Source: Amycolatopsis sp. GM8 | GTDB taxonomy: Bacteria; Actinomycetota; Actinomycetes; Mycobacteriales; Pseudonocardiaceae | Reading direction: 5' to 3' | Length of the DNA: 64,000 nt | Assembly (NCBI RefSeq): GCF_021653975.1 | Contig: NZ_JAJKFK010000003.1 | Location: forward strand, 124,001 to 188,000 | In this document: positions 1-64,000 of the stretch, piece by piece | Position numbering within the stretch: position 1 is the stretch's first letter | Layout: each line of letters opens with the position of its first letter | The notes under the pieces: model-generated | What the model was told of the DNA's origin: nothing | Seen by the model: the letters and a program-made list of their open reading frames with translations, nothing else | Databases searched by the model: none | Translations under genes and position numbers: made by a program

Positions 1-223
1 GCTGGTCACGTTCGACGGCAGGCGGGCGGACGAGATGCTCACCGGCCGCGAGCGGGCGGTGCTGATCCGGCTGACCTCACCGGATCCGCTCGACGAGGTC
101 GCGTCCGATCTCAGCATCTCGATCAACACGGTGAAGACCCATGTCCGGGCGATCTACGCGAAGCTCGGGGTCAACAGCAGGCGGGCCGCGGTGGTCGCCG
201 CACGCGAGCGCGGGCTGAACTGA
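1..223 (+). CDS. LuxR-family regulator, C-terminal HTH end only (partial)
   Basis: This is the 3' end of a gene that enters from the left edge; the frame is open from base 2 to the TGA. The visible part is a complete LuxR/GerE-type helix-turn-helix: LTGRERAVL at the start, then the recognition region SISINTVKTHVRAIYAKLGV and a tail AAVVAARERGLN. That domain binds DNA as the output module of response regulators or MalT/LuxR-type ATPase regulators. The sensory or ATPase part lies outside the window, so the subtype cannot be decided. The ATG at 35 is internal to the domain and is not a plausible start. Confidence 0.85.
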   Translation, partial: LVTFDGRRADEMLTGRERAVLIRLTSPDPLDEVASDLSISINTVKTHVRAIYAKLGVNSRRAAVVAARERGLN

Positions 224-232
224 GCGCCGTTC

Positions 233-817
233 TCAGGTGAACGCGGCACGCGCGGGTGCCGCCGCCCGCCTGCGCAGGTGAATCCCCGCGCCGAACGTGA
301 CCACGCCGACCACGACGAGTTCGAGCCCCAGCACCCACACCAGCACGCGCAGGCTGGGCGCCGGCCACACCAGCAGGACGATGCCGGCCGCGGCGGACAG
401 CATCCCGACCGTGATGGACCAGCCGCGCCCCGGCCGCTCGGGCGAGGTGAGCGCGCGGATGGTGCCGAGCACGCCGTCGACGACCCAGAACAGGCCCAGC
501 AGGAGGATCAGCAGGGTCAGGGTGCCCGCCAGGTGGCGGAGGAACACGATCCCGCTGATCAGCGAGATGACGCCGAACAGGGCCAGCAGCAGGCGCCGCC
601 TGCCGTCCTGGTGGCCGGGGGCGAGTGCCGCCCCGAGATGGAACAGCCCGGCCAGCACGGCGAAGACACCGAACGTCACGGCGATCACGTTCAGCGTGGC
701 GTCCGGCCAGACCAGCACGATGACCCCGATGATCGTGGTGACCGTGCCGAACCCGATGAGCCCGCCAGCCCATCCGGTGACCGGCGCCGTCTCGCGCCGC
801 ATTGGGCTGTCCGTCAT
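233..817 (-). CDS. HdeD/DUF308-family membrane protein
   Basis: A protein of 194 aa made almost entirely of paired hydrophobic helices separated by short charged loops, about six membrane spans. The repeating pattern (Gly-rich helix, then VLVWPDATLNVIAV, LLILLLGLFWVVDGV, VLLVWPAPSLRVLVWVLGLEL) is typical of the HdeD/DUF308 family, first tied to acid resistance in enteric bacteria; the role in actinobacteria is not established. The start is set by a strong GGAGGAGG eight bases or so before ATG 817; a longer frame to 871 lacks a comparable site. It is convergent with the partial LuxR gene and opens a series of envelope and stress genes. Confidence 0.8.
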   Translation of the reverse strand: MTDSPMRRETAPVTGWAGGLIGFGTVTTIIGVIVLVWPDATLNVIAVTFGVFAVLAGLFHLGAALAPGHQDGRRRLLLALFGVISLISGIVFLRHLAGTLTLLILLLGLFWVVDGVLGTIRALTSPERPGRGWSITVGMLSAAAGIVLLVWPAPSLRVLVWVLGLELVVVGVVTFGAGIHLRRRAAAPARAAFT

Positions 818-932
818 GGCCCCTCCTCCACGCTGTGCAGCGGAAGAACCCACGGTCGCGCGGCGGCGCACACGCCCGAATCACCCGCGAGAGGTGGTAC
901 CGGCGTCCCGCACGCGGGCCAACACTGGCGCC

Positions 933-1367
933 GTGAGCGCACCGACCAAGTCCCCGCCGCCGGCCACCCGCCGTGCCGGCCACAGCGCGGACCTGCACAT
1001 CGTCGCCTGGGCGAAGACGAAGGAGTCGTGCATCGCCGAGGCCGTGCAGGCATTGTGCGGAAGCCTTGTGCGGGCCCGGATCTTCCCGGCCACGTCGCTG
1101 TCCACCTTCCTCGTGCGCGGCCCCACGGACGAGGAACTCCTCGTGCACGCGATGGAGACGGTCATCGCGGGGATGCGCAAGCGGAACGAGATCCCACTGG
1201 CGATCGAAGCGGTACCGGACCCGGCCGGGCTGCGGCTGCGCTGCGACGTGGCCGACATCGGCTCGATCCTGCCCACCGGTGCCCTGCCGAAAGCTGTCTC
1301 GCAGCGGCGTCCGCGCTGCGAGGCGGTGCCGGGCGGCTGGCGCTGCGCGGTCCGGATCGACATGTGA
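933..1367 (+). CDS. archease-like protein
   Basis: Predicted 144 aa from GTG 933. The segment GHSADLHIVAWAKTKESCIAEAVQAL matches the archease pattern (H-T/S-A-D followed by an amphipathic helix). TDEELLVHAMETVIAGM fits the 'EELL..WL.E' segment, and the end LPKAVSQRR...GGWRCAVRID resembles the family's 'KAVTYH...vvlD' ending. Archease is known as a small Ca-binding activator of the RNA ligase RtcB; no rtcB lies in this window. Length agrees with the family (about 140 aa). The upstream part of the open frame is low-complexity and antisense to the HdeD-like gene, so it was excluded. The exact start is uncertain. Confidence 0.6.
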   Translation: MSAPTKSPPPATRRAGHSADLHIVAWAKTKESCIAEAVQALCGSLVRARIFPATSLSTFLVRGPTDEELLVHAMETVIAGMRKRNEIPLAIEAVPDPAGLRLRCDVADIGSILPTGALPKAVSQRRPRCEAVPGGWRCAVRIDM

Positions 1368-1394
1368 AAAACGAAGCCCGGCAAGGAGAAAACC

Positions 1395-1808
1395 ATGGTG
1401 CTGGCGCAATCGACCTCGAACTATCCCTTCCTGAATCTGGTCTGGACGATGCTCGTCTTCTTCGGCTGGGTCATCTGGTTCTGGCTCCTGATCGTCATCT
1501 TCGGCGATCTCTTCCGGCGCTCGGACATCTCCGGCTGGGGCAAGGCGGGCTGGACCGTGCTCGTCCTCGTGCTGCCGTTCATCGGCGTGCTCATCTACCT
1601 CGTCGCCGAGGGCAAGCACATGGGCGCGCGCAAGCAGGCGCAGGCGGAGGCCGCGCAATCCCAGTTCGACGACTACGTCCGGTCCGTGGCGTCCGACAGC
1701 GGTGACGGTGCCGCGGGCGAGATCGCCAGGGCGAAGAAGCTGCTCGACGACGGAGCGATCAGCGAAGGCGAGTACCAGGCACTGAAGTCGCGCGCCCTGG
1801 CGCGATGA
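1395..1808 (+). CDS. PLDc_N / SHOCT-domain membrane protein
   Basis: A 137-aa protein with two membrane helices (about residues 14-38 and 52-70) arranged as in the phospholipase-D-nuclease N-terminal (PLDc_N) transmembrane module, including WLLIVIFGDLFRRSD between them. A charged linker follows, then a C-terminal SHOCT motif at about 109-136 (IARAKKLLDDGAISEGEYQALKSR). SHOCT is a short two-helix module that ends many actinobacterial membrane proteins; its function is not settled. The ATG is preceded by AAGGAG. It lies just downstream of the archease-like gene and just upstream of the K+ channel gene, probably in one transcript. Confidence 0.85.
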   Translation: MVLAQSTSNYPFLNLVWTMLVFFGWVIWFWLLIVIFGDLFRRSDISGWGKAGWTVLVLVLPFIGVLIYLVAEGKHMGARKQAQAEAAQSQFDDYVRSVASDSGDGAAGEIARAKKLLDDGAISEGEYQALKSRALAR

Positions 1809-1820
1809 CCGCGTCGCACG

Positions 1821-2396
1821 ATGGCCAGCCGCGACGCAACACTGCGACGGCGACGGTTCGTGCTGCTGGGTGTGGTGCGGCCGCTGACCACGGTCGTGGT
1901 GCTCGTCGTCGCCTACTACGTGCTTCCCGCGGCCGCCCGCCCCGGTGGTGCGCTGGTGCTGCTGATCGGCGGGCTCGGCGTGGTCGCGGCGATGGTGGTG
2001 TGGCAGGTGCGGGCGATCCTGCGCGCCCCCTATCCGACGCTGCAGGGGGTGGAGGCGCTCGCCCTGCTGGTCCCGCTGTTCCTGCTCGCGTTCGCCTACA
2101 CCTATTACGCCCTGGAGCGCGCCACACCGGGCACCTTCAGCACGACGCTCTCGCGCACGGACTCGCTCTACTTCGTGGTCACGGTGTTCGCCACCGTCGG
2201 CTTCGGTGACATCACGCCGGTCACCACCGCGGCGCGGATCCTCGTGACCGTGCAGATGATCGGCGACCTGCTGGTGGTGGGGCTCGTGCTGCGCGTGATC
2301 GTGCTGGCGGTGCAGCGGGGCCGTGAACATCCGCACGCCCACCCGTCATCAGTCCACAACGGACAGAGAAAGCCGTTGAACAGGAGGAAGAAGTGA
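1821..2396 (+). CDS. two-transmembrane potassium channel family protein
   Basis: A protein of 191 aa. After an N-terminal pair of hydrophobic helices it has a classic ion-channel pore module: outer helix LALLVPLFLLAFAYTYYAL, pore loop with the K+ selectivity filter TVGFGD (in VFATVGFGDITPVT), and an inner helix ending VLRVIVLAVQRGR. The TVGFGD motif is diagnostic for K+ channels of the voltage-independent (Ion_trans_2) class. There is no RCK/TrkA gating domain, so it would be ungated or gated by membrane state. It follows the SHOCT gene by 12 bases, suggesting co-transcription. The tail is basic (KPLNRRKK). Confidence 0.85.
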   Translation: MASRDATLRRRRFVLLGVVRPLTTVVVLVVAYYVLPAAARPGGALVLLIGGLGVVAAMVVWQVRAILRAPYPTLQGVEALALLVPLFLLAFAYTYYALERATPGTFSTTLSRTDSLYFVVTVFATVGFGDITPVTTAARILVTVQMIGDLLVVGLVLRVIVLAVQRGREHPHAHPSSVHNGQRKPLNRRKK

Positions 2397-2523
2397 GATC
2401 AGGCCGAGCCCTGCCCGACCGCACCTCAGGGGAACGTGACGCAAACCGGGCACAAGTACGTGATCAAACAGGACCGTCCTTGCACAACGTGACCAAGAGA
2501 GAGAATTCCGGGGAGGCGGACCA

Positions 2524-4347
2524 GTGATGGAGACCGCGATCGCCGATCACGGGCTGATCGGAGACCTGCAGACGGCGGCCCTGATCACCACCGGCGGATC
2601 CGTCGACTGGTTCTGCTGCCCGCGATTCGATTCGCCGAGCGTGTTCGGCGCACTGCTCGACGACGCCCGTGGCGGGCACTTCCGGATTCGCGCCGCCGGG
2701 GAGGGCGTCACGACCCGGCAGATGTACTACCCGGATTCCGCGGCATTGATCACCCGGTTCTTCACCCCGGCCGGCGTCGGCGAGGTCGTCGACTTCATGC
2801 CACTGGCCGGTGCCACCGAGACGACCCGGCACCAGCTGGTGCGGATGCTCAGATGCGCCCGGGGCCGCATCCGGTTCGACGTCGAGGTGGCGCCGCGCTT
2901 CGATTACGGCCGCCTCGCGCATCGGACGGAGGTGACCGGCGGCGGCGCCGTCTTCGCCGCGGGCGGGCTGACGCTCGCCCTGCACGCGGTTCGCGACCCG
3001 GAAGACGAGCGGCTGGGCGAGTTCGAAATCCACGACGGGGACCTGCGCGGCTCGGTCGAACTGAGCGCCGGGCAGGTGCGCGGGCTCGTGCTCGAGTCCG
3101 ATCCGGACGGACCGCCCCGGGAGATCCGGCCCGCCGAGGTGTACGCGCTGTTCGACGATACGATCGCCTTCTGGCGGACCTGGCTCGCCGGCTCGACCTA
3201 CCGGGGGCGCTGGCGGGAAGCGGTCGAACGGTCCGCGATCACCCTGAAGCTGCTGACCTACGCGCCCACCGGCGGGATCGTCGCGGCGCCGACCATGGGG
3301 CTGCCCGAGCAGATCGGTGGCGAGCGGAACTGGGACTACCGCTACACCTGGATCCGGGACGCGTCGTTCTCGGTCGGCGCGCTGCTCGGGCTCGGCTTCG
3401 TGGCGGAGGCCGAGCAGTTCGGGCGCTGGGTGGGCGACCGGGTCCGCGAGGCCGCGGACGGCGCGTCCGGGCCGCTGAACATCATGTACCGCGTCGACGG
3501 CACCGCGGACCTCAAGGAGGAGCCACTGCCGCACTGGTCGGGCTATCGCGGCTCACACCCGGTGCGGGTCGGCAACGACGCGGCGGGCCAGCTGCAGCTG
3601 GACATCTACGGGGAACTGATGGACAGCCTCTTCGCCGCGGACCGGGCCGGGCTCGCGATACCGCACCAGGGCTGGGCGGCGGTGTCCGACGTGCTCGACT
3701 GGGTCGCCGCCAACTGGCAACGCCCGGAAGAGGGCATCTGGGAGACCCGCGGCGGGCGCCGGCAGTTCACCTACGGGCGCCTCATGTCGTGGGTGGCGCT
3801 GGACCGGGGGCTGCGGGTCGCGGCCGAACACGGCCGGCCCGCGGCGGTCGAGCGCTGGATGCGCGAGCGCGACCGGATCTACCGGCAGATCCTCGACCGC
3901 GGCTGGCATCCGGGCCGGCACGCGTTCGTCCAGCACGAGCAGGCCGACGTGCTCGACTCGGCGTTGCTGCGGATGCCGAAGGTCGGGTTCATCGGGGGCC
4001 GGGACCCGCAATGGTTGTCCACTTTGGACGCGATGGACGAGGAGCTGGTCACCGACAGCCTGATGTACCGGTACGACCCGGCCGCCTCACCGGACGGGTT
4101 GCGGGGCGCGGAAGGCACGTTCTCGCTGTGCACCTTCAACTACGTCGAAGCACTGGCCAGCGCGGGCCGGCTCGCGCAGGCGCGCCAGACGTTCGCGAAG
4201 ATGCTCACCTACGCCAACCACCTCGGGCTCTACTCCGAAGAGATCGCGCTGACCGGGGAACAGATCGGCAACTTCCCGCAGGCCTTCACCCACCTGGCGC
4301 TGGTCGACGCGGCGGTCGCGCTGGACCGGGCCATGGACGGGGGCTGA
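2524..4347 (+). CDS. glycoside hydrolase family 15 protein (glucoamylase/trehalase type)
   Basis: A 606-607-aa protein with the full GH15 layout: an N-terminal beta-sandwich beginning IADHGLIGDLQTAALI and GSVDWFCCPRFDSPSVFGALLD, then an (alpha/alpha)6 barrel. The first acid region is PEQIGGERNWDYRYTWIRDASF and the second is YSEEIALTGEQIGNFPQAFTH, where the two catalytic Glu of the family lie. Family members hydrolyse alpha-linked glucose from maltodextrins or trehalose; the substrate cannot be told from sequence. There is no signal peptide, so it acts in the cytoplasm. The start is GTG 2524 or the adjoining ATG 2527, both after GGGGAGG. It is transcribed alone. Confidence 0.92.
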   Translation: MMETAIADHGLIGDLQTAALITTGGSVDWFCCPRFDSPSVFGALLDDARGGHFRIRAAGEGVTTRQMYYPDSAALITRFFTPAGVGEVVDFMPLAGATETTRHQLVRMLRCARGRIRFDVEVAPRFDYGRLAHRTEVTGGGAVFAAGGLTLALHAVRDPEDERLGEFEIHDGDLRGSVELSAGQVRGLVLESDPDGPPREIRPAEVYALFDDTIAFWRTWLAGSTYRGRWREAVERSAITLKLLTYAPTGGIVAAPTMGLPEQIGGERNWDYRYTWIRDASFSVGALLGLGFVAEAEQFGRWVGDRVREAADGASGPLNIMYRVDGTADLKEEPLPHWSGYRGSHPVRVGNDAAGQLQLDIYGELMDSLFAADRAGLAIPHQGWAAVSDVLDWVAANWQRPEEGIWETRGGRRQFTYGRLMSWVALDRGLRVAAEHGRPAAVERWMRERDRIYRQILDRGWHPGRHAFVQHEQADVLDSALLRMPKVGFIGGRDPQWLSTLDAMDEELVTDSLMYRYDPAASPDGLRGAEGTFSLCTFNYVEALASAGRLAQARQTFAKMLTYANHLGLYSEEIALTGEQIGNFPQAFTHLALVDAAVALDRAMDGG

Positions 4348-4352
4348 GCCGG

Positions 4353-4592
4353 TCAGGATCGCCCGCGCCGCAACAGGAAACCGACGATCCCGCCCAGCAC
4401 GAACACACCCGTCAGCGCCGTCCACAACGGACTGGAGAGGGTCGCGGTCAGCAGATAGATGTTGGTGACCTGGCGGTTCTGCAGGATGAAGACGATCGCG
4501 ATCGCCAGCACGACGAGTGCCACGATGAGCTTGGCGGGAACCTTGGTCCGCTTGGCCGTCTTCTTGGCGGTCTTCGGTGCGGGTTCGGTCAT
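4353..4592 (-). CDS. LapA-family small membrane protein
   Basis: A 79-aa protein: a short Lys-rich cytosolic tail (TAKKTAKRTK), a first helix LIVALVVLAIAIVFILQN, a loop with NRQVTNIYLL, and a second helix TALTGVFVLGGIVGFLL ending RRGRS. This is the LapA/DUF1049 (lipopolysaccharide assembly A-like) arrangement, including the conserved Q-N after helix one. In Gram-positive bacteria the role is unknown. Its ATG overlaps the stop of the BrkB-like gene by four bases (ATGA), so it is translationally coupled as the last gene of a four-gene operon. It ends five bases from the convergent GH15 gene. Confidence 0.85.
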   Translation of the reverse strand: MTEPAPKTAKKTAKRTKVPAKLIVALVVLAIAIVFILQNRQVTNIYLLTATLSSPLWTALTGVFVLGGIVGFLLRRGRS

Positions 4593-5443
4593 GACGATTC
4601 CAATCTGGAGGGGACGGCCGTGTGGTGGCGGTCCACCAGGACCGCGTTGAGCAGGTGACCGAGGACGACGAGCCGGGCCATCAGGGTGAGCCACACCAGC
4701 AGTGCCGCGGCGACCCCGAGCGCGCCGTACAGTTCGGAGGCGCGGGTCAGCTTGGCCGGCAGGAAGTAGGCGGCGACCAGGCGCAGCACTTCGAGCCCGA
4801 GCGCGAACAGGACCGCGCCGGGCACGAGATCCCGTCGCGGGGTGAGCGGGTCGGTGCGCAGCAAAGCGATGCCCAGTGCGATGAAGATCCCCAATGTGAC
4901 CACCGAGACGACGACGGTGGGGATGTCCGTCGCCGACTGGATCAGCGGGCCGAGGAAGCCCGTCAGCGCGATCGTCAGCAGGATCCCGGCATAGCGCGCG
5001 GCTCGTGCCACGCCCGCCCGGCGACTGCCGGGCGGCAGGCCGGGAATCGCCCGCCCGCGCACACCGTCCAGGGTCCGGCCGAGGGCGGTACTCGCGAACG
5101 CCAGCGAAACGAGGCCGACGCCACCCACGACGTACCGGCCCTGCTGGGCCTGCCCGCCGATCTGTTCGAGCAGGCTGCGGGTCAGCGGGCTCAATCGCGC
5201 CCGCTCGGCGAGATCCGGCAAGGCCGCTTCCTTGGCGATGAACCCCAGCACGGCGACGACGAGGAGGGTGCACGGCAGTAGCCACACGAAGATCCGGAAC
5301 GCCAATGCCGCGGCGAGCAGGCGGCCGGAGATCGCCCGGTCCCGTCGCGCCATTTCGACCAGCACGGCGACCGGCGGATAGCGTGCCGCGCCGGCGTCGA
5401 TCCCGGCCTGGCACCGGCGCAGGGTCGCCCGCACGTCGATCAT
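4589..5443 (-). CDS. YihY/BrkB-family membrane protein
   Basis: A 284-aa protein with about six membrane spans. It begins IDVRATLRRCQAGIDAGAARYPPVAVLVEMARRD and contains AALAFRIFVWLLPCTLLVV, the equivalent of the 'aaaLAyy.llslfPlll' motif of the YihY/BrkB (UPF0761) family, and ELYGALGVAAALLVWLTLMARLVVLGHLLNAV near the end. The family was once annotated as a tRNA-processing ribonuclease BN, which is no longer accepted; a transport role is likely but unproven. The start codon overlaps the upstream gene's stop by four bases and its own stop overlaps the LapA start by four. Longer frames reaching 5839 are shadows of the upstream gene. Confidence 0.85.
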   Translation of the reverse strand: MIDVRATLRRCQAGIDAGAARYPPVAVLVEMARRDRAISGRLLAAALAFRIFVWLLPCTLLVVAVLGFIAKEAALPDLAERARLSPLTRSLLEQIGGQAQQGRYVVGGVGLVSLAFASTALGRTLDGVRGRAIPGLPPGSRRAGVARAARYAGILLTIALTGFLGPLIQSATDIPTVVVSVVTLGIFIALGIALLRTDPLTPRRDLVPGAVLFALGLEVLRLVAAYFLPAKLTRASELYGALGVAAALLVWLTLMARLVVLGHLLNAVLVDRHHTAVPSRLESS

Positions 5444-5919
5444 CTCACTGCCCGCAAGGGCGCCGACGCCATGCTCACGATCTGGGTGACCGCCTGGGAC
5501 ATCAGCAGCGCGGCCGTCCAGAACACCACGGCGGCGCCGGCGCGAGCGGAATCGCCGAGGGCCCACGAGCCGAAGTCGATCTCGGCGAGGCCCACCAGCA
5601 CCGCGAGGCCCCACCACCGGTCCCCCGTCTCCGCCTGCCGCGGCGCCAGCACGAGGTGGACCGCACCGGCCGCCATCAGCAGCCACGGCACGGCCAGCTC
5701 CAGCACGGTGAGCGTGACCGACGGCCGGCACAACGCGGCGATCGCGGCCGCGAACGGCACGACGGTCATTACCCGGCTGGGCCGCCAGCGTTCCGTCGCC
5801 GCGGTCGCCAGCGCGAGCACGGCGGCCCCGGCGACCCACGGCGCGGTCGCGACGCCGAACAGGAACACCGAAAGGCCGGTCACGAACCGGATCGCGGCAT
5901 CGCCCGGTGAGCCGCTCAT
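5440..5919 (-). CDS. conserved membrane protein of unknown function
   Basis: A 159-aa protein with roughly five hydrophobic helices (residues about 11-38, 48-62, 66-85, 102-117, 128-150) and few charged residues. The helix-pair pattern is loosely like HdeD/DUF308 proteins, but no motif is strong enough to name it. The start at 5919 is chosen because it overlaps the stop of the upstream DUF7144-type gene by four bases, continuing the ATGA coupling seen at both neighbouring junctions. It probably belongs to a membrane-protein operon with the BrkB- and LapA-like genes. Confidence 0.75.
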   Translation of the reverse strand: MSGSPGDAAIRFVTGLSVFLFGVATAPWVAGAAVLALATAATERWRPSRVMTVVPFAAAIAALCRPSVTLTVLELAVPWLLMAAGAVHLVLAPRQAETGDRWWGLAVLVGLAEIDFGSWALGDSARAGAAVVFWTAALLMSQAVTQIVSMASAPLRAVR

Positions 5920-6311
5920 GACGCCGGCTCGTTCCCGTGCGTCATCACCGCCCAGATCACCAGCACGTCGAGGGCGATCACGAGGGTGCCCCACACCGGG
6001 GCCGCGGACACGAACGCGAGCTGGGCCAGCGCGTTGAACCCCGCGAGCAGCACGATCACCACCCGCGCCCAGCCCGCGCCGAAGAACAGCGCCAGCCCGG
6101 CGGCGCCGATGAGCAGGCCGGCCCCGATGTGCAGCCAGCCCCAGACCGTCAGGTCGAACAGCAGCGGGCCCTGCCGGGTGCTCACGTAGTAGCTGCCCTC
6201 CAGCAGGGCCACCGTGCCGACGACGGCGTTGAACACGCCGATCAGCACGGCGACCACGCCGGCGAACGCCACCCAGCCGGTGCCCTTTTCCGTCGCAAGC
6301 CGCTCGGTCAT
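5916..6311 (-). CDS. DUF7144-family membrane protein
   Basis: A 131-aa protein with four membrane helices. Sequence features match the actinobacterial DUF7144 family: GWVAFAGVVAVLIGVFNAVVG in helix one, a loop with SYYVSTRQGPLLFDLTVWGWLHIGAGLL, then GWARVVIVLLAGFNALAQLAF and a last helix VIALDVLVIWAVMTHG. No biochemical role is known for the family. It is the first gene of the leftward four-gene membrane operon; its stop overlaps the start of the next gene. The region between it and the rightward AI-2E-type gene is a divergent intergenic segment of about 180 bases. Confidence 0.8.
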   Translation of the reverse strand: MTERLATEKGTGWVAFAGVVAVLIGVFNAVVGTVALLEGSYYVSTRQGPLLFDLTVWGWLHIGAGLLIGAAGLALFFGAGWARVVIVLLAGFNALAQLAFVSAAPVWGTLVIALDVLVIWAVMTHGNEPAS

Positions 6312-6489
6312 GCGTTCACTCTCACCGCCGGGCGGTCCCCGCTCTTCGCCTCCGCCGGGTGAGGAGCAGGCGAACGGCTATCCACGACGATGGTCACGGT
6401 GCGACGACCGGCCGTGGCCCGGAACCGGCCATGGTGACTCGCCCGTCGCAGGTGAGCCTGGCCGGCCGGGGCGTCGTTAGCTTCGCGGG

Positions 6490-7578
6490 ATGAGGACTCA
6501 CCGGCAGTCTCCCGCCGGGCTGCCGCGCGGGCTCGCCGTCCTGCTCGGCGTCGCCGCGACGGTGGTGGTCGTGGCCGGCATCCGCCTCGTCGCCTGGCTG
6601 ATCGCGCCGACGCTGCTGGCGCTGGTCATCGTGATCGCCGTGTCGCCGGTGCAGAACTGGTTGCGGCGCAAGGGCTGGCCCGGCTGGCTGACCACCGTGG
6701 TCCTGGTGGTCCTCGTCTACGGCGTGCTGCTGGTGCTCTCGTTCGGGATCTTCCTGTCGGTGGCCCGGCTCGCCGAACTGCTCCCCCAATACGCGGCCAA
6801 GGCGAACGAGACCGCCGGTTCGATGACCTCGGCGCTGGGCCGCCTCGGCGTGGGACACGACCAGATCCAGGCCGTCGCCGGCTCGCTGGACTACGGCAAG
6901 CTGACCACGGCACTGACGCAACTGCTCGGTGCGGTGGCCAGTGCCGTGTCCAGTGTGGTCTTCCTGCTCGCGTTGTTGTTGTTCCTCAGCGCCGACTACG
7001 GCCGCGTGGCACAGCGGATCGCCGACGTCGCGGCGGAGCGCCCGGCGATCGGCGCCGCGTTGCGCACGTTCGTCCGCGGCACCCGCCGCTATCTCGTGGT
7101 GACCACCGTGTTCGGGCTCATCGTGGCGGTGCTCGACGCGGTCGCGCTCGCGATCATCGGTATCCCGCTCGCCGTCACCTGGGGACTGCTGTCGTTCGTC
7201 ACGAACTACATCCCGAACATCGGCTTCATCATCGGCGTCGCCCCGCCCGCACTGCTGGCGCTGCTGATCGGCGGGCCGAAGGAGCTCCTGCTCGTGATCG
7301 CGGTCTACGGGGTGCTGAACTTCGTGCTGCAGTCGCTCATCCAGCCGCGGTTCGTCGGCGACGCGGTCGGATTGTCCGCTCTCGCGACGTTCGTGGCATT
7401 GGTGTTCTGGGCGTGGCTATTGGGCCCGCTCGGCGCGATCCTCGCCATTCCGGCGACCTTGCTGGTCAAGGCGCTGCTGGTGGACGTCGACCCACGGGCG
7501 CGCTGGGCCAATGCGTTCATCGGCGCCCCGGACCGGCGACCGCGGCGCACGGGAGCGCCGTTCGCCCGGCGCGGGTGA
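6490..7578 (+). CDS. AI-2E/PerM-family membrane transporter
   Basis: A 362-aa polytopic protein with the AI-2E (PerM/TqsA) layout: two N-terminal helices (PRGLAVLLGVAATVVVVAGI; LLALVIVIAVSPVQNWLRRKGWP), a third helix pair, a soluble middle segment with coiled character (about 100-150), then VTTVFGLIVAVLDAVALAIIGIPLAVTWGLLSFVTNYIPNIGFIIG, which carries the conserved 'fipyiG' type motif, and the C-terminal helices. Members export small molecules or act as Na+/H+ antiporters; the substrate here is unknown. The Shine-Dalgarno site is weak (GCGGG just before ATG). It starts a rightward run of stress-type genes. Confidence 0.88.
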   Translation: MRTHRQSPAGLPRGLAVLLGVAATVVVVAGIRLVAWLIAPTLLALVIVIAVSPVQNWLRRKGWPGWLTTVVLVVLVYGVLLVLSFGIFLSVARLAELLPQYAAKANETAGSMTSALGRLGVGHDQIQAVAGSLDYGKLTTALTQLLGAVASAVSSVVFLLALLLFLSADYGRVAQRIADVAAERPAIGAALRTFVRGTRRYLVVTTVFGLIVAVLDAVALAIIGIPLAVTWGLLSFVTNYIPNIGFIIGVAPPALLALLIGGPKELLLVIAVYGVLNFVLQSLIQPRFVGDAVGLSALATFVALVFWAWLLGPLGAILAIPATLLVKALLVDVDPRARWANAFIGAPDRRPRRTGAPFARRG

Positions 7579-7644
7579 TGTCCCGCCGGGCACGGCGTGG
7601 CGACGGTGGGGCCGTTCGCGTCCGGCTACCGAAGGAGAAGCACG

Positions 7645-7998
7645 ATGACGACCCCGACCGAACAGCAGGCGGCAGGCTCACCACTGAACGGGCTCGCCCG
7701 CGGCGAGGCGCCCGTATTGGAGAGCCTCGTCGAGATGAACCTCGACTCGATGGAACGTTCCGAACTGGACCCGGACACCTACGTCCTGGTCCGCCTCGCC
7801 GCGCTCGTCGCGATGGACGCCGCGCCGGTGTCGTACCTGATGACCCTGGCGCTCGGGCAGGGCACGGATCTGACGCTCGAACAGGCGCAGGACGTGCTCG
7901 TCGCCATCGCTCCGGTCGTCGGCAGCGCGCGGGTTTCCGCCGCGGCGGGCAACCTGTTGCGCGCGCTCGAGATGGCGAGCGCCGTCGAAGCGACCTAA
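7645..7998 (+). CDS. carboxymuconolactone decarboxylase-family protein
   Basis: A 117-aa all-alpha protein. PDTYVLVRLAALVAMDAAPVSYLMTLALGQGTDLTLEQAQDVLVAIAPVVGSARVSAAAGNLLRAL follows the CMD/AhpD fold pattern (helix, 'lvrlaalva', 'gltleei.evl.ailp..G.pr'). It has no cysteine at all, so it cannot work as an AhpD-type peroxidase through CxxC. It is closer to the non-redox members, whose roles are mostly unknown. ATG 7645 has GAAGGAG at good distance; the longer frame from 7597 is rejected. It sits 40 bases before ppk2 on the same strand. Confidence 0.82.
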   Translation: MTTPTEQQAAGSPLNGLARGEAPVLESLVEMNLDSMERSELDPDTYVLVRLAALVAMDAAPVSYLMTLALGQGTDLTLEQAQDVLVAIAPVVGSARVSAAAGNLLRALEMASAVEAT

Positions 7999-8039
7999 CA
8001 TCGTCAGGTTGTCCGATGCGGGTGAGGAAGGGGCCGGCG

Positions 8040-8999
8040 ATGAACGAGGTGACGGCGAAGCGGATCGCGGAGTTCATCGCGCCGCTGCGGGTGCGGCCGG
8101 GGGCGAAAGTCAAGCTGGGCAAGGATTTCGACCCCCGCTACAAGGCCGACTTCCTGAAGAAGAAGGATGGCCGGGAGCTGCTGCGGACCGGGATCAGCTT
8201 GCTCGCCGAGTACCAGCGCCGCCTCGCCGCGCAGAACTCACACGGAGTGCTGATGTGCCTGCAGGCGCTCGACGCCGGCGGTAAGGACGGCACGATCCGG
8301 CACGTGATGAGCGGGGTCAATCCGCAGGGCGTGCAGGTGCACAACTTCAAGGTGCCCTCCACCGAGGAGCTCGACCACGACTACCTGTGGCGCTACGCCT
8401 GCCGGCTGCCCGAACGCGGCGAGATCGGCATCTTCAACCGCTCCCACTACGAGGAGGTGCTCGTGGTGCGCGTGCATCCCGAACACCTCGTCCGGCAGAA
8501 GCTGCCGCCGGAGGCCAAGGGCAAGGACGTGTGGGAGCGGCGCTACCGCGAGATCAACGACTGGGAGCGGTACCTGACCGACAACGGGTTCCACGTCGTG
8601 AAGCTGTTCCTCAACCTGTCCAAGGAGGAACAGCGGATCCGGTTCCTCAAACGGATCGACGTGCCCGACCGCAACTGGAAGTTCTCCGCCGCCGACGTCC
8701 GCGAACGCGAATACTGGGACGACTACCAGGTCGCGTTCTCGGAGATGCTCTCAGGGACCAGTACGTCGTGGGCGCCGTGGTACGTGATCCCGGCCGACCG
8801 CAAGTGGTTCGCCCGGATCTGCGCCGCGGCGATCATGGTGCACACCCTGATCGACATCGACCCGCAGTACCCGACGGTCAGCGCGGAGGCCCGGGCGGAC
8901 CTGCTCGACGTCCGCAAACGCCTCGAAAAGGAAGCACCCAAGGGCGCCGCCGCCGATCCCTACGAGAAGAAGATCGCGGCGCACAAGCGGGCGGGCTAG
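8040..8999 (+). CDS. ppk2: polyphosphate kinase 2 family protein
   Basis: A 319-aa PPK2-type phosphotransferase that moves phosphate between inorganic polyphosphate and nucleotides. It has a Walker A loop ALDAGGKDGTIRHVMSGVNPQG, the FKVPS segment typical of PPK2, the DYLWRYACRLPERGEIGIFNRSHYEEVLVVRVHPE stretch with the Walker B/lid region, and ISWEQ-like features further on. The length fits single-domain PPK2 (class I to III). Start ATG 8040 is preceded by GGAAGGGG; an in-frame ATG at 8016 has no such site. The preceding CMD-type gene ends 41 bases upstream and a P-type ATPase follows. Polyphosphate and ion pumping are both stress responses, though a link is only inferred. Confidence 0.93.
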   Translation: MNEVTAKRIAEFIAPLRVRPGAKVKLGKDFDPRYKADFLKKKDGRELLRTGISLLAEYQRRLAAQNSHGVLMCLQALDAGGKDGTIRHVMSGVNPQGVQVHNFKVPSTEELDHDYLWRYACRLPERGEIGIFNRSHYEEVLVVRVHPEHLVRQKLPPEAKGKDVWERRYREINDWERYLTDNGFHVVKLFLNLSKEEQRIRFLKRIDVPDRNWKFSAADVREREYWDDYQVAFSEMLSGTSTSWAPWYVIPADRKWFARICAAAIMVHTLIDIDPQYPTVSAEARADLLDVRKRLEKEAPKGAAADPYEKKIAAHKRAG

Positions 9000-9020
9000 C
9001 CGGCAGATCGGAGGCGCAGC

Positions 9021-11684
9021 ATGACCGAGCAGGCCGAACGGCGGGCCGTGCACGCCGGGACGTGGTACTCGCGGACACCGGCGGAGACCACGCGCGCCCT
9101 CGGCGTCGACCCGGCCGCCGGCCTGTCGCCGGCGGCCGCGGCCGAACTGCTCAGCGCGAACGGTCCCAACGCGCTCCCGGAGGAGCGGCCGAGCCCGGCC
9201 TGGCGGCGTTTTCTCGCCCAGTACCGCAGTTACATGCAGCTCATCCTGCTCGCCGCCGCCATCGTGTCGCTGCTGATCGGCCAGTGGACCACCGCGATCC
9301 TGCTGGTGTGCCTGACCGTGCTCAACGCCGTCGTCGGGCTTCGCCAGGAGGGCAAGGCGGAAAGCGCGATGAACGCGCTCAAGTCGATGATGAAGGCGAC
9401 GGCGCGGGTCCGGCGCGGCGGGACCGAGTCGGTCGTGCCCGCCGAGCAACTCGTCGTCGGCGACATCGTGCTCCTGAGCGCGGGTGACCAGGTGCCCGCG
9501 GACGGGCGGATCCTCGAGGCGAGCGCGCTGCAGATCGACGAGTCCTCGCTGACGGGCGAAAGCGTCCCGGCGGCCAAGGACAGCGACGCGCTGCCGCAGC
9601 CCGGGCTCGGGCCCGGCGACCAGACCGACATGGCGTTCATGAACACCCCGGTCACCCACGGCAGCGGCGTCCTCGTGGTGACCGCGACCGGCGCTGCCAC
9701 GGAGCTGGGGAAGATCTCCGGAATGCTGTCGGAGACCGCGCGCGAGCAGTCCCCGCTAACCCGCGAGCTCGACCGGCTGACGCTGTGGATCGCCGCCGCG
9801 GCCGGGCTCACCATGATCGTGATGTTCGTACTCGGGCACAACCGGGGCCAGGCCTGGGACGCGTTGTTCGTCAGCGCGGTTTCCCTTGCCATCGCGGCGA
9901 TCCCGGAGGCGCTGCCGACGGTGACGCAGACGATCCTGTCGCTCGGCGGGGTCGATCTGGCCAAGCGCCACGCGATCGTCAAGGACCTGCCGTCGGTCGA
10001 GACGCTGGGGTTCACCTCGGCCATCAATTCCGACAAGACCGGCACGCTGACGATGAACCAGATGACCGCGGTCGAGGTGGTGGACGCGACCGACCGGTAC
10101 ACCGTGTCCGGCAGCGGGTACGAACTCGAAGGCACGGTGCGGCACACGGCGGGTCGCGAGCCGACGATCGAGCACGCGATCCTGCCCTATCTCGTGGCGA
10201 ACGACGCCAAGATCGAGAACGGTCACGTGGTGGGCGATCCCACCGAGGGGGCGCTGCTGGTGCTCGGGCACAAGGCGGGGCTCGACATCGACGCGACGCG
10301 CGCGGCGTGCCCCCGGCTGGCCACCCTCCCGTTCGACCCGTCCTACAAACTGATGGCGACGTTCAACTCCACAGTGGACAGTGCGGGCCGCCCGGTCGTC
10401 CGGTGCTTCGTCAAGGGCGCCGCGCCGGCGGTGCTCTCGCGCACCGCGTCCGTGCCGGCCGGCGCACGGGAACATCTGGAACGCATGGAGACCGCCGGAC
10501 GGCGGGTGATGGCCGCGGCGATCCGCGACCTGGACCCGGCCCAGTTCGACGCCGACGGCGACCTGCTGCGGTATGTCACCGGGCTGACGATGACGAGCAT
10601 GGTCGGCATGGTCGACCCGCCGCGCGCCTCCTCACGCGACGCGGTGGCCGCGGCGCACGCCGCCCACATCCGGGTGCGCATGATCACCGGGGACGACGTG
10701 ATCACCGGCGCGGCGATCGCCCGGCAGCTCGGGATCTCCGGCGAAGCCGTGCTCGGCACGGATTTCGCCGCACTGCCCGAAAACGAGCGTCTGGCCCGGG
10801 TCGACGGCATCGGCGTGCTCGGCCGGGTGGCGCCCGAGCACAAGGTCCTGCTCGCCGAAACCCTGAAGCAGAAGGGGCAGGTCGTCGCGATGACCGGTGA
10901 CGGCGTCAACGACGCCCCGGCCATCAAGGCCGCGGACATCGGCATCGCGATGGGCAGCGGGACCGAGGTCGCCAAGAACGCCGGCCGGATGATCCTGTCC
11001 GACGACAACTTCGCCACCATCGTGTTCGCCGTCGAGCAGGGCCGCAAGATCTACGACAACCTCACGAAGTACATCCGGTTCGTGCTCATCCTGCTCGTCG
11101 TGTTCGTGCTGACCTTCCTCGGCGCGGCGGTGTTCGGCATCGCGGCGGGCGAGCCGTTCAACCCGGCGCAGGTGCTGTGGATCCACTTCATCGTCAACGC
11201 GGCGTTCGGGTTCGCGCTCGGGTTCGACCGGGAGAGCCCCGGGCTGATGGCGCGGGTGCCGCGGCCGCGCGGGCAGTCGGTGCTCACCACCGGTGTGCTG
11301 GTGACCGTCGGCCTGGCCGGGCTCGCCATCGCCGCCGCCCTGCTCGGGCTGCTGGCCTTGGGGCAGGCGCGGTTCGGCGATCCGCGGGTCGCGAACTCGA
11401 TCGCGTTCACCTCGTTCGCACTGTGCCTCATCGTCGCCGCGCTGGAGTGCCGGAGCGAGACCGCGACGGTACTGACCACGAGCACCTTCGACAGCAGGCA
11501 GATGAACTGGGCGCTGTTCGGGGAGTTCGTGCTCGCCGTGCTGGTGACCCAGATGGACGCGTTCCAGCGCCTGCTCGGCACGACACATCTCACCGCGCTG
11601 CAGTTCGGCTGGGCGGTGGTGCCGGCCGTGGCGCTGCTCGTGGTGTGGGAATTCGGCAAGTTCGTCGCCAGGGAGCGATCATGA
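9021..11684 (+). CDS. P2-type cation-transporting ATPase
   Basis: An 887-aa pump with every P-type ATPase signature: N-terminal cation-ATPase domain, TM1-2 (LILLAAAIVSLLIG; TAILLVCLTVLNAVVG), the TGES loop, TM4 with IPEALP, phosphorylated Asp338 in DKTGTLT, nucleotide domain, TGDGVNDAPAIKAADIGIAMG hinge and six C-terminal helices. PEALP in TM4 and the overall length place it in the P2 (Ca2+/Mg2+/Na+) group; the transported ion is not decidable. The residue before Asp338 is Ser, preceded by Asn rather than the usual Cys-Ser. A good GGAGG precedes the ATG. The stop overlaps the start of the DUF2252 gene by four bases. Confidence 0.93.
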   Translation: MTEQAERRAVHAGTWYSRTPAETTRALGVDPAAGLSPAAAAELLSANGPNALPEERPSPAWRRFLAQYRSYMQLILLAAAIVSLLIGQWTTAILLVCLTVLNAVVGLRQEGKAESAMNALKSMMKATARVRRGGTESVVPAEQLVVGDIVLLSAGDQVPADGRILEASALQIDESSLTGESVPAAKDSDALPQPGLGPGDQTDMAFMNTPVTHGSGVLVVTATGAATELGKISGMLSETAREQSPLTRELDRLTLWIAAAAGLTMIVMFVLGHNRGQAWDALFVSAVSLAIAAIPEALPTVTQTILSLGGVDLAKRHAIVKDLPSVETLGFTSAINSDKTGTLTMNQMTAVEVVDATDRYTVSGSGYELEGTVRHTAGREPTIEHAILPYLVANDAKIENGHVVGDPTEGALLVLGHKAGLDIDATRAACPRLATLPFDPSYKLMATFNSTVDSAGRPVVRCFVKGAAPAVLSRTASVPAGAREHLERMETAGRRVMAAAIRDLDPAQFDADGDLLRYVTGLTMTSMVGMVDPPRASSRDAVAAAHAAHIRVRMITGDDVITGAAIARQLGISGEAVLGTDFAALPENERLARVDGIGVLGRVAPEHKVLLAETLKQKGQVVAMTGDGVNDAPAIKAADIGIAMGSGTEVAKNAGRMILSDDNFATIVFAVEQGRKIYDNLTKYIRFVLILLVVFVLTFLGAAVFGIAAGEPFNPAQVLWIHFIVNAAFGFALGFDRESPGLMARVPRPRGQSVLTTGVLVTVGLAGLAIAAALLGLLALGQARFGDPRVANSIAFTSFALCLIVAALECRSETATVLTTSTFDSRQMNWALFGEFVLAVLVTQMDAFQRLLGTTHLTALQFGWAVVPAVALLVVWEFGKFVARERS

Positions 11685-13093
11685 CACAACTGGACGAGCG
11701 CCTCGCCCGCGGGCGGGCGGCTGCCAACGCGACTCCGCTGGCAGCACACGGAATCTGGGAAGCACCCCCGGACCGGCCGGACCCGGTGTCGCTGCTGGAG
11801 GCACAGGACGCCACCCGCGAACCGGACCTGGTTCCGGTGCGGCACGGGCGGATGCTGGTGTCCCCCTTCACCTTCTACCGCGGGACGGCGAAGATCATGG
11901 CGTCCGATCTCGCGGGCACCCCGGTGTCCGGGCTGGACGCGCAGCTGTGCGGGGACGCGCACCTGTCGAACTTCGGCCTGTTCGCCTCACCCGAGCGGAC
12001 ACTTCTGTTCGACCTCAACGACTTCGACGAGACCCTGCCGGGCCCGTTCGAGTACGACGTGAAGCGGATGGCGGCGAGCTTCCTGATCGCGGGGCGGAAC
12101 AACGAGTTCAGCCACGCCGACGCGCTCGCGGTGGCCGTCGAGTCCGCCGCGGCGTACCGGGAGGCGATGGCCGAGTTCGCGCGGATGCGCACGATGGACG
12201 TCTGGTACGCCCGGCTCGACGAGTCCGAACTGCGGAACGCGGTCGAGGGCGAGGAGTCCACAAAGGACAAGAAGGTCCGGAAAGAGTTCAAGGCCGCGGA
12301 AAAGACCGCGACGAAGACGGCCGCGAAGGCCCGCACGCGGGACAGCACGCAGGCGCTGGCGAAGCTCGGCGAACTCGTCGACGGGCGCTACCGGATCGTC
12401 AGCAAGCCGCCGCTGATCGTCCCGGAGCGGGAACTGAAGGCGCTCTACGGGTTCGGCCCGGAGACGGTGACCGCCGTGGTGAACGAGCAGTTCAAGGCCT
12501 ACCGCGAAACCCTGCCCGACGACCGGCGCCAGCTGCTGGACCGGTTCCGGATCGTCGACACCGCACGGAAGGTGGTGGGCGTCGGCAGCGTCGGCACCCG
12601 CGCGTTCATCGTGCTGCTGCAGGGGCGCGACGCCGACGACCCGCTGTTCCTGCAGATCAAGGAGGCGATGGCCTCGGTACTGGAGGACCACCTGCCGCCC
12701 AGCCGCTACCCGCGGCACGGCGAGCGCGTCGTGCGGGGCCAGCGGATGATGCAGGCCGCGAGCGACATCTTCCTCGGCTGGACCACCGGCCTCGACGTCA
12801 ACCGGCACTACTACTGGCGCCAGCTGCGCGACATGAAGGGCTCGGCGATCATCGAGAACATGGTGCCGTTCGGGATGTCGCTGTACGCGCGGATCTGCGG
12901 CTGGACACTGGCCCGCGCGCACGCCCGGTCCGGTGACCCGGTCGCCATCGCGGCCTACCTCGGCACCAGCGACGCCTTCGACAAGGCGATCGGCACGTTC
13001 TCCCGGGCCTACGCCGACCAGACCGAACACGACTACCGCGCCTTCTCCGCCGCGATCGCCTCCGGCCGCCTCCAAGCGGTTGAGGGCATCTAG
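11681..13093 (+). CDS. DUF2252-family protein (kinase-like fold)
   Basis: A 470-aa protein with the DUF2252 motifs: FTFYRGTAKIMASDLAGTP, GDAHLSNFGLFASPERTLLFDLNDFDETLPGPFEYDVKRMAASFLIAG, and later WTTGLDVNRHYYWRQLRDMKGSA. The GDAHLSNFG and FDLNDFDE segments resemble the catalytic HxDxxxxN and DFD/DFG-like motifs of aminoglycoside-phosphotransferase-fold enzymes, so a small-molecule kinase is plausible; no substrate is known. A Lys/Ala-rich helix (about 195-225) is inserted in the middle. Its ATG lies inside the ATPase stop (ATGA), so the two are translationally coupled. It is convergent with the Lrp gene, four bases apart. Confidence 0.9.
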   Translation: MTQLDERLARGRAAANATPLAAHGIWEAPPDRPDPVSLLEAQDATREPDLVPVRHGRMLVSPFTFYRGTAKIMASDLAGTPVSGLDAQLCGDAHLSNFGLFASPERTLLFDLNDFDETLPGPFEYDVKRMAASFLIAGRNNEFSHADALAVAVESAAAYREAMAEFARMRTMDVWYARLDESELRNAVEGEESTKDKKVRKEFKAAEKTATKTAAKARTRDSTQALAKLGELVDGRYRIVSKPPLIVPERELKALYGFGPETVTAVVNEQFKAYRETLPDDRRQLLDRFRIVDTARKVVGVGSVGTRAFIVLLQGRDADDPLFLQIKEAMASVLEDHLPPSRYPRHGERVVRGQRMMQAASDIFLGWTTGLDVNRHYYWRQLRDMKGSAIIENMVPFGMSLYARICGWTLARAHARSGDPVAIAAYLGTSDAFDKAIGTFSRAYADQTEHDYRAFSAAIASGRLQAVEGI

Positions 13094-13097
13094 GTCG

Positions 13098-13601
13098 TCA
13101 CCGTGGCGGCGGGGTGGAGCGGCCCCAGCCCTTGGTCGAGGTGTGCCGGTCCAGCAGCGGCCATACGCGGTAAGGGATGACCGTGTTGATGATCAGCGTC
13201 GTGTCGGTGTGTTTGACCCCGGCGACGTTCACCAGGTCCAGGGCGATCCGCTGGATGTCGCCGACCGAGTGGGCGGCCACGAGGACCACGAGGTCCTCCC
13301 GGCCGGCCTGGGTGCGCGCTTCGAGGACCTCCGGCACGTCGTGGAGCCGTTCGATGGTCTCGCTCAGCATGCGCTGATCGACTTCCAGGCTGATGTGCGC
13401 CTGAACCGGCAGGCCGATCGCGGACAGGTCCAGTTCCGGCCGGAAACCGCGCAGCACACCGGATTCCTCCAGCCTGGTCATCCGCGCCTGGATCGTGTTG
13501 CGGCTGACTCCGAGGTCGCTCGCCAGCTGGGCGACACCGATCCGCCCGTTGCGCTCGAGCCGTCCGATGATCTCCGCGTCGAGCCGGTCGAATGTTGTCA
13601 T
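13098..13601 (-). CDS. Lrp/AsnC-family transcriptional regulator
   Basis: A 167-aa regulator: N-terminal winged HTH (FDRLDAEIIGRLERNGRIGVAQLASDLGVSRNTIQARMTRLEESGVLRGF) and a C-terminal RAM/AsnC ligand domain (PVQAHISLEVDQ... VLEARTQAGREDLVVLVAAHS). Such proteins sense amino acids and often control a divergent amino-acid catabolic gene. The neighbour across about 150 bases is an amino-acid dehydrogenase, so that gene is the likely target. ATG 13601 is favoured over GTG 13610 because AAGGAG lies eight bases before it but touches the GTG. The C-terminal tail beyond the domain (STKGWGRSTPPPR) is short and basic. Confidence 0.92.
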   Translation of the reverse strand: MTTFDRLDAEIIGRLERNGRIGVAQLASDLGVSRNTIQARMTRLEESGVLRGFRPELDLSAIGLPVQAHISLEVDQRMLSETIERLHDVPEVLEARTQAGREDLVVLVAAHSVGDIQRIALDLVNVAGVKHTDTTLIINTVIPYRVWPLLDRHTSTKGWGRSTPPPR

Positions 13602-13758
13602 ATCGGTCACTCCTTCGGCCCGAGACGCGCGTCATCTTGGCACTCTGCATAGTTCTGGACGGACATGTTGACCGATTCTTCCCGCGTATCGAGAGTTACC
13701 TCAGCAGTGTGACCCACGCCTGTGGGACACGCCACCCTCGACCGCTGGAGGAGTCCTC

Positions 13759-14838
13759 GTGACCGCGCAGACCGTCCTCGACGCCGACGCCGGCGTCTTC
13801 GATCGCCAGGCCGCCCTGGGCACGACGCACGAGCAAGTGATCTTCTGCCAGGACGAGCGGTCGGGGCTGCGCGCGATCATCGGGATCCACCACACCGGGC
13901 TGGGCCCGGCCCTGGGTGGCACCCGTTTCTATCCGTACCGGTCCGAGCAGGCCGCGCTCGCCGACGTGCTCCGGCTGTCGGAGGGCATGACCTACAAGGC
14001 GGCCGCCGTCGGATTGCCGCTGGGCGGCGGGAAGTGCGTGATCATCGGCGATCCGCTGGTGCGCAAGACGCCGGAGCTGTTGCACGCCTACGGCAGGTTC
14101 GTCGACTCGCTCGCCGGCCGCTACATCACCGCGGCCGACCTGGGAACGACGGCCGAGGACATGGACGAAGTCGGCACGGCGACGCGGCATGTGGTCGGCC
14201 GCACCGAGCAGGCCGGCGGGTCCGGCGACACCGGCTGGTCCACCGCGTATGGCGTGTTCCAGGCGATGCGGGCGGCCGCCGCCGTGCAGTGGGGTACCAC
14301 CGGGCTGGCCGGGCGGACGGTCGGGGTGGAAGGTGCGGGCAAGGTCGGGTATCACCTCATCGGCCTGCTCACCGCTGCCGGTGCGCAGGTCGTCGTCACC
14401 GACCCGGCGGACGGAGCGCTGCAGCGTATCCGCGCCGCTTATGACAGCGTGCGGGTCTCCTCGGCGGTCATCGAGGACCCGATCGACGTCTACGCCCCGT
14501 GCGCATTGGGGAGCACGCTCACACCCGCTTCGGCGAACGCTCTGCGGGCGTCCGTGGTCTGCGGCGCCGCGAACAACCAGCTGCAGGACCGGACCGTCGC
14601 GGCGACCCTGGCCGACCGCGGCGTGGTGTGGGTTCCCGACTACATTGCCAACGCGGGCGGGCTCATCCAGGCCAACGGCGAACGGCTCGGCAAGTCACCA
14701 CAGGACGTCCGGGCGGACATCGAAGCGATCAGCACCTCCGTCACCGACGTCATCGTGCAGGCCGGGCAGACCGGTGTCACCACCGCCGCGGTGGCCGACG
14801 CGATGGCCCGGCAACGCCTCGCGCGGGCAGCGCGCTGA
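13759..14838 (+). CDS. Leu/Phe/Val-type amino-acid dehydrogenase
   Basis: A 359-aa NAD-dependent oxidative deaminase of the Glu/Leu/Phe/Val dehydrogenase family. It has LGPALGGTRFYPY, then GMTYKAAAVGLPLGGGKCVI with the substrate and catalytic lysines, TAADLGTTAEDMDEVGTATRHVVGR, and the nucleotide-binding GAGKVGYHLIGLL. The length (about 360 aa) matches the octameric branched-chain and Phe enzymes rather than glutamate dehydrogenase. It yields a 2-oxoacid, NADH and ammonia. The GTG start has GGAGGAG before it. An Lrp regulator is divergent, and a 2-oxoacid:ferredoxin oxidoreductase lies 36 bases downstream; a Phe or branched-chain substrate fits both. Confidence 0.93.
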   Translation: MTAQTVLDADAGVFDRQAALGTTHEQVIFCQDERSGLRAIIGIHHTGLGPALGGTRFYPYRSEQAALADVLRLSEGMTYKAAAVGLPLGGGKCVIIGDPLVRKTPELLHAYGRFVDSLAGRYITAADLGTTAEDMDEVGTATRHVVGRTEQAGGSGDTGWSTAYGVFQAMRAAAAVQWGTTGLAGRTVGVEGAGKVGYHLIGLLTAAGAQVVVTDPADGALQRIRAAYDSVRVSSAVIEDPIDVYAPCALGSTLTPASANALRASVVCGAANNQLQDRTVAATLADRGVVWVPDYIANAGGLIQANGERLGKSPQDVRADIEAISTSVTDVIVQAGQTGVTTAAVADAMARQRLARAAR

Positions 14839-14874
14839 CCATCCGTTCGCCGCACCCGGAACAGGAAGACGGCA

Positions 14875-17800
14875 ATGACTGACACTCTGCGGGACCACGC
14901 GGCCACCGCGTACGACCTGAACGACCGGTACCGCGCCGGTGCCCCGCCCGTGCTGCTGACCGGTATCCAGGCGATCGCCCGGTTGCTCGTCGAGCAGCAC
15001 GAGCTGGACCGCCGGAACGGACGGCGGACGGCCTGCTTCGTGTCGGGATACCAGGGCAGTCCGCTGGCGGGTGTGGACCGGTTGCTCGACGGGATGCCCG
15101 ACACCCTCGCCGCGAACGACGTGACCTTCGTGCCCGGCCTCAACGAGGAACTCGCGGCCACCTCGGTCTGGGGTTCTCAGACGGACCTGCCCGCCGGTAC
15201 CTCGCGCTACGACGGCGTCGTCGGTATCTGGTACGGCAAGGGGCCTGGTCTGGACCGGGCCACCGACGCGTTACGGCACGCGAACCTGTTCGGCACCAAC
15301 CCGAACGGCGGTGCGCTGCTGCTCGTCGGCGACGACCCGGGCAGCAAGTCGTCCACGGTTCCCGCGGTGAGCGAACGGTCCCTGGCGGCGCTCGGTATCC
15401 CGGTGCTGTTCCCGCGCACCGCGGCCGAGATCGTCACCCTGGGCCTGCACGGGATCGCGATGTCCCGGGCGTCGGGCTGTGTGGTCGCGCTGAAGATCGT
15501 CGCCGATGTGGCGGACGGCGCGTGGGCCGTGGACGACACCGTTTCCCGCGTCCGGACCACGACTCCCGAGACCGTGTGGGAAGGACGGCCCTGGACCTAC
15601 CGGCAGCGCGTCGTCGACCTCGCCCCGGGCCACATCCAGTCGGCGGAGGCGGATTTGTACGGCCCGCGCACCGCCACCGTCCTGGCCTACGCGGCGGCCA
15701 ACGACCTCAATCCGGTCGAGGTCGATCCGCCCGCGGCGACCGTCGGGCTGATCGCCTCCGGTAGCACCTATGACGCGCTGCGCCAGAGCCTCGTCGACCT
15801 CGGTGTCGATGACGTCCAGCTCGCGCCGTCCGGCGTCCGGGTCATGCGGATGGGCCTGATCCATCCCGTGGATCCGGCCGCCGTCGTGGAATTCGCCGCG
15901 GGACTCGAGGAAATCCTCGTGGTGGAGGACAAGACCGCGTTCCTGGAGACCAACGTCCGGGACGCGCTCTACGGGACCGCCCACACACCCCGCGTCCTCG
16001 GCAAGAAGGACGCCCACGGCCGGCCGCTCGTGCCGCATGACGGCGAACTGACCCCTGGGCGATTGGCGGGGCCACTGCGCCGGGTCCTCGGCGACCGGCT
16101 TCCGCTGGCCGCCCCGGCGTCCGGCCCGATCCCGCTCCCCCTGTTGAGCACGTCACGCGCGCCCTATTTCTGCAGCGGATGCCCACACAACAGGTCGACC
16201 GTGCTCCCCGAAGGTTCCCTCGGCGGGGGCGGCATCGGCTGCCACACCATGGTGACGCTCGAAGCACGGGAAGCCTCGTCGGTCATCGGGATCACGCAGA
16301 TGGGCGGCGAAGGGACACAGTGGATCGGCCAGGCGCCGTTCACCGATGTCCCCCACATCTTCCAGAACGTGGGTGACGGCACGTACTTCCACTCCGGTCA
16401 GCTCGCCGTGCAGGCGTGCGTCGCCGCCGGGGTCAACATCACCTACAAGCTGCTCTACAACGAAGTCGTCGCGATGACCGGCGCCCAGGACGCCGAGGGG
16501 GCGCTGGGCGTCGAGGCGCTGACCCACAAGCTCACCAGTGAGGGCGTCGGCCAGATCATCATCTGCGCCGACGAGCCGGGCCGGCACCGGCGCCGCAAGC
16601 TCGCCAAGGGCACGCTGCTGTGGCACCGGGACCGGCTCGACGAGGCGCAGCGCCGGCTGCGCGACACTCCCGGGGTCACCGTCCTCATCTACGACCAGCA
16701 CTGCGCCGCCGACGCCCGGCGGCAACGCAAGCGTGGAACGCTGCCGGCGCGCCCGACCAGGGTCGTGATCAACGAAGCCGTCTGCGAGGGCTGCGGCGAC
16801 TGCGGCAGGAAGAGCAACTGCTTGTCGGTCCAGCCGGTGGACACCGAGTTCGGCCGCAAGACCCGGATCGACCAGACCTCCTGCAACACCGACTACAGCT
16901 GCCTCGACGGCGATTGCCCGTCCTTCGTCACCGTCGAGATCGACCCCGGCGCCCAGCGGGCCCGTCACGAGATCCCCGAACCGCCGAAGGTCCCGGCTCC
17001 CGCGTCGGCTGGGCCGTCCGAGACCCAGGACGTGTTCCTCGCCGGTATCGGCGGCACCGGGATCGTCACCGTCAACCAGGTGCTCGCGACCGCCACCCTG
17101 CTGGCCGGCTACGACGTCGAGACCCTCGACCAGACCGGGCTGAGCCAGAAGGCCGGCCCGGTCACCGGTCACCTTCGCTTCTCCGCCAAGGATCTCGAAC
17201 CCTCGAACCGGGTCTCGCCGGGCGCTTCGGACTGCGTCCTCGCGTTCGACCTGCTGACCGCCGCCGAGCCGCGGAACCTGGCGTACGCCAGTCCTACAAC
17301 GACCGTCGCCATCGCCTCGACCAGCGAGACACCGACGGGCGACATGGTGTACGACCCGGCCGTCGCCTATCCGGCGGCGGAGGAACTCGTCGAGCGCCTG
17401 GCATCCGTCACCGCCGAACTGCACACACTCGATGCCCTCGCCGCCGCGCAGACGCTGTTCGGGAACAACGCGGGCGCCAACTTCCTCGTCGTCGGCGCCG
17501 CGTACCAGAGCGGCGCGTTGCGGATTCCGGCCGACGCCATCGAGGAGGCGATCGGCATCAACGGGGTCGCCGTGTCCGCCAATGTCGCGGCGTTCCGCTG
17601 GGGCCGGGCCGCGGTCGCGGCACCGGATGCCTTCGCGGCCGCGGTCGCACCACGGGAACGGGCGAAGAAGGTCATCCCGCTGCCGGCCTTGGCCGGGTCC
17701 ACCCTCGACGGCGAGGTCCGCCGTCTCGTGGAGCTTCGGGCTTCCGAACTCGTCGGGTTCCAGAACATGCCGACGGCCGAGAACTACATCCGGTTCGTGC

Positions 17801-18336
17801 AGCGCGTGTGGGACGCCGAGCGCGCGGTCACCTCGGAGACCCGCTTCAGCGAGGCTGTCGCGCGCTACCTCCACAAACTCACGGCCTACAAGGACGAGTA
17901 CGAGGTCGCCCGACTGCTCACCGCCCCCGGTTTCGCCGACGCGGCCACGGCCGAGGTCCCCGGTAGCGGCCGGGTGACCTTCCAGCTCCACCCGCCGATT
18001 CTCCGCGCATTGGGACGGAAGAAGAAGGTGGCCTTCGGCCCTCGATCCCACCGGGCGCTGCGCATGCTGGCCACGTTGAAGGGGCTGCGCGGGACCCCGT
18101 TCGACGTGTTCGGCTACGCCCACGTCCGGCGGGTCGAGCGTGCCCTGCTCGCGCACTATCGCGAGGTCGTCACCGGCCTCACCGAGGGCCTCTCCCCCGA
18201 CGGCTACGACCGCGCCGTCCGGATCGCGAGCCTGCCCGACACCGTCCGCGGCTACGAAGGTGTCAAGCTCGCCAATGTCGCCGCGTACCGCGAAAGCCTT
18301 GCCGCCGAAGGCATCGACGTCGGACCGCTGGGATGA
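14875..18336 (+). CDS. fused indolepyruvate/2-oxoacid:ferredoxin oxidoreductase
   Basis: An 1153-aa single-chain enzyme. The N-terminal half carries the thiamine-diphosphate domains (FVSGYQGSPLAGVD; GGGGIGCHTMV; QMGGEGTQWIGQAPF; FQNVGDGTYFHSG). Then comes a Cys-rich iron-sulfur segment (CEGCGDCGRKSNCLSV and later C-x-C clusters). The C-terminal half has a gamma-subunit domain (GIGGTGIVTVNQVLATA; DQTGLSQKAGPVTGHLR). This is the large IorA-B-fused form found in aerobic bacteria, which oxidatively decarboxylates aryl or branched 2-oxoacids to acyl-CoA. Coming straight after the amino-acid dehydrogenase, it would complete amino acid to 2-oxoacid to acyl-CoA. One rare TTA Leu codon is present (15271). 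Confidence 0.93.
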   Translation: MTDTLRDHAATAYDLNDRYRAGAPPVLLTGIQAIARLLVEQHELDRRNGRRTACFVSGYQGSPLAGVDRLLDGMPDTLAANDVTFVPGLNEELAATSVWGSQTDLPAGTSRYDGVVGIWYGKGPGLDRATDALRHANLFGTNPNGGALLLVGDDPGSKSSTVPAVSERSLAALGIPVLFPRTAAEIVTLGLHGIAMSRASGCVVALKIVADVADGAWAVDDTVSRVRTTTPETVWEGRPWTYRQRVVDLAPGHIQSAEADLYGPRTATVLAYAAANDLNPVEVDPPAATVGLIASGSTYDALRQSLVDLGVDDVQLAPSGVRVMRMGLIHPVDPAAVVEFAAGLEEILVVEDKTAFLETNVRDALYGTAHTPRVLGKKDAHGRPLVPHDGELTPGRLAGPLRRVLGDRLPLAAPASGPIPLPLLSTSRAPYFCSGCPHNRSTVLPEGSLGGGGIGCHTMVTLEAREASSVIGITQMGGEGTQWIGQAPFTDVPHIFQNVGDGTYFHSGQLAVQACVAAGVNITYKLLYNEVVAMTGAQDAEGALGVEALTHKLTSEGVGQIIICADEPGRHRRRKLAKGTLLWHRDRLDEAQRRLRDTPGVTVLIYDQHCAADARRQRKRGTLPARPTRVVINEAVCEGCGDCGRKSNCLSVQPVDTEFGRKTRIDQTSCNTDYSCLDGDCPSFVTVEIDPGAQRARHEIPEPPKVPAPASAGPSETQDVFLAGIGGTGIVTVNQVLATATLLAGYDVETLDQTGLSQKAGPVTGHLRFSAKDLEPSNRVSPGASDCVLAFDLLTAAEPRNLAYASPTTTVAIASTSETPTGDMVYDPAVAYPAAEELVERLASVTAELHTLDALAAAQTLFGNNAGANFLVVGAAYQSGALRIPADAIEEAIGINGVAVSANVAAFRWGRAAVAAPDAFAAAVAPRERAKKVIPLPALAGSTLDGEVRRLVELRASELVGFQNMPTAENYIRFVQRVWDAERAVTSETRFSEAVARYLHKLTAYKDEYEVARLLTAPGFADAATAEVPGSGRVTFQLHPPILRALGRKKKVAFGPRSHRALRMLATLKGLRGTPFDVFGYAHVRRVERALLAHYREVVTGLTEGLSPDGYDRAVRIASLPDTVRGYEGVKLANVAAYRESLAAEGIDVGPLG

Positions 18337-18340
18337 CCGG

Positions 18341-18883
18341 TCATGGCCAGTTCGCGCTGGATCGGATCTCGAACGCGCGGCTCGGGAAGACCTTCTCCAC
18401 AAGGAAGTCGTGCACCGTGGGGTCGCCATCGGCGCAGCAGTCGGCGAGGACCGAGACTCCGTAGCCGCGATCGGCGGCGTCATAACAGGTCGCGGCCACC
18501 ATCGCGCTCGTCGCCACGCCGGTGACGGCCACCGAGTCGACGCCACGCGCCCGGAGCACGAGGTCCAGGTCCGTCCCGGCGAAGGCGCTCGTCCGGCGTT
18601 TGAGCACGACCACGTCGTCATCGTGCGCCGGCAGGTCCAGTTCGACCCCGGGCGAGCCCTCGTGAAAGCCATCCCCCGCTTCGAAAAAGCCCGCGAACAC
18701 CGGATTGGCGGGCGGCAGGTCCGCCCGGTTCACCCGGAAAGCGGTGTGCACGAACACGACGAGCGCCCCAGTGGCGCGCGCCCGGGGCAGCAGTTCGGTC
18801 AGGGGTGCGACGACCTGCCGCGCGAACTCGTACCGGCTCGTGATGCCCCGCTGGATATCGCCGACGATGAGTGCGGTTGTCAT
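18341..18883 (-). CDS. isochorismatase-family protein lacking the nucleophilic Cys
   Basis: A 180-aa Rossmann-like protein of the isochorismatase/cysteine-hydrolase superfamily. Asp9 (LIVGDIQRG) and Lys95 (VVLKRRTSAF) of the usual catalytic triad are present. At the nucleophile position (residue 128, in TGVATSAMVAATCYDAADRGY) there is Met instead of Cys. The flanking GVATS...DAADRGY...DCCAD...HDFLVEKVFP pattern matches a known subgroup in which this site is Gly or similar. A thiol-based amidase such as N-carbamoylsarcosine hydrolase is therefore unlikely. It is the last gene of the hyu operon and its start overlaps the MFS gene's stop by four bases. Confidence 0.88.
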   Translation of the reverse strand: MTTALIVGDIQRGITSRYEFARQVVAPLTELLPRARATGALVVFVHTAFRVNRADLPPANPVFAGFFEAGDGFHEGSPGVELDLPAHDDDVVVLKRRTSAFAGTDLDLVLRARGVDSVAVTGVATSAMVAATCYDAADRGYGVSVLADCCADGDPTVHDFLVEKVFPSRAFEIRSSANWP

Positions 18884-20211
18884 GAACCCAGTTTCCCGTC
18901 GAGGCGTTCCATCCGCCGGCCCGCCGTCAGCAGGACGACGATCCCGGCCACCATGATGACCGCGATCGCCAGCAGCGCATAGGTGAAGCTGCCGGTGGCG
19001 GTCCTGATCGCGCCGGTGAAGTACGGGCCGACGAAACCGCTCAGGTTGCTGACCGAGTTGATCAGGGCGATCCCGGACGCGGCCGCTGTCCCGGTCAGGC
19101 CGATCGCCGGGATCCGCCAGAACTGCGGCATCGCGGTGTAGATCCCGGCCACGCTGAGGCAGACGGCCAGGATGAACACGAGTCCGCTGGCGGCGAAGGT
19201 GGCCAGCAGCAGCCCGGCCGCGCCCACGGCCATCGGGACGCCGGTGGCGACCACCGCCGTCCACCGGCCCGCGAACCGCGACCAGACGAGCATCGCGAGC
19301 GCTGCCACGACGTACGGAATCGCCGACAGCAGGACACTGCTGACGTCGGCCGCGCCACCGATGCCGTGCGTGATCGAGGTGATCATGGTCGGCAGGAAGA
19401 ACGCCAGCGGGTAGAGGCCGAACACGATCGCGAAGAAGCACACCGCGAGCGCCCACACCCGGCCGCTGGTCAGCGCCTGGCGAATCCCGGTGAGCGCACC
19501 GTGGCCACGCTGTTCCGCCGCCTCCGCGGCCAGTGTCCGCTCCAGCGCGGCCTTTTCCTCGTCGCCGAGCCAGCGCGCCTCGCCCGGCCGGTCGGGCAGG
19601 AACACGAAGATCAGGATCCCGATCACGACCGTCAGCCCGCCTTCGACGAGGAACAGCGAGCGCCAGCCGGCGATCCCGAACAGGCTCTGGCTCCACGTGA
19701 GCAGTGCGGCCGCCAGCGGGGAGCCGACGATCGAGGACACCGGGATCATCAGGAAGAACGCCGTCAGCGCCCACTGCCGCTGGCGGCGGGGGAACCAGTA
19801 GGTCAGATAGAGCAGGATCCCGGCGGCCAGGCCCGCCTCGGCGAACCCGAGCAGCAGCCGCGCGAGATAGAGCGTGCCGGCCGAGTTGACGGCGGCGGTG
19901 GCGCCGGTGACCAGGCCCCAGGTGAGCATGATCCGGGTGATCCACTTGCGTGCCCCGAACCGCCGCAGCGCGAGGTTGCTGGGCACCTCGATGATGATGT
20001 AGCCGGCGAAGAACAGGCCCGCGGCCAGGCCGACCTGCCCGCTGTCGAGATGCAGGTCGCGCGACATCGGCGCGGCGACGTAGCCGAGGTTGGCCCGGTC
20101 GATGTAGCTCATCACGTAGGCGACGCCGATCAGCGGGATGATCCGGGTGCCGATCTTGCGCCAGGTGCGGCCGGGCACGGTGCCCGGTGTGGTGCCGAGA
20201 GTGGAGCTCAT
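18880..20211 (-). CDS. MFS transporter, anion:cation symporter (ACS) type
   Basis: A 443-aa, twelve-helix permease. The N-terminus IPLIGVAYVMSYIDRANLGYVAAPMSRDLHLDSGQVGLAAGLFFAGYIIIEVPSNLALRRFGARKWI is typical of the phthalate/tartrate/pantothenate ACS family of the major facilitator superfamily, which import organic acids with protons. A charged cytosolic loop (about 215-250) separates the two six-helix halves. ATG 20211 has AAAGGA upstream; a longer frame from 20232 lacks one. It lies between hyuB (30 bases upstream) and the isochorismatase homologue (overlapping), so it probably imports the substrate of the operon, perhaps an acidic cyclic amide or its ring-opened acid. Confidence 0.92.
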   Translation of the reverse strand: MSSTLGTTPGTVPGRTWRKIGTRIIPLIGVAYVMSYIDRANLGYVAAPMSRDLHLDSGQVGLAAGLFFAGYIIIEVPSNLALRRFGARKWITRIMLTWGLVTGATAAVNSAGTLYLARLLLGFAEAGLAAGILLYLTYWFPRRQRQWALTAFFLMIPVSSIVGSPLAAALLTWSQSLFGIAGWRSLFLVEGGLTVVIGILIFVFLPDRPGEARWLGDEEKAALERTLAAEAAEQRGHGALTGIRQALTSGRVWALAVCFFAIVFGLYPLAFFLPTMITSITHGIGGAADVSSVLLSAIPYVVAALAMLVWSRFAGRWTAVVATGVPMAVGAAGLLLATFAASGLVFILAVCLSVAGIYTAMPQFWRIPAIGLTGTAAASGIALINSVSNLSGFVGPYFTGAIRTATGSFTYALLAIAVIMVAGIVVLLTAGRRMERLDGKLGS

Positions 20212-20241
20212 GACGCTGTCCTTTCTGGACAAGAGGATTCG

Positions 20242-21957
20242 TCAGCGGGCCGTCCCGCGCAAGGCGCCGGTGGCGCCGGGGTCGATCGCGCCGCCGGCGG
20301 TGACGGCGACGCCGTAGTCCCGGGCGGCTCCCTCGTGGGTGACCTTCCCGTCGAGCACGTCTTCGCGGACCCGTTCCGGGTCGCGGGTGAACGGGTCACC
20401 GTGGCCGCCGCCCCCGGCGGTCACGTGCCGGTGCCGGGTGCCGGAAGTCATCACCAGATGTGGCTTGGAGTCGAGGATCCGCTCGCCGGGATCACCGCGG
20501 TCGAGCAGGTTGAGCGATGGGGTGCCCTGCGCTCCCCCGGCCAGCCCGTAGGGCAGGAACCTGCGCCGGTCGGACCTGATCTGCACGCTCGCCTCGGCGG
20601 CGAGGACGGTCAGGTCGCGGAAGGTGGCGAGGCCGCCGCGGAAGCGGCCGGCGCCGCCCGTGTCCGGCAGGTAGCCGTAGCCGTCGACGCGGACGTGCCC
20701 GGACCGTTCCAGTTCCTCGACCGGGGTGTTGGCCAGGTTGGCGCCCAGCGGGCTGATCCCGTCCACACCGTCGCGATCGGGCCGGGCGCCCCAGGCCCCG
20801 CACAGGACGTCCCACAGCACCACCGATTTCCCGTCGGAACCGGTGACCCCGATGGCGACCGAGTCGGGACCGCCGTCGCCCGCGGCCGGTACCCGGTCCG
20901 GGAACACCGGGGCGAGCGCCCCGAGTACGGTGTCGATGATCCGGTACGCCACCAGGCCCCGGGCACCCCGCGCGGCCGGGCGCTGTCCATTGAGGATGGA
21001 CGCTTCCGGGATGACGAACCGGAACGGCCGGTAGAAGCCACTGTTGGCGGGGATGTCGACCCCGAGCGCGCCCTGCACAGCCGCGTACGAAGCGGACCGG
21101 GTGAACGAGGCCGTGGCATTGAGCGCGGAAGCGACCTGCGGCGACGAGCCGGTGAAGTCGAGTTCGATCCCGGCGCCGGACAGCGTGACCTTGACGTGGA
21201 AGGGAATCGGGCCCGAACCGAGGCCGTCGTCGTCGATGTGGTCGGTGAACTCGTAGCTGCCGGGAACCGCGTCGGCGAGCGCGGCGCGCAGGAGCGTTTC
21301 GGAATGGTCGAGCAGTTCCTCACCGAGGGCGGCCAGGCCGTCGACGCCGTGCCGAGTGGCGAGCGCGCGCAGCCCTTCGGCCCCGGCGTGGCATGCGGCG
21401 AGCTGGGATTCGAGGTCCCCGCGCAGCAGGTCGGGTTCCCGGACATTGCGCAGGATCAGGCGCAGGAAGGGTTCGTTCATCCGCCCCGCGTCGACCAGGC
21501 GCGACGGCGGGATCTGCACGCCCTCGGCGAAGATGCTCGTCGACTGCACGGCCATCGAGCCCGCGACCCAGCCGCCGACGTCCGCGTGGTTCACCACGGT
21601 CACGGCGAAGCCCAGCAGGTCCTCACCGGCGAACACCGGGGCGACCGCGAAGATGTCCGGCAGGTGCATCCCGCCCAGCGAGGGATCGTTGAGCAGATAG
21701 ACGTCCCCGGGCCGGATCGCGGCACCGAATTCGGCGAGGATCGCCGCCATCGCGTCCGGAATGGACCCGAGGTGCACCGGACAGGTGTTGGCCTGCGCGA
21801 TGACCCGGCCGCGGGCGTCGCACAGCGCCGCGGAGAAGTCCATACTGGACGCGACGATCTGCGAATGCGCGGTGCGCACGATCGTGATGGCCATCTCGTC
21901 GGCGACACCGGTGATGGCATTGCGGAAGACCTCGAACGTCACGGCGTCGCGGATCAT
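20242..21957 (-). CDS. hyuB: hydantoinase B / oxoprolinase family subunit
   Basis: A 571-aa protein of the HyuB family. Opening motif: TFEVFRNAITGVADEMAITIVRTAHSQIVASSMDFSAALCDARGRVIAQANTCPVHLGSIPDAM. Further on come RPGDVYLLNDPSLGGMHLPDIFAVAPVF and NHADVGGWVAGSM. The C-terminal part has a Gly-rich end (TAGGGGHGDPFTRDPERV) typical of the family. With HyuA it forms ATP-dependent cyclic amide hydrolases (N-methylhydantoinase, 5-oxoprolinase) or acetone/acetophenone carboxylase-related enzymes. The start overlaps the end of hyuA by four bases, so the two subunits are translationally coupled. Confidence 0.93.
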   Translation of the reverse strand: MIRDAVTFEVFRNAITGVADEMAITIVRTAHSQIVASSMDFSAALCDARGRVIAQANTCPVHLGSIPDAMAAILAEFGAAIRPGDVYLLNDPSLGGMHLPDIFAVAPVFAGEDLLGFAVTVVNHADVGGWVAGSMAVQSTSIFAEGVQIPPSRLVDAGRMNEPFLRLILRNVREPDLLRGDLESQLAACHAGAEGLRALATRHGVDGLAALGEELLDHSETLLRAALADAVPGSYEFTDHIDDDGLGSGPIPFHVKVTLSGAGIELDFTGSSPQVASALNATASFTRSASYAAVQGALGVDIPANSGFYRPFRFVIPEASILNGQRPAARGARGLVAYRIIDTVLGALAPVFPDRVPAAGDGGPDSVAIGVTGSDGKSVVLWDVLCGAWGARPDRDGVDGISPLGANLANTPVEELERSGHVRVDGYGYLPDTGGAGRFRGGLATFRDLTVLAAEASVQIRSDRRRFLPYGLAGGAQGTPSLNLLDRGDPGERILDSKPHLVMTSGTRHRHVTAGGGGHGDPFTRDPERVREDVLDGKVTHEGAARDYGVAVTAGGAIDPGATGALRGTAR

Positions 21958-24017
21958 GCGGCACTCCAGGTGATGACGATGTTGTGGAACCGGTCCCGGT
22001 GCACCAGCGCCCCGGGCGGCACGAGCGTGGTGGCGTCCATGTCCTCGACGATCATCGGCCCGGCGATGGGATCTTGACCGAGATCTCCGCGCCGGACGAC
22101 CGGCGTGGAAACCGTTGCGGTGAAACGGCATTCGCGGGCCGCCGGCGGCCGGACGGTGTCGGGTGGCAGCCGGAGTACGTCCTCAATGGACACCGGGCTG
22201 GGCAGTGTGCCACGCACCCGCAGATTGACCAGCTCGACGAGCTCGTCGTCGCCGGCGCGGCCGTAGGTGCGCTCGTGCTCGGCGTGGAACCGGGCCCGGG
22301 CCGCGGCCAGCAGCTCCTCGGTCAGCTCGCCGCTGTCCAGCCGGATCCGCAGCTCGAAACGCTGGCCGCGGTACCGCATGTCGAGCATCCGCTCGATGAC
22401 GGCGTCCTCCCCCAGTTCCGCCGACACCTTGGCGGTGAGCACGGCGAACTCGTCGCCGAGAGCCCGATCCGCGCGATAGGGCGCGACCTCCTGCAGTTCG
22501 GTGTCGGCGACGAGGAGACCGAGACTGCTGAACAGGCCGGGGTGGACGGGCACCAGCACCGTCGCGATACCGAGTTCCTTGGCCAGTTCCGCGGCGTAGA
22601 GCGGGCCCGCGCCGCCGAAAGCGACCATGACGGAGTCACGCGGATCGCGGCCGCGTTCGCTCGTGACCGCCTTGACGGCCGTCGTCATGCTGGACACCGC
22701 GACCTCGTACGCGCCCCGTGCCGTGTCGGGAACGTCGCGACCGAGCTGTTCGGCTACCGGCGACAGGGCTTTGACCGCCAGGTCGGGATGGATCGCGACG
22801 CGCCCGCCGGCGAGCGATTCGGGACTGAGATACCCGAGCGTCACGTTGGCATCGGTCAGCGTGGGCAGCTCCCCGCCCTGCCCGTAGCACGCGGGACCAG
22901 GCCGGGACCCGGCGCTGGCCGGGCCGACGTGCAGCCCGCCGGCCGGGTCGAGCGCGATGATGCTGCCCCCACCGGACCCGACCTCCGCGATGTCGACCGA
23001 CGGGGTCCGCACGGGGTAACCGGCGCCGGAACCCAGTCCCCGCGCCACGTTCATGCCGCCGCCGACCTCGTAGTCCGCCGACACGAACGGCTCGCCGTGC
23101 TCGATCAGGGACGCTTTCGCCGTGGTGCCGCCCATGTCGAACGCGACCACCGCGGGCAGGTCCAGCACACGCGCGAGTTGCCGGGCCGCGGTGACCCCGG
23201 CCGCCGGGCCGGACTCGATGATCTGCACGGGCCGGTGTGCCACCGAAGCCGCGTCGAGCAGACCTCCACTCGACTGCATGACCAGCAGAGGCGCGTGCAC
23301 CCCCTCCGCGCGCAGGCCCGCTTCGAGGCGGGTGAGGTAGCCGTGCACCGTGGGACCGACGTAGGCGTTGACGGTCGCGGTGCTGGTGCGCTCGAACTCC
23401 TGCGGTTGCGGGGAAATGTCCACCGACGCGGTCACGTACACCCCCGGCAGCTCCGCACGCAGCAGCTCGGCGACCCGCCGCTCCTCGTCCGCGCGGACGT
23501 AGGAGTTCAGCAGGCATACCGCCACGGCTTCGATCCCGTCCGCCCGCAATCGGGCGGCCAGCGCCCGGACCTCACCGGCGTCCGCGGGCGGGTCCAGCCG
23601 CCCGTCGGCGGTGATGCGCTGGGCCAGCTCATGGCGGTGCCGGCGCCGGGCGAGCGGCACCGGTTTGACCCACGACAGGTCGTACAGCACCGGGCGGCGC
23701 AGCCGGCCCAGCTCCAGCACGTCCCGGAAACCGCGGGTGGTGACGACCGCGGTGCGCGCGCCGTTCATTTCGAGGATCGCGTTGGTGGCGACCGTCGTGC
23801 CGTGCAGCATCGCGACCACCTCGGCCGGTGCGGCCTCGGCAGTTTCGAGCACGCTCGTCGTGGCGGTGACGACGCCCGTGCCGTAGTCGGGCGGGGTCGA
23901 CAGGACCTTCATCGGCACCACCTGCCCGGCCGGGCCGAGCGCGATCACGTCGGTGAACGTCCCCCCGATGTCGGCGCCGACGCGCCAGCCAGAACGAGGA
24001 TCGGAACTGGGAAGCAC
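21954..24017 (-). CDS. hyuA: hydantoinase A / oxoprolinase family subunit
   Basis: A 687-aa protein of the HyuA family, with two actin-like ATPase domains: VGADIGGTFTDVIALGPAG at the N-terminus (phosphate 1) and VVAFDMGGTTAKASLIEHGE in the middle. GGGSIIALDPAGGLHVGPASAGSRPGPACYGQGG is highly characteristic of this family. It uses ATP to activate the cyclic amide. GTG 24017 is favoured because GAAGGAG stands six bases before it; the ATG at 24044 has no visible Shine-Dalgarno site. It is the first gene of a leftward operon hyuA-hyuB-MFS-isochorismatase and diverges from a GntR regulator. The true substrate is not deducible. Confidence 0.93.
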   Translation of the reverse strand: MLPSSDPRSGWRVGADIGGTFTDVIALGPAGQVVPMKVLSTPPDYGTGVVTATTSVLETAEAAPAEVVAMLHGTTVATNAILEMNGARTAVVTTRGFRDVLELGRLRRPVLYDLSWVKPVPLARRRHRHELAQRITADGRLDPPADAGEVRALAARLRADGIEAVAVCLLNSYVRADEERRVAELLRAELPGVYVTASVDISPQPQEFERTSTATVNAYVGPTVHGYLTRLEAGLRAEGVHAPLLVMQSSGGLLDAASVAHRPVQIIESGPAAGVTAARQLARVLDLPAVVAFDMGGTTAKASLIEHGEPFVSADYEVGGGMNVARGLGSGAGYPVRTPSVDIAEVGSGGGSIIALDPAGGLHVGPASAGSRPGPACYGQGGELPTLTDANVTLGYLSPESLAGGRVAIHPDLAVKALSPVAEQLGRDVPDTARGAYEVAVSSMTTAVKAVTSERGRDPRDSVMVAFGGAGPLYAAELAKELGIATVLVPVHPGLFSSLGLLVADTELQEVAPYRADRALGDEFAVLTAKVSAELGEDAVIERMLDMRYRGQRFELRIRLDSGELTEELLAAARARFHAEHERTYGRAGDDELVELVNLRVRGTLPSPVSIEDVLRLPPDTVRPPAARECRFTATVSTPVVRRGDLGQDPIAGPMIVEDMDATTLVPPGALVHRDRFHNIVITWSAA

Positions 24018-24066
24018 TCGAATCTCCTTCGCCGTGTCCAGCATCTTGGAGCACGGTAAGGAGTTG

Positions 24067-24100
24067 TTGAGATATTAGCAAGACTGAATTGAGATCTTTT
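24067..24100 (+). promoter_or_regulatory. operator-like direct repeats between hyuA and the GntR gene
   Basis: An AT-rich island in a very GC-rich neighbourhood. TTGAGATATTAG occurs at 24067-24078 and a related TTGAGATCTTTT at 24089-24100, 22 bases apart, about two helical turns. The first copy is repeated exactly, in inverse orientation, before the aminotransferase gene at 26009-26020. The site lies between the divergent starts of hyuA and the GntR gene, where a GntR dimer could control both. Binding by that protein is inferred, not shown. Confidence 0.65.
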
Positions 24101-24177
24101 ATATCGTCGTCATGTACGACCACACGGGGGCGCCAGGTGTACCGTTCGGGCAACAGCCTGGTCCGAGGGGAGCACCG

Positions 24178-24897
24178 GTGCGCTACGAGCCCGACCTGAT
24201 CCGCGAACACCCGCCGGCGTCCAGCCTGATGGAGAACGCCTACCGGCGGCTCAAGCGGGAGATCATCGAAATGGTCCGGCCACCGGGCGCGAGCTTCACC
24301 GAACAGGAGGTCGCGAAGTCCTTCGGGCTGAGCAAGACCCCGGTCCGCGAGGCGCTCGCGCGGCTGCACCGCGACAGCCTGGTGCGGCCGCTCCCCCGGG
24401 CCGGATATGTGGTTTCCCCAGTGACGCTCGGGGACGCGACCGACCTGTGCGACATGCGATCCCTGCTGCAGTCCGAAGCCGCCGCCTTGTGCGCCGAACG
24501 AGGACTGTCCGAACCGGACGCCAAGCGACTCGCCGAACTGGCCGTCGACACGGACGAAGACCAGCTCGGCGGCCCGCGGTTCGAAGAGCGGTTCCGGGCC
24601 AACTACGAGTTCGAGTCGATCATCGCGAACGGGTGCGGGAACGGCCGTCTCGCGGCCGCCTCGGTCGGCGTGCTCGACGAGATCGAGCGGATCTTCCGGC
24701 TGGGCATCAAGCTGGATCCGTCGATGCCGCCCGGACGGATCCGCGAGCGGCAGGCCATCGTCGACGGCATCACCGCCCGCGACCCCGACGCCGCCCGCCA
24801 GGCGATGCGGCAGCGAACCGGGTCCGCGCGGCGCGAGATCGTCGGCGCGCTGGCCGCGAGCCGCTCGATCATCCACGCGGAAATCGCCGCGCCCTAA
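24178..24897 (+). CDS. GntR-family regulator (FCD-type effector domain)
   Basis: A 239-aa regulator. The winged HTH at about 17-80 reads SLMENAYRRLKREIIEMVRPPGASFTEQEVAKSFGLSKTPVREALARLHRDSLVRPLPRAGYVVSPV, which is diagnostic for GntR proteins. An all-helical C-terminal domain (DATDLCDMRSLLQSEAAALCAERG... RERQAIVDGITARDPDAARQAMRQ) fits the FCD ligand-binding type. GTG 24178 follows GAGGGGAG and is favoured; ATG 24112 is in frame but has no ribosome site. Divergent from hyuA, it is the likely controller of the hydantoinase operon. Its stop overlaps the convergent aminotransferase stop by four bases. Confidence 0.92.
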   Translation: MRYEPDLIREHPPASSLMENAYRRLKREIIEMVRPPGASFTEQEVAKSFGLSKTPVREALARLHRDSLVRPLPRAGYVVSPVTLGDATDLCDMRSLLQSEAAALCAERGLSEPDAKRLAELAVDTDEDQLGGPRFEERFRANYEFESIIANGCGNGRLAAASVGVLDEIERIFRLGIKLDPSMPPGRIRERQAIVDGITARDPDAARQAMRQRTGSARREIVGALAASRSIIHAEIAAP

Positions 24898-26000
24898 CGC
24901 TCCCGCACCAGAGTCGCCAGGCGGTGGCCGACCTGCGCTAGGTCGGCCTCGGTACCGCCGTAGAGCAGGCGAGCGTGCGCGGCCGGTCCCTGGAACGCGT
25001 CACCGGCGATCCCTGTTATCCCGTGTCGCAGCAGGACATCTTCGAGATCCCGCCCGCGCGCATCGAGCGCTGAGAAGTCCGGGAACACGAAGATGCCCGA
25101 GTCGGGACGCACAACAGGCAGTCCCGCCGCCTCGATCGCCGCGCACAGCAGATCGCGGCGGCGGCGGAAGGTCGCGAAGACCACGTCCAGCCAGTCCTGC
25201 GGTCCGGTGATCACGGCGCAGGCCGCCGCCTGGGGTACATCGCCGACGTTGATCGCGTCCCATTCGAAGGCCCGGTGCACGCGATCCAGCAAACGCGGCG
25301 GCGCATGCACGTAGCCCACCCGCCATTGCGTGAACGCGTAGTTCTTGCTCAGGCTGGTCACCGTCACGAGTTCGGGCCACTCGTCCCGCAAGGACTGCTG
25401 CGGCGTGTACCCTGGTCCACTGTGGACATACCGGGCGTAGGATTCGTCCGCCAGCACCAGCAACCCGTGCTGGGCGGCCAGCGCCAGAATCGCCGACAAC
25501 TCGTCGCGCGCCGGCGTGTGCCCCGTCGGATTGTTGGGGTTGCACAACAAGATGGCCCGGGTCGCGGGTGTGACCGCGGCAGCGAGGGCGTCGAGGTCCG
25601 TCGCCCAGCGCCGCGCCGCCCGGCTCCGGACGTACACCGGGCGGGCGCCCGCCATCCGCACCATGCCGTCGAAGAAGTACGTCGGAGCGGGCACGAGCAC
25701 CTCGTCGCCTGGCGCGAGCAGCGCGCGCAGGACGACGTTCATCCCGTGCTGGGCGCCGTGGGTCACCAGCAACTCGCGTTCCGGGTCGACCTCCAGGCCG
25801 GACTCCGCGCGCAGGTGGTCCGCCACGACCCGCCGCAGTTCGGGCCAGCCCCTCGACTGCCGGGGTAGCACCTGGGTCGCCGCCTGGCGAACCGCTTCGA
25901 GCACGTGCCCGGGCATGGCCAGCGCGGGCACGCCGGGCATGGGCACCACGGACCGCGCCCGCGCGCGATCGGCCAAGTCCAGTGCTGCCACCCGCTCCAT
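24894..26000 (-). CDS. PLP-dependent aminotransferase, class I/II
   Basis: A 368-aa fold-type I aminotransferase. It contains GAQHGMNVVLRALLAPGDEVLVPAPTYF, LCNPNNPTGHTPARDEL with the PNNPTG motif, ADESYARYVHSG, and SLSKNYAFTQWRVGYVHAP, in which the SLSK lysine binds PLP. It resembles aspartate/aromatic-type transaminases; the substrate is unknown. ATG 26000 has TTAGGAGG five bases upstream. The gene is convergent with the GntR gene and has an inverted-repeat operator candidate directly upstream that shares the hyu motif, which suggests a common regulon and a role in handling the amino acid released by the Hyu pathway. Confidence 0.92.
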   Translation of the reverse strand: MERVAALDLADRARARSVVPMPGVPALAMPGHVLEAVRQAATQVLPRQSRGWPELRRVVADHLRAESGLEVDPERELLVTHGAQHGMNVVLRALLAPGDEVLVPAPTYFFDGMVRMAGARPVYVRSRAARRWATDLDALAAAVTPATRAILLCNPNNPTGHTPARDELSAILALAAQHGLLVLADESYARYVHSGPGYTPQQSLRDEWPELVTVTSLSKNYAFTQWRVGYVHAPPRLLDRVHRAFEWDAINVGDVPQAAACAVITGPQDWLDVVFATFRRRRDLLCAAIEAAGLPVVRPDSGIFVFPDFSALDARGRDLEDVLLRHGITGIAGDAFQGPAAHARLLYGGTEADLAQVGHRLATLVRER

Positions 26001-26008
26001 CGCGCCTC

Positions 26009-26041
26009 CTAATATCTCAATCGCTGAGGTTAAGATATCAG
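26009..26041. promoter_or_regulatory. inverted-repeat operator candidate upstream of the aminotransferase
   Basis: CTAATATCTCAA (26009-26020), nine bases, then TTAAGATATCAG (26030-26041): two 12-base arms that match in inverse orientation except for two positions. The left arm is the exact reverse complement of the copy at 24067-24078 in the hyuA/GntR gap. It begins nine bases before the aminotransferase ATG, overlapping that gene's Shine-Dalgarno site, a position suited to repression. It also lies upstream of the rightward lipoprotein gene. Confidence 0.65.
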
Positions 26042-26086
26042 AAACCCGGTCGTAACGGGCTGCTGACGGCGTGCGACCGTTATGTC

Positions 26087-26731
26087 GTGGTCCGTTCTCG
26101 ATCATTTGCCCTGTTCGGCGTCCTCCTCGTGACCATCGCTGGTGCCGTGGCGTGTTCACAGCCGGAAAACCCGACCGCGACCGAGGTGGTCACGGTGGTG
26201 GCGGTGGACAAGCTCGGCAATCCGATACCGGGCTACGAGGTCGAGGCTTCGGACGGGTTCGTCGACGGGTGCATGGCCAGCGCGGCCGGCGGAGAGGGAC
26301 TGGTGTCGTGCTACCCCACCGCGTCGGGCGCCGACGTGTGCTGGGTCGACAGCGACCGCGTGACCTTGTTGTGCGGCACCGATCCGTGGGAGAAGAAGCT
26401 CCACCGGATGACGTCCGACGAGGAGATCGGCGCCGTGACGCCGAAGCCGGTGCCGGACCCGTGGGGGCTCGTGCTCGCGGACGGCGCCCGCTGCCGGCTG
26501 CGCAACGGAGGCTCGTGGGGCAGCCGGGCCGACGGCTGGGTCGGCGCGTACTCATGCGACCGTGGCGAGGCCGAATACGTGCTGGTGAGCCAGGATCAGC
26601 CGGAAAGCGTCGCGGACCGGTCGGGTCCGGTGTGGCAGGTCCACATCGGAGCGCTCGGGAACGAGGGCGACCAGTTCCCCGCACCGGCCCCGATCGCCGT
26701 CGCCACGGCTTACTTCGCCGGTACGCCGTAA
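26087..26731 (+). CDS. predicted lipoprotein of unknown function
   Basis: A 214-aa protein with a lipoprotein signal peptide: VRSRSF, hydrophobic core ALFGVLLVTIAGAV, then lipobox AVAC at about residues 20-23. GTG 26087 puts a normal-length signal at the N-terminus; the longer open frame from 25982 would bury it. The mature part has pairs of Cys and a small Trp/Gly-rich beta-type domain (ADGARCRLRNGGSWGSRADGWVGAYSC). No family is recognised. It lies nine bases before the membrane-tethered trypsin-type protease on the same strand, so the two are probably co-expressed and may meet outside the cell membrane. Confidence 0.75.
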   Translation: MVRSRSFALFGVLLVTIAGAVACSQPENPTATEVVTVVAVDKLGNPIPGYEVEASDGFVDGCMASAAGGEGLVSCYPTASGADVCWVDSDRVTLLCGTDPWEKKLHRMTSDEEIGAVTPKPVPDPWGLVLADGARCRLRNGGSWGSRADGWVGAYSCDRGEAEYVLVSQDQPESVADRSGPVWQVHIGALGNEGDQFPAPAPIAVATAYFAGTP

Positions 26732-26740
26732 GGAAAGGCC

Positions 26741-28258
26741 ATGACCGAGAACACCCGCGTCCAGGGTTACCTGGGCCGCATCGTCACGCCCGGCGGCGAG
26801 GTGGCGGGCACCTGCTTCCAGATCGCGCCGGGGCTGCTGGTGACCGCCCGGCACGTGATCGCCGAGCTGCCGGGGCCGGGACTGGCGGTGGAGGCCCTTG
26901 ACGGCTCCGGAGCACGCGGCGACGTGCGGGTGGTGCGGGTCGACGAGGTGCACGATCTGGCCCTGTTGCAAGGAAATGTCCCGCTGCCCGATCACGTGCG
27001 CCGCTGGCTCGCGAGCGACGGCGTGCCGTTGAACACCGAGGTCGTCGTCACCGGGGTGAGCCGGGTGGAAGACGGGGACCGCGACTATCGGTACCTCGAC
27101 GCTCCGGGCACCTGGGCCGGCGGCACCACCCGCGACGGCGAAGTGGCGCTCGGCCGGTTCTCGTCCCGGGACGTCGTGCTGGGCATGAGTGGTGCGCCCG
27201 TCCGGCGGGTCGCCGACGACCGGGTGGTGGGCGTCGTGTCCGCCCGTTACAACAGCGCCGACGGGTGGCTGGCCGGCACGGTGTGGGTCGCGCGGACCGA
27301 AGATCTCCGGAGCCTGCTTGAGGATCTGCGATCGGAGCCCGACGCGCAGCCGGTCGAGTGGGACGAACTCGGCGAGCTGCTCGACCTGCCGCGCACCGCC
27401 GCGTTACCCGGGGGCGCCCGGGTGAAACCGCTGACCGCGCTGCTCGCGGTGGTGGCCGCCATCGTGATCGCGGTCGCCGTCACCCTGGTCGTCCTCAGGC
27501 CGGGCGGCGACGTGGCCGCACCGAGCACGCCGGTCCGGTCCTCGGCGAACGCCAGCCCGGTGCCCGCGGACCCGGCCACGCCGCCGGTCCTCGTCGAGAA
27601 CGTCACGGCGTTGCGCAGCAACGCGGGTGACGGGAGCTTTGTGTTGCCCGAGCCGCTGGTCATGAGCCCCGCCGAGCTGGCGCGGTTCAACCAGGAGGTC
27701 TCGCCCAGCACGCGGGACTGGTGGAGCTGGTACGGCGAACGCGGCGGCGCCGCCCTCGGCTCCGGGCTGACCACGATCACCCTGCGCGGCAACACTTCCG
27801 AAACGGTCCGGATCGTGGATCTGAAGGCGGTCAAGCAATGCGGGCCACCGTTCGACGGCACCTACTTCCAGGGCTACAGCCAGGGCACCGGCGACAACAT
27901 CACGATCGGCTTCGACCTCGACGAGAGCGACCCGTCCGCACAGGAGATGGCCTATACGAGCGGGCGCGGTCTCTTCCCCACCGGCGACCACTTCTTCGAC
28001 CGCAAGACGGTCACGCTCGCGCCGGGCGAGGTCGAGACGATCACCGTCGGCGCGTTCACCAGCACCAGGTCCTGCACCTTCGGCCTGCAGCTCGTGGTCG
28101 CGACCGCCGCGGGATCGTTCACCCAGGACATCACGGACGCGGGCAAGCCGTTCGTGGTCAGCGCGATGGCACCGCCCGCCGTGGCCGGCCAGCCGCTTTC
28201 GGGGTACCGCCAGGCCTACCGGCTCGAAGAGGGCCGGGAGTGGGTGCGGGCCGGGTAA
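26741..28258 (+). CDS. membrane-tethered trypsin-like serine protease with outer C-terminal domain
   Basis: A 505-aa protein. Residues about 8-195 form a trypsin-fold domain with the triad His38 (TARHVI), Asp72 (VHDLALLQ) and Ser150 (GMSGAPV). There is no signal peptide. A single membrane helix (about 231-252, LTALLAVVAAIVIAVAVTLVVL) follows a basic residue pair, so the protease part should be cytosolic and the 250-residue C-terminal part outside. The outer part is Ser/Thr-rich at first, then beta-rich with two Cys. This is the reverse of a secreted protease and suggests signalling across the membrane. One TTA Leu codon occurs at residue 222. It lies between a lipoprotein gene and an anchored propeller-like gene. 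Confidence 0.85.
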   Translation: MTENTRVQGYLGRIVTPGGEVAGTCFQIAPGLLVTARHVIAELPGPGLAVEALDGSGARGDVRVVRVDEVHDLALLQGNVPLPDHVRRWLASDGVPLNTEVVVTGVSRVEDGDRDYRYLDAPGTWAGGTTRDGEVALGRFSSRDVVLGMSGAPVRRVADDRVVGVVSARYNSADGWLAGTVWVARTEDLRSLLEDLRSEPDAQPVEWDELGELLDLPRTAALPGGARVKPLTALLAVVAAIVIAVAVTLVVLRPGGDVAAPSTPVRSSANASPVPADPATPPVLVENVTALRSNAGDGSFVLPEPLVMSPAELARFNQEVSPSTRDWWSWYGERGGAALGSGLTTITLRGNTSETVRIVDLKAVKQCGPPFDGTYFQGYSQGTGDNITIGFDLDESDPSAQEMAYTSGRGLFPTGDHFFDRKTVTLAPGEVETITVGAFTSTRSCTFGLQLVVATAAGSFTQDITDAGKPFVVSAMAPPAVAGQPLSGYRQAYRLEEGREWVRAG

Positions 28259-28277
28259 CTGACAAGGAAGGATCGGC

Positions 28278-29441
28278 GTGCGGATCAGGACACTGCTCGT
28301 GCTGGTGGCCGCGGTCGTGTTGCTCGCGACCGCGATCACGGTGGTCGTGGTGGCGAAACCCTTCGCGGGTTCGTCCACTGTGGACGGCAGCTACGCGTAC
28401 ACGACCGAGCGCGAACTGGTCGTCATGCGGGACCGCACGATCGTCAGCCGGGTCAACCGGATCTTCGACCTCGCCGATCCACTGTGGAACAAGGTGGTGT
28501 GGACCGACGACGGCAATCGCGTCGCGCTCCTCTCGGACACGCAGATCCGGCAGGAGGACCCTCAGCAGACCGAACTGATCTGGGTCGACGTGCGGAGCGG
28601 GGAGCAGCACCGCGTCCCGTGCCCCCGCTGCGACGACCTGGCCGCCGCGGGCGGATCGTCGCTGCTGCTCACGGCCGGGGACGCCTTCACCACACTCGAC
28701 CTCAACGACCCCGCGCACCGCACGCCGGTCGAACTCCCGCCGGTCGGCGACAGCTCGTTCCTGCGGGGGTTCCTCACCTCCGGTGGCGGCAGGCTGTTGA
28801 CCCGGCAGGGCATTTCGGGTCAGCGCAACACCTACTTCCAGCGGCTGGAACTGGTGCGGATCGGGAACCCCGAGGGCACCCTGGTGGGCCGGTTCGAGTC
28901 GAACGACTACCCGGTGGCGACAGCGGGTCCCAGCGGCGACGGCGTGTTCGCGGTGGCGTTCCGCCCCGACCCGGGCGAGTGCGTCGAGGACTTCCCGGTC
29001 TACCTCATCGATGACAAGGGGCACCCGGGCAAGACCGACCTGTCCGCGGCCTATCCGCCCGGGTACGTGCGAGGCACGCAGGGCGGGATCGAGGTCCACG
29101 ACCTGTGGTGGGGACGCGACGGCCGGCTGCGGGCCACGATGTCGTCGTGGACGTGTGACAACAGCCGGCGGGCCGAGAACGACAAGCAGGTGCCCGCCCG
29201 GCCGTCCGCGGTGTGGCGGCTGGACGGCAACCGCTGGGCGCCCGACGCGGGCGAGGGCGTGACGTCGGCCCGGGAGATCAGCGGGTCCGTCCGGATGGAA
29301 CTCGCCGTCCCCGACTGCATCGGCCCGCTACCGGCGCAGGCGGACGTGACCTATTGCCGTACCGGCACCCTGTACCGGGCCGAGGACGGACGGCGCGACG
29401 TGGTCGCCGACCACGTTCTGGCGCTGTCCGCCCCGCACTGA
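28278..29441 (+). CDS. membrane-anchored extracytoplasmic beta-propeller-like protein
   Basis: A 387-aa protein from GTG 28278 (AAGGAAGG upstream). An N-terminal anchor (residues 3-26, IRTLLVLVAAVVLLATAITVVVV) is followed by an outside domain with repeated beta-strand patterns such as VVWTDDGNRVALLSD, TELIWVDVRSG and PVATAGPSGDGVFAVAF. These resemble TolB/WD-type propeller blades, though no clear repeat signature allows a firm family call. It contains several Cys, including CPRC. It is 19 bases downstream of the trypsin gene, and its stop directly abuts the stop of the convergent trypco1-type gene. A role in sensing or presenting ligand to the protease is inference. Confidence 0.7.
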   Translation: MRIRTLLVLVAAVVLLATAITVVVVAKPFAGSSTVDGSYAYTTERELVVMRDRTIVSRVNRIFDLADPLWNKVVWTDDGNRVALLSDTQIRQEDPQQTELIWVDVRSGEQHRVPCPRCDDLAAAGGSSLLLTAGDAFTTLDLNDPAHRTPVELPPVGDSSFLRGFLTSGGGRLLTRQGISGQRNTYFQRLELVRIGNPEGTLVGRFESNDYPVATAGPSGDGVFAVAFRPDPGECVEDFPVYLIDDKGHPGKTDLSAAYPPGYVRGTQGGIEVHDLWWGRDGRLRATMSSWTCDNSRRAENDKQVPARPSAVWRLDGNRWAPDAGEGVTSAREISGSVRMELAVPDCIGPLPAQADVTYCRTGTLYRAEDGRRDVVADHVLALSAPH

Positions 29442-29765
29442 TCAGGCGCCGGTCTCGTAGGTGAGTTTGACCTTGACCGTCGCGTCGAGGGAACCGCCCG
29501 CGACGATGATGTTGCCCTTCGCCGAGAAGCCGAGCCCGAACTCGATCTCCAGCTTGTCCGGGGAGACCGCGTTTCCCAGCCGGCCGAACATCTCCGCGGT
29601 GGAGCGCGCCGTGTTCACGATGACCTCCTGCGCCGTGTCGAGCAGATCCACCGCTCGGGCGCCCGCGTCGCTCAACCTCGATGTCGGTTCCGAACCCGGT
29701 ACCGTCACCGTCTCCACGAGCACGTCGACCCCACCGAACCGCATCGGCTCCAGACGTCCTGCCAC
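29442..29765 (-). CDS. trypco1-type (CU044_2847 family) small protein
   Basis: A 107-aa soluble protein. It has the family pattern of an N-terminal strand region (VDVLVETVTV), a helix with DLLDTAQEVIVNTARSTAEMFGRLG, and the diagnostic end KLEIEFGLGFSAKGNIIVAGGSLDATVKVKLTYE, close to the 'eieFGlklsa..g.iia.....a.fkVtl.w' profile of trypsin-co-occurring domain 1. Proteins of this family are encoded beside trypsin-like or other proteases in predicted bacterial conflict systems. GTG 29765 follows GAGGGGAG; an ATG at 29804 and an internal ATG at 29744 are poorer. It faces the trypsin/propeller genes tail to tail, which fits its family name. Confidence 0.8.
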   Translation of the reverse strand: MAGRLEPMRFGGVDVLVETVTVPGSEPTSRLSDAGARAVDLLDTAQEVIVNTARSTAEMFGRLGNAVSPDKLEIEFGLGFSAKGNIIVAGGSLDATVKVKLTYETGA

Positions 29766-29891
29766 AGCACAGCTCCCCTCCTCGACTGCGGACAATCTAC
29801 GCACCCACCGCCGCTCGGCGGGCAGGCACCGTCGATGAGTTCTGCGCGCCGGGCGGGTCTATCCGGGCGACGGACTCTGGAGGGAGCGGGC

Positions 29892-30506
29892 ATGAGCAAG
29901 GTGATCGCGGACATCTCGATGTCGCTGGACGGCTACGTCACCGCGACCGGGGTGGACCAGGAGCACGGCCTCGGTGTGGGCGGCGAGGCGATTCACGCGT
30001 GGGTGCTGGAGGAGCCGCGCTCCCCGGCCGACGAAACGGTGCTGGCGAACAGTTTCGAGCAGACCGGAGCCGTGGTGATGGGGCGGCGGCTGTACGACAT
30101 CGTGGACGGCCCGAACGGCTGGAACGACGATGTCGGGTACGGGCACGACCAGAACCAGTCGGCCGCGCCGCCGTGCTACGTGGTCACCCACGAACCGCCC
30201 GCGCACGTGCGGCTCGTGTCGAGGTTCCGGTTCGTGACCGGCGGCGTGGCGGCCGCCGTCGACCGGGCCCGCGCGTCCGCGGGCGGCAAGGACGTCGTGG
30301 TCATGGGCGGCGCGAACGTCATCGACCAGACCCTGGCGGCGGGCCTCGTCGACGAGCTGCGCATCCACCTGTCCCCCGTCCTCCTCGGCGGCGGGACCCG
30401 CCTGTTCGACCTCGCCGGGGCGGTGCCCCTGGTGCAGCGGGAAGTCACCGAATCACCCCGGGCTACGCATGTGACGTACGAGGTCGTCAGGGCCGCCGGG
30501 GCGTGA
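29892..30506 (+). CDS. RibD C-terminal / dihydrofolate reductase-like family protein
   Basis: A 204-aa protein with the RibD_C/DHFR-like fold: KVIADISMSLDGYVT at the start, AVVMGRRLYDIVDGPNGWND, VVTHEPPAHVRLVSRFRFVTGGVAAAVDRARASAGGKDVVVMGGANVIDQTLAAGLVDELRIHLSPVLLGGGTRLFDLAG. These are the NADPH-binding and 'p.llG.G.rLF' motifs of YwjB/YyaP-like proteins common in actinobacteria. Their physiological reductase substrates are mostly unknown. ATG 29892 has GGGAGCGGG upstream. It stands between the two parts of the protease cluster and looks like an unrelated passenger, 12 bases from the convergent CHAT gene. Confidence 0.88.
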   Translation: MSKVIADISMSLDGYVTATGVDQEHGLGVGGEAIHAWVLEEPRSPADETVLANSFEQTGAVVMGRRLYDIVDGPNGWNDDVGYGHDQNQSAAPPCYVVTHEPPAHVRLVSRFRFVTGGVAAAVDRARASAGGKDVVVMGGANVIDQTLAAGLVDELRIHLSPVLLGGGTRLFDLAGAVPLVQREVTESPRATHVTYEVVRAAGA

Positions 30507-30517
30507 CGGCGTCGGCC

Positions 30518-33142
30518 TCACGGGAACAGCGGCTGCGTGCCCGCACCGATGCAGACGAAACCCGCCGCTGCGGTTTCGTCGCCTGCCGACTGCTGGACTT
30601 CGGCGAGTGCGGTCGCCGGGGAGCGGCCGGCGGCTAGTCCTTTGTGGAACGCCGTCATGACCGGAGCTGTTGTCGCATCGGGGATCTGCAGCACGGAGGC
30701 GATCAGCTGCGCCGTCCCACGTGCGAGGAACGCCACCGCGAGGCCCATCAGCTCGTCGCCGGTATGCACGACGGGGCGGCCGCTGTCGCACGCGGCGAGC
30801 ACCAGGGTGTGCGGGACCCGCGGCAGCCGCTCCACGTCGTGGATCATCAGCGGACCGTCCGCGAGCGCGATGGCGGAGAACAACGGGTTTTCGGCGGACA
30901 GGTGGCCGTGCGCGGCGAGATGCACCAGCCTCGCGTCCGTCAGCACGCCACGGACCGCGTCGACCGAGGCCTCCGCACCGGTGAGCGCGACGCCACCGTG
31001 GATCGCCGCGACCTGCTCCGCCTCGCTGGCCGCGGCACGCAGCCGGGGACCCGCGACCGCCGCCACCGGGCCTTCGCCCACGTCCGGCGCGCGGTGGCGG
31101 GCCGCGTGCCAGAGCGTCGCGGATGGGGCGAGGGTGATGGGCCTCCCCCGGCAGGCCGGGAGCACGGACCACGGCAGGCTGTGCAACGGCCCGGTGGGCA
31201 CCACCACGAGCGGGCGGTCGGCCACTTCGGCGAGTGGCCTGAGCAGCAGCCCGTCGAGCCTCGCGGCGGCCGCCCGAAGCAACCCAGCGGCCGCCTCGCG
31301 CACCACCGCGGTCCCGGCCGACCTGCGCAGCGCGAAGGTCAGCCGCTCGACCAGATCCGCCGCTTCGGCCACCGTCGCGAGCCGGTGGCTGCGCACACAG
31401 CCGTCGACCACGGTCAGCGCGTGCAACTCGCCGTCGTGCCGCACGTATTCCACCAAGGCCCACGGCCCGAGCGCGGCGTGCAGCTCACCGGGCGTCACGG
31501 GGGCCGGCGACGCGCCGTCGGCTTGGCCGCCGAGGTACCGGCTGCGGTCCCGGATCTTCCGTTCGAGCGCCGCCTGCCGGGCCAGCAACGGCGCGGGCGC
31601 GGAGACCCGGTCGGCCAGGTCTCGCGTCACGGCGCGCAACTGGGCCAACAGCGCCGTCAGCTCCGGGTCGTCGGGCGGGCGGACCGGCGTGACCGGCAAC
31701 TGGCTGGCCCGTGCTCGTTCCGACCACTCCAGCGCCTTGTCGGTGCGGCCGGTGCGGAACGCCATCGTCAGCCCGAGCGCGGCCAGGTCGGCCCGATGCG
31801 CGGCGGCGTGCACGCGCAGGTCGGTGGCACCGAGGCCGGCGCCGTACTCGTCGAGGATCCGCAGGCCGGTGCGGGTGGCCGTCAGCGCGCCACGGAGGTC
31901 GCCGGCCGCCTGCCGTCGCAGGGCCCGCGCGTACCAGCCGCGGGCCCGGACCAGCGCAGGTCCCCTGGTCCGGGCCGCCGCCTGTTCGAGATACCCGCCG
32001 CCGCGGTCGGTGCGCGGTCCGCTCAGCTCGGCGGCGACGATCAGGGCGTCCAGCGCCGCGCCCGGCCAGCCCGTCGAGTCCAGCGTCGCCACCATCGTGT
32101 CGATGATCGCCGCCGGGACACGGGGGCGGCCGCCGCTCGCTTGCTGGGCGCGGAGCACGGAGAGCCGCGCCAGCTCGGTCCACTCGGGCCTGCCCTGGGC
32201 GCGGAGCCGTCGCAGCGCCGTACGAGCGTGACGTAGTGCCGCGTCCGGATCGCCGGCCAGCAGTCCGGCCTGCACCAACAGGAGCTGCACCTCGGGCACC
32301 TTCAGCGACCGGTTTTCCCGCCGGTAGGACTGGATCGCCTGCGCGGCGGCGACCTCGGCCTCGGCGGCCAGGCCCACCGACAGCAGCAGCTCGGCCCGGT
32401 CCTGGTGCAAGGTGCCCAGCTGGGCGCCGTGCGCGGCGATGATCTCCTCCGCCCGGCCGAGGTGGCGCAGCGCGGCCGGCACGTCCCCGCGCAGCGTCTC
32501 CATCAGGCCGAGGTTGTTGGCGATCAGGCCGATGGTCAGCGGACGGCCCAGCTGCCGGGCCAGGGTCTCGGCTTCGACCAGATCGCGTTCGGCGGCGGTG
32601 AACGCGTGGCGGTCGGAGTGCACGAGGGCCCGGTTGATCAGCATCCGCTGCACGCCCAGCAGGTCCCGATACCGCCGCAGCGCCCGCAGCGCCACGTCGA
32701 ACTCGGCCAGCGCGTCGTCGAGCCGGCCGATCACATGCAGCACGATGCCCCGTTGCGCGCGGGCCCTGGCCGCCTCGACGCCGTGCAGGTCAGGCAGGGC
32801 GGCGTCGATCTCGCGCAGCGCGGCCTGCGGCCGGCCGAGCTGAAGGACGGCGAACGCGAGCTTGTGCCGGGCCTGCGCGGTCAGCTCGGGCGAGCCCGCC
32901 CGAGCACCCCAGGTCATGGCCCGCCTCAGATGCCGGGCGGCGGCGCCGAGCTCGCCGACGTGCAGCAGCGCATGTCCCCACGCGCGTTCGGCGGTGGCGG
33001 CCGCCGCCGGATGGGTCGCACGGGCGGCGCGGCGCGCGGCCCGTTCCGCCAGCGGCAGCCCGGAGCCGGGGTCGCGGTCGACCGCCGCCTGCGCGGCGAG
33101 CGCGTCGGCCAGTACCGGGTCGTGGGGCGCGGGCTGTATCAC
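30518..33142 (-). CDS. TPR-repeat CHAT-domain protease
   Basis: An 874-aa protein. Residues about 20-560 are a helical TPR array (for example LHVGELGAAARHLRRAM, LIANNLGLMETLRGDVPAALRHLGRAEEI). A CHAT domain, a caspase-like cysteine peptidase, fills the last 250 residues. The dyad is His745 (LVHLAAHGHL) and Cys785 (VLAACDSG); ELMGLAVAFLARGTAQLIAS and the ending with CIGAGTQPLF are also typical. There is no export signal. GTG 33142 after GAGGA is chosen; the rest of the longer frame is a shadow. It is divergent from a subtilisin-type gene that heads a sigma-factor operon. The TPR array probably senses a partner; the target of cleavage is unknown. Confidence 0.92.
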   Translation of the reverse strand: MIQPAPHDPVLADALAAQAAVDRDPGSGLPLAERAARRAARATHPAAAATAERAWGHALLHVGELGAAARHLRRAMTWGARAGSPELTAQARHKLAFAVLQLGRPQAALREIDAALPDLHGVEAARARAQRGIVLHVIGRLDDALAEFDVALRALRRYRDLLGVQRMLINRALVHSDRHAFTAAERDLVEAETLARQLGRPLTIGLIANNLGLMETLRGDVPAALRHLGRAEEIIAAHGAQLGTLHQDRAELLLSVGLAAEAEVAAAQAIQSYRRENRSLKVPEVQLLLVQAGLLAGDPDAALRHARTALRRLRAQGRPEWTELARLSVLRAQQASGGRPRVPAAIIDTMVATLDSTGWPGAALDALIVAAELSGPRTDRGGGYLEQAAARTRGPALVRARGWYARALRRQAAGDLRGALTATRTGLRILDEYGAGLGATDLRVHAAAHRADLAALGLTMAFRTGRTDKALEWSERARASQLPVTPVRPPDDPELTALLAQLRAVTRDLADRVSAPAPLLARQAALERKIRDRSRYLGGQADGASPAPVTPGELHAALGPWALVEYVRHDGELHALTVVDGCVRSHRLATVAEAADLVERLTFALRRSAGTAVVREAAAGLLRAAAARLDGLLLRPLAEVADRPLVVVPTGPLHSLPWSVLPACRGRPITLAPSATLWHAARHRAPDVGEGPVAAVAGPRLRAAASEAEQVAAIHGGVALTGAEASVDAVRGVLTDARLVHLAAHGHLSAENPLFSAIALADGPLMIHDVERLPRVPHTLVLAACDSGRPVVHTGDELMGLAVAFLARGTAQLIASVLQIPDATTAPVMTAFHKGLAAGRSPATALAEVQQSAGDETAAAGFVCIGAGTQPLFP

Positions 33143-33221
33143 GGCGGGTCCTCGTGCTTCCGTCCCAGAAATACCTAGTTCGGGCGAGTACAGGACCCGT
33201 CCGGGAAAGGACACTGTTCCC

Positions 33222-34376
33222 ATGCTGATCCAAGTGGGGCCCGCTTTGCACCACAGTGACCAACTCGTCGTCGATCTGGGGCAGCTCGGGTTCGTGCTGG
33301 ACCTGCTCGACGAGCTGGGGGTCAAGCACTCCGCGCCCGGCCCCGGCGACCAGGACGAGCTGCTCGGGCTCGCCCGGCTGCGCGATCTCACCGAAGCCGA
33401 CGGGAGCGACCTCGAGGTGGGCGACGTGCTGGCCGTGCTGCGGCAGCAGGCGGCCGCCCGGCGGGACGGCTTCATCCCGCCGATGGGCCGCAACCGGGTG
33501 GTGGAGGCCGTGATCGGCGACGGTCACAAACCCATGGCGCTGGGCGAAGTCGGCTCCAGCGGGCACAAGCCGATGGCCGGTGCGGATCCGCAGCCCGTCG
33601 ACGCCTCCCAGCTGCCGGACGTGTCCATGATCGCCGCGGACGCCGGGAAGGGCGTGCACGTCGGCCTGGTCGACACCCCGGTCCCGCCGGTGCGGCCCGG
33701 CACGCCGGACAACCCGCTCCCCTACCGCGCCGGGCACGGTGAGTTCGTCGCGAGCCTCATCCGCCGGCAGGCGCCCGCAGCCGAGGTCACCACCGAAGGC
33801 GCGCTCGATCCCGAAACGGGGCGGGCTGATTCCTGGGACATCGCCCGGGCGATCCTGCGGCTGGTCACGACCGGCCAGCTGGACATCCTGAACCTGTCGC
33901 TCGGCTGCTACACGCTCGACGGGCCGCCACTGGTGATGACCCGCGCGATCGAACGGCTCGGCGACCGGGTGCTCGTGATCGCGGCGGCGGGCAACCACGG
34001 CGATTTCGCGCAGCTCGCCGGTGGCCGCACCGCCCGCTCCGGTTCCTGGCCCGCGGCGATCCCGCCGGTGATCGCGATCGGCGCGGCGGAGGACGACGGG
34101 ACCACCGCGTCGTTCAGCCCGAAACTGTCCTGGGTCAGCTGCACCGCGCCCGGCGTGGGCGTCGTCGGCTCCTACCTCACGGGCGAAGTCCGGACCAGCA
34201 CCGGGGACGTGCGTTTCGACGGACTGGCCCGGTGGAGCGGTACGTCGTTCGCGGCCGCCACGGTCTCCGGCGCGGTCGCCGCGCGTACGGTCCCCGGTTC
34301 GGTGACACCCCGGCAGGCATTGGCGGGCCTGCTGGCCGAAGGGACTCTGGTGCGACCGTTCGCCGAAGCGCGATGA
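33222..34376 (+). CDS. leaderless subtilisin-family (S8) serine protease
   Basis: A 384-aa protein with the S8 triad Asp151 (VGLVDTPV), His172 (RAGHGEFVASLI), oxyanion Asn258 (AAAGNHGD) and Ser342 (WSGTSFAAATVSG). No Sec or Tat signal is present; the N-terminal 140 residues are a helical region that could be a built-in inhibitory domain. Two copies of GHKPM (101-105, 114-118) sit just before the catalytic domain and may be a cleavage or hinge segment. The ATG follows AAAGGA at some distance. It is divergent from the CHAT gene and eight bases upstream of the sigma-factor gene, in an arrangement that recurs in actinobacteria. Confidence 0.9.
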   Translation: MLIQVGPALHHSDQLVVDLGQLGFVLDLLDELGVKHSAPGPGDQDELLGLARLRDLTEADGSDLEVGDVLAVLRQQAAARRDGFIPPMGRNRVVEAVIGDGHKPMALGEVGSSGHKPMAGADPQPVDASQLPDVSMIAADAGKGVHVGLVDTPVPPVRPGTPDNPLPYRAGHGEFVASLIRRQAPAAEVTTEGALDPETGRADSWDIARAILRLVTTGQLDILNLSLGCYTLDGPPLVMTRAIERLGDRVLVIAAAGNHGDFAQLAGGRTARSGSWPAAIPPVIAIGAAEDDGTTASFSPKLSWVSCTAPGVGVVGSYLTGEVRTSTGDVRFDGLARWSGTSFAAATVSGAVAARTVPGSVTPRQALAGLLAEGTLVRPFAEAR

Positions 34377-34383
34377 TGTGACC

Positions 34384-34938
34384 ATGCGTGATGATCCCGG
34401 GGTGGTGGACCTGGTGCTCCGTGCCCGGGACGGCGATGACAAGGCGTGGGACGGCATCGTCGAGCGGTACGCCCCGCTGATCTGGTCGGTGTGCCGCCGG
34501 TACGGGCTGGGCGGCAGCGACGCGGACGACATCGCGGGCAGTGTCTGGCTGCGCCTGGTCGAGCACCTGGCGACGCTGCAGGAACCGGCCGCGCTGGCGG
34601 GCTGGCTGGCGCGCGTCGCCCAGCGCGAATGCCTGCAGGCACTGCGAATCAGGAAGCGAACGGTGGCTGTGGACGATCCCGAACCCGACAGCGGCCCACT
34701 GGGGCTGGACGGTGACCTGCTGGTCGCGGAGCGGCGGCACGCGCTGCGCACCGCCTTCGCGGAGCTCCCGGTCCGCTGCCGGGAGCTGCTCGGCCTGCTC
34801 TTCGCCGAGCCCCCGGTGCCGTACCTGGAGATCGCGGCGGCGCTCGGCCTCCCGGTCGGCGCCATCGGGCCCAACCGGCGGCGCTGCCTGGACCGGCTGC
34901 GCCGCAGCCCGGTGCTGGCCGCCTTCGCGCCCGCGTGA
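34384..34938 (+). CDS. ECF-type sigma-70 factor
   Basis: A 184-aa sigma factor. Region 2 reads RDGDDKAWDGIVERYAPLIWSVCRRYGLGGSDADDIAGSVWLRLVEHLATLQEPAALAGWLARVAQREC. Region 4 reads HALRTAFAELPVRCRELLGLLFAEPPVPYLEIAAALGLPVGAIGPNRRRCLDRLRR. It directs RNA polymerase to specific promoters. There is no membrane anti-sigma factor next to it; the following small gene is the candidate regulator. GTG 34378 is an alternative start two codons upstream. It is in one operon with the S8 protease (8-base gap) and the beta-sandwich protein. Its targets may include the genes that follow. Confidence 0.92.
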   Translation: MRDDPGVVDLVLRARDGDDKAWDGIVERYAPLIWSVCRRYGLGGSDADDIAGSVWLRLVEHLATLQEPAALAGWLARVAQRECLQALRIRKRTVAVDDPEPDSGPLGLDGDLLVAERRHALRTAFAELPVRCRELLGLLFAEPPVPYLEIAAALGLPVGAIGPNRRRCLDRLRRSPVLAAFAPA

Positions 34939-34955
34939 CGGCAGAAAGGGACGGC

Positions 34956-35432
34956 ATGACGGACGAGCCGACGTGGTGGAGCGACGACGACCGCTTCGTT
35001 GCGGAGCTGGGCGCGGCCATGCGTGACGCGCAGGCGCCGGAGTCCTTCCTCCGCGCCGGGCGGGCCGCTTTCGCTTGGCGGACCGCCGATGCCGAGTTGG
35101 CCGAGCTGTCCTCTGATTCGTCGCTCGCGGAGGTGGAACCCGCGGGCCTGCGCGGCGGGCCGGACAGTCCCGGGCCGCGCGCGCTCGGTTTCACGGCCGG
35201 GAACCTGTCCGTCGAGGTCGAAATCCATCCCGACGCCGTCCGGGGCCAGCTGGTGCCGGCACAGTCCGGCACGGTGCTGGTCCGCGGCGAGGACGGGCCC
35301 GGCGCCGAGGTGCCGGTCGACGACGTCGGCTGGTTCGTGATCCGGCCGGTGCCGGCGGGCCGGTTCCGGCTGCACGTGCGGACGGCGGCCGGTGCGGCCG
35401 TGCTGACCGGCTGGATCGCCGCGCGCCGGTAG
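34956..35432 (+). CDS. small beta-sandwich protein co-occurring with CHAT/S8/sigma genes
   Basis: A 158-aa protein. The N-terminal third is helical, with SFLRAGRAAFAWRTADAELAELSSDS; the motif 'AFaWRt.DaELA.L..DS' is one I recognise from proteins encoded directly downstream of CHAT-linked sigma factors. The rest is a carboxypeptidase-regulatory-like beta-sandwich (LSVEVEIHPDAVRGQLVPAQSGTVLV... GWFVIRPVPAGRFRLHVRT). No membrane helix or signal is present. The position right after the sigma gene (17-base gap) makes a soluble anti-sigma role possible, but nothing in the sequence proves it. Confidence 0.7.
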   Translation: MTDEPTWWSDDDRFVAELGAAMRDAQAPESFLRAGRAAFAWRTADAELAELSSDSSLAEVEPAGLRGGPDSPGPRALGFTAGNLSVEVEIHPDAVRGQLVPAQSGTVLVRGEDGPGAEVPVDDVGWFVIRPVPAGRFRLHVRTAAGAAVLTGWIAARR

Positions 35433-35461
35433 TCCACACCGGACGCGGCGGCGTCCTTTCC

Positions 35462-35486
35462 GGAATTCGTTGTATCACCGGGTCTC
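35462..35486 (+). promoter_or_regulatory. weak ECF-type promoter candidate
   Basis: GGAATT at 35462-35467 and GTCTC at 35482-35486 have the rough shape of an ECF promoter (a GGAA-type -35 and a GTC-type -10 about 15 bases apart). They lie about 45 bases before the GTG of the M15-type gene and directly downstream of an operon that encodes an ECF sigma factor. The match is partial, so this is a suggestion only. Confidence 0.25.
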
Positions 35487-35530
35487 TTCGCTCCTCCGGT
35501 CTGTGCTGGCACAAATCTGGAGGAGGAACC

Positions 35531-36307
35531 GTGAGCGATCCCGCACGCGCCATGAGCAAGGAAGACGCCTACGCCGAACTGCTCGACCTGCAGTCGGGCG
35601 ACGTGATCCGGTTGGAGGGGGAAGGCAGCCCGGCCGGGGTGAGCCTGGACGGCTGGAACGGCAGCGACGCCGAGGCGGGCAATGTCGCCGGCGTCGTCAT
35701 CCGTTACTGGGCCTCGGGCAGCGCCCGGATCGGCAGACCGAGCGGTGGCGGCGCGCCCGACCGGCTCGACCCGCGCAACGCCCTCGCCCTGGTGCGGCTG
35801 TGCCAGTGGCTTAAGGACACCTACAACGCGGTCGAGCTGTACCACCTCGGCATCTCCGGCGGTGGTGTCGACCGGTCCGGCAGCCCGCGCACCGACTGCC
35901 ACGGGCAGGGCCGCGCCGTCGACTTCATGGGGATCAAGGCGGTCGCCGACGACGGCGAGGAATGGACGCTCACCGTCAACGACGACTGGGGCACGGTCTC
36001 CACGAAGGCCACGCCCGGCGGGGACTGGCCGTCCGACACCGGCTCGGCCACGTCCTACCGGCTGGACGACGAGGACGTGGACCCGTTCGTGCGCGATTTC
36101 TGGCGCTCCGTCTACGAATTCGTCGCCTCGGAATGGCAGGACCGCACCGACGGTCCCGACGGGGCGGACACCGCCACCGCCATCGGCGACCGCAGTTTCA
36201 TCATGCACCCCGACCACCCCGCGACCGCGCCGGGCACGGCCCACGGCCGCGAGGCCCACAAGAACCACCTCCACATGCAGATCGGCGTGACCGGAACGGA
36301 GTCCTGA
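35531..36307 (+). CDS. leaderless M15-type zinc peptidase-like protein
   Basis: A 258-aa protein. CHGQGRAVDFMGI (His124 and Asp131, seven apart) and KNHLHMQIG (His246, His248) reproduce the metal-site spacing of M15/VanY-MepA-type DD-peptidases (S-x-H-x-x-G-x-A-x-D and H-x-H). Cys replaces the usual Ser just before the first His. A long insertion (about 138-225) separates the motifs. Family members cleave D-Ala or cross-bridges in peptidoglycan, yet there is no signal peptide or membrane helix. GTG 35531 has a perfect AGGAGG. It heads a tight five-gene run. An inactive, binding-only role is possible. Confidence 0.65.
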   Translation: MSDPARAMSKEDAYAELLDLQSGDVIRLEGEGSPAGVSLDGWNGSDAEAGNVAGVVIRYWASGSARIGRPSGGGAPDRLDPRNALALVRLCQWLKDTYNAVELYHLGISGGGVDRSGSPRTDCHGQGRAVDFMGIKAVADDGEEWTLTVNDDWGTVSTKATPGGDWPSDTGSATSYRLDDEDVDPFVRDFWRSVYEFVASEWQDRTDGPDGADTATAIGDRSFIMHPDHPATAPGTAHGREAHKNHLHMQIGVTGTES

Positions 36308-36309
36308 CC

Positions 36310-36969
36310 ATGAAAACCCTTTCGGTGTGCGACATCCGGTTGCATCCCTCCACAGTGGACACCGACTTCGAAAAGGCGATGGTCGAAGAAGTGCTGCCGG
36401 GTGCCGGTGACGGCTACCCCGCGGGCGGGGTGTTCACGCGCGCCCTCTACCGCCGGACCGGCGAGGACTTCCCGCCCGGCTACCGGTGCCTCGTGTACTC
36501 GGACCGGCCCGGCGACAGCGGGTTTTTCGGGATGCGCAAGGCGATCGAGCCGCTCGGCGCGCACACGGCCGAACCCTGGCACCGCTCGCTGCGCGGCAGC
36601 GCGGACGAGGAGGCCGCGCTGGAACCCGTGCGTAACTCTGCCACCACCGGCCTGATCATGATCACCGTGCATCGCTCGCTGCGCCTGATCCCCGAGGACT
36701 TCGAGGCGCCGCTGGACGCCGCACTGCTGGCGGAGGTGCGGTTCAGGACCCGCGTGAACAACTCGATCGCCGCGTTCTGGACCCGCGACGACACCGCTGT
36801 CGAGGGCCGGATCGAGTACCTCGTGGTCGTGTTCGGCCAGTACATGACGGCGCCGCGGCTCAACACCGGTGTACTGCAGACGATCAGCGACACGAACGGT
36901 GTGATCGTCGGCTCGGATTCCTTCCGGCACGTGGGGACCGTGGCCGGCGACCCGGCCGGGAAGGCTTGA
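36310..36969 (+). CDS. hypothetical protein, unknown family
   Basis: A 219-aa soluble protein with no signal peptide and no recognised motif. The sequence looks like a mixed alpha/beta globular domain, with strands such as GLIMITVHRSL and RIEYLVVVFGQYM and a Gly/Asp-rich N-terminal part (PGAGDGYPAGGVF). It starts two bases after the stop of the M15-type gene and ends five bases before the hemopexin/lysozyme-type gene, so it is almost certainly co-translated with them. Codon use matches its neighbours. Confidence 0.75.
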   Translation: MKTLSVCDIRLHPSTVDTDFEKAMVEEVLPGAGDGYPAGGVFTRALYRRTGEDFPPGYRCLVYSDRPGDSGFFGMRKAIEPLGAHTAEPWHRSLRGSADEEAALEPVRNSATTGLIMITVHRSLRLIPEDFEAPLDAALLAEVRFRTRVNNSIAAFWTRDDTAVEGRIEYLVVVFGQYMTAPRLNTGVLQTISDTNGVIVGSDSFRHVGTVAGDPAGKA

Positions 36970-36974
36970 GCGCC

Positions 36975-38210
36975 ATGGAAAAGCTGTGTGGCTTCGTGGC
37001 GCCGTCCGGGGAGAAGGCGTACTTCTTCACCGGCGACCGCTACATCCGGTACGACGTGGAGAAGGACGGTATCGACGACGGCTATCCGCTGTCGATCGCG
37101 GCCCAATGGCCCGGGCTGTTCGAGTCCGATATCGACGCGGCCATGCCGTGGAGCGACGGGTCCGTGTTCTTCTTCAAGGCCGGCCAGTGCCTGTCCTATG
37201 ACATCGAGAACAATGCGGTGCTGGACGGACCGCGCTCGATCGCCGAGCGGTGGCCGGGCTTGTTCGAGTCCGGTATCGACGCGGCGGTGTTGTGGGGCAG
37301 CGGAAACGCGTACTTCTTCCGCGGTGAGCTGTACCAGCGGTTCGACGCCGAGACCGGTGCGATCGACCCAGAGGCACGCTCCATCGCCGAGGACTGGCCT
37401 GGCGCGTTCACCTCGGGGATCGAAACGGCGCTGTGGTGGCCGAGTGGCAATCCGTACTTCTTCTCCGGCGACCAGTACGCCCGGCACGATCCCGACAGCG
37501 GCGCCGTCGTGGAGGGCTACCCGAGGTCCATTTCGGACTGGAAGGGCCTGCCGATCGGCCCACTGGCGGCGCCAGGGCCGGCCGGATCCTCGCTGTCGGT
37601 ACGGGAGTTCTTCCCGCGGTTCAGCGAACCCTTCGAAGCCCGGCTGTCCTTTTTGTACCAGGACATCAAGGGACTGGTGACGACGGGCATCGGGAACCTG
37701 GTCGACTCGCCGGAGGAGGCGGCGGCGCTGCCGTTCGTGCACAAGGACACGCGTGAGCCCGCCACCCGCGAAGAGATCGTCGCGGAATGGCATCTGATCA
37801 AGGACACCCCGGGCCTGGCGCACGCGGGGGCCGGTGCGGCGAAACGGATCCACACCCTGGAGCTGCCCGAGTCGGCGATCGACGAGCTGGTCCACCAGCG
37901 TTTCGACCTGAACGAGACCCGGCTCGCCGCGTTCTTCCCCGGCTGGGCGGACTGGCCCGCCGACGCTCGGCTCGGCGCCCACAGCATCGCCTGGGCGGGA
38001 GCCTTCTTTCCCACCCGCTGGCCGGATTTCACGGCGGCGGCCAACTCCGGCGACTGGCTCAAAGCGGCGGACCAGTCCCACCTGAGCGAGGACGGCAACC
38101 TGGGTGTCGCGCCACGCAACAAGGCCAACCGCACGCTGTTCCAGAACGCGGCCGCGGTCGCGGCGCGCGGACTCGACCCGGCACTCATCTACTACCCGGC
38201 CGTCCTCTGA
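36975..38210 (+). CDS. hemopexin-repeat / T4-lysozyme-type (GH24-like) fusion protein
   Basis: A 411-aa protein in two parts. Residues 1-190 hold four hemopexin-like blades, each with 'aYFF.Gd.Y.ryd' and 'yP..Ia..WPGlFeS.IDAA' (at about 16, 63, 112 and 160), enough for one four-bladed propeller. Residues 210-411 look like phage T4 lysozyme: PFEARLSFLYQDIKGLVTTGIGNL gives Glu221, Asp230 and Thr236 at exactly the T4 spacing (11, 20, 26), followed by a helical domain with RNKANRTLFQ. This predicts a muramidase carried on a ligand-binding propeller. There is no signal peptide. ATG 36975 follows GGAAGG; a TTG three codons earlier is the alternative. Confidence 0.75.
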   Translation: MEKLCGFVAPSGEKAYFFTGDRYIRYDVEKDGIDDGYPLSIAAQWPGLFESDIDAAMPWSDGSVFFFKAGQCLSYDIENNAVLDGPRSIAERWPGLFESGIDAAVLWGSGNAYFFRGELYQRFDAETGAIDPEARSIAEDWPGAFTSGIETALWWPSGNPYFFSGDQYARHDPDSGAVVEGYPRSISDWKGLPIGPLAAPGPAGSSLSVREFFPRFSEPFEARLSFLYQDIKGLVTTGIGNLVDSPEEAAALPFVHKDTREPATREEIVAEWHLIKDTPGLAHAGAGAAKRIHTLELPESAIDELVHQRFDLNETRLAAFFPGWADWPADARLGAHSIAWAGAFFPTRWPDFTAAANSGDWLKAADQSHLSEDGNLGVAPRNKANRTLFQNAAAVAARGLDPALIYYPAVL

Positions 38211-38237
38211 CGGTCGCAGCACAGCAAGGAGCCACCG

Positions 38238-40313
38238 ATGGTGAACGCGGCAGGGCCGATCATGGCCGGCGGGTTCGAAACCCTGACTCTCAACGAGGCG
38301 GGCGTGGAATACTCGCTCGTTTTCTTCCCCGACAAGCACAACGACCAGCTGCAGGCCGAGGGCAAGGCGCCGGTCTTCTACTGGATGCCGAACGAGATGC
38401 GCCTGGCGCGCAAGCAGAACGGCGACTTCAAGCTCAGCTTCCTGCACTACCTCGGCGTCCAGGACGGCCAGACCAACCTCGCGGTGCCGCCGGGAACCTC
38501 ACGCGAGACCTCGGGCGGGATCCTGAGCTTCGCGATGACGGGCAAGCCGCCGGACGGCATCCTCACGGCCGCCCACAAGCAGATCCTCGAACTGAAACAG
38601 CAGGGCTCGCAGGACAGGTTTTCGCAGGTACTGCCCGGGATGGCGGAACGCGCCACGCCCGCGGACCTGCGGCCGGTGCCGATCCGCGCGTCGACGCTGC
38701 GGCTGATGATCACCGACGTGGACGGCCTCGGCGGCGGCAAGCCCGGCGACCCGTTCTTCGTCAACGCCCAGGGCGGCGGCTCCGGCAGCCTGGTGCCGAC
38801 GGCCGAGCACCCGTTCATCGTCAACCTCGGCACCCTGGCGGCGGCCACGGTGGAACAGGGGCTGCTGTCCACCCAGGTGCCCGTCGCGGTCAACGCCGAC
38901 CTGACGCTGCCGTTGTGGGCGCCGATCACCCGGCTGCACATGACCGCGCATTGGGACCGCGTGTTCGAGCACTTCACGGCCCAGGCGGGCGCGCAGTTCT
39001 GGTTCAGCAGCGCCGATCTGAAGGCGACCTGGAACACCCTGCGGATCAACGGCGACATCGAAATAGACCTGGAGATGGACCGCACGATCCCCGGGGCGGA
39101 CAACAAGGAGGCGATGGTCGAGAAGTACATCGACCTGCTGGTCGGGATGTGGCTGGACCAGGCGAAGCAGGTGATCTTCCAGCCGATGCCCGAGGTGGCC
39201 GACCCGGCGCCGCCGAAACCGGGCGGCCTGCTGAGCATTTTCGGCTGGGGGTTCGGCGGTGGCTTCAGCCTCAACTTCCGGCGGGACAAGGTGGAGATCG
39301 CGAACTCGTTCACCTTCAACGTGGACGAGGTGTACGCGCAGCCCAGCACCATGGGCGGCAACGTCGACGGCATCGCCGACCTGCTGACCGCGCATCCCGA
39401 GCTGCGCGACCGCTACCTGCGCAACCTCTACCTCGACAACTGGGACCGCAAGATCACCACGGTGTGCCGGCCGGTCGTGCAGTGGCCCGATCCGGCGCGC
39501 GGCATCACCGGCGACCCCGTCAGTTCCGCGTCCGTGCAGATCGGTTATCCCGACGTCGACGGCAAGATCGCCTGGGCACAGCACGAGTTCACGCCGCCGG
39601 AGCATCCCGCCGAGGTGGACGCGTCCGGCGTGCAGGGGGACGGCGCCGAGGTCGCCGAGACCACCGTCGAGAAGCCGGACAACTCGAGCGTTCTGGTCTA
39701 CGCCAACGGGTCCTCGAACGAGGTGTTCTTCGCCCGGCAGACGCAGAAGAAGGCCGAAGAGGTGCACAACGCGCCCGAGGGGTGGCGACCGGACCGTGTG
39801 TTCGTCCGCCGCACCATCCAGTTCAAGGAATCGCCCTCCGCGTTCGACGACAAGTTCACCCGGATCTTCATCGAGGCCAACGAAGTCGACCTCGACCCGG
39901 GTGAGTTCGGCACGCTCACCGACTCCCTCGACGTCGCGGTGCGCGCCGACAACGCCGGTGTGCTCGCGCTCTCCCCCATCGCGCTGAACAGCGTCCTCGA
40001 CGAGAAGAACCAGGTCGTGGAGGTGCATGTGCAGGCCGCGGGCAACGGACCGGACGGCGCCGAACGGCCGGTCGCCAAGTTCGTGTTCACGCTGGACGAC
40101 CAGGACAAGGAGCGGCGGTTCGCGCTCTACACCGGACAGCCGGGGAAACCGCCCGCGTACCGCTACCGGATCCGCGTCATCATCAAGGGCACCCTGTTCG
40201 CGCACGGCGACGAGTGGATCGGTCCGTGGCAGGACGCCGAGGGGGCCGGCGTGCTCAACGCGAGCGTGCCACTGAAGACCGATCCGGGCGTCACCGTCGT
40301 CGGGCCGGCCTGA
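38238..40313 (+). CDS. large hypothetical beta-rich protein
   Basis: A 691-aa protein with AAGGAG before its ATG. No signal peptide, no lipobox and no clear membrane helix. The N-terminal 100 residues contain EYSLVFFPDKHN and VFYWMPNEMRLARKQNGDFKLSFLHYLGVQ; the middle has WFSSADLKATWNTLRINGDIEIDLEMD and a Gly/Phe-rich stretch SIFGWGFGGGFSLNFRR; the C-terminus looks like Ig-type strands ending RYRIRVIIKGTLFAHGDEWIG. I do not recognise the family. It sits between the hemopexin/lysozyme fusion (27 bases) and another large unknown protein (five bases), so it belongs to the same operon. A structural or carrier role is possible. Confidence 0.8.
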   Translation: MVNAAGPIMAGGFETLTLNEAGVEYSLVFFPDKHNDQLQAEGKAPVFYWMPNEMRLARKQNGDFKLSFLHYLGVQDGQTNLAVPPGTSRETSGGILSFAMTGKPPDGILTAAHKQILELKQQGSQDRFSQVLPGMAERATPADLRPVPIRASTLRLMITDVDGLGGGKPGDPFFVNAQGGGSGSLVPTAEHPFIVNLGTLAAATVEQGLLSTQVPVAVNADLTLPLWAPITRLHMTAHWDRVFEHFTAQAGAQFWFSSADLKATWNTLRINGDIEIDLEMDRTIPGADNKEAMVEKYIDLLVGMWLDQAKQVIFQPMPEVADPAPPKPGGLLSIFGWGFGGGFSLNFRRDKVEIANSFTFNVDEVYAQPSTMGGNVDGIADLLTAHPELRDRYLRNLYLDNWDRKITTVCRPVVQWPDPARGITGDPVSSASVQIGYPDVDGKIAWAQHEFTPPEHPAEVDASGVQGDGAEVAETTVEKPDNSSVLVYANGSSNEVFFARQTQKKAEEVHNAPEGWRPDRVFVRRTIQFKESPSAFDDKFTRIFIEANEVDLDPGEFGTLTDSLDVAVRADNAGVLALSPIALNSVLDEKNQVVEVHVQAAGNGPDGAERPVAKFVFTLDDQDKERRFALYTGQPGKPPAYRYRIRVIIKGTLFAHGDEWIGPWQDAEGAGVLNASVPLKTDPGVTVVGPA

Positions 40314-40318
40314 TTTCC

Positions 40319-42415
40319 ATGAACACGCCAGGATTTCCGGCCGACGAGCCGGGCCCTCGCATCGAGGACGCCGACCACGGCGCGGCCCTGCTGCCCGATT
40401 CGCAGCTGGGCGCGCCGTGGTGGGCGCCCGCCCCCGAGGCGGTACCGGCGGCGGAGGGCACGTTCCGGTTCCTGTTCCGGGTCACCGGTCACGACGACGA
40501 CGGGTCGCCCGCGATCGCCGCCACCGTGACGACCGTGTTGCGTTTCCCGCCGCCGGACCCGCCGGACGCGCGGCCGGTCGAGCGGACGAGTTTGGCCGTG
40601 CGCCTGCGGATCCCGTTCGTGGACGCGGAAACCGGCGCTCCGACGGCGACCGAACTGCCGGCCGAGGCGACGGAACGGGACGGCCTCGTGCACTGCCGCG
40701 CGGAGATCCGCGGGGCGGTGGCCCGCGCGGCGTACGGGGCGCTCAGCGCGCCGGGGTTCCAGCCCGGCGACGGCGCGGGGCTGGTGGTCGAAACGTCGTT
40801 CACGGCCGTCCGGCAGACCGCGGTCGCGTGGGCCGGCGACGTGCTGGAGGGAGTGGAGATCGACCACGACGCGCTCGACCTCGCGGTGCTGGTGCCCGCG
40901 CGGGGGTGGCCGTGGGAAGAGCCGCCGCGGGAAGAACACCCGGTGCCGGAAGAGCATCCGGAGTGGGGTGAGGTGAGCACATCCCAGATCACGCTTCCCG
41001 ATATCAGCGGGCAGATCGTGCTCCGGTCCGCCGACGTGGCCGAGGTCGCGTCACCGGTCCTGGAGCAGGAGTTCGTCGTGCCGGGCCTGCTGGATCTGCC
41101 ACCCGATGAGCAGGAGCACCCGCTGACGTTCCCGCCCCTGCACCCCTCGCCGCCGGTGGCCGACCTGGGCGTGACGGTGTCCCGGCAGCAGCGCGTGCCG
41201 CTGCTCGTGCCGTGCCGGGACCACCCGGAGCTGTACCTGCAGGACGTGGAGCCGGGGGCGGCGCCCGAGGTGGTCGGGTGCCAGGAGGCCTTCCAGCTCG
41301 GCCGCGCGCCGGCCCAGCGGTTCGCGCCGGCGCCGCGGCTGGACCGCGAACACCGCTACACGGTGTGGGAATCGCTCCAGCAGCCGGCCACGTATCTCGT
41401 GGTGCCCGCGCACTACCGCGTGGGCCGCCACCCCACCGGCCGGCCCGAGTTCGAGTGGCTGCAGCTGTTCGACGCGACGGTCGACGCCGGGTTGCCGTGC
41501 CTGCTGCAGGCCCGCTGCGTCCCGGACCTGACCGTGGCCGAGCTCGCCGAACTCCAGGTCCAGCTTCGCGCCGAGGAAGGCGGGCGCGATGTGCGGGTCC
41601 TGCTGCCGACGTCGCCGACGGTGGGGTCGACCGGGGTGAGCGTCCGGTCCAGCACGCTCAGTGGTGCGCCGCGGGCGGTGCTGGACGACGACGCGGTGCG
41701 CGTCGCGCTGCGGGTGGACTACGAGGACGCGGTGGTGATCGTCAGCCAGCTGCGCGGCGGGGACGCGGTCGCGCAGGTCGCCTTTGAGACCGGTGATCCC
41801 CGGCTCGCCCTCGCCACCACGCTGCACCTGGATGTCGCCGACCTCGCGGGTCCGTACCCGGACGGACCGGTCCGGACCACCGCGACCGGGCTGCGCAACG
41901 ACGCCGACACGGCGGCGACGGTGACGGGGCTGCGGACGCGGGCCGTGCTGGGCGGCTTCGGGGAACGGATCCCGCTGGACCCGCCGGTGCGCGTGCCCGC
42001 CCACGGCGAGGCCGCGCTCGCAGTACCCGCCGCGGACGCGGTGGCCGAAGCGCGGCTCGATCCGGCCGATCCCGCTCAGCTAGTGGTGCGCAACGTCTAT
42101 TTGGAGAACCTGCACACCGTGGTCCTGGTCCGGCGGGACGTCGACCTGCGCGCGGTGGGGGTCGTCAGCGCGGAACTCAGGTTCGCCGTGTCGGGGATCG
42201 AGGTCGCGCGGGCGATCCTGCCGGCCGACACGCCGGCGCTGGAGGTCACCTTGGTGCAGCCGCTGGTCGCGGACCGCTCGACGTTCGACCGGAAGGTCGC
42301 CGTCTCGGTGAGCTTCACGGGCATCGACGGCGGCACCCGCCCGGCCCCGGGCCCCGCGGTCGTCGACCTCTCGACCGGCGCGGTCGTCCGGCTCTCCCAG
42401 CTGGTCGGCGCCTGA
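40319..42415 (+). CDS. large hypothetical protein, last gene of the run
   Basis: A 698-aa acidic protein rich in Ala, Val and Pro, with no signal peptide or membrane segment. The first 270 residues look like strand-rich modules (TFRFLFRVTGHDDDGSPAIAATVTTVLRF). The middle contains VSRQQRVPLLVPCRDHPELYLQD and YTVWESLQQPATYLVVPAHYRVGR, and the C-terminus has repeated 'TLHLDVADL... TATGLRND... VTGLRTRAVLG' strands. No family is recognised. Size and layout resemble the preceding 691-aa product, but a direct relation is not obvious by eye. A perfect inverted repeat five bases after the stop may end the transcript. Confidence 0.8.
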   Translation: MNTPGFPADEPGPRIEDADHGAALLPDSQLGAPWWAPAPEAVPAAEGTFRFLFRVTGHDDDGSPAIAATVTTVLRFPPPDPPDARPVERTSLAVRLRIPFVDAETGAPTATELPAEATERDGLVHCRAEIRGAVARAAYGALSAPGFQPGDGAGLVVETSFTAVRQTAVAWAGDVLEGVEIDHDALDLAVLVPARGWPWEEPPREEHPVPEEHPEWGEVSTSQITLPDISGQIVLRSADVAEVASPVLEQEFVVPGLLDLPPDEQEHPLTFPPLHPSPPVADLGVTVSRQQRVPLLVPCRDHPELYLQDVEPGAAPEVVGCQEAFQLGRAPAQRFAPAPRLDREHRYTVWESLQQPATYLVVPAHYRVGRHPTGRPEFEWLQLFDATVDAGLPCLLQARCVPDLTVAELAELQVQLRAEEGGRDVRVLLPTSPTVGSTGVSVRSSTLSGAPRAVLDDDAVRVALRVDYEDAVVIVSQLRGGDAVAQVAFETGDPRLALATTLHLDVADLAGPYPDGPVRTTATGLRNDADTAATVTGLRTRAVLGGFGERIPLDPPVRVPAHGEAALAVPAADAVAEARLDPADPAQLVVRNVYLENLHTVVLVRRDVDLRAVGVVSAELRFAVSGIEVARAILPADTPALEVTLVQPLVADRSTFDRKVAVSVSFTGIDGGTRPAPGPAVVDLSTGAVVRLSQLVGA

Positions 42416-42420
42416 CGAAC

Positions 42421-42451
42421 GTTATCGGGGGACAACGGATCCCCCGATAAC
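42421..42451. repeat. perfect 12-base inverted repeat, terminator or operator
   Basis: GTTATCGGGGGA and its exact complement TCCCCCGATAAC flank a seven-base loop (CAACGGA). It begins five bases after the stop of the large hypothetical gene and ends 42 bases before the SDR gene. There is no T-run, so it would be a tail-less actinobacterial terminator. Its AT-containing ends and its place ahead of the SDR/tautomerase pair also suit a dimeric repressor site. Confidence 0.6.
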
Positions 42452-42493
42452 CGATCTCTGCACCGCACCGCGCGGGTGGCAGAGACTCGGAGC

Positions 42494-43258
42494 ATGAACA
42501 TTTCCGGGAACACCATCTTCATCCCCGGGGCGACCAGCGGCATCGGGCTCGCCCTCGCACTGGAGCTGCGGGCCAAGGGGAACACCGTGATCGTCGGTGG
42601 CCGCCGGGCCGGACTGCTGCGGGAGATCGCCGCCGAGCACCCCGGTATCGACACCGTCGAACTCGACACCGCGGACGCCGCCAGCATCGAGTCCGCCGCC
42701 AAGCAGGTGCTGGCCCGGCACCCCGAGCTGAACGTCCTGATCGCGATGGCAGGCATCATGCGCGTCGAGGACTGGCGCGACCCCGCGTCGTTCCTCGCTT
42801 CGGCCGAGTCCATCATCACCACCAATGTGCTCGGGCCGATCCGCCTCATCGCGGCGTTCATCGAACACCTGCGGGCGCGGCCCGACGCCACGATCATGAC
42901 GGTTTCCTCGGGCCTGGCGTTCGCGCCGCTGAGCGCCACGCCGAGCTACAACGCCTCCAAGGCCGCGATCCACATGCTCAGCGAGTCGATCCGGCTGCAG
43001 CTCGCCGGCACCACGGTGAAGGTCACCGAGCTGGTGCCGCCGTCCGTCCGCACCGCGCTGCTGCCCGGCCAGGAAACCAGCGACGTGGCGATGCCGCTGG
43101 ACGCGTTCATCACCGAAACCGTCGCGCTGCTGGAATCCCAGCCCGACGCGAAGGAAATCCAGGTCGAGCGCGTCAAGTTCCTGCGCTACGGCGAGGCACG
43201 CGGTGACTACGACCGCGTCGTCGACACCCTCAACGCGGCCGACCCGCACGGCAAGTAA
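42494..43258 (+). CDS. short-chain dehydrogenase/reductase (DltE-like)
   Basis: A 254-aa classical SDR. It has the cofactor motif GATSGIG at residues about 11-17, an NAG-like structural motif (AMAGIMRVED), the catalytic Ser in TVSSGLAFAPLS, and Tyr and Lys in PSYNASKAAIH. The sequence after it, LSESIRLQLAGTTVKVTELVPPSVRT, is like the DltE/YdfG-type oxidoreductases. Substrate unknown. It is separated from the upstream gene run by the perfect inverted repeat and lies 24 bases before a tautomerase gene with which it likely forms a two-gene operon. ATG 42494 is chosen over an upstream in-frame ATG at 42476. Confidence 0.92.
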   Translation: MNISGNTIFIPGATSGIGLALALELRAKGNTVIVGGRRAGLLREIAAEHPGIDTVELDTADAASIESAAKQVLARHPELNVLIAMAGIMRVEDWRDPASFLASAESIITTNVLGPIRLIAAFIEHLRARPDATIMTVSSGLAFAPLSATPSYNASKAAIHMLSESIRLQLAGTTVKVTELVPPSVRTALLPGQETSDVAMPLDAFITETVALLESQPDAKEIQVERVKFLRYGEARGDYDRVVDTLNAADPHGK

Positions 43259-43282
43259 CGACCGTCCACAAAGGAGAACACC

Positions 43283-43504
43283 GTGCCCTTCGCCAACTTC
43301 AAGGCGCCCGCCGGCCTGCTGACCCCGGAGCAGAAGGCGACGATCATCCACCGCACCACCGACCTGCTCGCCGAGATCTTCGGCGAGGAGTCCCGCCGCA
43401 ACACCATGGTCCTCGTCGAAGAACTGGCCGACGGCGGCTGGGGAATCGGCGACCAGGTCCTCACCCTCGCGGTGCTCCAGGGCACTGAAACCGCCGGATC
43501 ATGA
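43283..43504 (+). CDS. 4-oxalocrotonate tautomerase-family protein
   Basis: A 73-aa protein of tautomerase size and pattern: PFANFKAPAGLLTPEQKATIIHRTTDLLAEIFGEESRRNTMVLVEELADGGWGIGD. Pro directly after the initiator Met (GTG 43283, with AAGGAG upstream) would be the catalytic N-terminal proline. The pattern of Thr-Pro-Glu-Gln-Lys and 'vlveE...ggWgigg' is characteristic of this family, which isomerises keto-enol groups in small acids. Its 3' end overlaps the end of the convergent metallophosphoesterase gene by six bases. Confidence 0.88.
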   Translation: MPFANFKAPAGLLTPEQKATIIHRTTDLLAEIFGEESRRNTMVLVEELADGGWGIGDQVLTLAVLQGTETAGS

Positions 43505-46500
43505 AGCGAGCGTCACGGTCTTCGACGTGGTGAGACCGCCCGAAGTGACCGTGACGGAGACGGTGCCCGGACGCAATGCCGTCAGCGTCCCGGTTTCCGG
43601 ATCGAGGACGCCCAGGACCTTCGGGTTTCGCTGAGCATCACCGGCATTCGCGATCACGAGCCCGGGACCGCCGCCCCAGGTGACGCTGGCCGGGAAGCGC
43701 AGCGGGAACCTCAGGCCGAACTCGCTCGTCACACCCGTCGCGGAAACCGTTGCGGGAGCGCCGATCCTGACGGTATCGGGCGCCGCCAACTCGATCCCGT
43801 CGATCAGTGGCCTGCTCTCGGCCTGCAGCCAATCCCGGGTCTCGGGGCTGGGCTGACCCGCCCGCACCCGGCCCGGCCGCGGGTCGACGCCGACGTTCAT
43901 CCAGCCGAAGAACCCACCCTGGTCGGGCGAACTGTACGGCGTCTTCCCGACGGCGGGAGTGGTGATCTCCAGGACGCCGTCGGCACGGGTGACCGCCGCG
44001 GTGTGGGCGTGCCCGGTGAACAGCGCGATCGGCTTTCCCGAGCTCTCCCGGAAATCCGCCAGCCAGCGGGTGAACAAGGCGGCTTCGAGCTGATCGGACA
44101 GCTGCGAAGCGCCGGCGCCGGACGGATCCTTCAGTGGATGGTGGAACGACACCACGACACCGGTCACTGAGCGGTCCCGCGCGGCCTTCGCCAGTTCCGA
44201 CTGCAGCAGGGGAACCTGGTCCCAGTCCGAGGTGCGCATGTCACCGGTGTGGGAGTCCAGCAGGATGAACCGGGTTCCCTTGTGGTCGAACACCTGCCGG
44301 CTCGGCCGGCCCGTCGCGGCGAGGAACGTTTCGAGCCCACCGGTCGCCGACAGGCCGGCCTCGTGGTTGCCCGGTGTCCAGTAGACCGGCAGGCCACTCG
44401 GCACGTGATCGCGCAGCAAGCCGTTGGCGAGATCGAAGTCGGCGGGCGTGTTGTTGTCCACGAAATCGCCGTTGATCAGCAGGAAATCTGGTTTGCTCGC
44501 GACGGCCTGGTCCAGTGCGATCGCCGCCTGCCGGCCGGAGAACGAATCCGGTCCGGCGGCCGCGCTGACGTGCAGATCGGACAGCACCGCGAAGGTCCAG
44601 CGGCCGCCGCCGAGCCCACCCTGCTCTACGACATAGGGATCGGGCTGTGGCGGCTCAGTCTGGTCGGGTTGCTGCCCGACCTGTGCGGCGAGCCCGTCGA
44701 AGTCCAGCTGCCCCGCGTTCTTGTTGGTCTGCGAGGTTTCCGCGATGTAGACCCGCGAAAGCGTTATGGGGTCCGAAAAGCCGGCGGGGATATCGCCGAT
44801 GACGCGACGCCAGCCGGTCCAGTCGACGACGGTGGCGAACGTGAACGGCACGTTGGTGGTGCCCTGTGAGGACACCATCGCGCGGAGCCAGTGATTCCGG
44901 CCGTCGCCGTTGACCCACAACGCGAGCTTCTTCGCCCCGGCGGGCAGCGTGATCGGACTGGTCACCGCATAGGCCGCGGATGTGCTGGGCTGCCCGGTGA
45001 AATCGTAGGTCAGCCGGAGGGCGTGATTGTCCACAGTGGCGCCGGGCCGGTCCGGCGCCGCGACGAAGGCGACCGACGCGGTGCCCCGGGCGGACGCCGC
45101 GGTCCAGTTCTCGGCGGGCTCGAATTCGGCCAGCGGCACGTCGACCAGGCCCACCGTCACCGGCAACCTGGCCGTCAGTCCCCGGACCGTCGCTGTGATG
45201 GTGGTGGCCTTGCCGCCCGCGCCACCGTCACCGGTGATGGTGAAACTGCCGTCGGCGGCGGGTGTCACCGTGACGACGTTCTTGTCATAGTCCAGGGTCA
45301 CATCGCGGGGCGCCACCGTCGCGTCGAACCCGTCCGCGTCGGAGCCACTGAGCCGGACACTCGCCGTGGCGCCGGGCTCGATCGTGACCGACCGCTGAGT
45401 GAAGGCCAACCGGTCCAATTCGCCGACCACACGCAGCTCGTGCTCGCCGGTCGCGGCGCCGGAACGGGCGCGCACCTTTCCCGATCCCGGCTGCCTGGCG
45501 CGGAAAACGCCATCCCGCGCCGTGCCCAGCGATCCCGGCTCGGCCGACCACGAAACCGGGCGCCTGCCGATATCGACCGGCGCCCATGTCTCGTCATACC
45601 CGGCGACCGCGAGATCCAGCGTGAGTCCCGGCACCACCCGGTCAGCCCCCGGACGCACATCCAATCCGCGGAGCACACCGGACCCCTTCGGCCCGAAAAG
45701 CCCGACACCATTGGGAATCGGGCGCTCGCTGCCATCCGAGGGCGTGTTCACCACACCGGCCGCGGCGTCTCCGGGCCGCCGGGCGACGATCTCGGTGGAG
45801 CCCCCGCCGTCCAGCATGAACGCCTCGGTGGCGCCGAGGCGCACCAGAAGCCGCGCCATCTCGTCGAAGCCGAGCCCGGCGGAGAAGTTCGCCGACCCGT
45901 CGACCGCGACCAGCAGCAGCCGATGCCCGCCGTCCAGCCAGCCGATGGCCGTGCGCGGCTTGAGCGCGTCGTTGCCCGCGTCCGGCGGAAAGTCGATCGC
46001 GGTGCCGTTCCGGACCAGCACGGCGCCGCTGCCGAGCGCCATCCTGAGCGGAGAAGTCGCGTCGGTGAGCGGTTTGTACGTGACCGTGACCGGGTCCCCC
46101 GGCCGCGCGGCGGCGAGCTGGGTGGCCGCCGCGCCGCGACCGAGCACGATCAGTCCGCCGGCCGGTACCGCGGTGCCGGTGATCTGCGCATTGACCGCGT
46201 TGACTTGGCCGCCCGCGACGACGAGTTCGGTGTAGGGACCCGGATCCTGGATGAACGTGCGCTCCCCCGGCCCCCACAGTGAGGTGAACACCGCGATGCC
46301 GTCCGCGGGCACGGAGGCGGAATTGAGCGCGGCGAGCGGACGCTGCGTGCCGGCGATCGTGACCACACCGGTGATCGTGAGATCCGCGAGCCGGGCGACC
46401 CGGTCGGCCCCCACCGCCGCGACCGTCGACGGCCGGTTCGTGCCCTTGCGCACCTGGCCGTTCTGGATCTCCGGGCCCTCGGCGGCGTCGGTCTCGGTGA

Positions 46501-46942
46501 TGTCGAAGTAGTCCCCGTTCACGGCCGCGACCGCGTGCTGCGCCCCGGCCGCCGAGGCCAGCGGCCGCGCGCCGCTCACCTCGCCCGCGACCAGGTCCAC
46601 CCCGACCGCGTCGTTGCCCAGGTCGGCGTTCAGCACGTGCACCCGCAGCCAGCCGGTGCGGCCGAAGGTGTCGAACGAAGTGAGCGCGATCCCCGGCGCC
46701 ACGGGATGGTCGGCCCGGCTCGCCTCGATCGACTCGCCGGGAACGGTCGTCTGATATACCGGTACCTGGTATCCGCTGCCGCTCGGAGGGCGCCCGGCCG
46801 GTGCGGCCGCGATCCGGGGATCAGCGGTCGCGGTGCCACCGATCGAGGCCAGCCCGGCCGCGGCGACAGCGCCTGCGATCAGGCCCCGGCGCGTGATTCC
46901 CGGCGCGGTTTCGTCGCTCACGGTCGGGAAGCTATGGGCCAC
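43499..46942 (-). CDS. Tat-exported phosphodiester glycosidase / metallophosphoesterase fusion
   Basis: An 1147-aa exported protein. A Tat signal stands at about 18-40 (TRRGLIAGAVAAAGLASIGG). Residues about 70-400 are a NAGPA-type phosphodiester glycosidase domain (AVAAVNGDYFDI; FMLDGGGSTEIVARRPGD). Ig-like and carbohydrate-binding-like beta domains follow (about 410-770). Then comes a calcineurin-type phosphoesterase with DLH, NGDFVD, GNHE, FHHP and GHAH metal motifs (about 790-1030), and a final Ig-like domain. The combination suggests stepwise removal of sugar and phosphate from a phosphodiester-linked wall polymer. The start at 46942 lacks a clear Shine-Dalgarno site; a GTG (VSDETAP) eight codons on is an alternative. 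Confidence 0.88.
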   Translation of the reverse strand: MAHSFPTVSDETAPGITRRGLIAGAVAAAGLASIGGTATADPRIAAAPAGRPPSGSGYQVPVYQTTVPGESIEASRADHPVAPGIALTSFDTFGRTGWLRVHVLNADLGNDAVGVDLVAGEVSGARPLASAAGAQHAVAAVNGDYFDITETDAAEGPEIQNGQVRKGTNRPSTVAAVGADRVARLADLTITGVVTIAGTQRPLAALNSASVPADGIAVFTSLWGPGERTFIQDPGPYTELVVAGGQVNAVNAQITGTAVPAGGLIVLGRGAAATQLAAARPGDPVTVTYKPLTDATSPLRMALGSGAVLVRNGTAIDFPPDAGNDALKPRTAIGWLDGGHRLLLVAVDGSANFSAGLGFDEMARLLVRLGATEAFMLDGGGSTEIVARRPGDAAAGVVNTPSDGSERPIPNGVGLFGPKGSGVLRGLDVRPGADRVVPGLTLDLAVAGYDETWAPVDIGRRPVSWSAEPGSLGTARDGVFRARQPGSGKVRARSGAATGEHELRVVGELDRLAFTQRSVTIEPGATASVRLSGSDADGFDATVAPRDVTLDYDKNVVTVTPAADGSFTITGDGGAGGKATTITATVRGLTARLPVTVGLVDVPLAEFEPAENWTAASARGTASVAFVAAPDRPGATVDNHALRLTYDFTGQPSTSAAYAVTSPITLPAGAKKLALWVNGDGRNHWLRAMVSSQGTTNVPFTFATVVDWTGWRRVIGDIPAGFSDPITLSRVYIAETSQTNKNAGQLDFDGLAAQVGQQPDQTEPPQPDPYVVEQGGLGGGRWTFAVLSDLHVSAAAGPDSFSGRQAAIALDQAVASKPDFLLINGDFVDNNTPADFDLANGLLRDHVPSGLPVYWTPGNHEAGLSATGGLETFLAATGRPSRQVFDHKGTRFILLDSHTGDMRTSDWDQVPLLQSELAKAARDRSVTGVVVSFHHPLKDPSGAGASQLSDQLEAALFTRWLADFRESSGKPIALFTGHAHTAAVTRADGVLEITTPAVGKTPYSSPDQGGFFGWMNVGVDPRPGRVRAGQPSPETRDWLQAESRPLIDGIELAAPDTVRIGAPATVSATGVTSEFGLRFPLRFPASVTWGGGPGLVIANAGDAQRNPKVLGVLDPETGTLTALRPGTVSVTVTSGGLTTSKTVTLAS

Positions 46943-47057
46943 GGTCGACCGGAAGATGAACGGCAGGATGAGACCAGACGTCCGGCCGCGGGCGGAACGC
47001 GGCGGCCGGCTTGATCGTCAGAAGCGGGCACGATCCACACGACCGCTGGGGGTTCGG

Positions 47058-47446
47058 ATGATTCGCCTGGTCACGCTCACGGGAGTCGCGTGCGGGCTGG
47101 CCGCCGCGTGGCTGCCCGGTGGCGCGGTGCGGCCGGACCGGCCCGATCTCGACGTGCTCTTCGGGGTGGCGGGGCTGGTGCCGTCCGGGCCGTACCGAAC
47201 TCGGTTTCGGTGGTCCTCCAGACCTCGTCGGCGCTCACCTCGGGCGGTTTGGACTGGACCACTGCCGGCCCGGCGGAGGGGCAGCGATTGACCGCCTCGA
47301 CCCGGCCCGACGGCACCACCTCGTGGACCGGCGTGGTCCGGCTGCCGAAGCCCCGCCTGCTCGCGCCGTTCCGGTTCGTCATCAGCGAACAGGAGCAGTA
47401 CGCCGGCGGCGGCCGATTGGTCTACAGCGACGCGATCCGGCTCTGA
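47058..47446 (+). pseudogene. frameshifted small secreted protein
   Basis: From ATG 47058 (GGGGG nearby) a signal-like N-terminus reads IRLVTLTGVACGLAAAWLPGGAV, then DLDVLFGVAGLVPSGPY. Near 47195-47205 sensible coding moves to another frame: VSVVLQTSSALTSGGLDWTTAG... LLAPFRFVISEQEQYAGGGRLVYSDAIRL, ending at 47446. Neither single frame gives a plausible protein over its whole length, since the other frames become Arg-rich. One base lost (or two gained) would join the halves into a roughly 129-aa secreted protein. It could be a real decay event or a sequencing error. No family is recognised. Confidence 0.5.
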
Positions 47447-47467
47447 CGCGGGCGGCTTGTGCGGCGT

Positions 47468-48013
47468 TCAGCGGCTCCGCTCGGCGATGGCCATCGCCCA
47501 GGTGTAGAAGGCCGCGGGGTCGCCGAGCGTCGCTTGCAGAGCGGGGTTGACGAGGGGTCCGGTGGCGGCATTGAGGAGGTCGAACAGGCCCAGGTCGACC
47601 CATTCCCAGAGCATGCTGTCGAAGTTGTAGGCCCGCATGAGCGGGGTGAGCCGCTGCCGGATCTCGGTGATTTCCTCCTGGGACAGCCCGGCTTTGTGCA
47701 GCCGCTCGTCGGTGGCGCGCTCGTCGTCGGGATCGAACCAGGTGTCGAGGAACGGCTCGAGCAGGTCCGACCAGATCCAGGGCCGGCGTTTCGTGGTGAC
47801 GTCGTTGCGCCGGCAGAACTCTTCGAGTTCGGGTTCTTGCGCGCGCGGGACGAACAGGGTTTCACCGAGCGTGGTCCGGATCTCGGGCGGCCACGCCTTG
47901 GGGTCGGCGTCCCGGATCCGCGCGAGCGTGAGGACCCCGGCCGGGTGCACCGTCGCGCCGGGAAACTCGTACCGCGCGAACACGATGTGGTCTTCGGCGA
48001 AACTCACGTCCAT
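47468..48013 (-). CDS. hypothetical protein, conserved-looking
   Basis: A 181-aa soluble, acidic protein. It begins DVSFAEDHIVFARYEFPGATVHPAGVLTLARIRDADPKAWPPEI and continues with helical stretches rich in Trp, Asp and Glu (PWIWSDLLEPFLDTWFDPDDERATDERLHKAGLSQEEITEIRQRL; NFDSMLWEWVDLGLFDLLNAATG). No signal peptide, no known motif. Normal codon use and a well-mixed composition support a real gene. The start at 48013 is the first ATG that excludes an antisense-like Arg/Ser/Thr-rich extension. It is downstream of, but separated by a strong terminator from, the IniB-like gene. Confidence 0.75.
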   Translation of the reverse strand: MDVSFAEDHIVFARYEFPGATVHPAGVLTLARIRDADPKAWPPEIRTTLGETLFVPRAQEPELEEFCRRNDVTTKRRPWIWSDLLEPFLDTWFDPDDERATDERLHKAGLSQEEITEIRQRLTPLMRAYNFDSMLWEWVDLGLFDLLNAATGPLVNPALQATLGDPAAFYTWAMAIAERSR

Positions 48014-48089
48014 ACCATCAGGATGGCGCCTGCCCGCCGGATCGGGAAGGCGCCGGGAGATGGCCTTCGTCATGTCTTGACCAGCCCAG

Positions 48090-48135
48090 AAAAAAGCAGG
48101 CCCGGGCCCCCAAAACCACAGGAAGCCCGGACCTG
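48090..48135 (-). terminator. intrinsic terminator of the IniB-like gene
   Basis: Read on the minus strand: an 11-base stem CAGGTCCGGGC, a 17-base loop, GCCCGGGCCTG (one mismatched pair), then CTTTTTT. It starts 14 bases after the stop of the IniB-like gene. Stem plus T-run is a textbook Rho-independent terminator, rare in such GC-rich DNA. On the plus strand only TTT follows, so it acts mainly leftward. Confidence 0.85.
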
Positions 48136-48149
48136 TTTGTGGGGCACAC

Positions 48150-49334
48150 TCAGAGGCCGAGGCCCAGGTGGTCGAGCGGGTTGTCCGTGCCGTGCTGCAG
48201 GTCGAGGTTGTCCGCCGCGTGGCTGACGACCGAGGTGACGTGGCTGTCGACCGTGCCGACGCCCTGGTGCAGGTCGGCGACGTGCGAGTCGCCGAGTGCG
48301 CCCAGGGTGTGGTCGACGACTGGGCCCGCGACGGGCAGGTGCGACGTGACACCGGCGGCGGTGCTGGTCACCGAGGTGACGGCGTCGTGCGCGACCGGGA
48401 CGGCCGGGAGCGCCGACACGGCCGGCACGGCCGGCACGGCCGGAAGCGCGGCAACGGCCGGGAGGGCCGGCAGCGCCGGGAGCGCGGGCAGGGCCGGGGC
48501 GGCCGGCACGATGGCCGAAGCGTGGTCCAGCGTGTCGGACAGGTCGCCGGCCGCGCCGAACTCGCCGCCGTTGAAGGCCTCCGCCAGGAGCTGGCCGCTG
48601 TGCACGCCGGTCGGGGTCGAACCCAGGGTCTCGTTGCCGATGCCGAGTACGGCACCGCCCTGGAGCTGGACCTGGGTGGCCAGGTCACCGAGCGGGGCAC
48701 CGACACCCGGCAGCGCGCTCACGGTGTCGATCGCGGTGTGCGTCAGCAGGGCGTCGCCGAGGTGGTTCGTGGCGGCGTCGACGATGGAACCGACGAGCTT
48801 GCCGTCGGACACGTGCTCGTGCACAGCGCCGGCGGTGTTCGCCAGGTCGATGTCCTCGGCGTCGACCAGCGGGCCGACCAGCGGCACGCCGTCGACGGCA
48901 CCGGCGACCTCGTGCACCAGCCCGGAGGCGGTGTGCAGCGCACCGTCGGCGACGGTGTTCACACCGGTCGCGCCGGCCAGGTTGCTGGTGGCCTCGAACA
49001 CGCCACTCAGGTTCGGCAGGCCGCTCAGCGCGCCCGCGGCGACGTGCGAAACCTCGCTCACCACGGGGGAAGCGGCCGAGCTGGCGGTGACCACGACGTT
49101 GTCCAGCGTGCTCGCGACGTCACCGTTGGCGGCGAAGGAGCCCAGCGCTCCGGTCACCGAGACCGGTGCGGTGTCCATGACCAGCGGGAGGACGTCGGAA
49201 ACGTCCGCCGGGGTCACGTCGGCCAGCCCGACGGCGTTCAGCACACCCTGCGGGTTGGCGTCGAAGTCCGCCAGAGCCTGCGGGTCGCTCAGGAGGTTCA
49301 GTACGAATTCGTGCAGTGTCTGCACCGGGCCCAT
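48150..49334 (-). CDS. IniB N-terminal-domain protein
   Basis: A 394-aa protein whose first 50 residues (VQTLHEFVLNLLSDPQALADFDANPQGVLNAVGLADVTPADVSDVLPLVMD) match the N-terminal domain of mycobacterial IniB, the first product of the isoniazid-inducible iniBAC operon. The remainder is low in charge and rich in Ala, Val, Gly and Leu, with an ALPA repeat block and a His/Asp-rich end. In mycobacteria the operon responds to cell-wall inhibitors and metabolic stress. Here there is no iniA or iniC dynamin gene; a terminator follows directly. AGGGAAG precedes the ATG. The divergent LuxR-type gene is the probable activator. Confidence 0.85.
   Translation of the reverse strand: MGPVQTLHEFVLNLLSDPQALADFDANPQGVLNAVGLADVTPADVSDVLPLVMDTAPVSVTGALGSFAANGDVASTLDNVVVTASSAASPVVSEVSHVAAGALSGLPNLSGVFEATSNLAGATGVNTVADGALHTASGLVHEVAGAVDGVPLVGPLVDAEDIDLANTAGAVHEHVSDGKLVGSIVDAATNHLGDALLTHTAIDTVSALPGVGAPLGDLATQVQLQGGAVLGIGNETLGSTPTGVHSGQLLAEAFNGGEFGAAGDLSDTLDHASAIVPAAPALPALPALPALPAVAALPAVPAVPAVSALPAVPVAHDAVTSVTSTAAGVTSHLPVAGPVVDHTLGALGDSHVADLHQGVGTVDSHVTSVVSHAADNLDLQHGTDNPLDHLGLGL
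48399..48503 (-). repeat. tandem (A/V)LPA-coding repeats within the IniB-like gene
   Basis: Imperfect tandem units of 9 to 18 bases built on GGCCGGCAC/GGCCGGGAG encode successive ALPA and AVPA units. The frame stays open throughout. Repeats like this expand and contract easily, so the length may vary between strains. The spacing and absence of separate spacers exclude a CRISPR array. Confidence 0.8.
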
Positions 49335-49406
49335 AGTTCTTCTTCCCTCGGAATAGCCACTTGACGAGCAGTTCGGACAAGATCAAGAGACCTCGCCTCG
49401 CCGGAG

Positions 49407-49436
49407 AGGCTAGACCCGGTAGTGTCTCAGCGTCAT
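49407..49436 (-). promoter_or_regulatory. candidate promoter of the IniB-like gene
   Basis: On the minus strand ATGACG (49436-49431) and TAGCCT (49412-49407) stand 18 bases apart, a fair sigma-70-type pair, about 70 bases before the IniB-like start. The three ACTAGGG boxes lie just upstream of the -35, the usual place for an activator. The pair was chosen by eye. Confidence 0.4.
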
Positions 49437-49467
49437 CGGGGATCACTCCGAGTCTCCGGGCGATGCC

Positions 49468-49508
49468 ACTAGGGGACCGGATGGCCCACCGACTAGGGGC
49501 ACTAGGGC
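49468..49508. promoter_or_regulatory. three ACTAGGG(G/C) direct repeats between iniB-like and iniR-like genes
   Basis: ACTAGGGG at 49468-49475, ACTAGGGG at 49492-49499 and ACTAGGGC at 49501-49508, all in the same orientation. CTAG is scarce in GC-rich actinobacterial DNA, so three copies in 41 bases stand out. They lie upstream of the candidate IniB-like promoter and 32 bases before the regulator's ATG, so the LuxR-type product could bind here and act on both genes. Confidence 0.6.
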
Positions 49509-49540
49509 TAACCGATCGGTGACGGGGGGTTACCACGACC

Positions 49541-52036
49541 ATGTCCTACCCGCGTGGTCCGGGAACGGCGCACCAGCTCATCGCGACGGACGAGGCCCGG
49601 CGGCTGACGAGTGCCGTCGAGGCCGATCCGCTCGCCCCTGTCCGCGCCGCGATCATCGCTCCCGGCGGGTACGGCAAGACCGCGCTACTCGGCGAGTTGC
49701 GCCGCCTCTTCCAGCACGCCGGCGTGCCGGTGCTGGGCCTGCGCGAAGCGCTGGCCGACACGGCCCGGCGCCGCCAAGCCGCCGTTCTGGTCGACGACGC
49801 GCACCGGCTCCCCCACGACCAGGTGGAACAGCTGGTCGAGCTGGCGATGGACGACGAGACCCGGCTGGTCGCCGCCTACCGGCCGTGGCCGCGATCGTCC
49901 CCGCTGACGGAACTGACCGGCGTCCTGGAGCAGGCGGTACTGCTGCGGCCATTGGTCCACAGCGCCATCGCGCAGCGGGCCACCGCGGTGCTCGGCTCGG
50001 AACCGCCAGCGGGTCTAGTCGACCTGCTCGACGAGTACACCGGCGGTGTGCCGCGATACGTCGATCGTGTCCTGCTCGCACTCCGTGGCACCCGCGCGGA
50101 AGTCCCCTTCCCGGTGCCCGAAGCGGCCATCGCGCGCTTCCAGCCCGACCTCGACGGGCTCGATCCCGGCGTCCACCGGCTCCTGCTCGGCAAGGCGGTC
50201 GCATCGGGGCTGCACGCCGAGACACTTACCGCGTTGCTCGAACTCGACGTGGACACCGCGTCCGAACTGACCGACGGTGCCCGCGCGACCGGGATGCTCG
50301 ACCGCGGCGGTGCGCTGCTGCCCATCGCCCGGCAGGCCATCACCACGCTCAGCCCGGCCGAGCGCACACTCCCCGTGCAGCGGCAGCTCATCGAGGCGCA
50401 GCAACGACGGGGCGGCCCGGTGCTCGCCCTCGTCCGGCCGCTCCTGGGCACCGGTGTGGTCGGCCTCGGCGCAGGGTTCGAGCAGGCCGGCGACGAGGCG
50501 CTCGCCGAGTCGCCGGAATTGGCGGCGGAACTCTATGCCGCCGCCATCGCCGCCGGCGCGCCCGCCACCCCACTGGCCGGCCGCCGGGCGGGGGCGGCAG
50601 CCCGCAGTGGCGACTTCGACACCGCGCTGCGGCTGGCCGACGGCGTGCTGGCCGGAACGGACGAGACGGACCGGGCGCACGCCGCCAATGTCGCGGGCGC
50701 CGCGCTGGCACACCGCGGCCTGCTCGCGCCCAGTACCGAGCTGCACCGGTGGTCCGGATCGCCTTCGGGAGCGGCGTTCGCGGTGATCGGCCTGATCGGA
50801 ACCGGCCAGGTGAAGGACGCCGAACTGCTGCTCGCCGAGCACCGCCAGAGCGGTCCGCCGGTGCTGGCGACCAGTGCCGCCACCCAGATGGCGCGGGGTG
50901 TCCACCAGTCCGTGAAGGACAGTGCCGCGACCGCGCTCGCCACCCTCACCCGCGCGTCGTCGATGCTCGAACCGGTGGGGCGCACGGAACTGCTGCCCGA
51001 CACCCCCGCCGCACTGGCCGCGCTGGTGGCCCTGCATTCCGGTGAGTTCGTGGTCGCCGACCTGGTGCTGGAGCGGGCGATCGGCGCGGCGACGGGCGGA
51101 ACGCTCGCCGTCCCCCGGCACCGGCTGCTGCAGGCGTGGGGCGCGATGCTGCGCGGAGACGTCGGCACCGCGCGGACGAAACTGGCCGAGGCCGGTCAGG
51201 AGCTGGAGCTTCGCGACGCGCTGACGGCCTCGGCGGTGCGGGTCGGGATCGCCCGCCGGGAAAGCGATCTCGCTACCCTGCGGAACGCTTGTGAGCAGGC
51301 CTGGGAAGTCGCCCTCCGGCATCCCGTCGACCTGTTTTCCTTACTACCACTGGGAGAGCTGACCGTGGCCGCGGCCCGGCTCGGCACACCCGGCCGGCTC
51401 GCCCCGCAGCTGGCCGAAGCCGAGGTCCTGCTCGGCCAGCTGGGCAACCCGCCGTTGTGGGAGGCCACGTTCCGGTGGAACCGGATGCACGCCGCGATCG
51501 CCGGTGAGCAGCTGGACGCGGCCGAAACCCAGGTCGCCGCGCTGGCCGCGATGGCCGGCCCGCACCCGTACTTCGCAGTGCTGGCAACGGCTTCCCGGTG
51601 CTGGCTCAAGGTCCTGACGGGCGACATCGACCCCGCGGAGGTGGAAGCGGCGGCGCGCGGCCTGCACGATGCCGGGCTGCGCTGGGACGGACCGCGGCTC
51701 GCCGGGCAGGCCGCGATCCGCACCACCGATCGCAAGGGAATGCTGCGCCTGCTGGACTGCGCCCGCGTCCTGCAGGGCAACGCGGCGCGGCAGGACGCCG
51801 AAGCGGCTGGCCGGGACAAGGCGCCGCGGGCGGCCAGGCTCAGCGACCGGGAGCGGGAGGTGGCCGAACTGGTGGTGGCCGGCCACACCTACAAGGAAAT
51901 CGGCCAGCGCCTGTTCATCTCGGCGAAGACCGTCGAGTACCACGTGGCCCGGATGCGGCAGCGGTTCGGCTGTGAGTCCCGCGACGACCTGCTGGAACAG
52001 CTGCGCGTCCTGGTCGGCGCCAGACCGGCGTCCTGA
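49541..52036 (+). CDS. IniR-like ATPase / LuxR-family regulator
   Basis: An 831-aa regulator. The N-terminal P-loop (APGGYGKTALLGELRRLF, about residues 32-50) and AVLVDDAHRL (Walker B-like) mark a STAND/AAA-type ATPase. A long helical TPR-like middle follows (about 260-730). The C-terminal LuxR HTH reads LSDREREVAELVVAGHTYKEIGQRLFISAKTVEYHVARMRQRFG. Length and neighbourhood match mycobacterial IniR, the activator of iniBAC, as I recall it. It is divergent from the IniB-like gene across a 206-base region with repeat boxes. One TTA Leu codon (51341) occurs. GGGGGG stands upstream of ATG. Confidence 0.85.
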   Translation: MSYPRGPGTAHQLIATDEARRLTSAVEADPLAPVRAAIIAPGGYGKTALLGELRRLFQHAGVPVLGLREALADTARRRQAAVLVDDAHRLPHDQVEQLVELAMDDETRLVAAYRPWPRSSPLTELTGVLEQAVLLRPLVHSAIAQRATAVLGSEPPAGLVDLLDEYTGGVPRYVDRVLLALRGTRAEVPFPVPEAAIARFQPDLDGLDPGVHRLLLGKAVASGLHAETLTALLELDVDTASELTDGARATGMLDRGGALLPIARQAITTLSPAERTLPVQRQLIEAQQRRGGPVLALVRPLLGTGVVGLGAGFEQAGDEALAESPELAAELYAAAIAAGAPATPLAGRRAGAAARSGDFDTALRLADGVLAGTDETDRAHAANVAGAALAHRGLLAPSTELHRWSGSPSGAAFAVIGLIGTGQVKDAELLLAEHRQSGPPVLATSAATQMARGVHQSVKDSAATALATLTRASSMLEPVGRTELLPDTPAALAALVALHSGEFVVADLVLERAIGAATGGTLAVPRHRLLQAWGAMLRGDVGTARTKLAEAGQELELRDALTASAVRVGIARRESDLATLRNACEQAWEVALRHPVDLFSLLPLGELTVAAARLGTPGRLAPQLAEAEVLLGQLGNPPLWEATFRWNRMHAAIAGEQLDAAETQVAALAAMAGPHPYFAVLATASRCWLKVLTGDIDPAEVEAAARGLHDAGLRWDGPRLAGQAAIRTTDRKGMLRLLDCARVLQGNAARQDAEAAGRDKAPRAARLSDREREVAELVVAGHTYKEIGQRLFISAKTVEYHVARMRQRFGCESRDDLLEQLRVLVGARPAS

Positions 52037-52041
52037 GCCAC

Positions 52042-52242
52042 CTACATCGGTGCGTCCGCCAATGCCGCCGGCGGCGAATAGATGGTGCAGGCGATGTCGC
52101 CGTGCCGGGTCGGTACCAGCACCGTGCTGGTACCGGCCGGGAGACCGGCGTACTCGCACCGAACTTTCCGAGCGTGGTTGGCGAGCGCGAGCCGCACGCG
52201 CGCCACGAAATCGGCCACTACGGGTACCGACAACACGGACAT
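52042..52242 (-). pseudogene. truncated alpha/beta-hydrolase N-terminus
   Basis: A 66-aa reading frame: SVLSVPVVADFVARVRLALANHARKVRCEYAGLPAGTSTVLVPTRHGDIACTIYSPPAALADAPM, then TAG. The segment 'TVLVPTRHGD.AC..Y.P' followed by 'lP' resembles the first strands of an alpha/beta hydrolase (esterase), just before where the HGGG motif should begin. The stop falls five bases from the end of the IniR-like gene, and nothing hydrolase-like follows. The rest of the gene therefore seems to have been lost by deletion. It could instead be a small gene of its own. Confidence 0.5.
52111..52133. repeat. perfect 11-base inverted repeat inside the hydrolase remnant
   Basis: GGTACCAGCAC, one base, GTGCTGGTACC. 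The arms match completely. It lies within the remnant's reading frame (Gly-Thr-Ser-Thr-Val-Leu-Val-Pro), so it may be chance in coding sequence. It also could fold as a strong hairpin downstream of the IniR-like gene and end its transcript, though no T-run follows. Confidence 0.6.
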
Positions 52243-52327
52243 GGCCGGAGTTTGGCAGTTCTGATCACCCGGGGGGAATACGGCAGTGGGGTGGGTGCCG
52301 GGCACCGGGAACCACCCCCCGCGCCCA

Positions 52328-53818
52328 TCACCCCAGGTCGGTTAAAACCGTCTTGGTCTCCAGGTAGTTATTGAACACCGCGGCGCCCATCTCCCGGCCC
52401 CAGCCGGATTCCTTGTAGCCGCCGAAGGGCAGCGAGGCGTCGAACACGTTCCAGGTGTTCACCCACACCGTGCCCGCGCGCAGCCGCCGCGCGGTCCGGT
52501 ACGCCTTGCCGATGTCACGCGTGAACACGCCCGCACCCAGCCCGTAGTTGGTGTTGTTCGCGGTGGGCAGCACATCGGTCTCGGCGTGGAACGGCGCCGC
52601 CGCCACCACCGGGCCGAAGATCTCCTCCCGCACCGCGGTCATGTCCTCCCGGGTGCCGGTGAGCACGGTCGGCGCGACGAAGTACCCGCGGTCGCCGACC
52701 CGGTCGCCGCCGAAGATCGTGGCGCCGTCGTCGCGGCCGGAGCGGATGTAGCCGGTGACCCGGTCGAACTGTTCCTGCGACACCAGCGGGCCCATCGAGG
52801 TCTCCGGGTCCAGCCCGTCGCCGACCTTGATCGACCTGGCCTGTTCGGTGATGCCGGCGACCACCTCTTCGTAGACGGGTTCCTCGACGTAGAGCCGGGA
52901 CCCGGCGACGCAGCACTCGCCCTGGTTGAAGAAGATCGCGTGCGCCGAACCGGCGATCGCCTTGTCCAGGTCGGCGTCCGCGTACACCACGTTCGGCGAC
53001 TTCCCGCCCAGTTCCAGGCTGACCTTCTTCAGGTTGCCGGACGCGGCCTGCACGATCTCGCGGCCGACCTCGGTCGATCCGGTGAACGCGACCTTGTCCA
53101 CATCGGGATGCGCGGCCAGTGCGGCGCCGGCCTCGCCGAACCCGGTGACGATGTTCAGCACCCCGGCCGGAACCCCGGCCTGCATCGCCAGTTCACCCAG
53201 CAGCAGCGCCGACAACGGGGTCTGCTCGGCGGGCTTGAGTATCGTCGTGTTGCCGGCGGCCAGCGCCGGGCCGAGCTTCCACGCGGCCATCAGCAGCGGG
53301 AAGTTCCACGGGATGATCTGCGCGCACACCCCGACCGGCTCGCGCAGGGTGAAACCCAGGTACTGCGCGGGATCCAGGCCCGACACGGGGATGGTGGCGC
53401 CCTCGGTCTTGGTGGCCCAGCCGGACATGTAGTGGAACAGGTCCGCGGCCAGCGGCACGTCGGCGGCCTTGGCCACCGCGTACGGCTTGCCGTTGTCCAG
53501 CGATTCCAGCAGCGCGAAGTCGTCCAGGTGCTCCAGGATCAGGTCGCCGAGGCGGTGCAGGATCCGGCCACGCGCACCGTGCGGCATCCGCCGCCACGGC
53601 GCGTTCTCGTCGAACGCGGCACGCGCGGCGCGCACCGCCCGGTCCGCGTCTTCCTTGTCCCCCTGGGCGACCGCCGCCAGCGGTTCTTCGGTGGCGGGAT
53701 TGAGGGTGTCGAACGTCCGCCCGTCCGCGGCGTCCACCCACTCTCCGTTGATCAGCATTTTCCGGCTGAGCGATTTGACGAGTTCGCCTACCCGGCTCTC
53801 GTCGACGGCAAGGGTCAT
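52328..53818 (-). CDS. NAD(P)-dependent aldehyde dehydrogenase
   Basis: A 496-aa ALDH superfamily enzyme that oxidises aldehydes to acids. It shows IIPWNFPLLMAAWKLGPALAAGNTTILKPAEQTP (cofactor-binding part), FTGSTEVGREI, VSLELGGKSPNVVYADADLD with the general-base Glu, and NQGECCVAGSRLYVEEPVYEEVV with the catalytic Cys. EIFGPV and the C-terminal PFGGYKESGWGREMGAAVFNNYLETKTV complete the pattern. It is close to phenylacetaldehyde/betaine-aldehyde-type dehydrogenases, though the substrate is not fixed. ATG 53818 follows GAGG. It appears monocistronic, in a stretch without other catabolic genes. Confidence 0.94.
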   Translation of the reverse strand: MTLAVDESRVGELVKSLSRKMLINGEWVDAADGRTFDTLNPATEEPLAAVAQGDKEDADRAVRAARAAFDENAPWRRMPHGARGRILHRLGDLILEHLDDFALLESLDNGKPYAVAKAADVPLAADLFHYMSGWATKTEGATIPVSGLDPAQYLGFTLREPVGVCAQIIPWNFPLLMAAWKLGPALAAGNTTILKPAEQTPLSALLLGELAMQAGVPAGVLNIVTGFGEAGAALAAHPDVDKVAFTGSTEVGREIVQAASGNLKKVSLELGGKSPNVVYADADLDKAIAGSAHAIFFNQGECCVAGSRLYVEEPVYEEVVAGITEQARSIKVGDGLDPETSMGPLVSQEQFDRVTGYIRSGRDDGATIFGGDRVGDRGYFVAPTVLTGTREDMTAVREEIFGPVVAAAPFHAETDVLPTANNTNYGLGAGVFTRDIGKAYRTARRLRAGTVWVNTWNVFDASLPFGGYKESGWGREMGAAVFNNYLETKTVLTDLG

Positions 53819-53902
53819 CGTTGACCTCCTCGATCACAGACCCGCGGCTTGTTTCCGCACATTCGGTGTGTTATCCATCACAACACCGCATCCGCGGATT
53901 GT

Positions 53903-54892
53903 CTATGCCTCCGGACCCGCACTTACCCGACTCGGTAGCTCGAAGCGGCCGAAGAGCGCTGGATCGCTGAACAGGGTGATGCGGGTGAGGTGCGACCGGG
54001 TGGTGGCCAGGACGACGATCGCGAACGGGCGGTAGGTCCCGTCGGGGGCACGGTGGTAGGCCGCCGCGGCCAGTTGTCCGTTGGCCCGCAAGGGAAGCAT
54101 CGCCCAGTCCCCCGGCCGGCCGATGGCCTGGCTGGCGATGAACGGCAGGCAGGTGGCCTTGCCGGAGAACCAGGTCGTGGTCCCGGTCATCTCGAGCGTG
54201 GCCTCGTCCGCGAGCAGGCGCTGGATGGCGGCGACATCGGACTGTTCGAACGCGGCCAGATAGCGATCGAGCACCCGGCGGGCGCCCTCATCCGTCGGCT
54301 CGGCGATATCGGCGTCGCTGGGCGCGGCCGCCGCAAGACGAGCCCGGCCGCGCTGCAGCAGGCTCTTCACCGCGGCCACCGACACGTCCAGCACCTCGGC
54401 CGCTTTGGCGGCGGGCAGGTCGAGCGCCTCGCAGAGCAACACGGCGGCCCGCTGGCGGGGTGGCAGCAGTTGCAACGCCGCCACCAGGGCGAGGCGGACG
54501 CGGTGCCGGGCGGCCACCACCTCGGCGGGGTCGGACAGCTCGTCGACGACCAGGCGATCCGGGACCGGCTCCAGCCAGCTCACCCCCGCCGGCGCGGGTG
54601 CGGCGGGCGCCTGGGGGTCGTTCGACGGTGGCGCGATCCCGGACGGCAGCGGACGCCGCCGGGCGCGGTCGAGTGCGCTGAGGCAGACGTTGGTGGCGAT
54701 CCGGTACAGCCAGGTGCGCACCGACGACCGGTGCTCGAACCGGCCGAACGCCTGCCAGGCCCGCAGGTAGGTGTCCTGGACGAGGTCCTCGGCGTCGCCG
54801 GCCGAGCCGGTCATCCGGTAACAGTGCGCGAACAGCTCCCTGCGGTAGGGCGCGGTCGCCGCCTCGAACTGGTCGGTCTTCGCCTCACTCAT
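53903..54892 (-). CDS. ECF sigma factor with C-terminal SnoaL-like domain
   Basis: A 329-aa sigma factor of the SigG/SigJ-type large ECF class. Region 2: FEAATAPYRRELFAHCYRMTGSAGDAEDLVQDTYLRAWQAFGRFEHRSSVRTWLYRIATNVCL. Region 4: LVAALQLLPPRQRAAVLLCEALDLPAAKAAEVLDVSVAAVKSLLQRGRARL. A SnoaL/NTF2-like domain of about 120 residues follows (VLDRYLAAFEQSDVAAIQRLLADEATLEMTG... WFSGKATCLPFI). In this class the extra domain controls sigma activity in place of an anti-sigma. The internal ATG 54892 is chosen; upstream codons read into a GC-rich shadow. It is divergent from the PPOX gene. Confidence 0.92.
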   Translation of the reverse strand: MSEAKTDQFEAATAPYRRELFAHCYRMTGSAGDAEDLVQDTYLRAWQAFGRFEHRSSVRTWLYRIATNVCLSALDRARRRPLPSGIAPPSNDPQAPAAPAPAGVSWLEPVPDRLVVDELSDPAEVVAARHRVRLALVAALQLLPPRQRAAVLLCEALDLPAAKAAEVLDVSVAAVKSLLQRGRARLAAAAPSDADIAEPTDEGARRVLDRYLAAFEQSDVAAIQRLLADEATLEMTGTTTWFSGKATCLPFIASQAIGRPGDWAMLPLRANGQLAAAAYHRAPDGTYRPFAIVVLATTRSHLTRITLFSDPALFGRFELPSRVSAGPEA

Positions 54893-54980
54893 GGCCACGT
54901 CACATGCTGACTCGCCGGCCCGCCGAAAAGAATCGGTCCGCGGCCGATTCTTCGGGGCCGGCGGCCGAGTCGGTACGGGC

Positions 54981-55439
54981 ATGACTGATCAAACCTTCCT
55001 CGATCCCTATCCGCTGGGCCGCCCCGGCGAGGCCGCGCGGCAGAGCGCCGCCCGGATTTTCGCCGGGCCGCACCTGTCGATCCTGTCGACCACCAACCCG
55101 GACGGCTCACCGCAGAGCTCGGTGATCCTCGTCAAACCGGACGGCGGCGACGTCCTGTTCAGTACCATCGAGGGCCGCCGCAAGACGCTGAACATGCGAC
55201 GCGATCCGCGAGTGAGCCTGCTGGTGCACAGCCTGCCGGGCGGCGCGGAGTTCACGTACGCGGTCATCTCGGGCGCCGTCGAGCTGATGGACGATCCCGA
55301 TGGTGGCTTCCACCAGGTGATGTACGACCTGCACATGAACGGCGCGACCCCGCCACCCGAACCCGGCGCGCACCGGCTGATCGTCCGCCTGCGGCCGGCC
55401 CGCGTCTACGCCCCGCCGGTTTACGTCGGGCAGGGGTAA
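54981..55439 (+). CDS. PPOX-class (F420/FMN split-barrel) flavoprotein
   Basis: A 152-aa split beta-barrel protein: RIFAGPHLSILSTTNPDGSPQSSVILVKPDGGDVLFSTIEGRRKTLNMRRDPRVSLLVHSLPGGAEFTYAVISGAVELMDD. The pattern 'hlatl.T...dG.Pq...v....dg..l.fst..grrK..nl.rdprv.l.v' is that of the pyridoxamine-5'-phosphate-oxidase-like, F420-dependent Rv1155-type family found in actinobacteria. Such enzymes reduce diverse small molecules; substrate unknown. ATG 54981 is preceded by a CGG/GGG stretch. The divergent sigma-factor gene begins 88 bases away. Confidence 0.88.
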   Translation: MTDQTFLDPYPLGRPGEAARQSAARIFAGPHLSILSTTNPDGSPQSSVILVKPDGGDVLFSTIEGRRKTLNMRRDPRVSLLVHSLPGGAEFTYAVISGAVELMDDPDGGFHQVMYDLHMNGATPPPEPGAHRLIVRLRPARVYAPPVYVGQG

Positions 55440-55508
55440 CGCCTTCATTCCCGGCGCCGACTACGGGGTGTCGCCACCAGGGAAGGCTCGAAATGACAGT
55501 GAACAACA

Positions 55509-56042
55509 GTGGCTGACGGCAACCCGGTTCCCCGGCGATCGGCCGGCTCCGTGGCGCTGGCGATACTCGCCGTCGTCGCGGTGCTCGCGGCGGTGGGCGT
55601 CGTCGTGTTCTTGTTCCTGCAGCCGCCGAAGCACAGCATCGCCGGAGCACCCGTAGGGGTGCGCGCTCCCCTGCCCACCACGACGTTCAGCCCGGCGCCT
55701 CCCTCCACATCGGACAGTTCGACAACGCCGCCGGAGTCGTCCTCCACGCCCACGACGGCTCCGGCGGACCCCGCGACGGTCGTGCAAAACTTCTACGCGG
55801 CGATCAACGGCGGGGACTACCAGACGGCCTGGGATCTGGGCGGCCGGAACCTCTCCCGCTCCTACACCAGCTTCGCGAGCGGGTTCGCGAACACCGTCCA
55901 CGACGACCTGACGATCACCGGGACCAACGGAAACGTGGTCAGCGTCGTCGTGGTCGCACAGGAATCCGACGGCCGCGCCCACACGTACACCGGTTCCTAC
56001 ACGGTGGAGGACGGCGTGATCCAGCGCGGCACACTCCGCTGA
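55509..56042 (+). CDS. membrane-anchored protein with outer SnoaL/DUF4878-like domain
   Basis: A 177-aa protein. Short cytosolic N-terminus, one membrane helix (about 14-37, VALAILAVVAVLAAVGVVVFLFL), a Pro/Ser/Thr-rich linker (about 50-85), then a roughly 90-residue domain beginning DPATVVQNFYAAINGGDYQTAWDLGGRNLSRSYTSF and ending in beta strands (VVSVVVVAQESDGRAHTYTGSYTVEDGVIQRGTLR). This resembles the NTF2-like outer domains of many actinobacterial membrane proteins. Function unknown. The start is GTG 55509; a convincing ribosome site is lacking. It is convergent with the YbaB gene at the end of the ESX-effector operon. Confidence 0.8.
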   Translation: MADGNPVPRRSAGSVALAILAVVAVLAAVGVVVFLFLQPPKHSIAGAPVGVRAPLPTTTFSPAPPSTSDSSTTPPESSSTPTTAPADPATVVQNFYAAINGGDYQTAWDLGGRNLSRSYTSFASGFANTVHDDLTITGTNGNVVSVVVVAQESDGRAHTYTGSYTVEDGVIQRGTLR

Positions 56043-56055
56043 GCGGCCTCCCGCG

Positions 56056-56466
56056 TCAGGCGCGCTTGAGCGTGAAGAACTCCTCCTCATCCGTGGACGG
56101 CGCCGGGCGCCGCGTGGGTGGCGCCTCAGCCGGCTGGGGCTCGTCGAGGGCGAGGTACTCTTCGATCGCGTCGGCGACCGCGGGCACGCACCCGGCCCGC
56201 ACGGCACGCAAACCCTCGCGCAGGACCGCGTTGCCGGCTTCCACGCTCAGTCGCCGGATCTCCGCGGCGAGCGCCTCCGGGCCGAGTTCGATCCCCTGCT
56301 CGGCGATCTCCAGCTCGACCAGTTTTCCTTGCACGTCAACAGAAACGGCGACGTGCTCGCTACGTGCCCGGCCACGGACATCCGCGATCCCGGCGGCCAG
56401 CCCGAGCCGGTCCGGGATCTGCTCGGCGATCTCGATCAGCTCGTCGATAGTGCGCTCGTCTTCCAT
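56056..56466 (-). CDS. YbaB/EbfC-family protein, copy 1
   Basis: A 136-aa protein. The central part (DVRGRARSEHVAVSVDVQGKLVELEIAEQGIELGPEALAAEIRRLSVEAGNAVL) follows the YbaB/EbfC fold: short strands with 'G.l..leis', then a long helix. Unlike typical nucleoid-associated YbaB it has an acidic N-terminal helix and a Pro-rich C-terminal tail (EPQPAEAPPTRRPAPSTDEEE). Proteins of this type often stand in actinobacterial ESX-effector operons, where they may act as chaperones; that is inference. The start overlaps the stop of the second YbaB-type gene (TGATG). Last gene of the operon. Confidence 0.75.
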   Translation of the reverse strand: MEDERTIDELIEIAEQIPDRLGLAAGIADVRGRARSEHVAVSVDVQGKLVELEIAEQGIELGPEALAAEIRRLSVEAGNAVLREGLRAVRAGCVPAVADAIEEYLALDEPQPAEAPPTRRPAPSTDEEEFFTLKRA

Positions 56467-56759
56467 CAGACCCTCCAGCGTTCCGGCGTGGTCCCCTCGG
56501 CCGCCTCGGTCAGCGCGGCGTCCTGGGCCAGCCCCAGCACGGCGGCGTCGGCCTCGGTCAGCCCATCGACGGCCATTTCGTGCTTGGCACGCTGGTTGGC
56601 CCGCGCGGTCGCTTCGTCCACGACCGCGAGAATGGTGCGAGCCAGCCGCGTGCCCCCTGCCCGCAGCGCTTCCGGGGTCAGCTCGATCGAACGAAGCGCG
56701 CCGCCGGGCGCGACCTCGACCGAAACCCCGTCCTGCCGCGCGTTCGCCGTGATCGTCAT
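56466..56759 (-). CDS. YbaB/EbfC-family protein, copy 2
   Basis: A 97-aa protein: TITANARQDGVSVEVAPGGALRSIELTPEALRAGGTRLARTILAVVDEATARANQRAKHEM, again the YbaB/EbfC strand-strand-helix pattern with 'G.l.siel.pealr.g...La..i...v..A...A'. This is the common short form, about 100 aa. Its ATG overlaps the end of the CHAP-domain gene by four bases, and its stop shares one base with the start of YbaB copy 1, so all three are translationally linked. Paired YbaB genes could form a heteromer that binds the exported proteins or DNA. Confidence 0.78.
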   Translation of the reverse strand: MTITANARQDGVSVEVAPGGALRSIELTPEALRAGGTRLARTILAVVDEATARANQRAKHEMAVDGLTEADAAVLGLAQDAALTEAAEGTTPERWRV

Positions 56760-57826
56760 TTCGGATGCACCCCGCCGTAGAACCGGTGCGCGTCCCGCGG
56801 CAGCACGTAGGTGTGCCGCATGACCTGGTCGCTGGAGTTGCCCTCGATCGTGGTGATCTTGTTCCCGTCGACCTTCTCGATGATCCCGATGTGCTCGCTG
56901 CCCGCCCACGTCGGGCCGGTGCCGAACAGGATCGTGTCGCCGGGCCGGGCCTGCTTCGCGATGTCGCCGCGGTCGTAGGCGCAGTGGTTCCGCTCGCCCC
57001 ACTTGTGGACGTCGCCGGTGAAGCCGTACTTCGGGATGTTCACCCCCGCGTCGCGCCACATCGAGGTGGCGAAGTACGCGCACCATGGCTGACCGGTCGG
57101 GCCCCATTTGTTCCGGTTGTTCGGCCCTTCGTGGTAGCCGAGGTTCTTGCGGGCGTCGGCCAGGATCTTGTCGACCTTCGCCGAGTGGCTCGGCTTCGTG
57201 GCCGGCTTGTGTCCTTTGTGGACCTCGTGCGGCGGCTTCGGCTCGACCGGTTTGTGGTGCGCCTTGCCGGGGTCGCCGACCCCGTCGGCGTTCAGATCCT
57301 TTTCCAGCGCACGGAGTTTGCGCGCCGCCTCTTCCATCTCCTCGCGCGCGCTCTTGAGATGCCCGGAGGATTCCTTGATATACCCACCCACCAGGTCGGT
57401 GATCTCCCCGATCACCTTCAGCAGCGCGCCCGGCGAGCCCGAGCCCGACAGTGCGGCTTTGAGCAGGCGCTCGGCCCGGTTGACGAACTCGTCGACGAGC
57501 GAGCCGGTCGCGCTGTGCCGGGCGGCGAGCGCGTCGGTGACCTCGGCGACGATCTTCGCGCCGCGCGCGCTCGCCTCGGCCGTGGTGGTGACGTCGTCAC
57601 CGAACTTCGCGGACTTGCCTTCGAAGCTCGTCGCGGCGGTGCTTTCCCAGTGCGTCAACAGGGACTGGGCCGCCTTGCGCTGGGTGTCGTGCTGTTCCAT
57701 CATCGCCGACGCGGCCGAGTGCAGCGCGTTCTGCGCGGTCTGCGAATCGCCGGCCCGGCCTGCCAGCTTTCCGTGGTGTGTCTTGAGTTCGCCCGCGAAC
57801 AGCGTGGCGATACCTGCCGTGTCCAT
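56756..57826 (-). CDS. WXG-like / CHAP-domain cell-wall amidase effector
   Basis: A 356-aa protein. Residues 1-175 form an ESX-type helical hairpin (LAGRAGDSQTAQNALHSAASAMMEQHDTQRKAAQSLLTHWESTAATSFEGKSAKF, with the turn at Trp60). A His/Lys/Pro-rich linker follows (about 188-215). Residues 216-356 are a CHAP/NlpC-P60-type amidase domain with Cys249 (GQPWCAYFATSMW) and His312 (SEHIGIIEKV). CHAP enzymes cut peptide bonds of peptidoglycan. There is no Sec signal; export by a type VII system through the WXG-like part is the likely route. It is 13 bases downstream of the second hydrolase gene. Confidence 0.85.
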   Translation of the reverse strand: MDTAGIATLFAGELKTHHGKLAGRAGDSQTAQNALHSAASAMMEQHDTQRKAAQSLLTHWESTAATSFEGKSAKFGDDVTTTAEASARGAKIVAEVTDALAARHSATGSLVDEFVNRAERLLKAALSGSGSPGALLKVIGEITDLVGGYIKESSGHLKSAREEMEEAARKLRALEKDLNADGVGDPGKAHHKPVEPKPPHEVHKGHKPATKPSHSAKVDKILADARKNLGYHEGPNNRNKWGPTGQPWCAYFATSMWRDAGVNIPKYGFTGDVHKWGERNHCAYDRGDIAKQARPGDTILFGTGPTWAGSEHIGIIEKVDGNKITTIEGNSSDQVMRHTYVLPRDAHRFYGGVHPK

Positions 57827-57839
57827 GGTCCTCCCCCGT

Positions 57840-58595
57840 TCAGCCCAGCACGCTCGAGATATCGGCGCCGGCGATCTCGTGCATCGCGGTGTCGTCCTGC
57901 GCCTGGTAGCTGTGTCCCGCCTTCGTCGTCAGCTCGCCGAGGTTCCGCGCGCCGGTCGCCGTGGTCTTGACCTGGGCTTCCAGCGAGCGGCTGAAATCCC
58001 CCAGCGCGTCGGCGAATCCCGTCTCCGCACCGACCTGGCCGAAGCTGTCCTTGGCGATACCGGTCACCTTCCGCACGGTCCGAGTACCGATCTCCCGCAG
58101 TTTCGCGGCGACGTCGTCGGCCTTCTTCGCGTAGCCGCGGAACTGCTCCGGGTCCGCCTTGAAGCCGTTTCCCTTGTGATGTGCGGGTTTGTGCTCGTGC
58201 TTGACGGGACTCTTGCCGTGATGCTTGGTGACGTCCTCCGCGGCCTTGCGCGCGGCGGCCAGATGCTTCTTGTACGCGCCGTTGGTGTAGGTCGACCACG
58301 GCTCGAACGACTTCCCGTGACCGGAGATCGCGTAGGCCGCCTTGGCGTTGTGATCCGGATCGAACAGTTCCTTGTTCGAGTCCAGATCGAACTCCTTCCG
58401 CCGCGTCGGTCCCAGGTCGCCGATCATGTTGACCTGCCACAGCCCGTAGGAGTTGTCCGGCGGGGTTCCATTGTGCGCGCCTGCGTTTCCGCTGGACTCG
58501 GCGAGCGCCACGGCCACCGCCGTGGTGAGCGCCTGACCGCGAAACCCGGCGCGGTAGGCGTGCTGTGCGATCTGCTCGGCGGTCAGCCTGCTCAT
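57840..58595 (-). CDS. lysozyme/SLT-like domain fused to ESX-type helical domain
   Basis: A 251-aa protein in the opposite order to its neighbour: the enzyme comes first. Residues 1-110 look like a goose-type lysozyme/transglycosylase domain (AYRAGFRGQALTTAVAVALAESSGNAGAHN with catalytic Glu33, then DNSYGLWQVNM and DPDHNAKAAYAISG). A His/Lys linker follows (about 122-142). Residues 145-251 are a coiled ESX-type domain (FRGYAKKADDVAAKLREIG... LTTKAGHSYQAQDDTAM). It would cut glycan strands while the CHAP protein cuts peptides. The start overlaps the EspG stop by four bases. No Sec signal is present. Confidence 0.85.
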   Translation of the reverse strand: MSRLTAEQIAQHAYRAGFRGQALTTAVAVALAESSGNAGAHNGTPPDNSYGLWQVNMIGDLGPTRRKEFDLDSNKELFDPDHNAKAAYAISGHGKSFEPWSTYTNGAYKKHLAAARKAAEDVTKHHGKSPVKHEHKPAHHKGNGFKADPEQFRGYAKKADDVAAKLREIGTRTVRKVTGIAKDSFGQVGAETGFADALGDFSRSLEAQVKTTATGARNLGELTTKAGHSYQAQDDTAMHEIAGADISSVLG

Positions 58596-59404
58596 CGGTT
58601 CACCTCCATGATGGTTCCTGCTCCTCTCGTCTCATCGCGCACGCGGTCGATCAGCCCGGCCATCCGCGCCGCGAGCCACGCCCCGTCGGCGGGCGTGACG
58701 GTCACCCAGTTCTCCCCCGCGGCCGGCTGGACCGTCGCCGCGTACCGGCCGGCCTCGGTGTCGAACCAGGCCAGCACCGGCGACCGGCCGCCCGGCCCGT
58801 TCGCGGCGACCTGGCCCGACCGGATCCGCGGCGCCTCCACCAGTGCCGACAGCGCACGGAGTTCGCGCCCGGCGACGTTCGCCTGGGCCAGCGCCCACTC
58901 GAACCCCGAGTGGCCCTTGGTGGCGAACGCGTCCACCGCCGCGGAGAACGCGGCGCGGGTCAGCCGGACCGGTTGCCCGGGGCCGGGCGCGGCGTCACCG
59001 ATGATGTCGGCGACGATCGGGACGAGGTCCGCTGGGGCGATCGGCCGCAGGGCCAGTTCGGTGTGGTCGAGCACGGCGAGCACGGCTTCCCGGCGCCCGG
59101 CCGCGGCCAGCAGCCGCAGCGACACGTCACCGATCAGCAGCGCGTCCAGCGACAGCACGGGGTTTCCGAGGAGGCTCAGCTGCGCCACCAGTTCGGCGGC
59201 GACCGTCTCGGCCACGATGAGGCCGGCCGCGTCGAGGCTCTCGAACACCTGCCCGCCCAGCTCGTCCCGCTCGGCCATGGTGCGGCCGTGCGACGGGACC
59301 GACAGCGGGTACGGCGGTTCACCCGGCTCGAGGTCCGTCCACAGTAGATCGAACTCCAGGTGGGACAGGACCACTCCGTCCACCCCGGTCATCCGGCGTG
59401 CCAC
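58592..59404 (-). CDS. EspG-family ESX secretion chaperone
   Basis: A 270-aa protein with the EspG pattern: GVVLSHLEFDLLWTDLEPGEPPYPLSVPSHGRTMAERDEL at the N-terminus, the middle region with ELALRPIAPADLVPIVADIIGD, and near the end SGQVAANGPGGRSPVLAWFDTEAGRYAATVQPAAGENWVTVTPADGAWLAARMAGLIDRV. EspG proteins bind the tip of PE/PPE-type hairpins in the cytosol and keep them soluble for type VII export. It is encoded between the PPE gene (upstream) and the lysozyme/WXG gene (4-base overlap), which fits a chaperone for these products. Confidence 0.88.
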   Translation of the reverse strand: MARRMTGVDGVVLSHLEFDLLWTDLEPGEPPYPLSVPSHGRTMAERDELGGQVFESLDAAGLIVAETVAAELVAQLSLLGNPVLSLDALLIGDVSLRLLAAAGRREAVLAVLDHTELALRPIAPADLVPIVADIIGDAAPGPGQPVRLTRAAFSAAVDAFATKGHSGFEWALAQANVAGRELRALSALVEAPRIRSGQVAANGPGGRSPVLAWFDTEAGRYAATVQPAAGENWVTVTPADGAWLAARMAGLIDRVRDETRGAGTIMEVNR

Positions 59405-59419
59405 CGCGGCTCCCCCCGC

Positions 59420-60550
59420 TCACTCGCCGAGCACCGGCGGGTACGCCGGCGGCAGATCGTCAAGAAGGTCCAGACCACTGTCGGTGGCGTAGCGGTTGTG
59501 GTGCTCACCCGCGTCTTCGCCCTGCCGGCCGGCCGCACCGGGCGGCATCATCATCCCGGCGCCGCCACCGCCCCGGGCACCCGCGGCAGCCGCCGCGGCC
59601 GCACCACCGGGACCGGCCGGGCCGGTGGGCAGGGCACCGCTGCCGACACTGCTCCCGGCGCCCAGACCAGCGCCGCCCGCACCGCCGCTCACGCCCGGCA
59701 CCGAGCCTGCCCCGGCACCGAAACCGCTTGCGCCGGAACCGAAACCGCCGGTCGCCGGGACACCCGTCGCCGCCGAAGCGGACGTGCCGTCGTGGCTGTC
59801 ACCGCTGCCGCCTGGCGCTTGCGCCGCGGGTGGTTCGACGCCCCAGCCGGGTTGATCTCCGGTGACCACCTCGGGCGCGTCCGTGAACGACGGCAACTTG
59901 TCGTGCACGCCTTTGCTCGCCGCCTCGTACCGGTCCATGACCCGGACGGCTTCGGCCTTGGCCCGGTCGGTCTCGCGCTGGGTCGGCAGGTGATCGTCGA
60001 GCAACTGGTCGGCGAGCACCGCCGCGTCCGGGCCGCTCGCCTTGACGTCGTAGCCTTCGCGGAAGTGGCGTTCGGCCGAGTAGTACACGGGTTCCGGCAT
60101 GTGGTTGCGCGCGTTGACGATCGCGTTCGTGTAGGTATCCAGGCCGTCGCCGACCTCGCGCACGCCCGCGCTCGCTTCGGCCGCCCACGCGGTCAGCTTC
60201 GACGCGGAACTCGCCGCCTGCACGGCCGAATCCCCGCGCCAGGACAGCAGGAGCTTCTGGACGGTCTTGTGCACCTCGGCGGTAGCCGAATCGACCTGGA
60301 CCGCGAGCGCCGCCCAGCTGTGCGCCGCGCTCCCGAGCGCGGCCGGGTCGGCGGTGTGGATCATGTCCCAGAGCTGCCGGTGTTCGTAGGCCGCCCAGTT
60401 GATCTTGCCGAAGGAGGCGTCGCGCTGGTTGGCCCGCTGGATGCGGTCCAGCCGCCGGATCCGCGCGCGCTGCTTCGCGGACATCGGGTGATCATCGCCG
60501 TAGTAGCGGTGTTTGCGGTGTGTGTTGTACGGAAGATCGCCGGCCGCCAT
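59420..60550 (-). CDS. PPE-type ESX substrate with Gly/Ala-rich tail
   Basis: A 376-aa protein. Residues about 45-200 form a long helical hairpin with INWAAYEHRQLWDMIHTADPAALGSAAHSWAALAVQVDSATAEVHKTVQKLLLSWRGDSA. The paired W-A-A-Y and W-R-G motifs are typical of PPE/WXG proteins of non-mycobacterial actinobacteria. From about 240 the sequence is low-complexity Gly, Ala, Ser and Pro, with a C-terminal acidic end (SGLDLLDDLPPAYPPVLGE). It has no Sec signal. It is predicted to pair with another ESX protein, be held by EspG and be exported by a type VII apparatus that is not encoded in this window. Confidence 0.85.
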   Translation of the reverse strand: MAAGDLPYNTHRKHRYYGDDHPMSAKQRARIRRLDRIQRANQRDASFGKINWAAYEHRQLWDMIHTADPAALGSAAHSWAALAVQVDSATAEVHKTVQKLLLSWRGDSAVQAASSASKLTAWAAEASAGVREVGDGLDTYTNAIVNARNHMPEPVYYSAERHFREGYDVKASGPDAAVLADQLLDDHLPTQRETDRAKAEAVRVMDRYEAASKGVHDKLPSFTDAPEVVTGDQPGWGVEPPAAQAPGGSGDSHDGTSASAATGVPATGGFGSGASGFGAGAGSVPGVSGGAGGAGLGAGSSVGSGALPTGPAGPGGAAAAAAAGARGGGGAGMMMPPGAAGRQGEDAGEHHNRYATDSGLDLLDDLPPAYPPVLGE

Positions 60551-60554
60551 CAGG

Positions 60555-61037
60555 TCATTCCCCCAGCTCGCCGTTCAGCGTGGCCATGATGTCCTTGGCG
60601 TTCGCGTCGTTTTCCGCGTGCCCGGCCGCGGCCTGGCGGATCGCGTCGCGCAGCGCGCCGAGTTCGTCGAGGTAGCTCCGCAGCACCGCCTGGACTCCGG
60701 TGTCGGCCGAACCGCGCTGCCCGAACGCCTTGCGCAGGTGGCCCGACACCGGGCCGGTGCCGTCGCGTAGCGGCGCTTCGAGATCCTGGGCCTGCGCCAG
60801 CAGCTGGGACAGCTCGTCGGAGCGCCGCCGCAGTTCGGCGTCCGCGGCTGCGATCTCACCCGGGTCCAGCTCGATGCGGCCGCCGTCGCCGACCAGCTCC
60901 GCCGTGCCGGCGCCGGACGGTTCGCGCACCTCATCGGCCTTGAGCACCTTGCCGGGGTGGTGCCGGGCCGCCTCGCGGTGCGCTTCCTGGAGCAGCCGCC
61001 TGGCGTCCGCTTTGTCCCGCAAGCGATGCGCGTCCAT
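60555..61037 (-). CDS. PE/WXG-like partner protein, first gene of the ESX operon
   Basis: A 160-aa helical protein. A charged N-terminus (DAHRLRDKADARRLLQEAHREAARHH) is followed by IELDPGEIAAADAELRRRSDELSQLLAQAQDLEAPLRDGTGPVSGHLRKAFGQR, then a second long helix VQAVLRSYLDELGALRDAIRQAAAGHAENDANAKDIMATL. The two-helix layout of about 100 residues is ESX-like and could be the small partner of the PPE protein encoded four bases downstream. There is no WXG motif, so the assignment rests on position and shape. Confidence 0.65.
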   Translation of the reverse strand: MDAHRLRDKADARRLLQEAHREAARHHPGKVLKADEVREPSGAGTAELVGDGGRIELDPGEIAAADAELRRRSDELSQLLAQAQDLEAPLRDGTGPVSGHLRKAFGQRGSADTGVQAVLRSYLDELGALRDAIRQAAAGHAENDANAKDIMATLNGELGE

Positions 61038-61148
61038 GCCGGCCCCTTCCGGCCCGGCGCGCTTCGGCGCCGAGGCCGGACCAGTATGACAACAAGGGAC
61101 CGGGTGTCACATGAAGTTCGGCAATTTCGTGCAGCGAGTTCGCCGGCG

Positions 61149-62366
61149 TCACCAAAGCACGGGAACGTCGTCCACGCCGCCGGTGAACCGGTTCGAGCGG
61201 CTTTCCAGCTTCTCCACGTCAACGGCGAGACGCAGGTCCGGGAACCGGCTGAACAGCGCCACGAACACCGTCCGCAGCTCGGCGCGCGCCAGGTTGGCGC
61301 CGAGGCAGAAGTGGGCCCCGTGACCGAAACCGAGGTGGCCGGTGGGCGCGCGGTCCGGGTCGAACTCGTCGGGATCGGCGAAGATCGCACCGTCGCGATT
61401 GGCGGCGGTGCTGGCGATGAGCACGGCGTCGCCGCGCGCGATGGTGACCCCGCCGATCTGGACGTCCTCGTGCGCGTACCGCGGCTGGCCGACGCCGCCC
61501 GGTGCGGCCATCCGGACGATCTCCTCGACGGTCGCCCGCACCCGGTTCCCGGGGTCAGCGGTGAACGCGTCCCGGCGGCTCGGGTCGGTCAGCAGGAACA
61601 GCACCCCGAGATCGATCCTGGTGGTCGTCGTCTCGTGCCCGGCGAACAGCAGGATGCTGGCGAGGAACGCCACCTCGTCGTCGCCGAAGGTGGGATCTTC
61701 CGCTTGCGCCGCAACGAGATCCGACACGACGTCAGCGCCCGGGTGCTGACGCTTCACCTCGGCCAGGCGAGCCATGTACGCGTTCAGTTCCGCCATCGCC
61801 GCCTGCGCGTCGGCGCCGCCGTCGAGCATGCTGATCCGGTCGGACAGCCCCCGGAAATGGTCCCGGTCCGCGGCGGGCACGCCGAGCAGTTCGCAGATCA
61901 CCAGTACCGGCAACGGAAACGCGAGCAGCTCGTGCAGATTGACGGGTTCGCCCGGCGCCGCGTCGTGGGCGGCCTGCAGGTCGTCGAGGCAGCGGTCGGT
62001 CAGCTCCTGGATCCGGTCCGCCAGCGCGCGCATCCGGCCGGGCGTGAACGCGGGCGCCAGCAGCCGCCGCATCCGCTCGTGCCGGCGCCGCTCGTCCTCG
62101 AACGAACCCAGCGGCCCGGCGAACATCGCCGCCCGGGAGATCTTGGCCGCCCGCTCCGGTTCGGGATGCGACAGCCCGAACCGGCGGTCGGCGAAGATCT
62201 CCCGCGTCTCCTCGAAAGCCGTCACCAGCCAGGCGGGGTCACCGGCCGGCGTCCGCACCTTCGTCAGCGGAGCCTCGCGCCGCAACACGGCATACAGCGG
62301 CGCGAGGTCGAGTACGTTCGGCCGCGCGAAGGGCAACCGGGGCAACGGCATGGTCATACCCGACAC
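61149..62366 (-). CDS. cytochrome P450
   Basis: A 405-aa bacterial class I P450. The I-helix reads [21 protein letters not shown] (oxygen-binding A-G-H-E-T-T), the K-helix has [10 protein letters not shown] (ExxR-type region), and the heme loop is [19 protein letters not shown] with the Cys thiolate ligand. [11 protein letters not shown] lies before it. It needs separate ferredoxin and reductase, neither of which is encoded here. The substrate cannot be read from sequence. ATG 62366 or the internal ATG at 62357 could be the start. It reads in the same direction as the ABC-binding-protein gene 65 bases upstream and may be co-transcribed with it. Confidence 0.94.
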
Positions 62367-62431
62367 GAAAACACGGACCGGCGGCGGCGATCATGCCGAT
62401 GCGACAATCGAATGGCTGGCGCTGCCCGCGG

Positions 62432-63670
62432 TCACCCGAAGTTCGTCACCGTGGCGTAACCCTTTCCGTTGTACTTCTGCACCACGACCGTCGACACCGC
62501 CGGCTGGCCGTCCACCGTCGTGTCGACCGACGTGCCCGCCAGCATCAGCGGCGCCCGGAAGCCCGAAATACCGCGCAGCGCGGTCATGAAACCGTCGCGT
62601 GTCGGGTCGGTCATCTTCTGGAACGCCTGCTCCAGGGTGGCGCCCACGATGTAGCTCCACGCGCAGTGCGGGAACGCCGGCAGGTCCGGGTAGTTCGCGT
62701 AGGTCTTCAGGTCCGACAGGAACTTCGTGACGTCGGCGTCCTTGGCGAACTCCGGGCTCTGCGGTGTCTTCGAGAACGCCACCGAGTAGATCCCCGGGTA
62801 CGCCGCCGCGCCGCCGGGCTGCAGGATCGCGCCCGGGCTCGAGGTGTTCGACGGGAGGAACCAGCTCGGGTGCCAGCCGACCTGTTGTGCCTTCTGCAGC
62901 GCCGCGATCGCGAGCGGCGTGATCGACATCGCGTTGAAGAAGACGTCCGCCCCGCTGCCCGCCAGCTCGGTCAGCTGCGCGTCGACCGACGTGTCGGTGG
63001 CCTCGTAGCTCAGCTCCTTCACGATCTGGACGTTGGCGGCACCGGCGATCCCCTGCTTGAACCCGTCGACGTACCCCTTGCCGTAGTCGTCGTTCTGCGC
63101 CAGCACCGCGACCTTGTGCGGGGCGCCCGACGCGGCGAGCAGCTTGCCGAACGCGGCGCCCTCGTTCTGGTAGATCGGCACGAAGCCGAGCTGCCACGGG
63201 CTGTCCTTGCGGCTGCTGAACAATGGGTCGCCGGTCATCACGAGCACCTGCGGCACCTTCTCGTCGATCGCCGCTTCCCGGAACGCGCGGTTGGTCGGCG
63301 TGCCGAGCCCGGCCGTGGCGGCGAACATCCCGTCGGCGACCATCTGCTGGAAGTTCGCCAGCGCCCGCTGCGGGTCGTAGGCGTCGTCGTAGCTCTTGAT
63401 CTCCACCTTGCGGGTCTTGCCGTCGCCGAACTTGACGCCCCCCGCCGCGTTGACGGCGCCGAAATACGCCGTGACACCGGCGACCGTGCAGGTACCGGGA
63501 CCGGCCGTGGGGCCGGACAGCGGGGTCGTGATCCCGAGTTTGATCGAGGTGTCGGTGATACCGGTGCTGGCGGACTCGCCGCGCGTGCCGCCGCGGCCGC
63601 AGCCCGCCGCGGCCAGCGCGACGATCGACACCATCGCCACGACGCCGACGAAACGTTTTCGGATGTTCAT
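62432..63670 (-). CDS. ABC transporter substrate-binding lipoprotein (branched-chain amino acid type)
   Basis: A 412-aa lipoprotein. Signal with basic start (NIRKRF), core VGVVAMVSIVALAA and lipobox AAGC. The mature part is a Peripla_BP_6/LivJ-type fold: SIKLGITTPLSGPTAGPGTCTVAGVTAYFGAVNAAGGVKFGDGKTRKVEIKSYDDAYDPQRALANFQQMVADG, and VAVLAQNDDYGKGYVDGFKQG. This family binds branched-chain amino acids, amides, aromatic acids or other small ligands; ligand unknown. The start overlaps the end of the permease gene by four bases, so it belongs to a high-affinity importer that continues beyond the right edge. Confidence 0.92.
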   Translation of the reverse strand: MNIRKRFVGVVAMVSIVALAAAGCGRGGTRGESASTGITDTSIKLGITTPLSGPTAGPGTCTVAGVTAYFGAVNAAGGVKFGDGKTRKVEIKSYDDAYDPQRALANFQQMVADGMFAATAGLGTPTNRAFREAAIDEKVPQVLVMTGDPLFSSRKDSPWQLGFVPIYQNEGAAFGKLLAASGAPHKVAVLAQNDDYGKGYVDGFKQGIAGAANVQIVKELSYEATDTSVDAQLTELAGSGADVFFNAMSITPLAIAALQKAQQVGWHPSWFLPSNTSSPGAILQPGGAAAYPGIYSVAFSKTPQSPEFAKDADVTKFLSDLKTYANYPDLPAFPHCAWSYIVGATLEQAFQKMTDPTRDGFMTALRGISGFRAPLMLAGTSVDTTVDGQPAVSTVVVQKYNGKGYATVTNFG

Positions 63671-64000
63671 GCCTGGCCCTGCCTTTCTGTCTGCTCCTGC
63701 CGCACCTGTTGCCGTTGTGCGACAACGGTTCCCCGTCGCGAGCCGAGCCGCCGGAGCACGCGCGGGAGGCTCACCAGTCCGCCCGGCAGCACGAAGAGCA
63801 CCACCAGCAGGATCACGCCCTGGCCGACCGCGGTGAGGTTCGGATCGATCGAGTTCGTGAACTGCGGGATGAACACGTAGTACGCGCCGCCGATCAGCGC
63901 GCCGGTGATGCTTCCCGCGCCGCCGACCACCATCGCGGCCACCAGTTCGATCGAGTGGCCGAAGCTCATCGTCTCCGGCGACGTGTACTGCACGGCGGCC
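63667..64000 (-). CDS. branched-chain amino-acid-type ABC permease, C-terminal part (partial)
   Basis: The frame runs off the right edge of the window. The visible 110 residues, AVQYTSPETMSFGHSIELVAAMVVGGAGSITGALIGGAYYVFIPQFTNS and VILLVVLFVLPGGLVSL, are the last transmembrane part of a LivM/LivH-type permease; 'S...l.mvviGGaGsi.GaiiGa' is the family's signature. The basic, Gln-rich tail (RVLRRLGSRRGTVVAQRQQVRQEQTERQ) follows. Its stop overlaps the start of the substrate-binding protein by four bases. The rest of the importer would lie to the right. Confidence 0.9.
   Translation of the reverse strand, partial: AAVQYTSPETMSFGHSIELVAAMVVGGAGSITGALIGGAYYVFIPQFTNSIDPNLTAVGQGVILLVVLFVLPGGLVSLPRVLRRLGSRRGTVVAQRQQVRQEQTERQGQA

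Follow-up and report, generated by a model that had tools for sequence, protein, structure and literature searches.

A nine-gene unit of Amycolatopsis sp. GM8 in which a CHAT/subtilase/ECF sigma factor set and a candidate wall-lysis operon lie behind a repeated promoter-like element

We analysed a 64-kb stretch of DNA from Amycolatopsis sp. GM8 (the window), in which a sequence-only reading had singled out a protease-rich cluster of about 16 kb as one possible undescribed signalling, defence or wall-lysis system. The reported cluster is two things: a trypsin run, made up of lipoprotein-like, trypsin, 387-aa and Trypco1 genes, and a nine-gene unit (Table 1). Most of the gene calls in that reading held up. 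The trypsin (PF13365, E 7.8e-9), CHAT and S8 proteases were recovered by profile, as were the Trypco1 protein (PF19493, E 3.6e-15) and the ECF sigma factor, and the short gene junctions were as described; the fourth protease, of M15 type, was recovered by motif only. The 387-aa and 165-aa proteins were missing from its list, and the RibD-type gene that it mentioned matched the RibD_C profile (E 4.1e-20).

Table 1. Features of the trypsin run and of the nine-gene unit, in window positions; identity is that of the protein to its Microbispora counterparts.
Feature	Position	Strand	Assignment and remarks	Identity (%)
Trypsin run (lipoprotein-like, trypsin, 387-aa, Trypco1)	26072-29804		separate from nine-gene unit
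Trypsin_2 and Trypco1 as neighbours	26741-29804
387-aa protein	28278-29441		no named family
Nine-gene unit	30518-42415		TPR-CHAT to 698-aa protein	47-84 (7 of 7 loci)
TPR-CHAT protein, ~874 aa	30518..33142	-	PF12770, E 3.6e-36; start uncertain	66-72 (best match, 7 of 7 loci)
Site TGTATCA-N16-TTC	33135..33160	+	before S8/sigma/165-aa operon; putative promoter of the module's sigma factor
S8 (subtilisin) protease	33222..34376	+	PF00082, E 1.9e-17; leaderless; start uncertain
ECF sigma factor	34378..34938	+	PF04542, E 1.1e-13; ECF54-like by context	73-74
165-aa soluble protein	34935..35432	+	weakly carboxypeptidase-regulatory-like
Site TGTATCA-N16-CTC	35471..35496	+	before five-gene output operon
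M15-like metallopeptidase	35531..36307	+	motif level only; leaderless	81-84
219-aa protein	36310..36969	+	least conserved of the unit	47-50
Hemopexin propeller with T4-lysozyme-like domain	36966..38210	+	leaderless
691-aa protein	38238..40313	+		74-76
698-aa protein	40319..42415	+		61-75 (best-matching part)

The first reading, in which the whole 16 kb including the trypsin and Trypco1 genes forms one conflict system, has a precedent in that predicted conflict systems have been described in which trypsin is paired with Trypco1, as far as the accessible part of that source goes (PMC7159879); both are present here, with no MoxR, vWA or VMAP core gene among the proteins profile-scanned. In these genomes, however, the run and the nine-gene unit are separate. 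In a congener the trypsin/387-aa/Trypco1 run is present without the nine-gene unit in the 34 kb examined, and the run was not found in 54 kb of one Microbispora contig that holds the unit (at the other six Microbispora loci, ~1.5-1.9 kb is visible past CHAT on the trypsin-run side). Furthermore, the run has no TGTATC element of the type described below. We therefore rejected the unity of the whole 16 kb, and regard a single conflict system of this extent as highly improbable; the trypsin genes look like an independent neighbour of the nine-gene unit.

The nine genes occur in the same order in all seven loci that a search with the 691-aa protein brought up in Microbispora, a distantly related group of soil bacteria. 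(One further locus, L095 of genome G667, shares DNA with L014 and was therefore taken as the same Microbispora, so that n = 7.) Thus, the co-travel that the sequence-only reading had named as its supporting check is seen for the 691-aa, 698-aa and hemopexin proteins with the CHAT/S8/sigma set (7 of 7 Microbispora), but not for the whole cluster. In trees of the sigma factor and the 165-aa protein, the window is closer to Microbispora than to the 20 loci sampled from its own family (support for the Microbispora grouping 0.992 and 0.998, respectively), and the unit has therefore probably moved between families.

The control half of the unit comprises the CHAT, S8, sigma factor and 165-aa genes. 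The CHAT protein has the catalytic-type residues H745 and C785; its start is uncertain because the chosen start codon overlaps the site at 33135. The S8 protease has D151, H172 and S342, matched only a subtilase model in PADLOC (1.1e-8), and carries two GHKPM repeats N-terminal to its catalytic domain; these repeats do not characterise the module, since apart from the window only the Microbispora loci have them. The sigma factor, of ECF type with regions 2 and 4, scored 67.5 bits with TIGR02937 (cut-off 42.9), and slightly below the cut-off with PF04545 (1.1e-4; 22.1 bits, cut-off 24.1). The 165-aa protein matched PF13620 (carboxypeptidase regulatory-like) only weakly, at E 0.08, and its profile gave a best match of E 0.31, to an unrelated protein, in the PDB. 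Kinship of this protein to an anti-sigma factor was not detected, and we treat it as a putative sigma inhibitor.

With the 165-aa protein as a marker, the control half proved common across the class, with the marker in 55 of 246 genomes. Among the 11 members of the genus listed, the marker was present in the window's genome only. The sigma gene adjoins the marker in 38 of 40 fetched class loci (L095 included), and a CHAT gene starts within 6 kb at 35 of the 58 marker places; 14 of the 39 fetched loci assessed have no CHAT near the marker, two of them with the promoter-like element. At the genome level, a CHAT gene was present in 54/54 genomes with the marker, but also in 44/61 genomes chosen without it, so that the co-occurrence of marker and CHAT is weak evidence.

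This gene set is not itself new. The context of ECF54, an ECF sigma factor with carboxypeptidase, subtilase and CHAT genes for which proteolytic control was proposed, has been described (PMC8999054), and in the accessible part of that description the control half fits it, with the sigma factor, CHAT and subtilase genes all present here; the nearest thing to the carboxypeptidase is the 165-aa protein. In contrast, the same part of that description mentions no attached lytic operon and no promoter element. Thus, the sequence-only reading's term "undescribed" holds only in part, as it does not apply to the sigma/CHAT/subtilase/carboxypeptidase context.

The output half is a five-gene operon in which both enzyme assignments depend on sequence motifs plus a weak match in fold. 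For the M15-like protein, Pfam and NCBIfam gave no match, and PHROG gave a single weak one, to a phage base spike protein (E 0.016). Its H-x6-D and H-x-H motifs, the zinc-ligand pattern of M15 peptidases, are fully conserved in all 6 sequences aligned. The lysozyme-hemopexin fusion of the sequence-only reading was borne out by profile for its hemopexin part (four PF00045 stretches, E 4.3e-35). Its T4-lysozyme-like domain matched none of the Pfam families up to E 1; E224-x8-D233-x5-T239 is invariant in 8 of 8 sequences, and this is the spacing of the catalytic residues of T4 lysozyme. Pesticin and phage endolysins headed a fold search, but the matches were weak (E 0.88 at best; TM-scores of 0.16-0.26 for ranks 1-6). 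The domain resembles T4-type endolysins and pesticin in motif spacing, with a weak fold match, but differs in being hemopexin-fused, leaderless, without a profile match and beside a sigma switch.

The 219-, 691- and 698-aa proteins are, as had been read, of no known family, with nothing better than E 0.3 in the profile libraries (NCBIfam excepted for the 698-aa protein). Profile comparison of the 691- and 698-aa proteins, from shallow alignments of both, gave no homology between them, and the structure model of the 691-aa protein was unusable (pLDDT 34). Of 200 family genomes, 3 have the 691-aa protein, two of them besides the window's own and only as a distant relative; a 32.6% identical relative lies on a Deinococcus plasmid, where it adjoins a relative of the 698-aa protein (E 6.9e-31). 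In Deinococcus this pair lies before a caspase fused to a peptidoglycan-binding domain. A phage origin of the 691-aa protein was rejected, with no match in 50,697 phage records (E up to 0.01) and none confirmed in viral contigs. None of the five output proteins matched PADLOC. A simple hydropathy scan of all nine proteins showed no strong hydrophobic segment (highest 19-residue value 1.56), and no holin or export gene was recognised within the unit.

A bipartite element, TGTATCA-N15-17-nTC, precedes both the control and the output operons. Within the 64 kb of the window TGTATC occurs only twice, at these two intergenic sites; likewise, TGTATCAC occurs twice, only at the two sites, in each of the seven Microbispora loci. 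Chance alone produced it at least twice in 4 of 100 shuffles of the window. Elsewhere, 17 of 40 other loci carry the element in the 3.5 kb upstream of the 165-aa marker (against 1 when the reverse strand is read; shuffle mean 0.15, at most 2), a count that is not an independent test because the full form was derived from those same loci. TGTATC alone is upstream of the marker in 28 of the 40 (shuffle mean 3.6, at most 8). Within the window's own family, exact TGTATCA stands before the control operon at just 2 of the 20 loci, and 16 of 20 have none. A genome-wide regulon was rejected, as the loose element occurred 11 times and its reversed control 15 times, and a stricter form matched a single place. 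A literature search found no paper describing the element or the five output genes together, and to that extent the element before both operons is new here. In one other locus, L121, it precedes a lipoprotein-like gene with LodA and FAD-oxidase genes, and in another, L119, a membrane GTPase-like gene lies behind it.

The sequence-only reading had named independent occurrence of the five-gene run and the CHAT/S8/sigma set as evidence against its cluster. The parts of the whole cluster do occur independently; as to the two operons, the output half had no match at any of the 59 other marker loci fetched, where the control half stood without it. These loci cover 40 of 58 marker places in the class and 20 of 52 in the family, L095 being excluded here and from the 40 loci of the element count; they are 11-20 kb each, some ending at contig ends, and the absence of output genes applies to those stretches. 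This result, together with a stricter form of the element (from the first site) that matches one place only and leaves the second site unmatched, could mean that the two operons are adjacent by chance or through one transfer event, with no functional link. We consider this improbable, since all 7 Microbispora loci keep the gene order although their proteins are only 47-84% identical to those of the window, and the promoter-like element is repeated before both operons.

The reading that we favour, to which we would give close to an even chance, is that the unit is a horizontally shared, protease-gated sigma switch of ECF54 type that acquired its own output operon. The TPR part of the CHAT protein would sense an intracellular signal, whereupon CHAT, S8 or both would cleave the 165-aa protein; alternatively, proteolysis of the sigma factor itself might stop. 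The sigma factor would then raise its own operon and the five-gene operon, and the M15-like peptidase and the hemopexin-lysozyme protein would cut peptidoglycan, with the 691/698 pair as possible partners. As these hydrolases lack leaders, they would most likely lyse the cell or compartment that makes them, in a programmed lysis that may be directed against phage, and hydrolases might be released to neighbours as a side effect. If so, an ECF54-type module, whose control was so far only predicted in the accessible literature, would gain a defined, if putative, local target operon and a readily testable element. Should the output be lysis, actinomycetes would have a death system gated by transcription, and the 691/698 families, found also before the Deinococcus caspase, would be candidate death or lysis proteins.

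The same switch might instead drive wall remodelling in growth or development, such as turnover of the spore or hypha wall, rather than killing. Sigma-controlled wall hydrolases are common in actinomycetes, the control half is widespread in the class, and none of its neighbours among the genes scanned was recognised as a defence gene. We nonetheless think this unlikely, given the rarity of the output half, the presence of the marker in one of 11 genus members listed, and enzymes whose lack of leaders is a poor fit to routine wall turnover. Slightly less likely still, the five genes might encode a released or injected antagonistic payload against competitors or hosts, with the hemopexin as adhesin, the lysozyme and peptidase as toxins and the 691/698 pair as carrier. 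Hemopexin propellers are binding domains, and LodA-type oxidases, such as that behind the same element in L121, are known as antibacterial; but the five proteins have no leader, and no injection-machine or immunity gene was recognised in the unit.

Returning to programmed lysis, the best reading of the switch by analogy is that it would work like CRISPR CASP but without CRISPR. In type III-E CASP, the TPR-CHAT protease Csx29 cuts Csx30, an inhibitor of the sigma factor, and sites for CASP-sigma lie in promoters of its own locus, according to the accessible part of that source (PMC10028731). The 165-aa protein could be the functional counterpart of Csx30, and the putative sigma sites in the module's own promoters are a further likeness. 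The systems differ in that the CHAT protein here scored 12.3 bits with the Csx29 model (NF041237), below its cut-off of 300, and only E 0.17-0.8 with Csx29 chains, and in that the unit also has an S8 protease; the proteins profile-scanned included no Cas protein. The similarity suggests that caspase-like proteases controlling sigma factors may not be confined to CRISPR. A fuller version, in which CHAT cuts a sigma inhibitor to trigger programmed lysis and output cassettes are swapped behind the conserved element (wall hydrolases with 691/698 here, LodA/FAD-oxidase in L121, the membrane GTPase-like gene in L119), has perhaps one chance in several; if true, it would be transcription-gated bacterial cell death. 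EACC2-caspase systems with an ECF sigma factor are another described precedent, and in the accessible description they consist of a caspase, EACC2 and a DUF1822 TPR protein, compared to TPR-CHAT, S8 and the 165-aa protein here.

Nine genes, from that for the TPR-CHAT protein to that for the 698-aa protein, constitute a real and conserved unit, a new version of an already described sigma module, and its wiring is testable. A scan of 84,980 species genomes, with patterns that detect close relatives only, placed the 691-aa protein at seven loci, all in Microbispora. The gene order CHAT (minus strand), S8, sigma, 165-aa, M15-like, 219-aa, hemopexin-lysozyme, 691-aa, 698-aa is identical in all seven, and the nine proteins are 47-84% identical to those in the window. 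The sequence-only reading had named joint occurrence of the 691-aa, 698-aa and hemopexin proteins with CHAT, S8 and sigma as support for its cluster, and for this half it is observed. Within Pseudonocardiaceae, the 691-aa protein was found in 3 of 200 genomes, the two besides the window's carrying distant relatives. FastTree trees built from the fetched sequences place both the window's sigma (support 0.992) and its 165-aa protein (0.998) with Microbispora, ahead of own-family loci; therefore, the unit was probably transferred between families as one piece.

The control half (CHAT, S8, sigma and the 165-aa protein) is widespread and partly described already. Of 246 class genomes, 55 encode the 165-aa protein, as do 42 of 200 family genomes (window's own included in each); we fetched loci for 40 of the 58 known class places and 20 of the 52 known family places. 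Sigma adjoins the 165-aa gene in 38 of the 40 class loci, CHAT lies within 6 kb of it at 35 of the 58 class places, and in the family loci S8 and sigma lie upstream in 17 of 20, with a CHAT motif on the minus strand in 15 of 20. For ECF54, carboxypeptidase, subtilase and CHAT proteins are listed in the gene context and proteolytic control is proposed (PMC8999054); by context, we class the control half as ECF54-like. The five output genes had no match in 39 class loci (the 40 minus one Microbispora) or in the 20 family loci. The five-gene run accompanies CHAT/S8/sigma in 7/7 Microbispora loci; the control half occurs at those 59 fetched loci with no output gene matched.

Alignment with Microbispora revealed TGTATCAC in both intergenic regions, one copy preceding S8 and the other the M15-like gene. 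We read this element as a putative promoter of the module's own sigma factor, with its second copy ahead of the output operon. TGTATC occurs twice in the window, exactly at those two sites (about five in shuffles); TGTATCAC has an expectation of 0.29 there, with two or more copies in 4 of 100 shuffles. All seven Microbispora loci carry two copies, at the same sites and nowhere else in 22 kb each. Of 40 other loci (39 class loci plus Nonomuraea), 17 carry TGTATCA no more than 3.5 kb upstream of the 165-aa gene, all with TC at matching spacing (full element on the reverse strand, 1/40; in 60 shuffles, mean 0.15, maximum 2), although 17/40 is not an independent test since the full form was derived from these same loci. 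TGTATC alone occurs in 28 of the 40 (shuffle mean 3.6, maximum 8). Three results count against the element: exact TGTATCA stands before the control operon in 2 of the 20 family loci, elsewhere in 2, and is absent from 16; a stricter form built on the first site had no match at the second; and a loose form was not enriched over the own genome (11 vs 15 for the reversed control). The family-locus counts made us marginally readier to see the two operons as neighbours by chance with no functional link, which we still consider very improbable, and lowered our best explanation, a protease-gated sigma switch driving an attached wall-lysis operon, from an even chance to slightly below one.

The nearest proven precedent for such a switch is CASP: its TPR-CHAT protein Csx29 cleaves Csx30, which inhibits sigma, and sites for CASP-sigma lie within its own locus (PMC10028731). 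The window's CHAT scores 12.3 against a Csx29 cut-off of 300, so we do not claim membership. The EACC2 kind is another described case in which a caspase and a TPR protein are associated with an ECF sigma factor (PMC8195603). In the proposed mechanism, the TPR part of CHAT would receive a signal, the 165-aa protein would be cleaved, sigma would be released, and lysis might be the outcome; what is observed is gene content, conservation, the element, catalytic-type residues and the lack of a strong hydrophobic segment in all nine proteins (highest 19-residue mean 1.56). The putative wall hydrolases are leaderless, which would suggest lysis from inside the cell or their release when it lyses, but no holin was recognised in the unit. 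A CRISPR-free CASP counterpart, with transcription-gated programmed lysis and swappable output cassettes, seems unlikely, and slightly more so after the family-locus counts. Exchangeable output operons behind the element are a lead only, from two of the 20 family loci (three read closely). In L121, beside an ECF54-type module, the full element precedes genes for a lipoprotein-like protein, for LodA (PF17990, 1.7e-59) and for an FAD oxidase; in L119, it directly follows CHAT and precedes a gene whose product begins with a hydrophobic stretch and matches Double-GTPase 2 below threshold.

Tandem GHKPM repeats precede the S8 catalytic domain, two in the window and up to four in Microbispora. They were found in only the 7 Microbispora of 67 other loci read, and in only the window's and one Microbispora among 246 class genomes; they may be a cleavage site, docking peptide or metal site.

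On a Deinococcus taeanensis plasmid, 691-like and 698-like genes are adjacent, and after them comes a gene for a caspase joined to a peptidoglycan-binding domain; in the 32 kb read, no match to the profiles of sigma, S8 or the 165-aa protein was found. Two cases from two phyla thus show the pair close to a caspase-type protease and to domains linked with the wall. A BTAD regulator precedes this row, and an annotated CHAT-TPR gene lies 13 kb off. Profiles of the 691-aa and 698-aa proteins did not match each other. Tandem 691-like genes occur in two genomes (G001 and G254); in G001 there are two, preceded by genes of ~264 and ~276 aa that have an almost identical segment in common close to the start.

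Coordinates of the features discussed
Feature	Window	Other locus	Remark
Trypsin run	26072-29804	congener L139 5983-9735	Trypco1 opposite strand; conserved separately, one congener
Nine-gene unit	30518-42415		
Element sites	33135; 35471		before S8 and M15-like operons
S8, GHKPM repeats	33222-34376	Microbispora L010-L016	
1147-aa protein	43499-46942		
691/698-like row		L023 14989-22418	Deinococcus taeanensis plasmid
Tandem 691-like genes		L017 9960-15511	G001
Element, LodA operon		L121 6423-9734	
Element past CHAT		L119 14713-16039	

The 16-kb cluster that the sequence-only reading had treated as possibly one system is two things. Lipoprotein-like, trypsin, 387-aa and Trypco1 genes are co-located in a congener (74-93% identity), where the 34 kb read lack every gene from CHAT to 698; none of the four lies within 54 kb surrounding the unit in one Microbispora, or in six other Microbispora loci, where just 1.5-1.9 kb is visible on that side. 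The 387-aa protein occurs in 2 of 19 genus genomes (window's own included) and has a hydrophobic N-terminus; the trypsin carries a hydrophobic segment. RibD, already suspected as a passenger, is taken as one: the congener's 34 kb holds no counterpart, and one Microbispora locus has a partial 40% match ~3.8 kb beyond the unit. Past the unit, the 1147-aa protein joins NAGPA phosphodiester glycosidase and calcineurin-like phosphoesterase domains.
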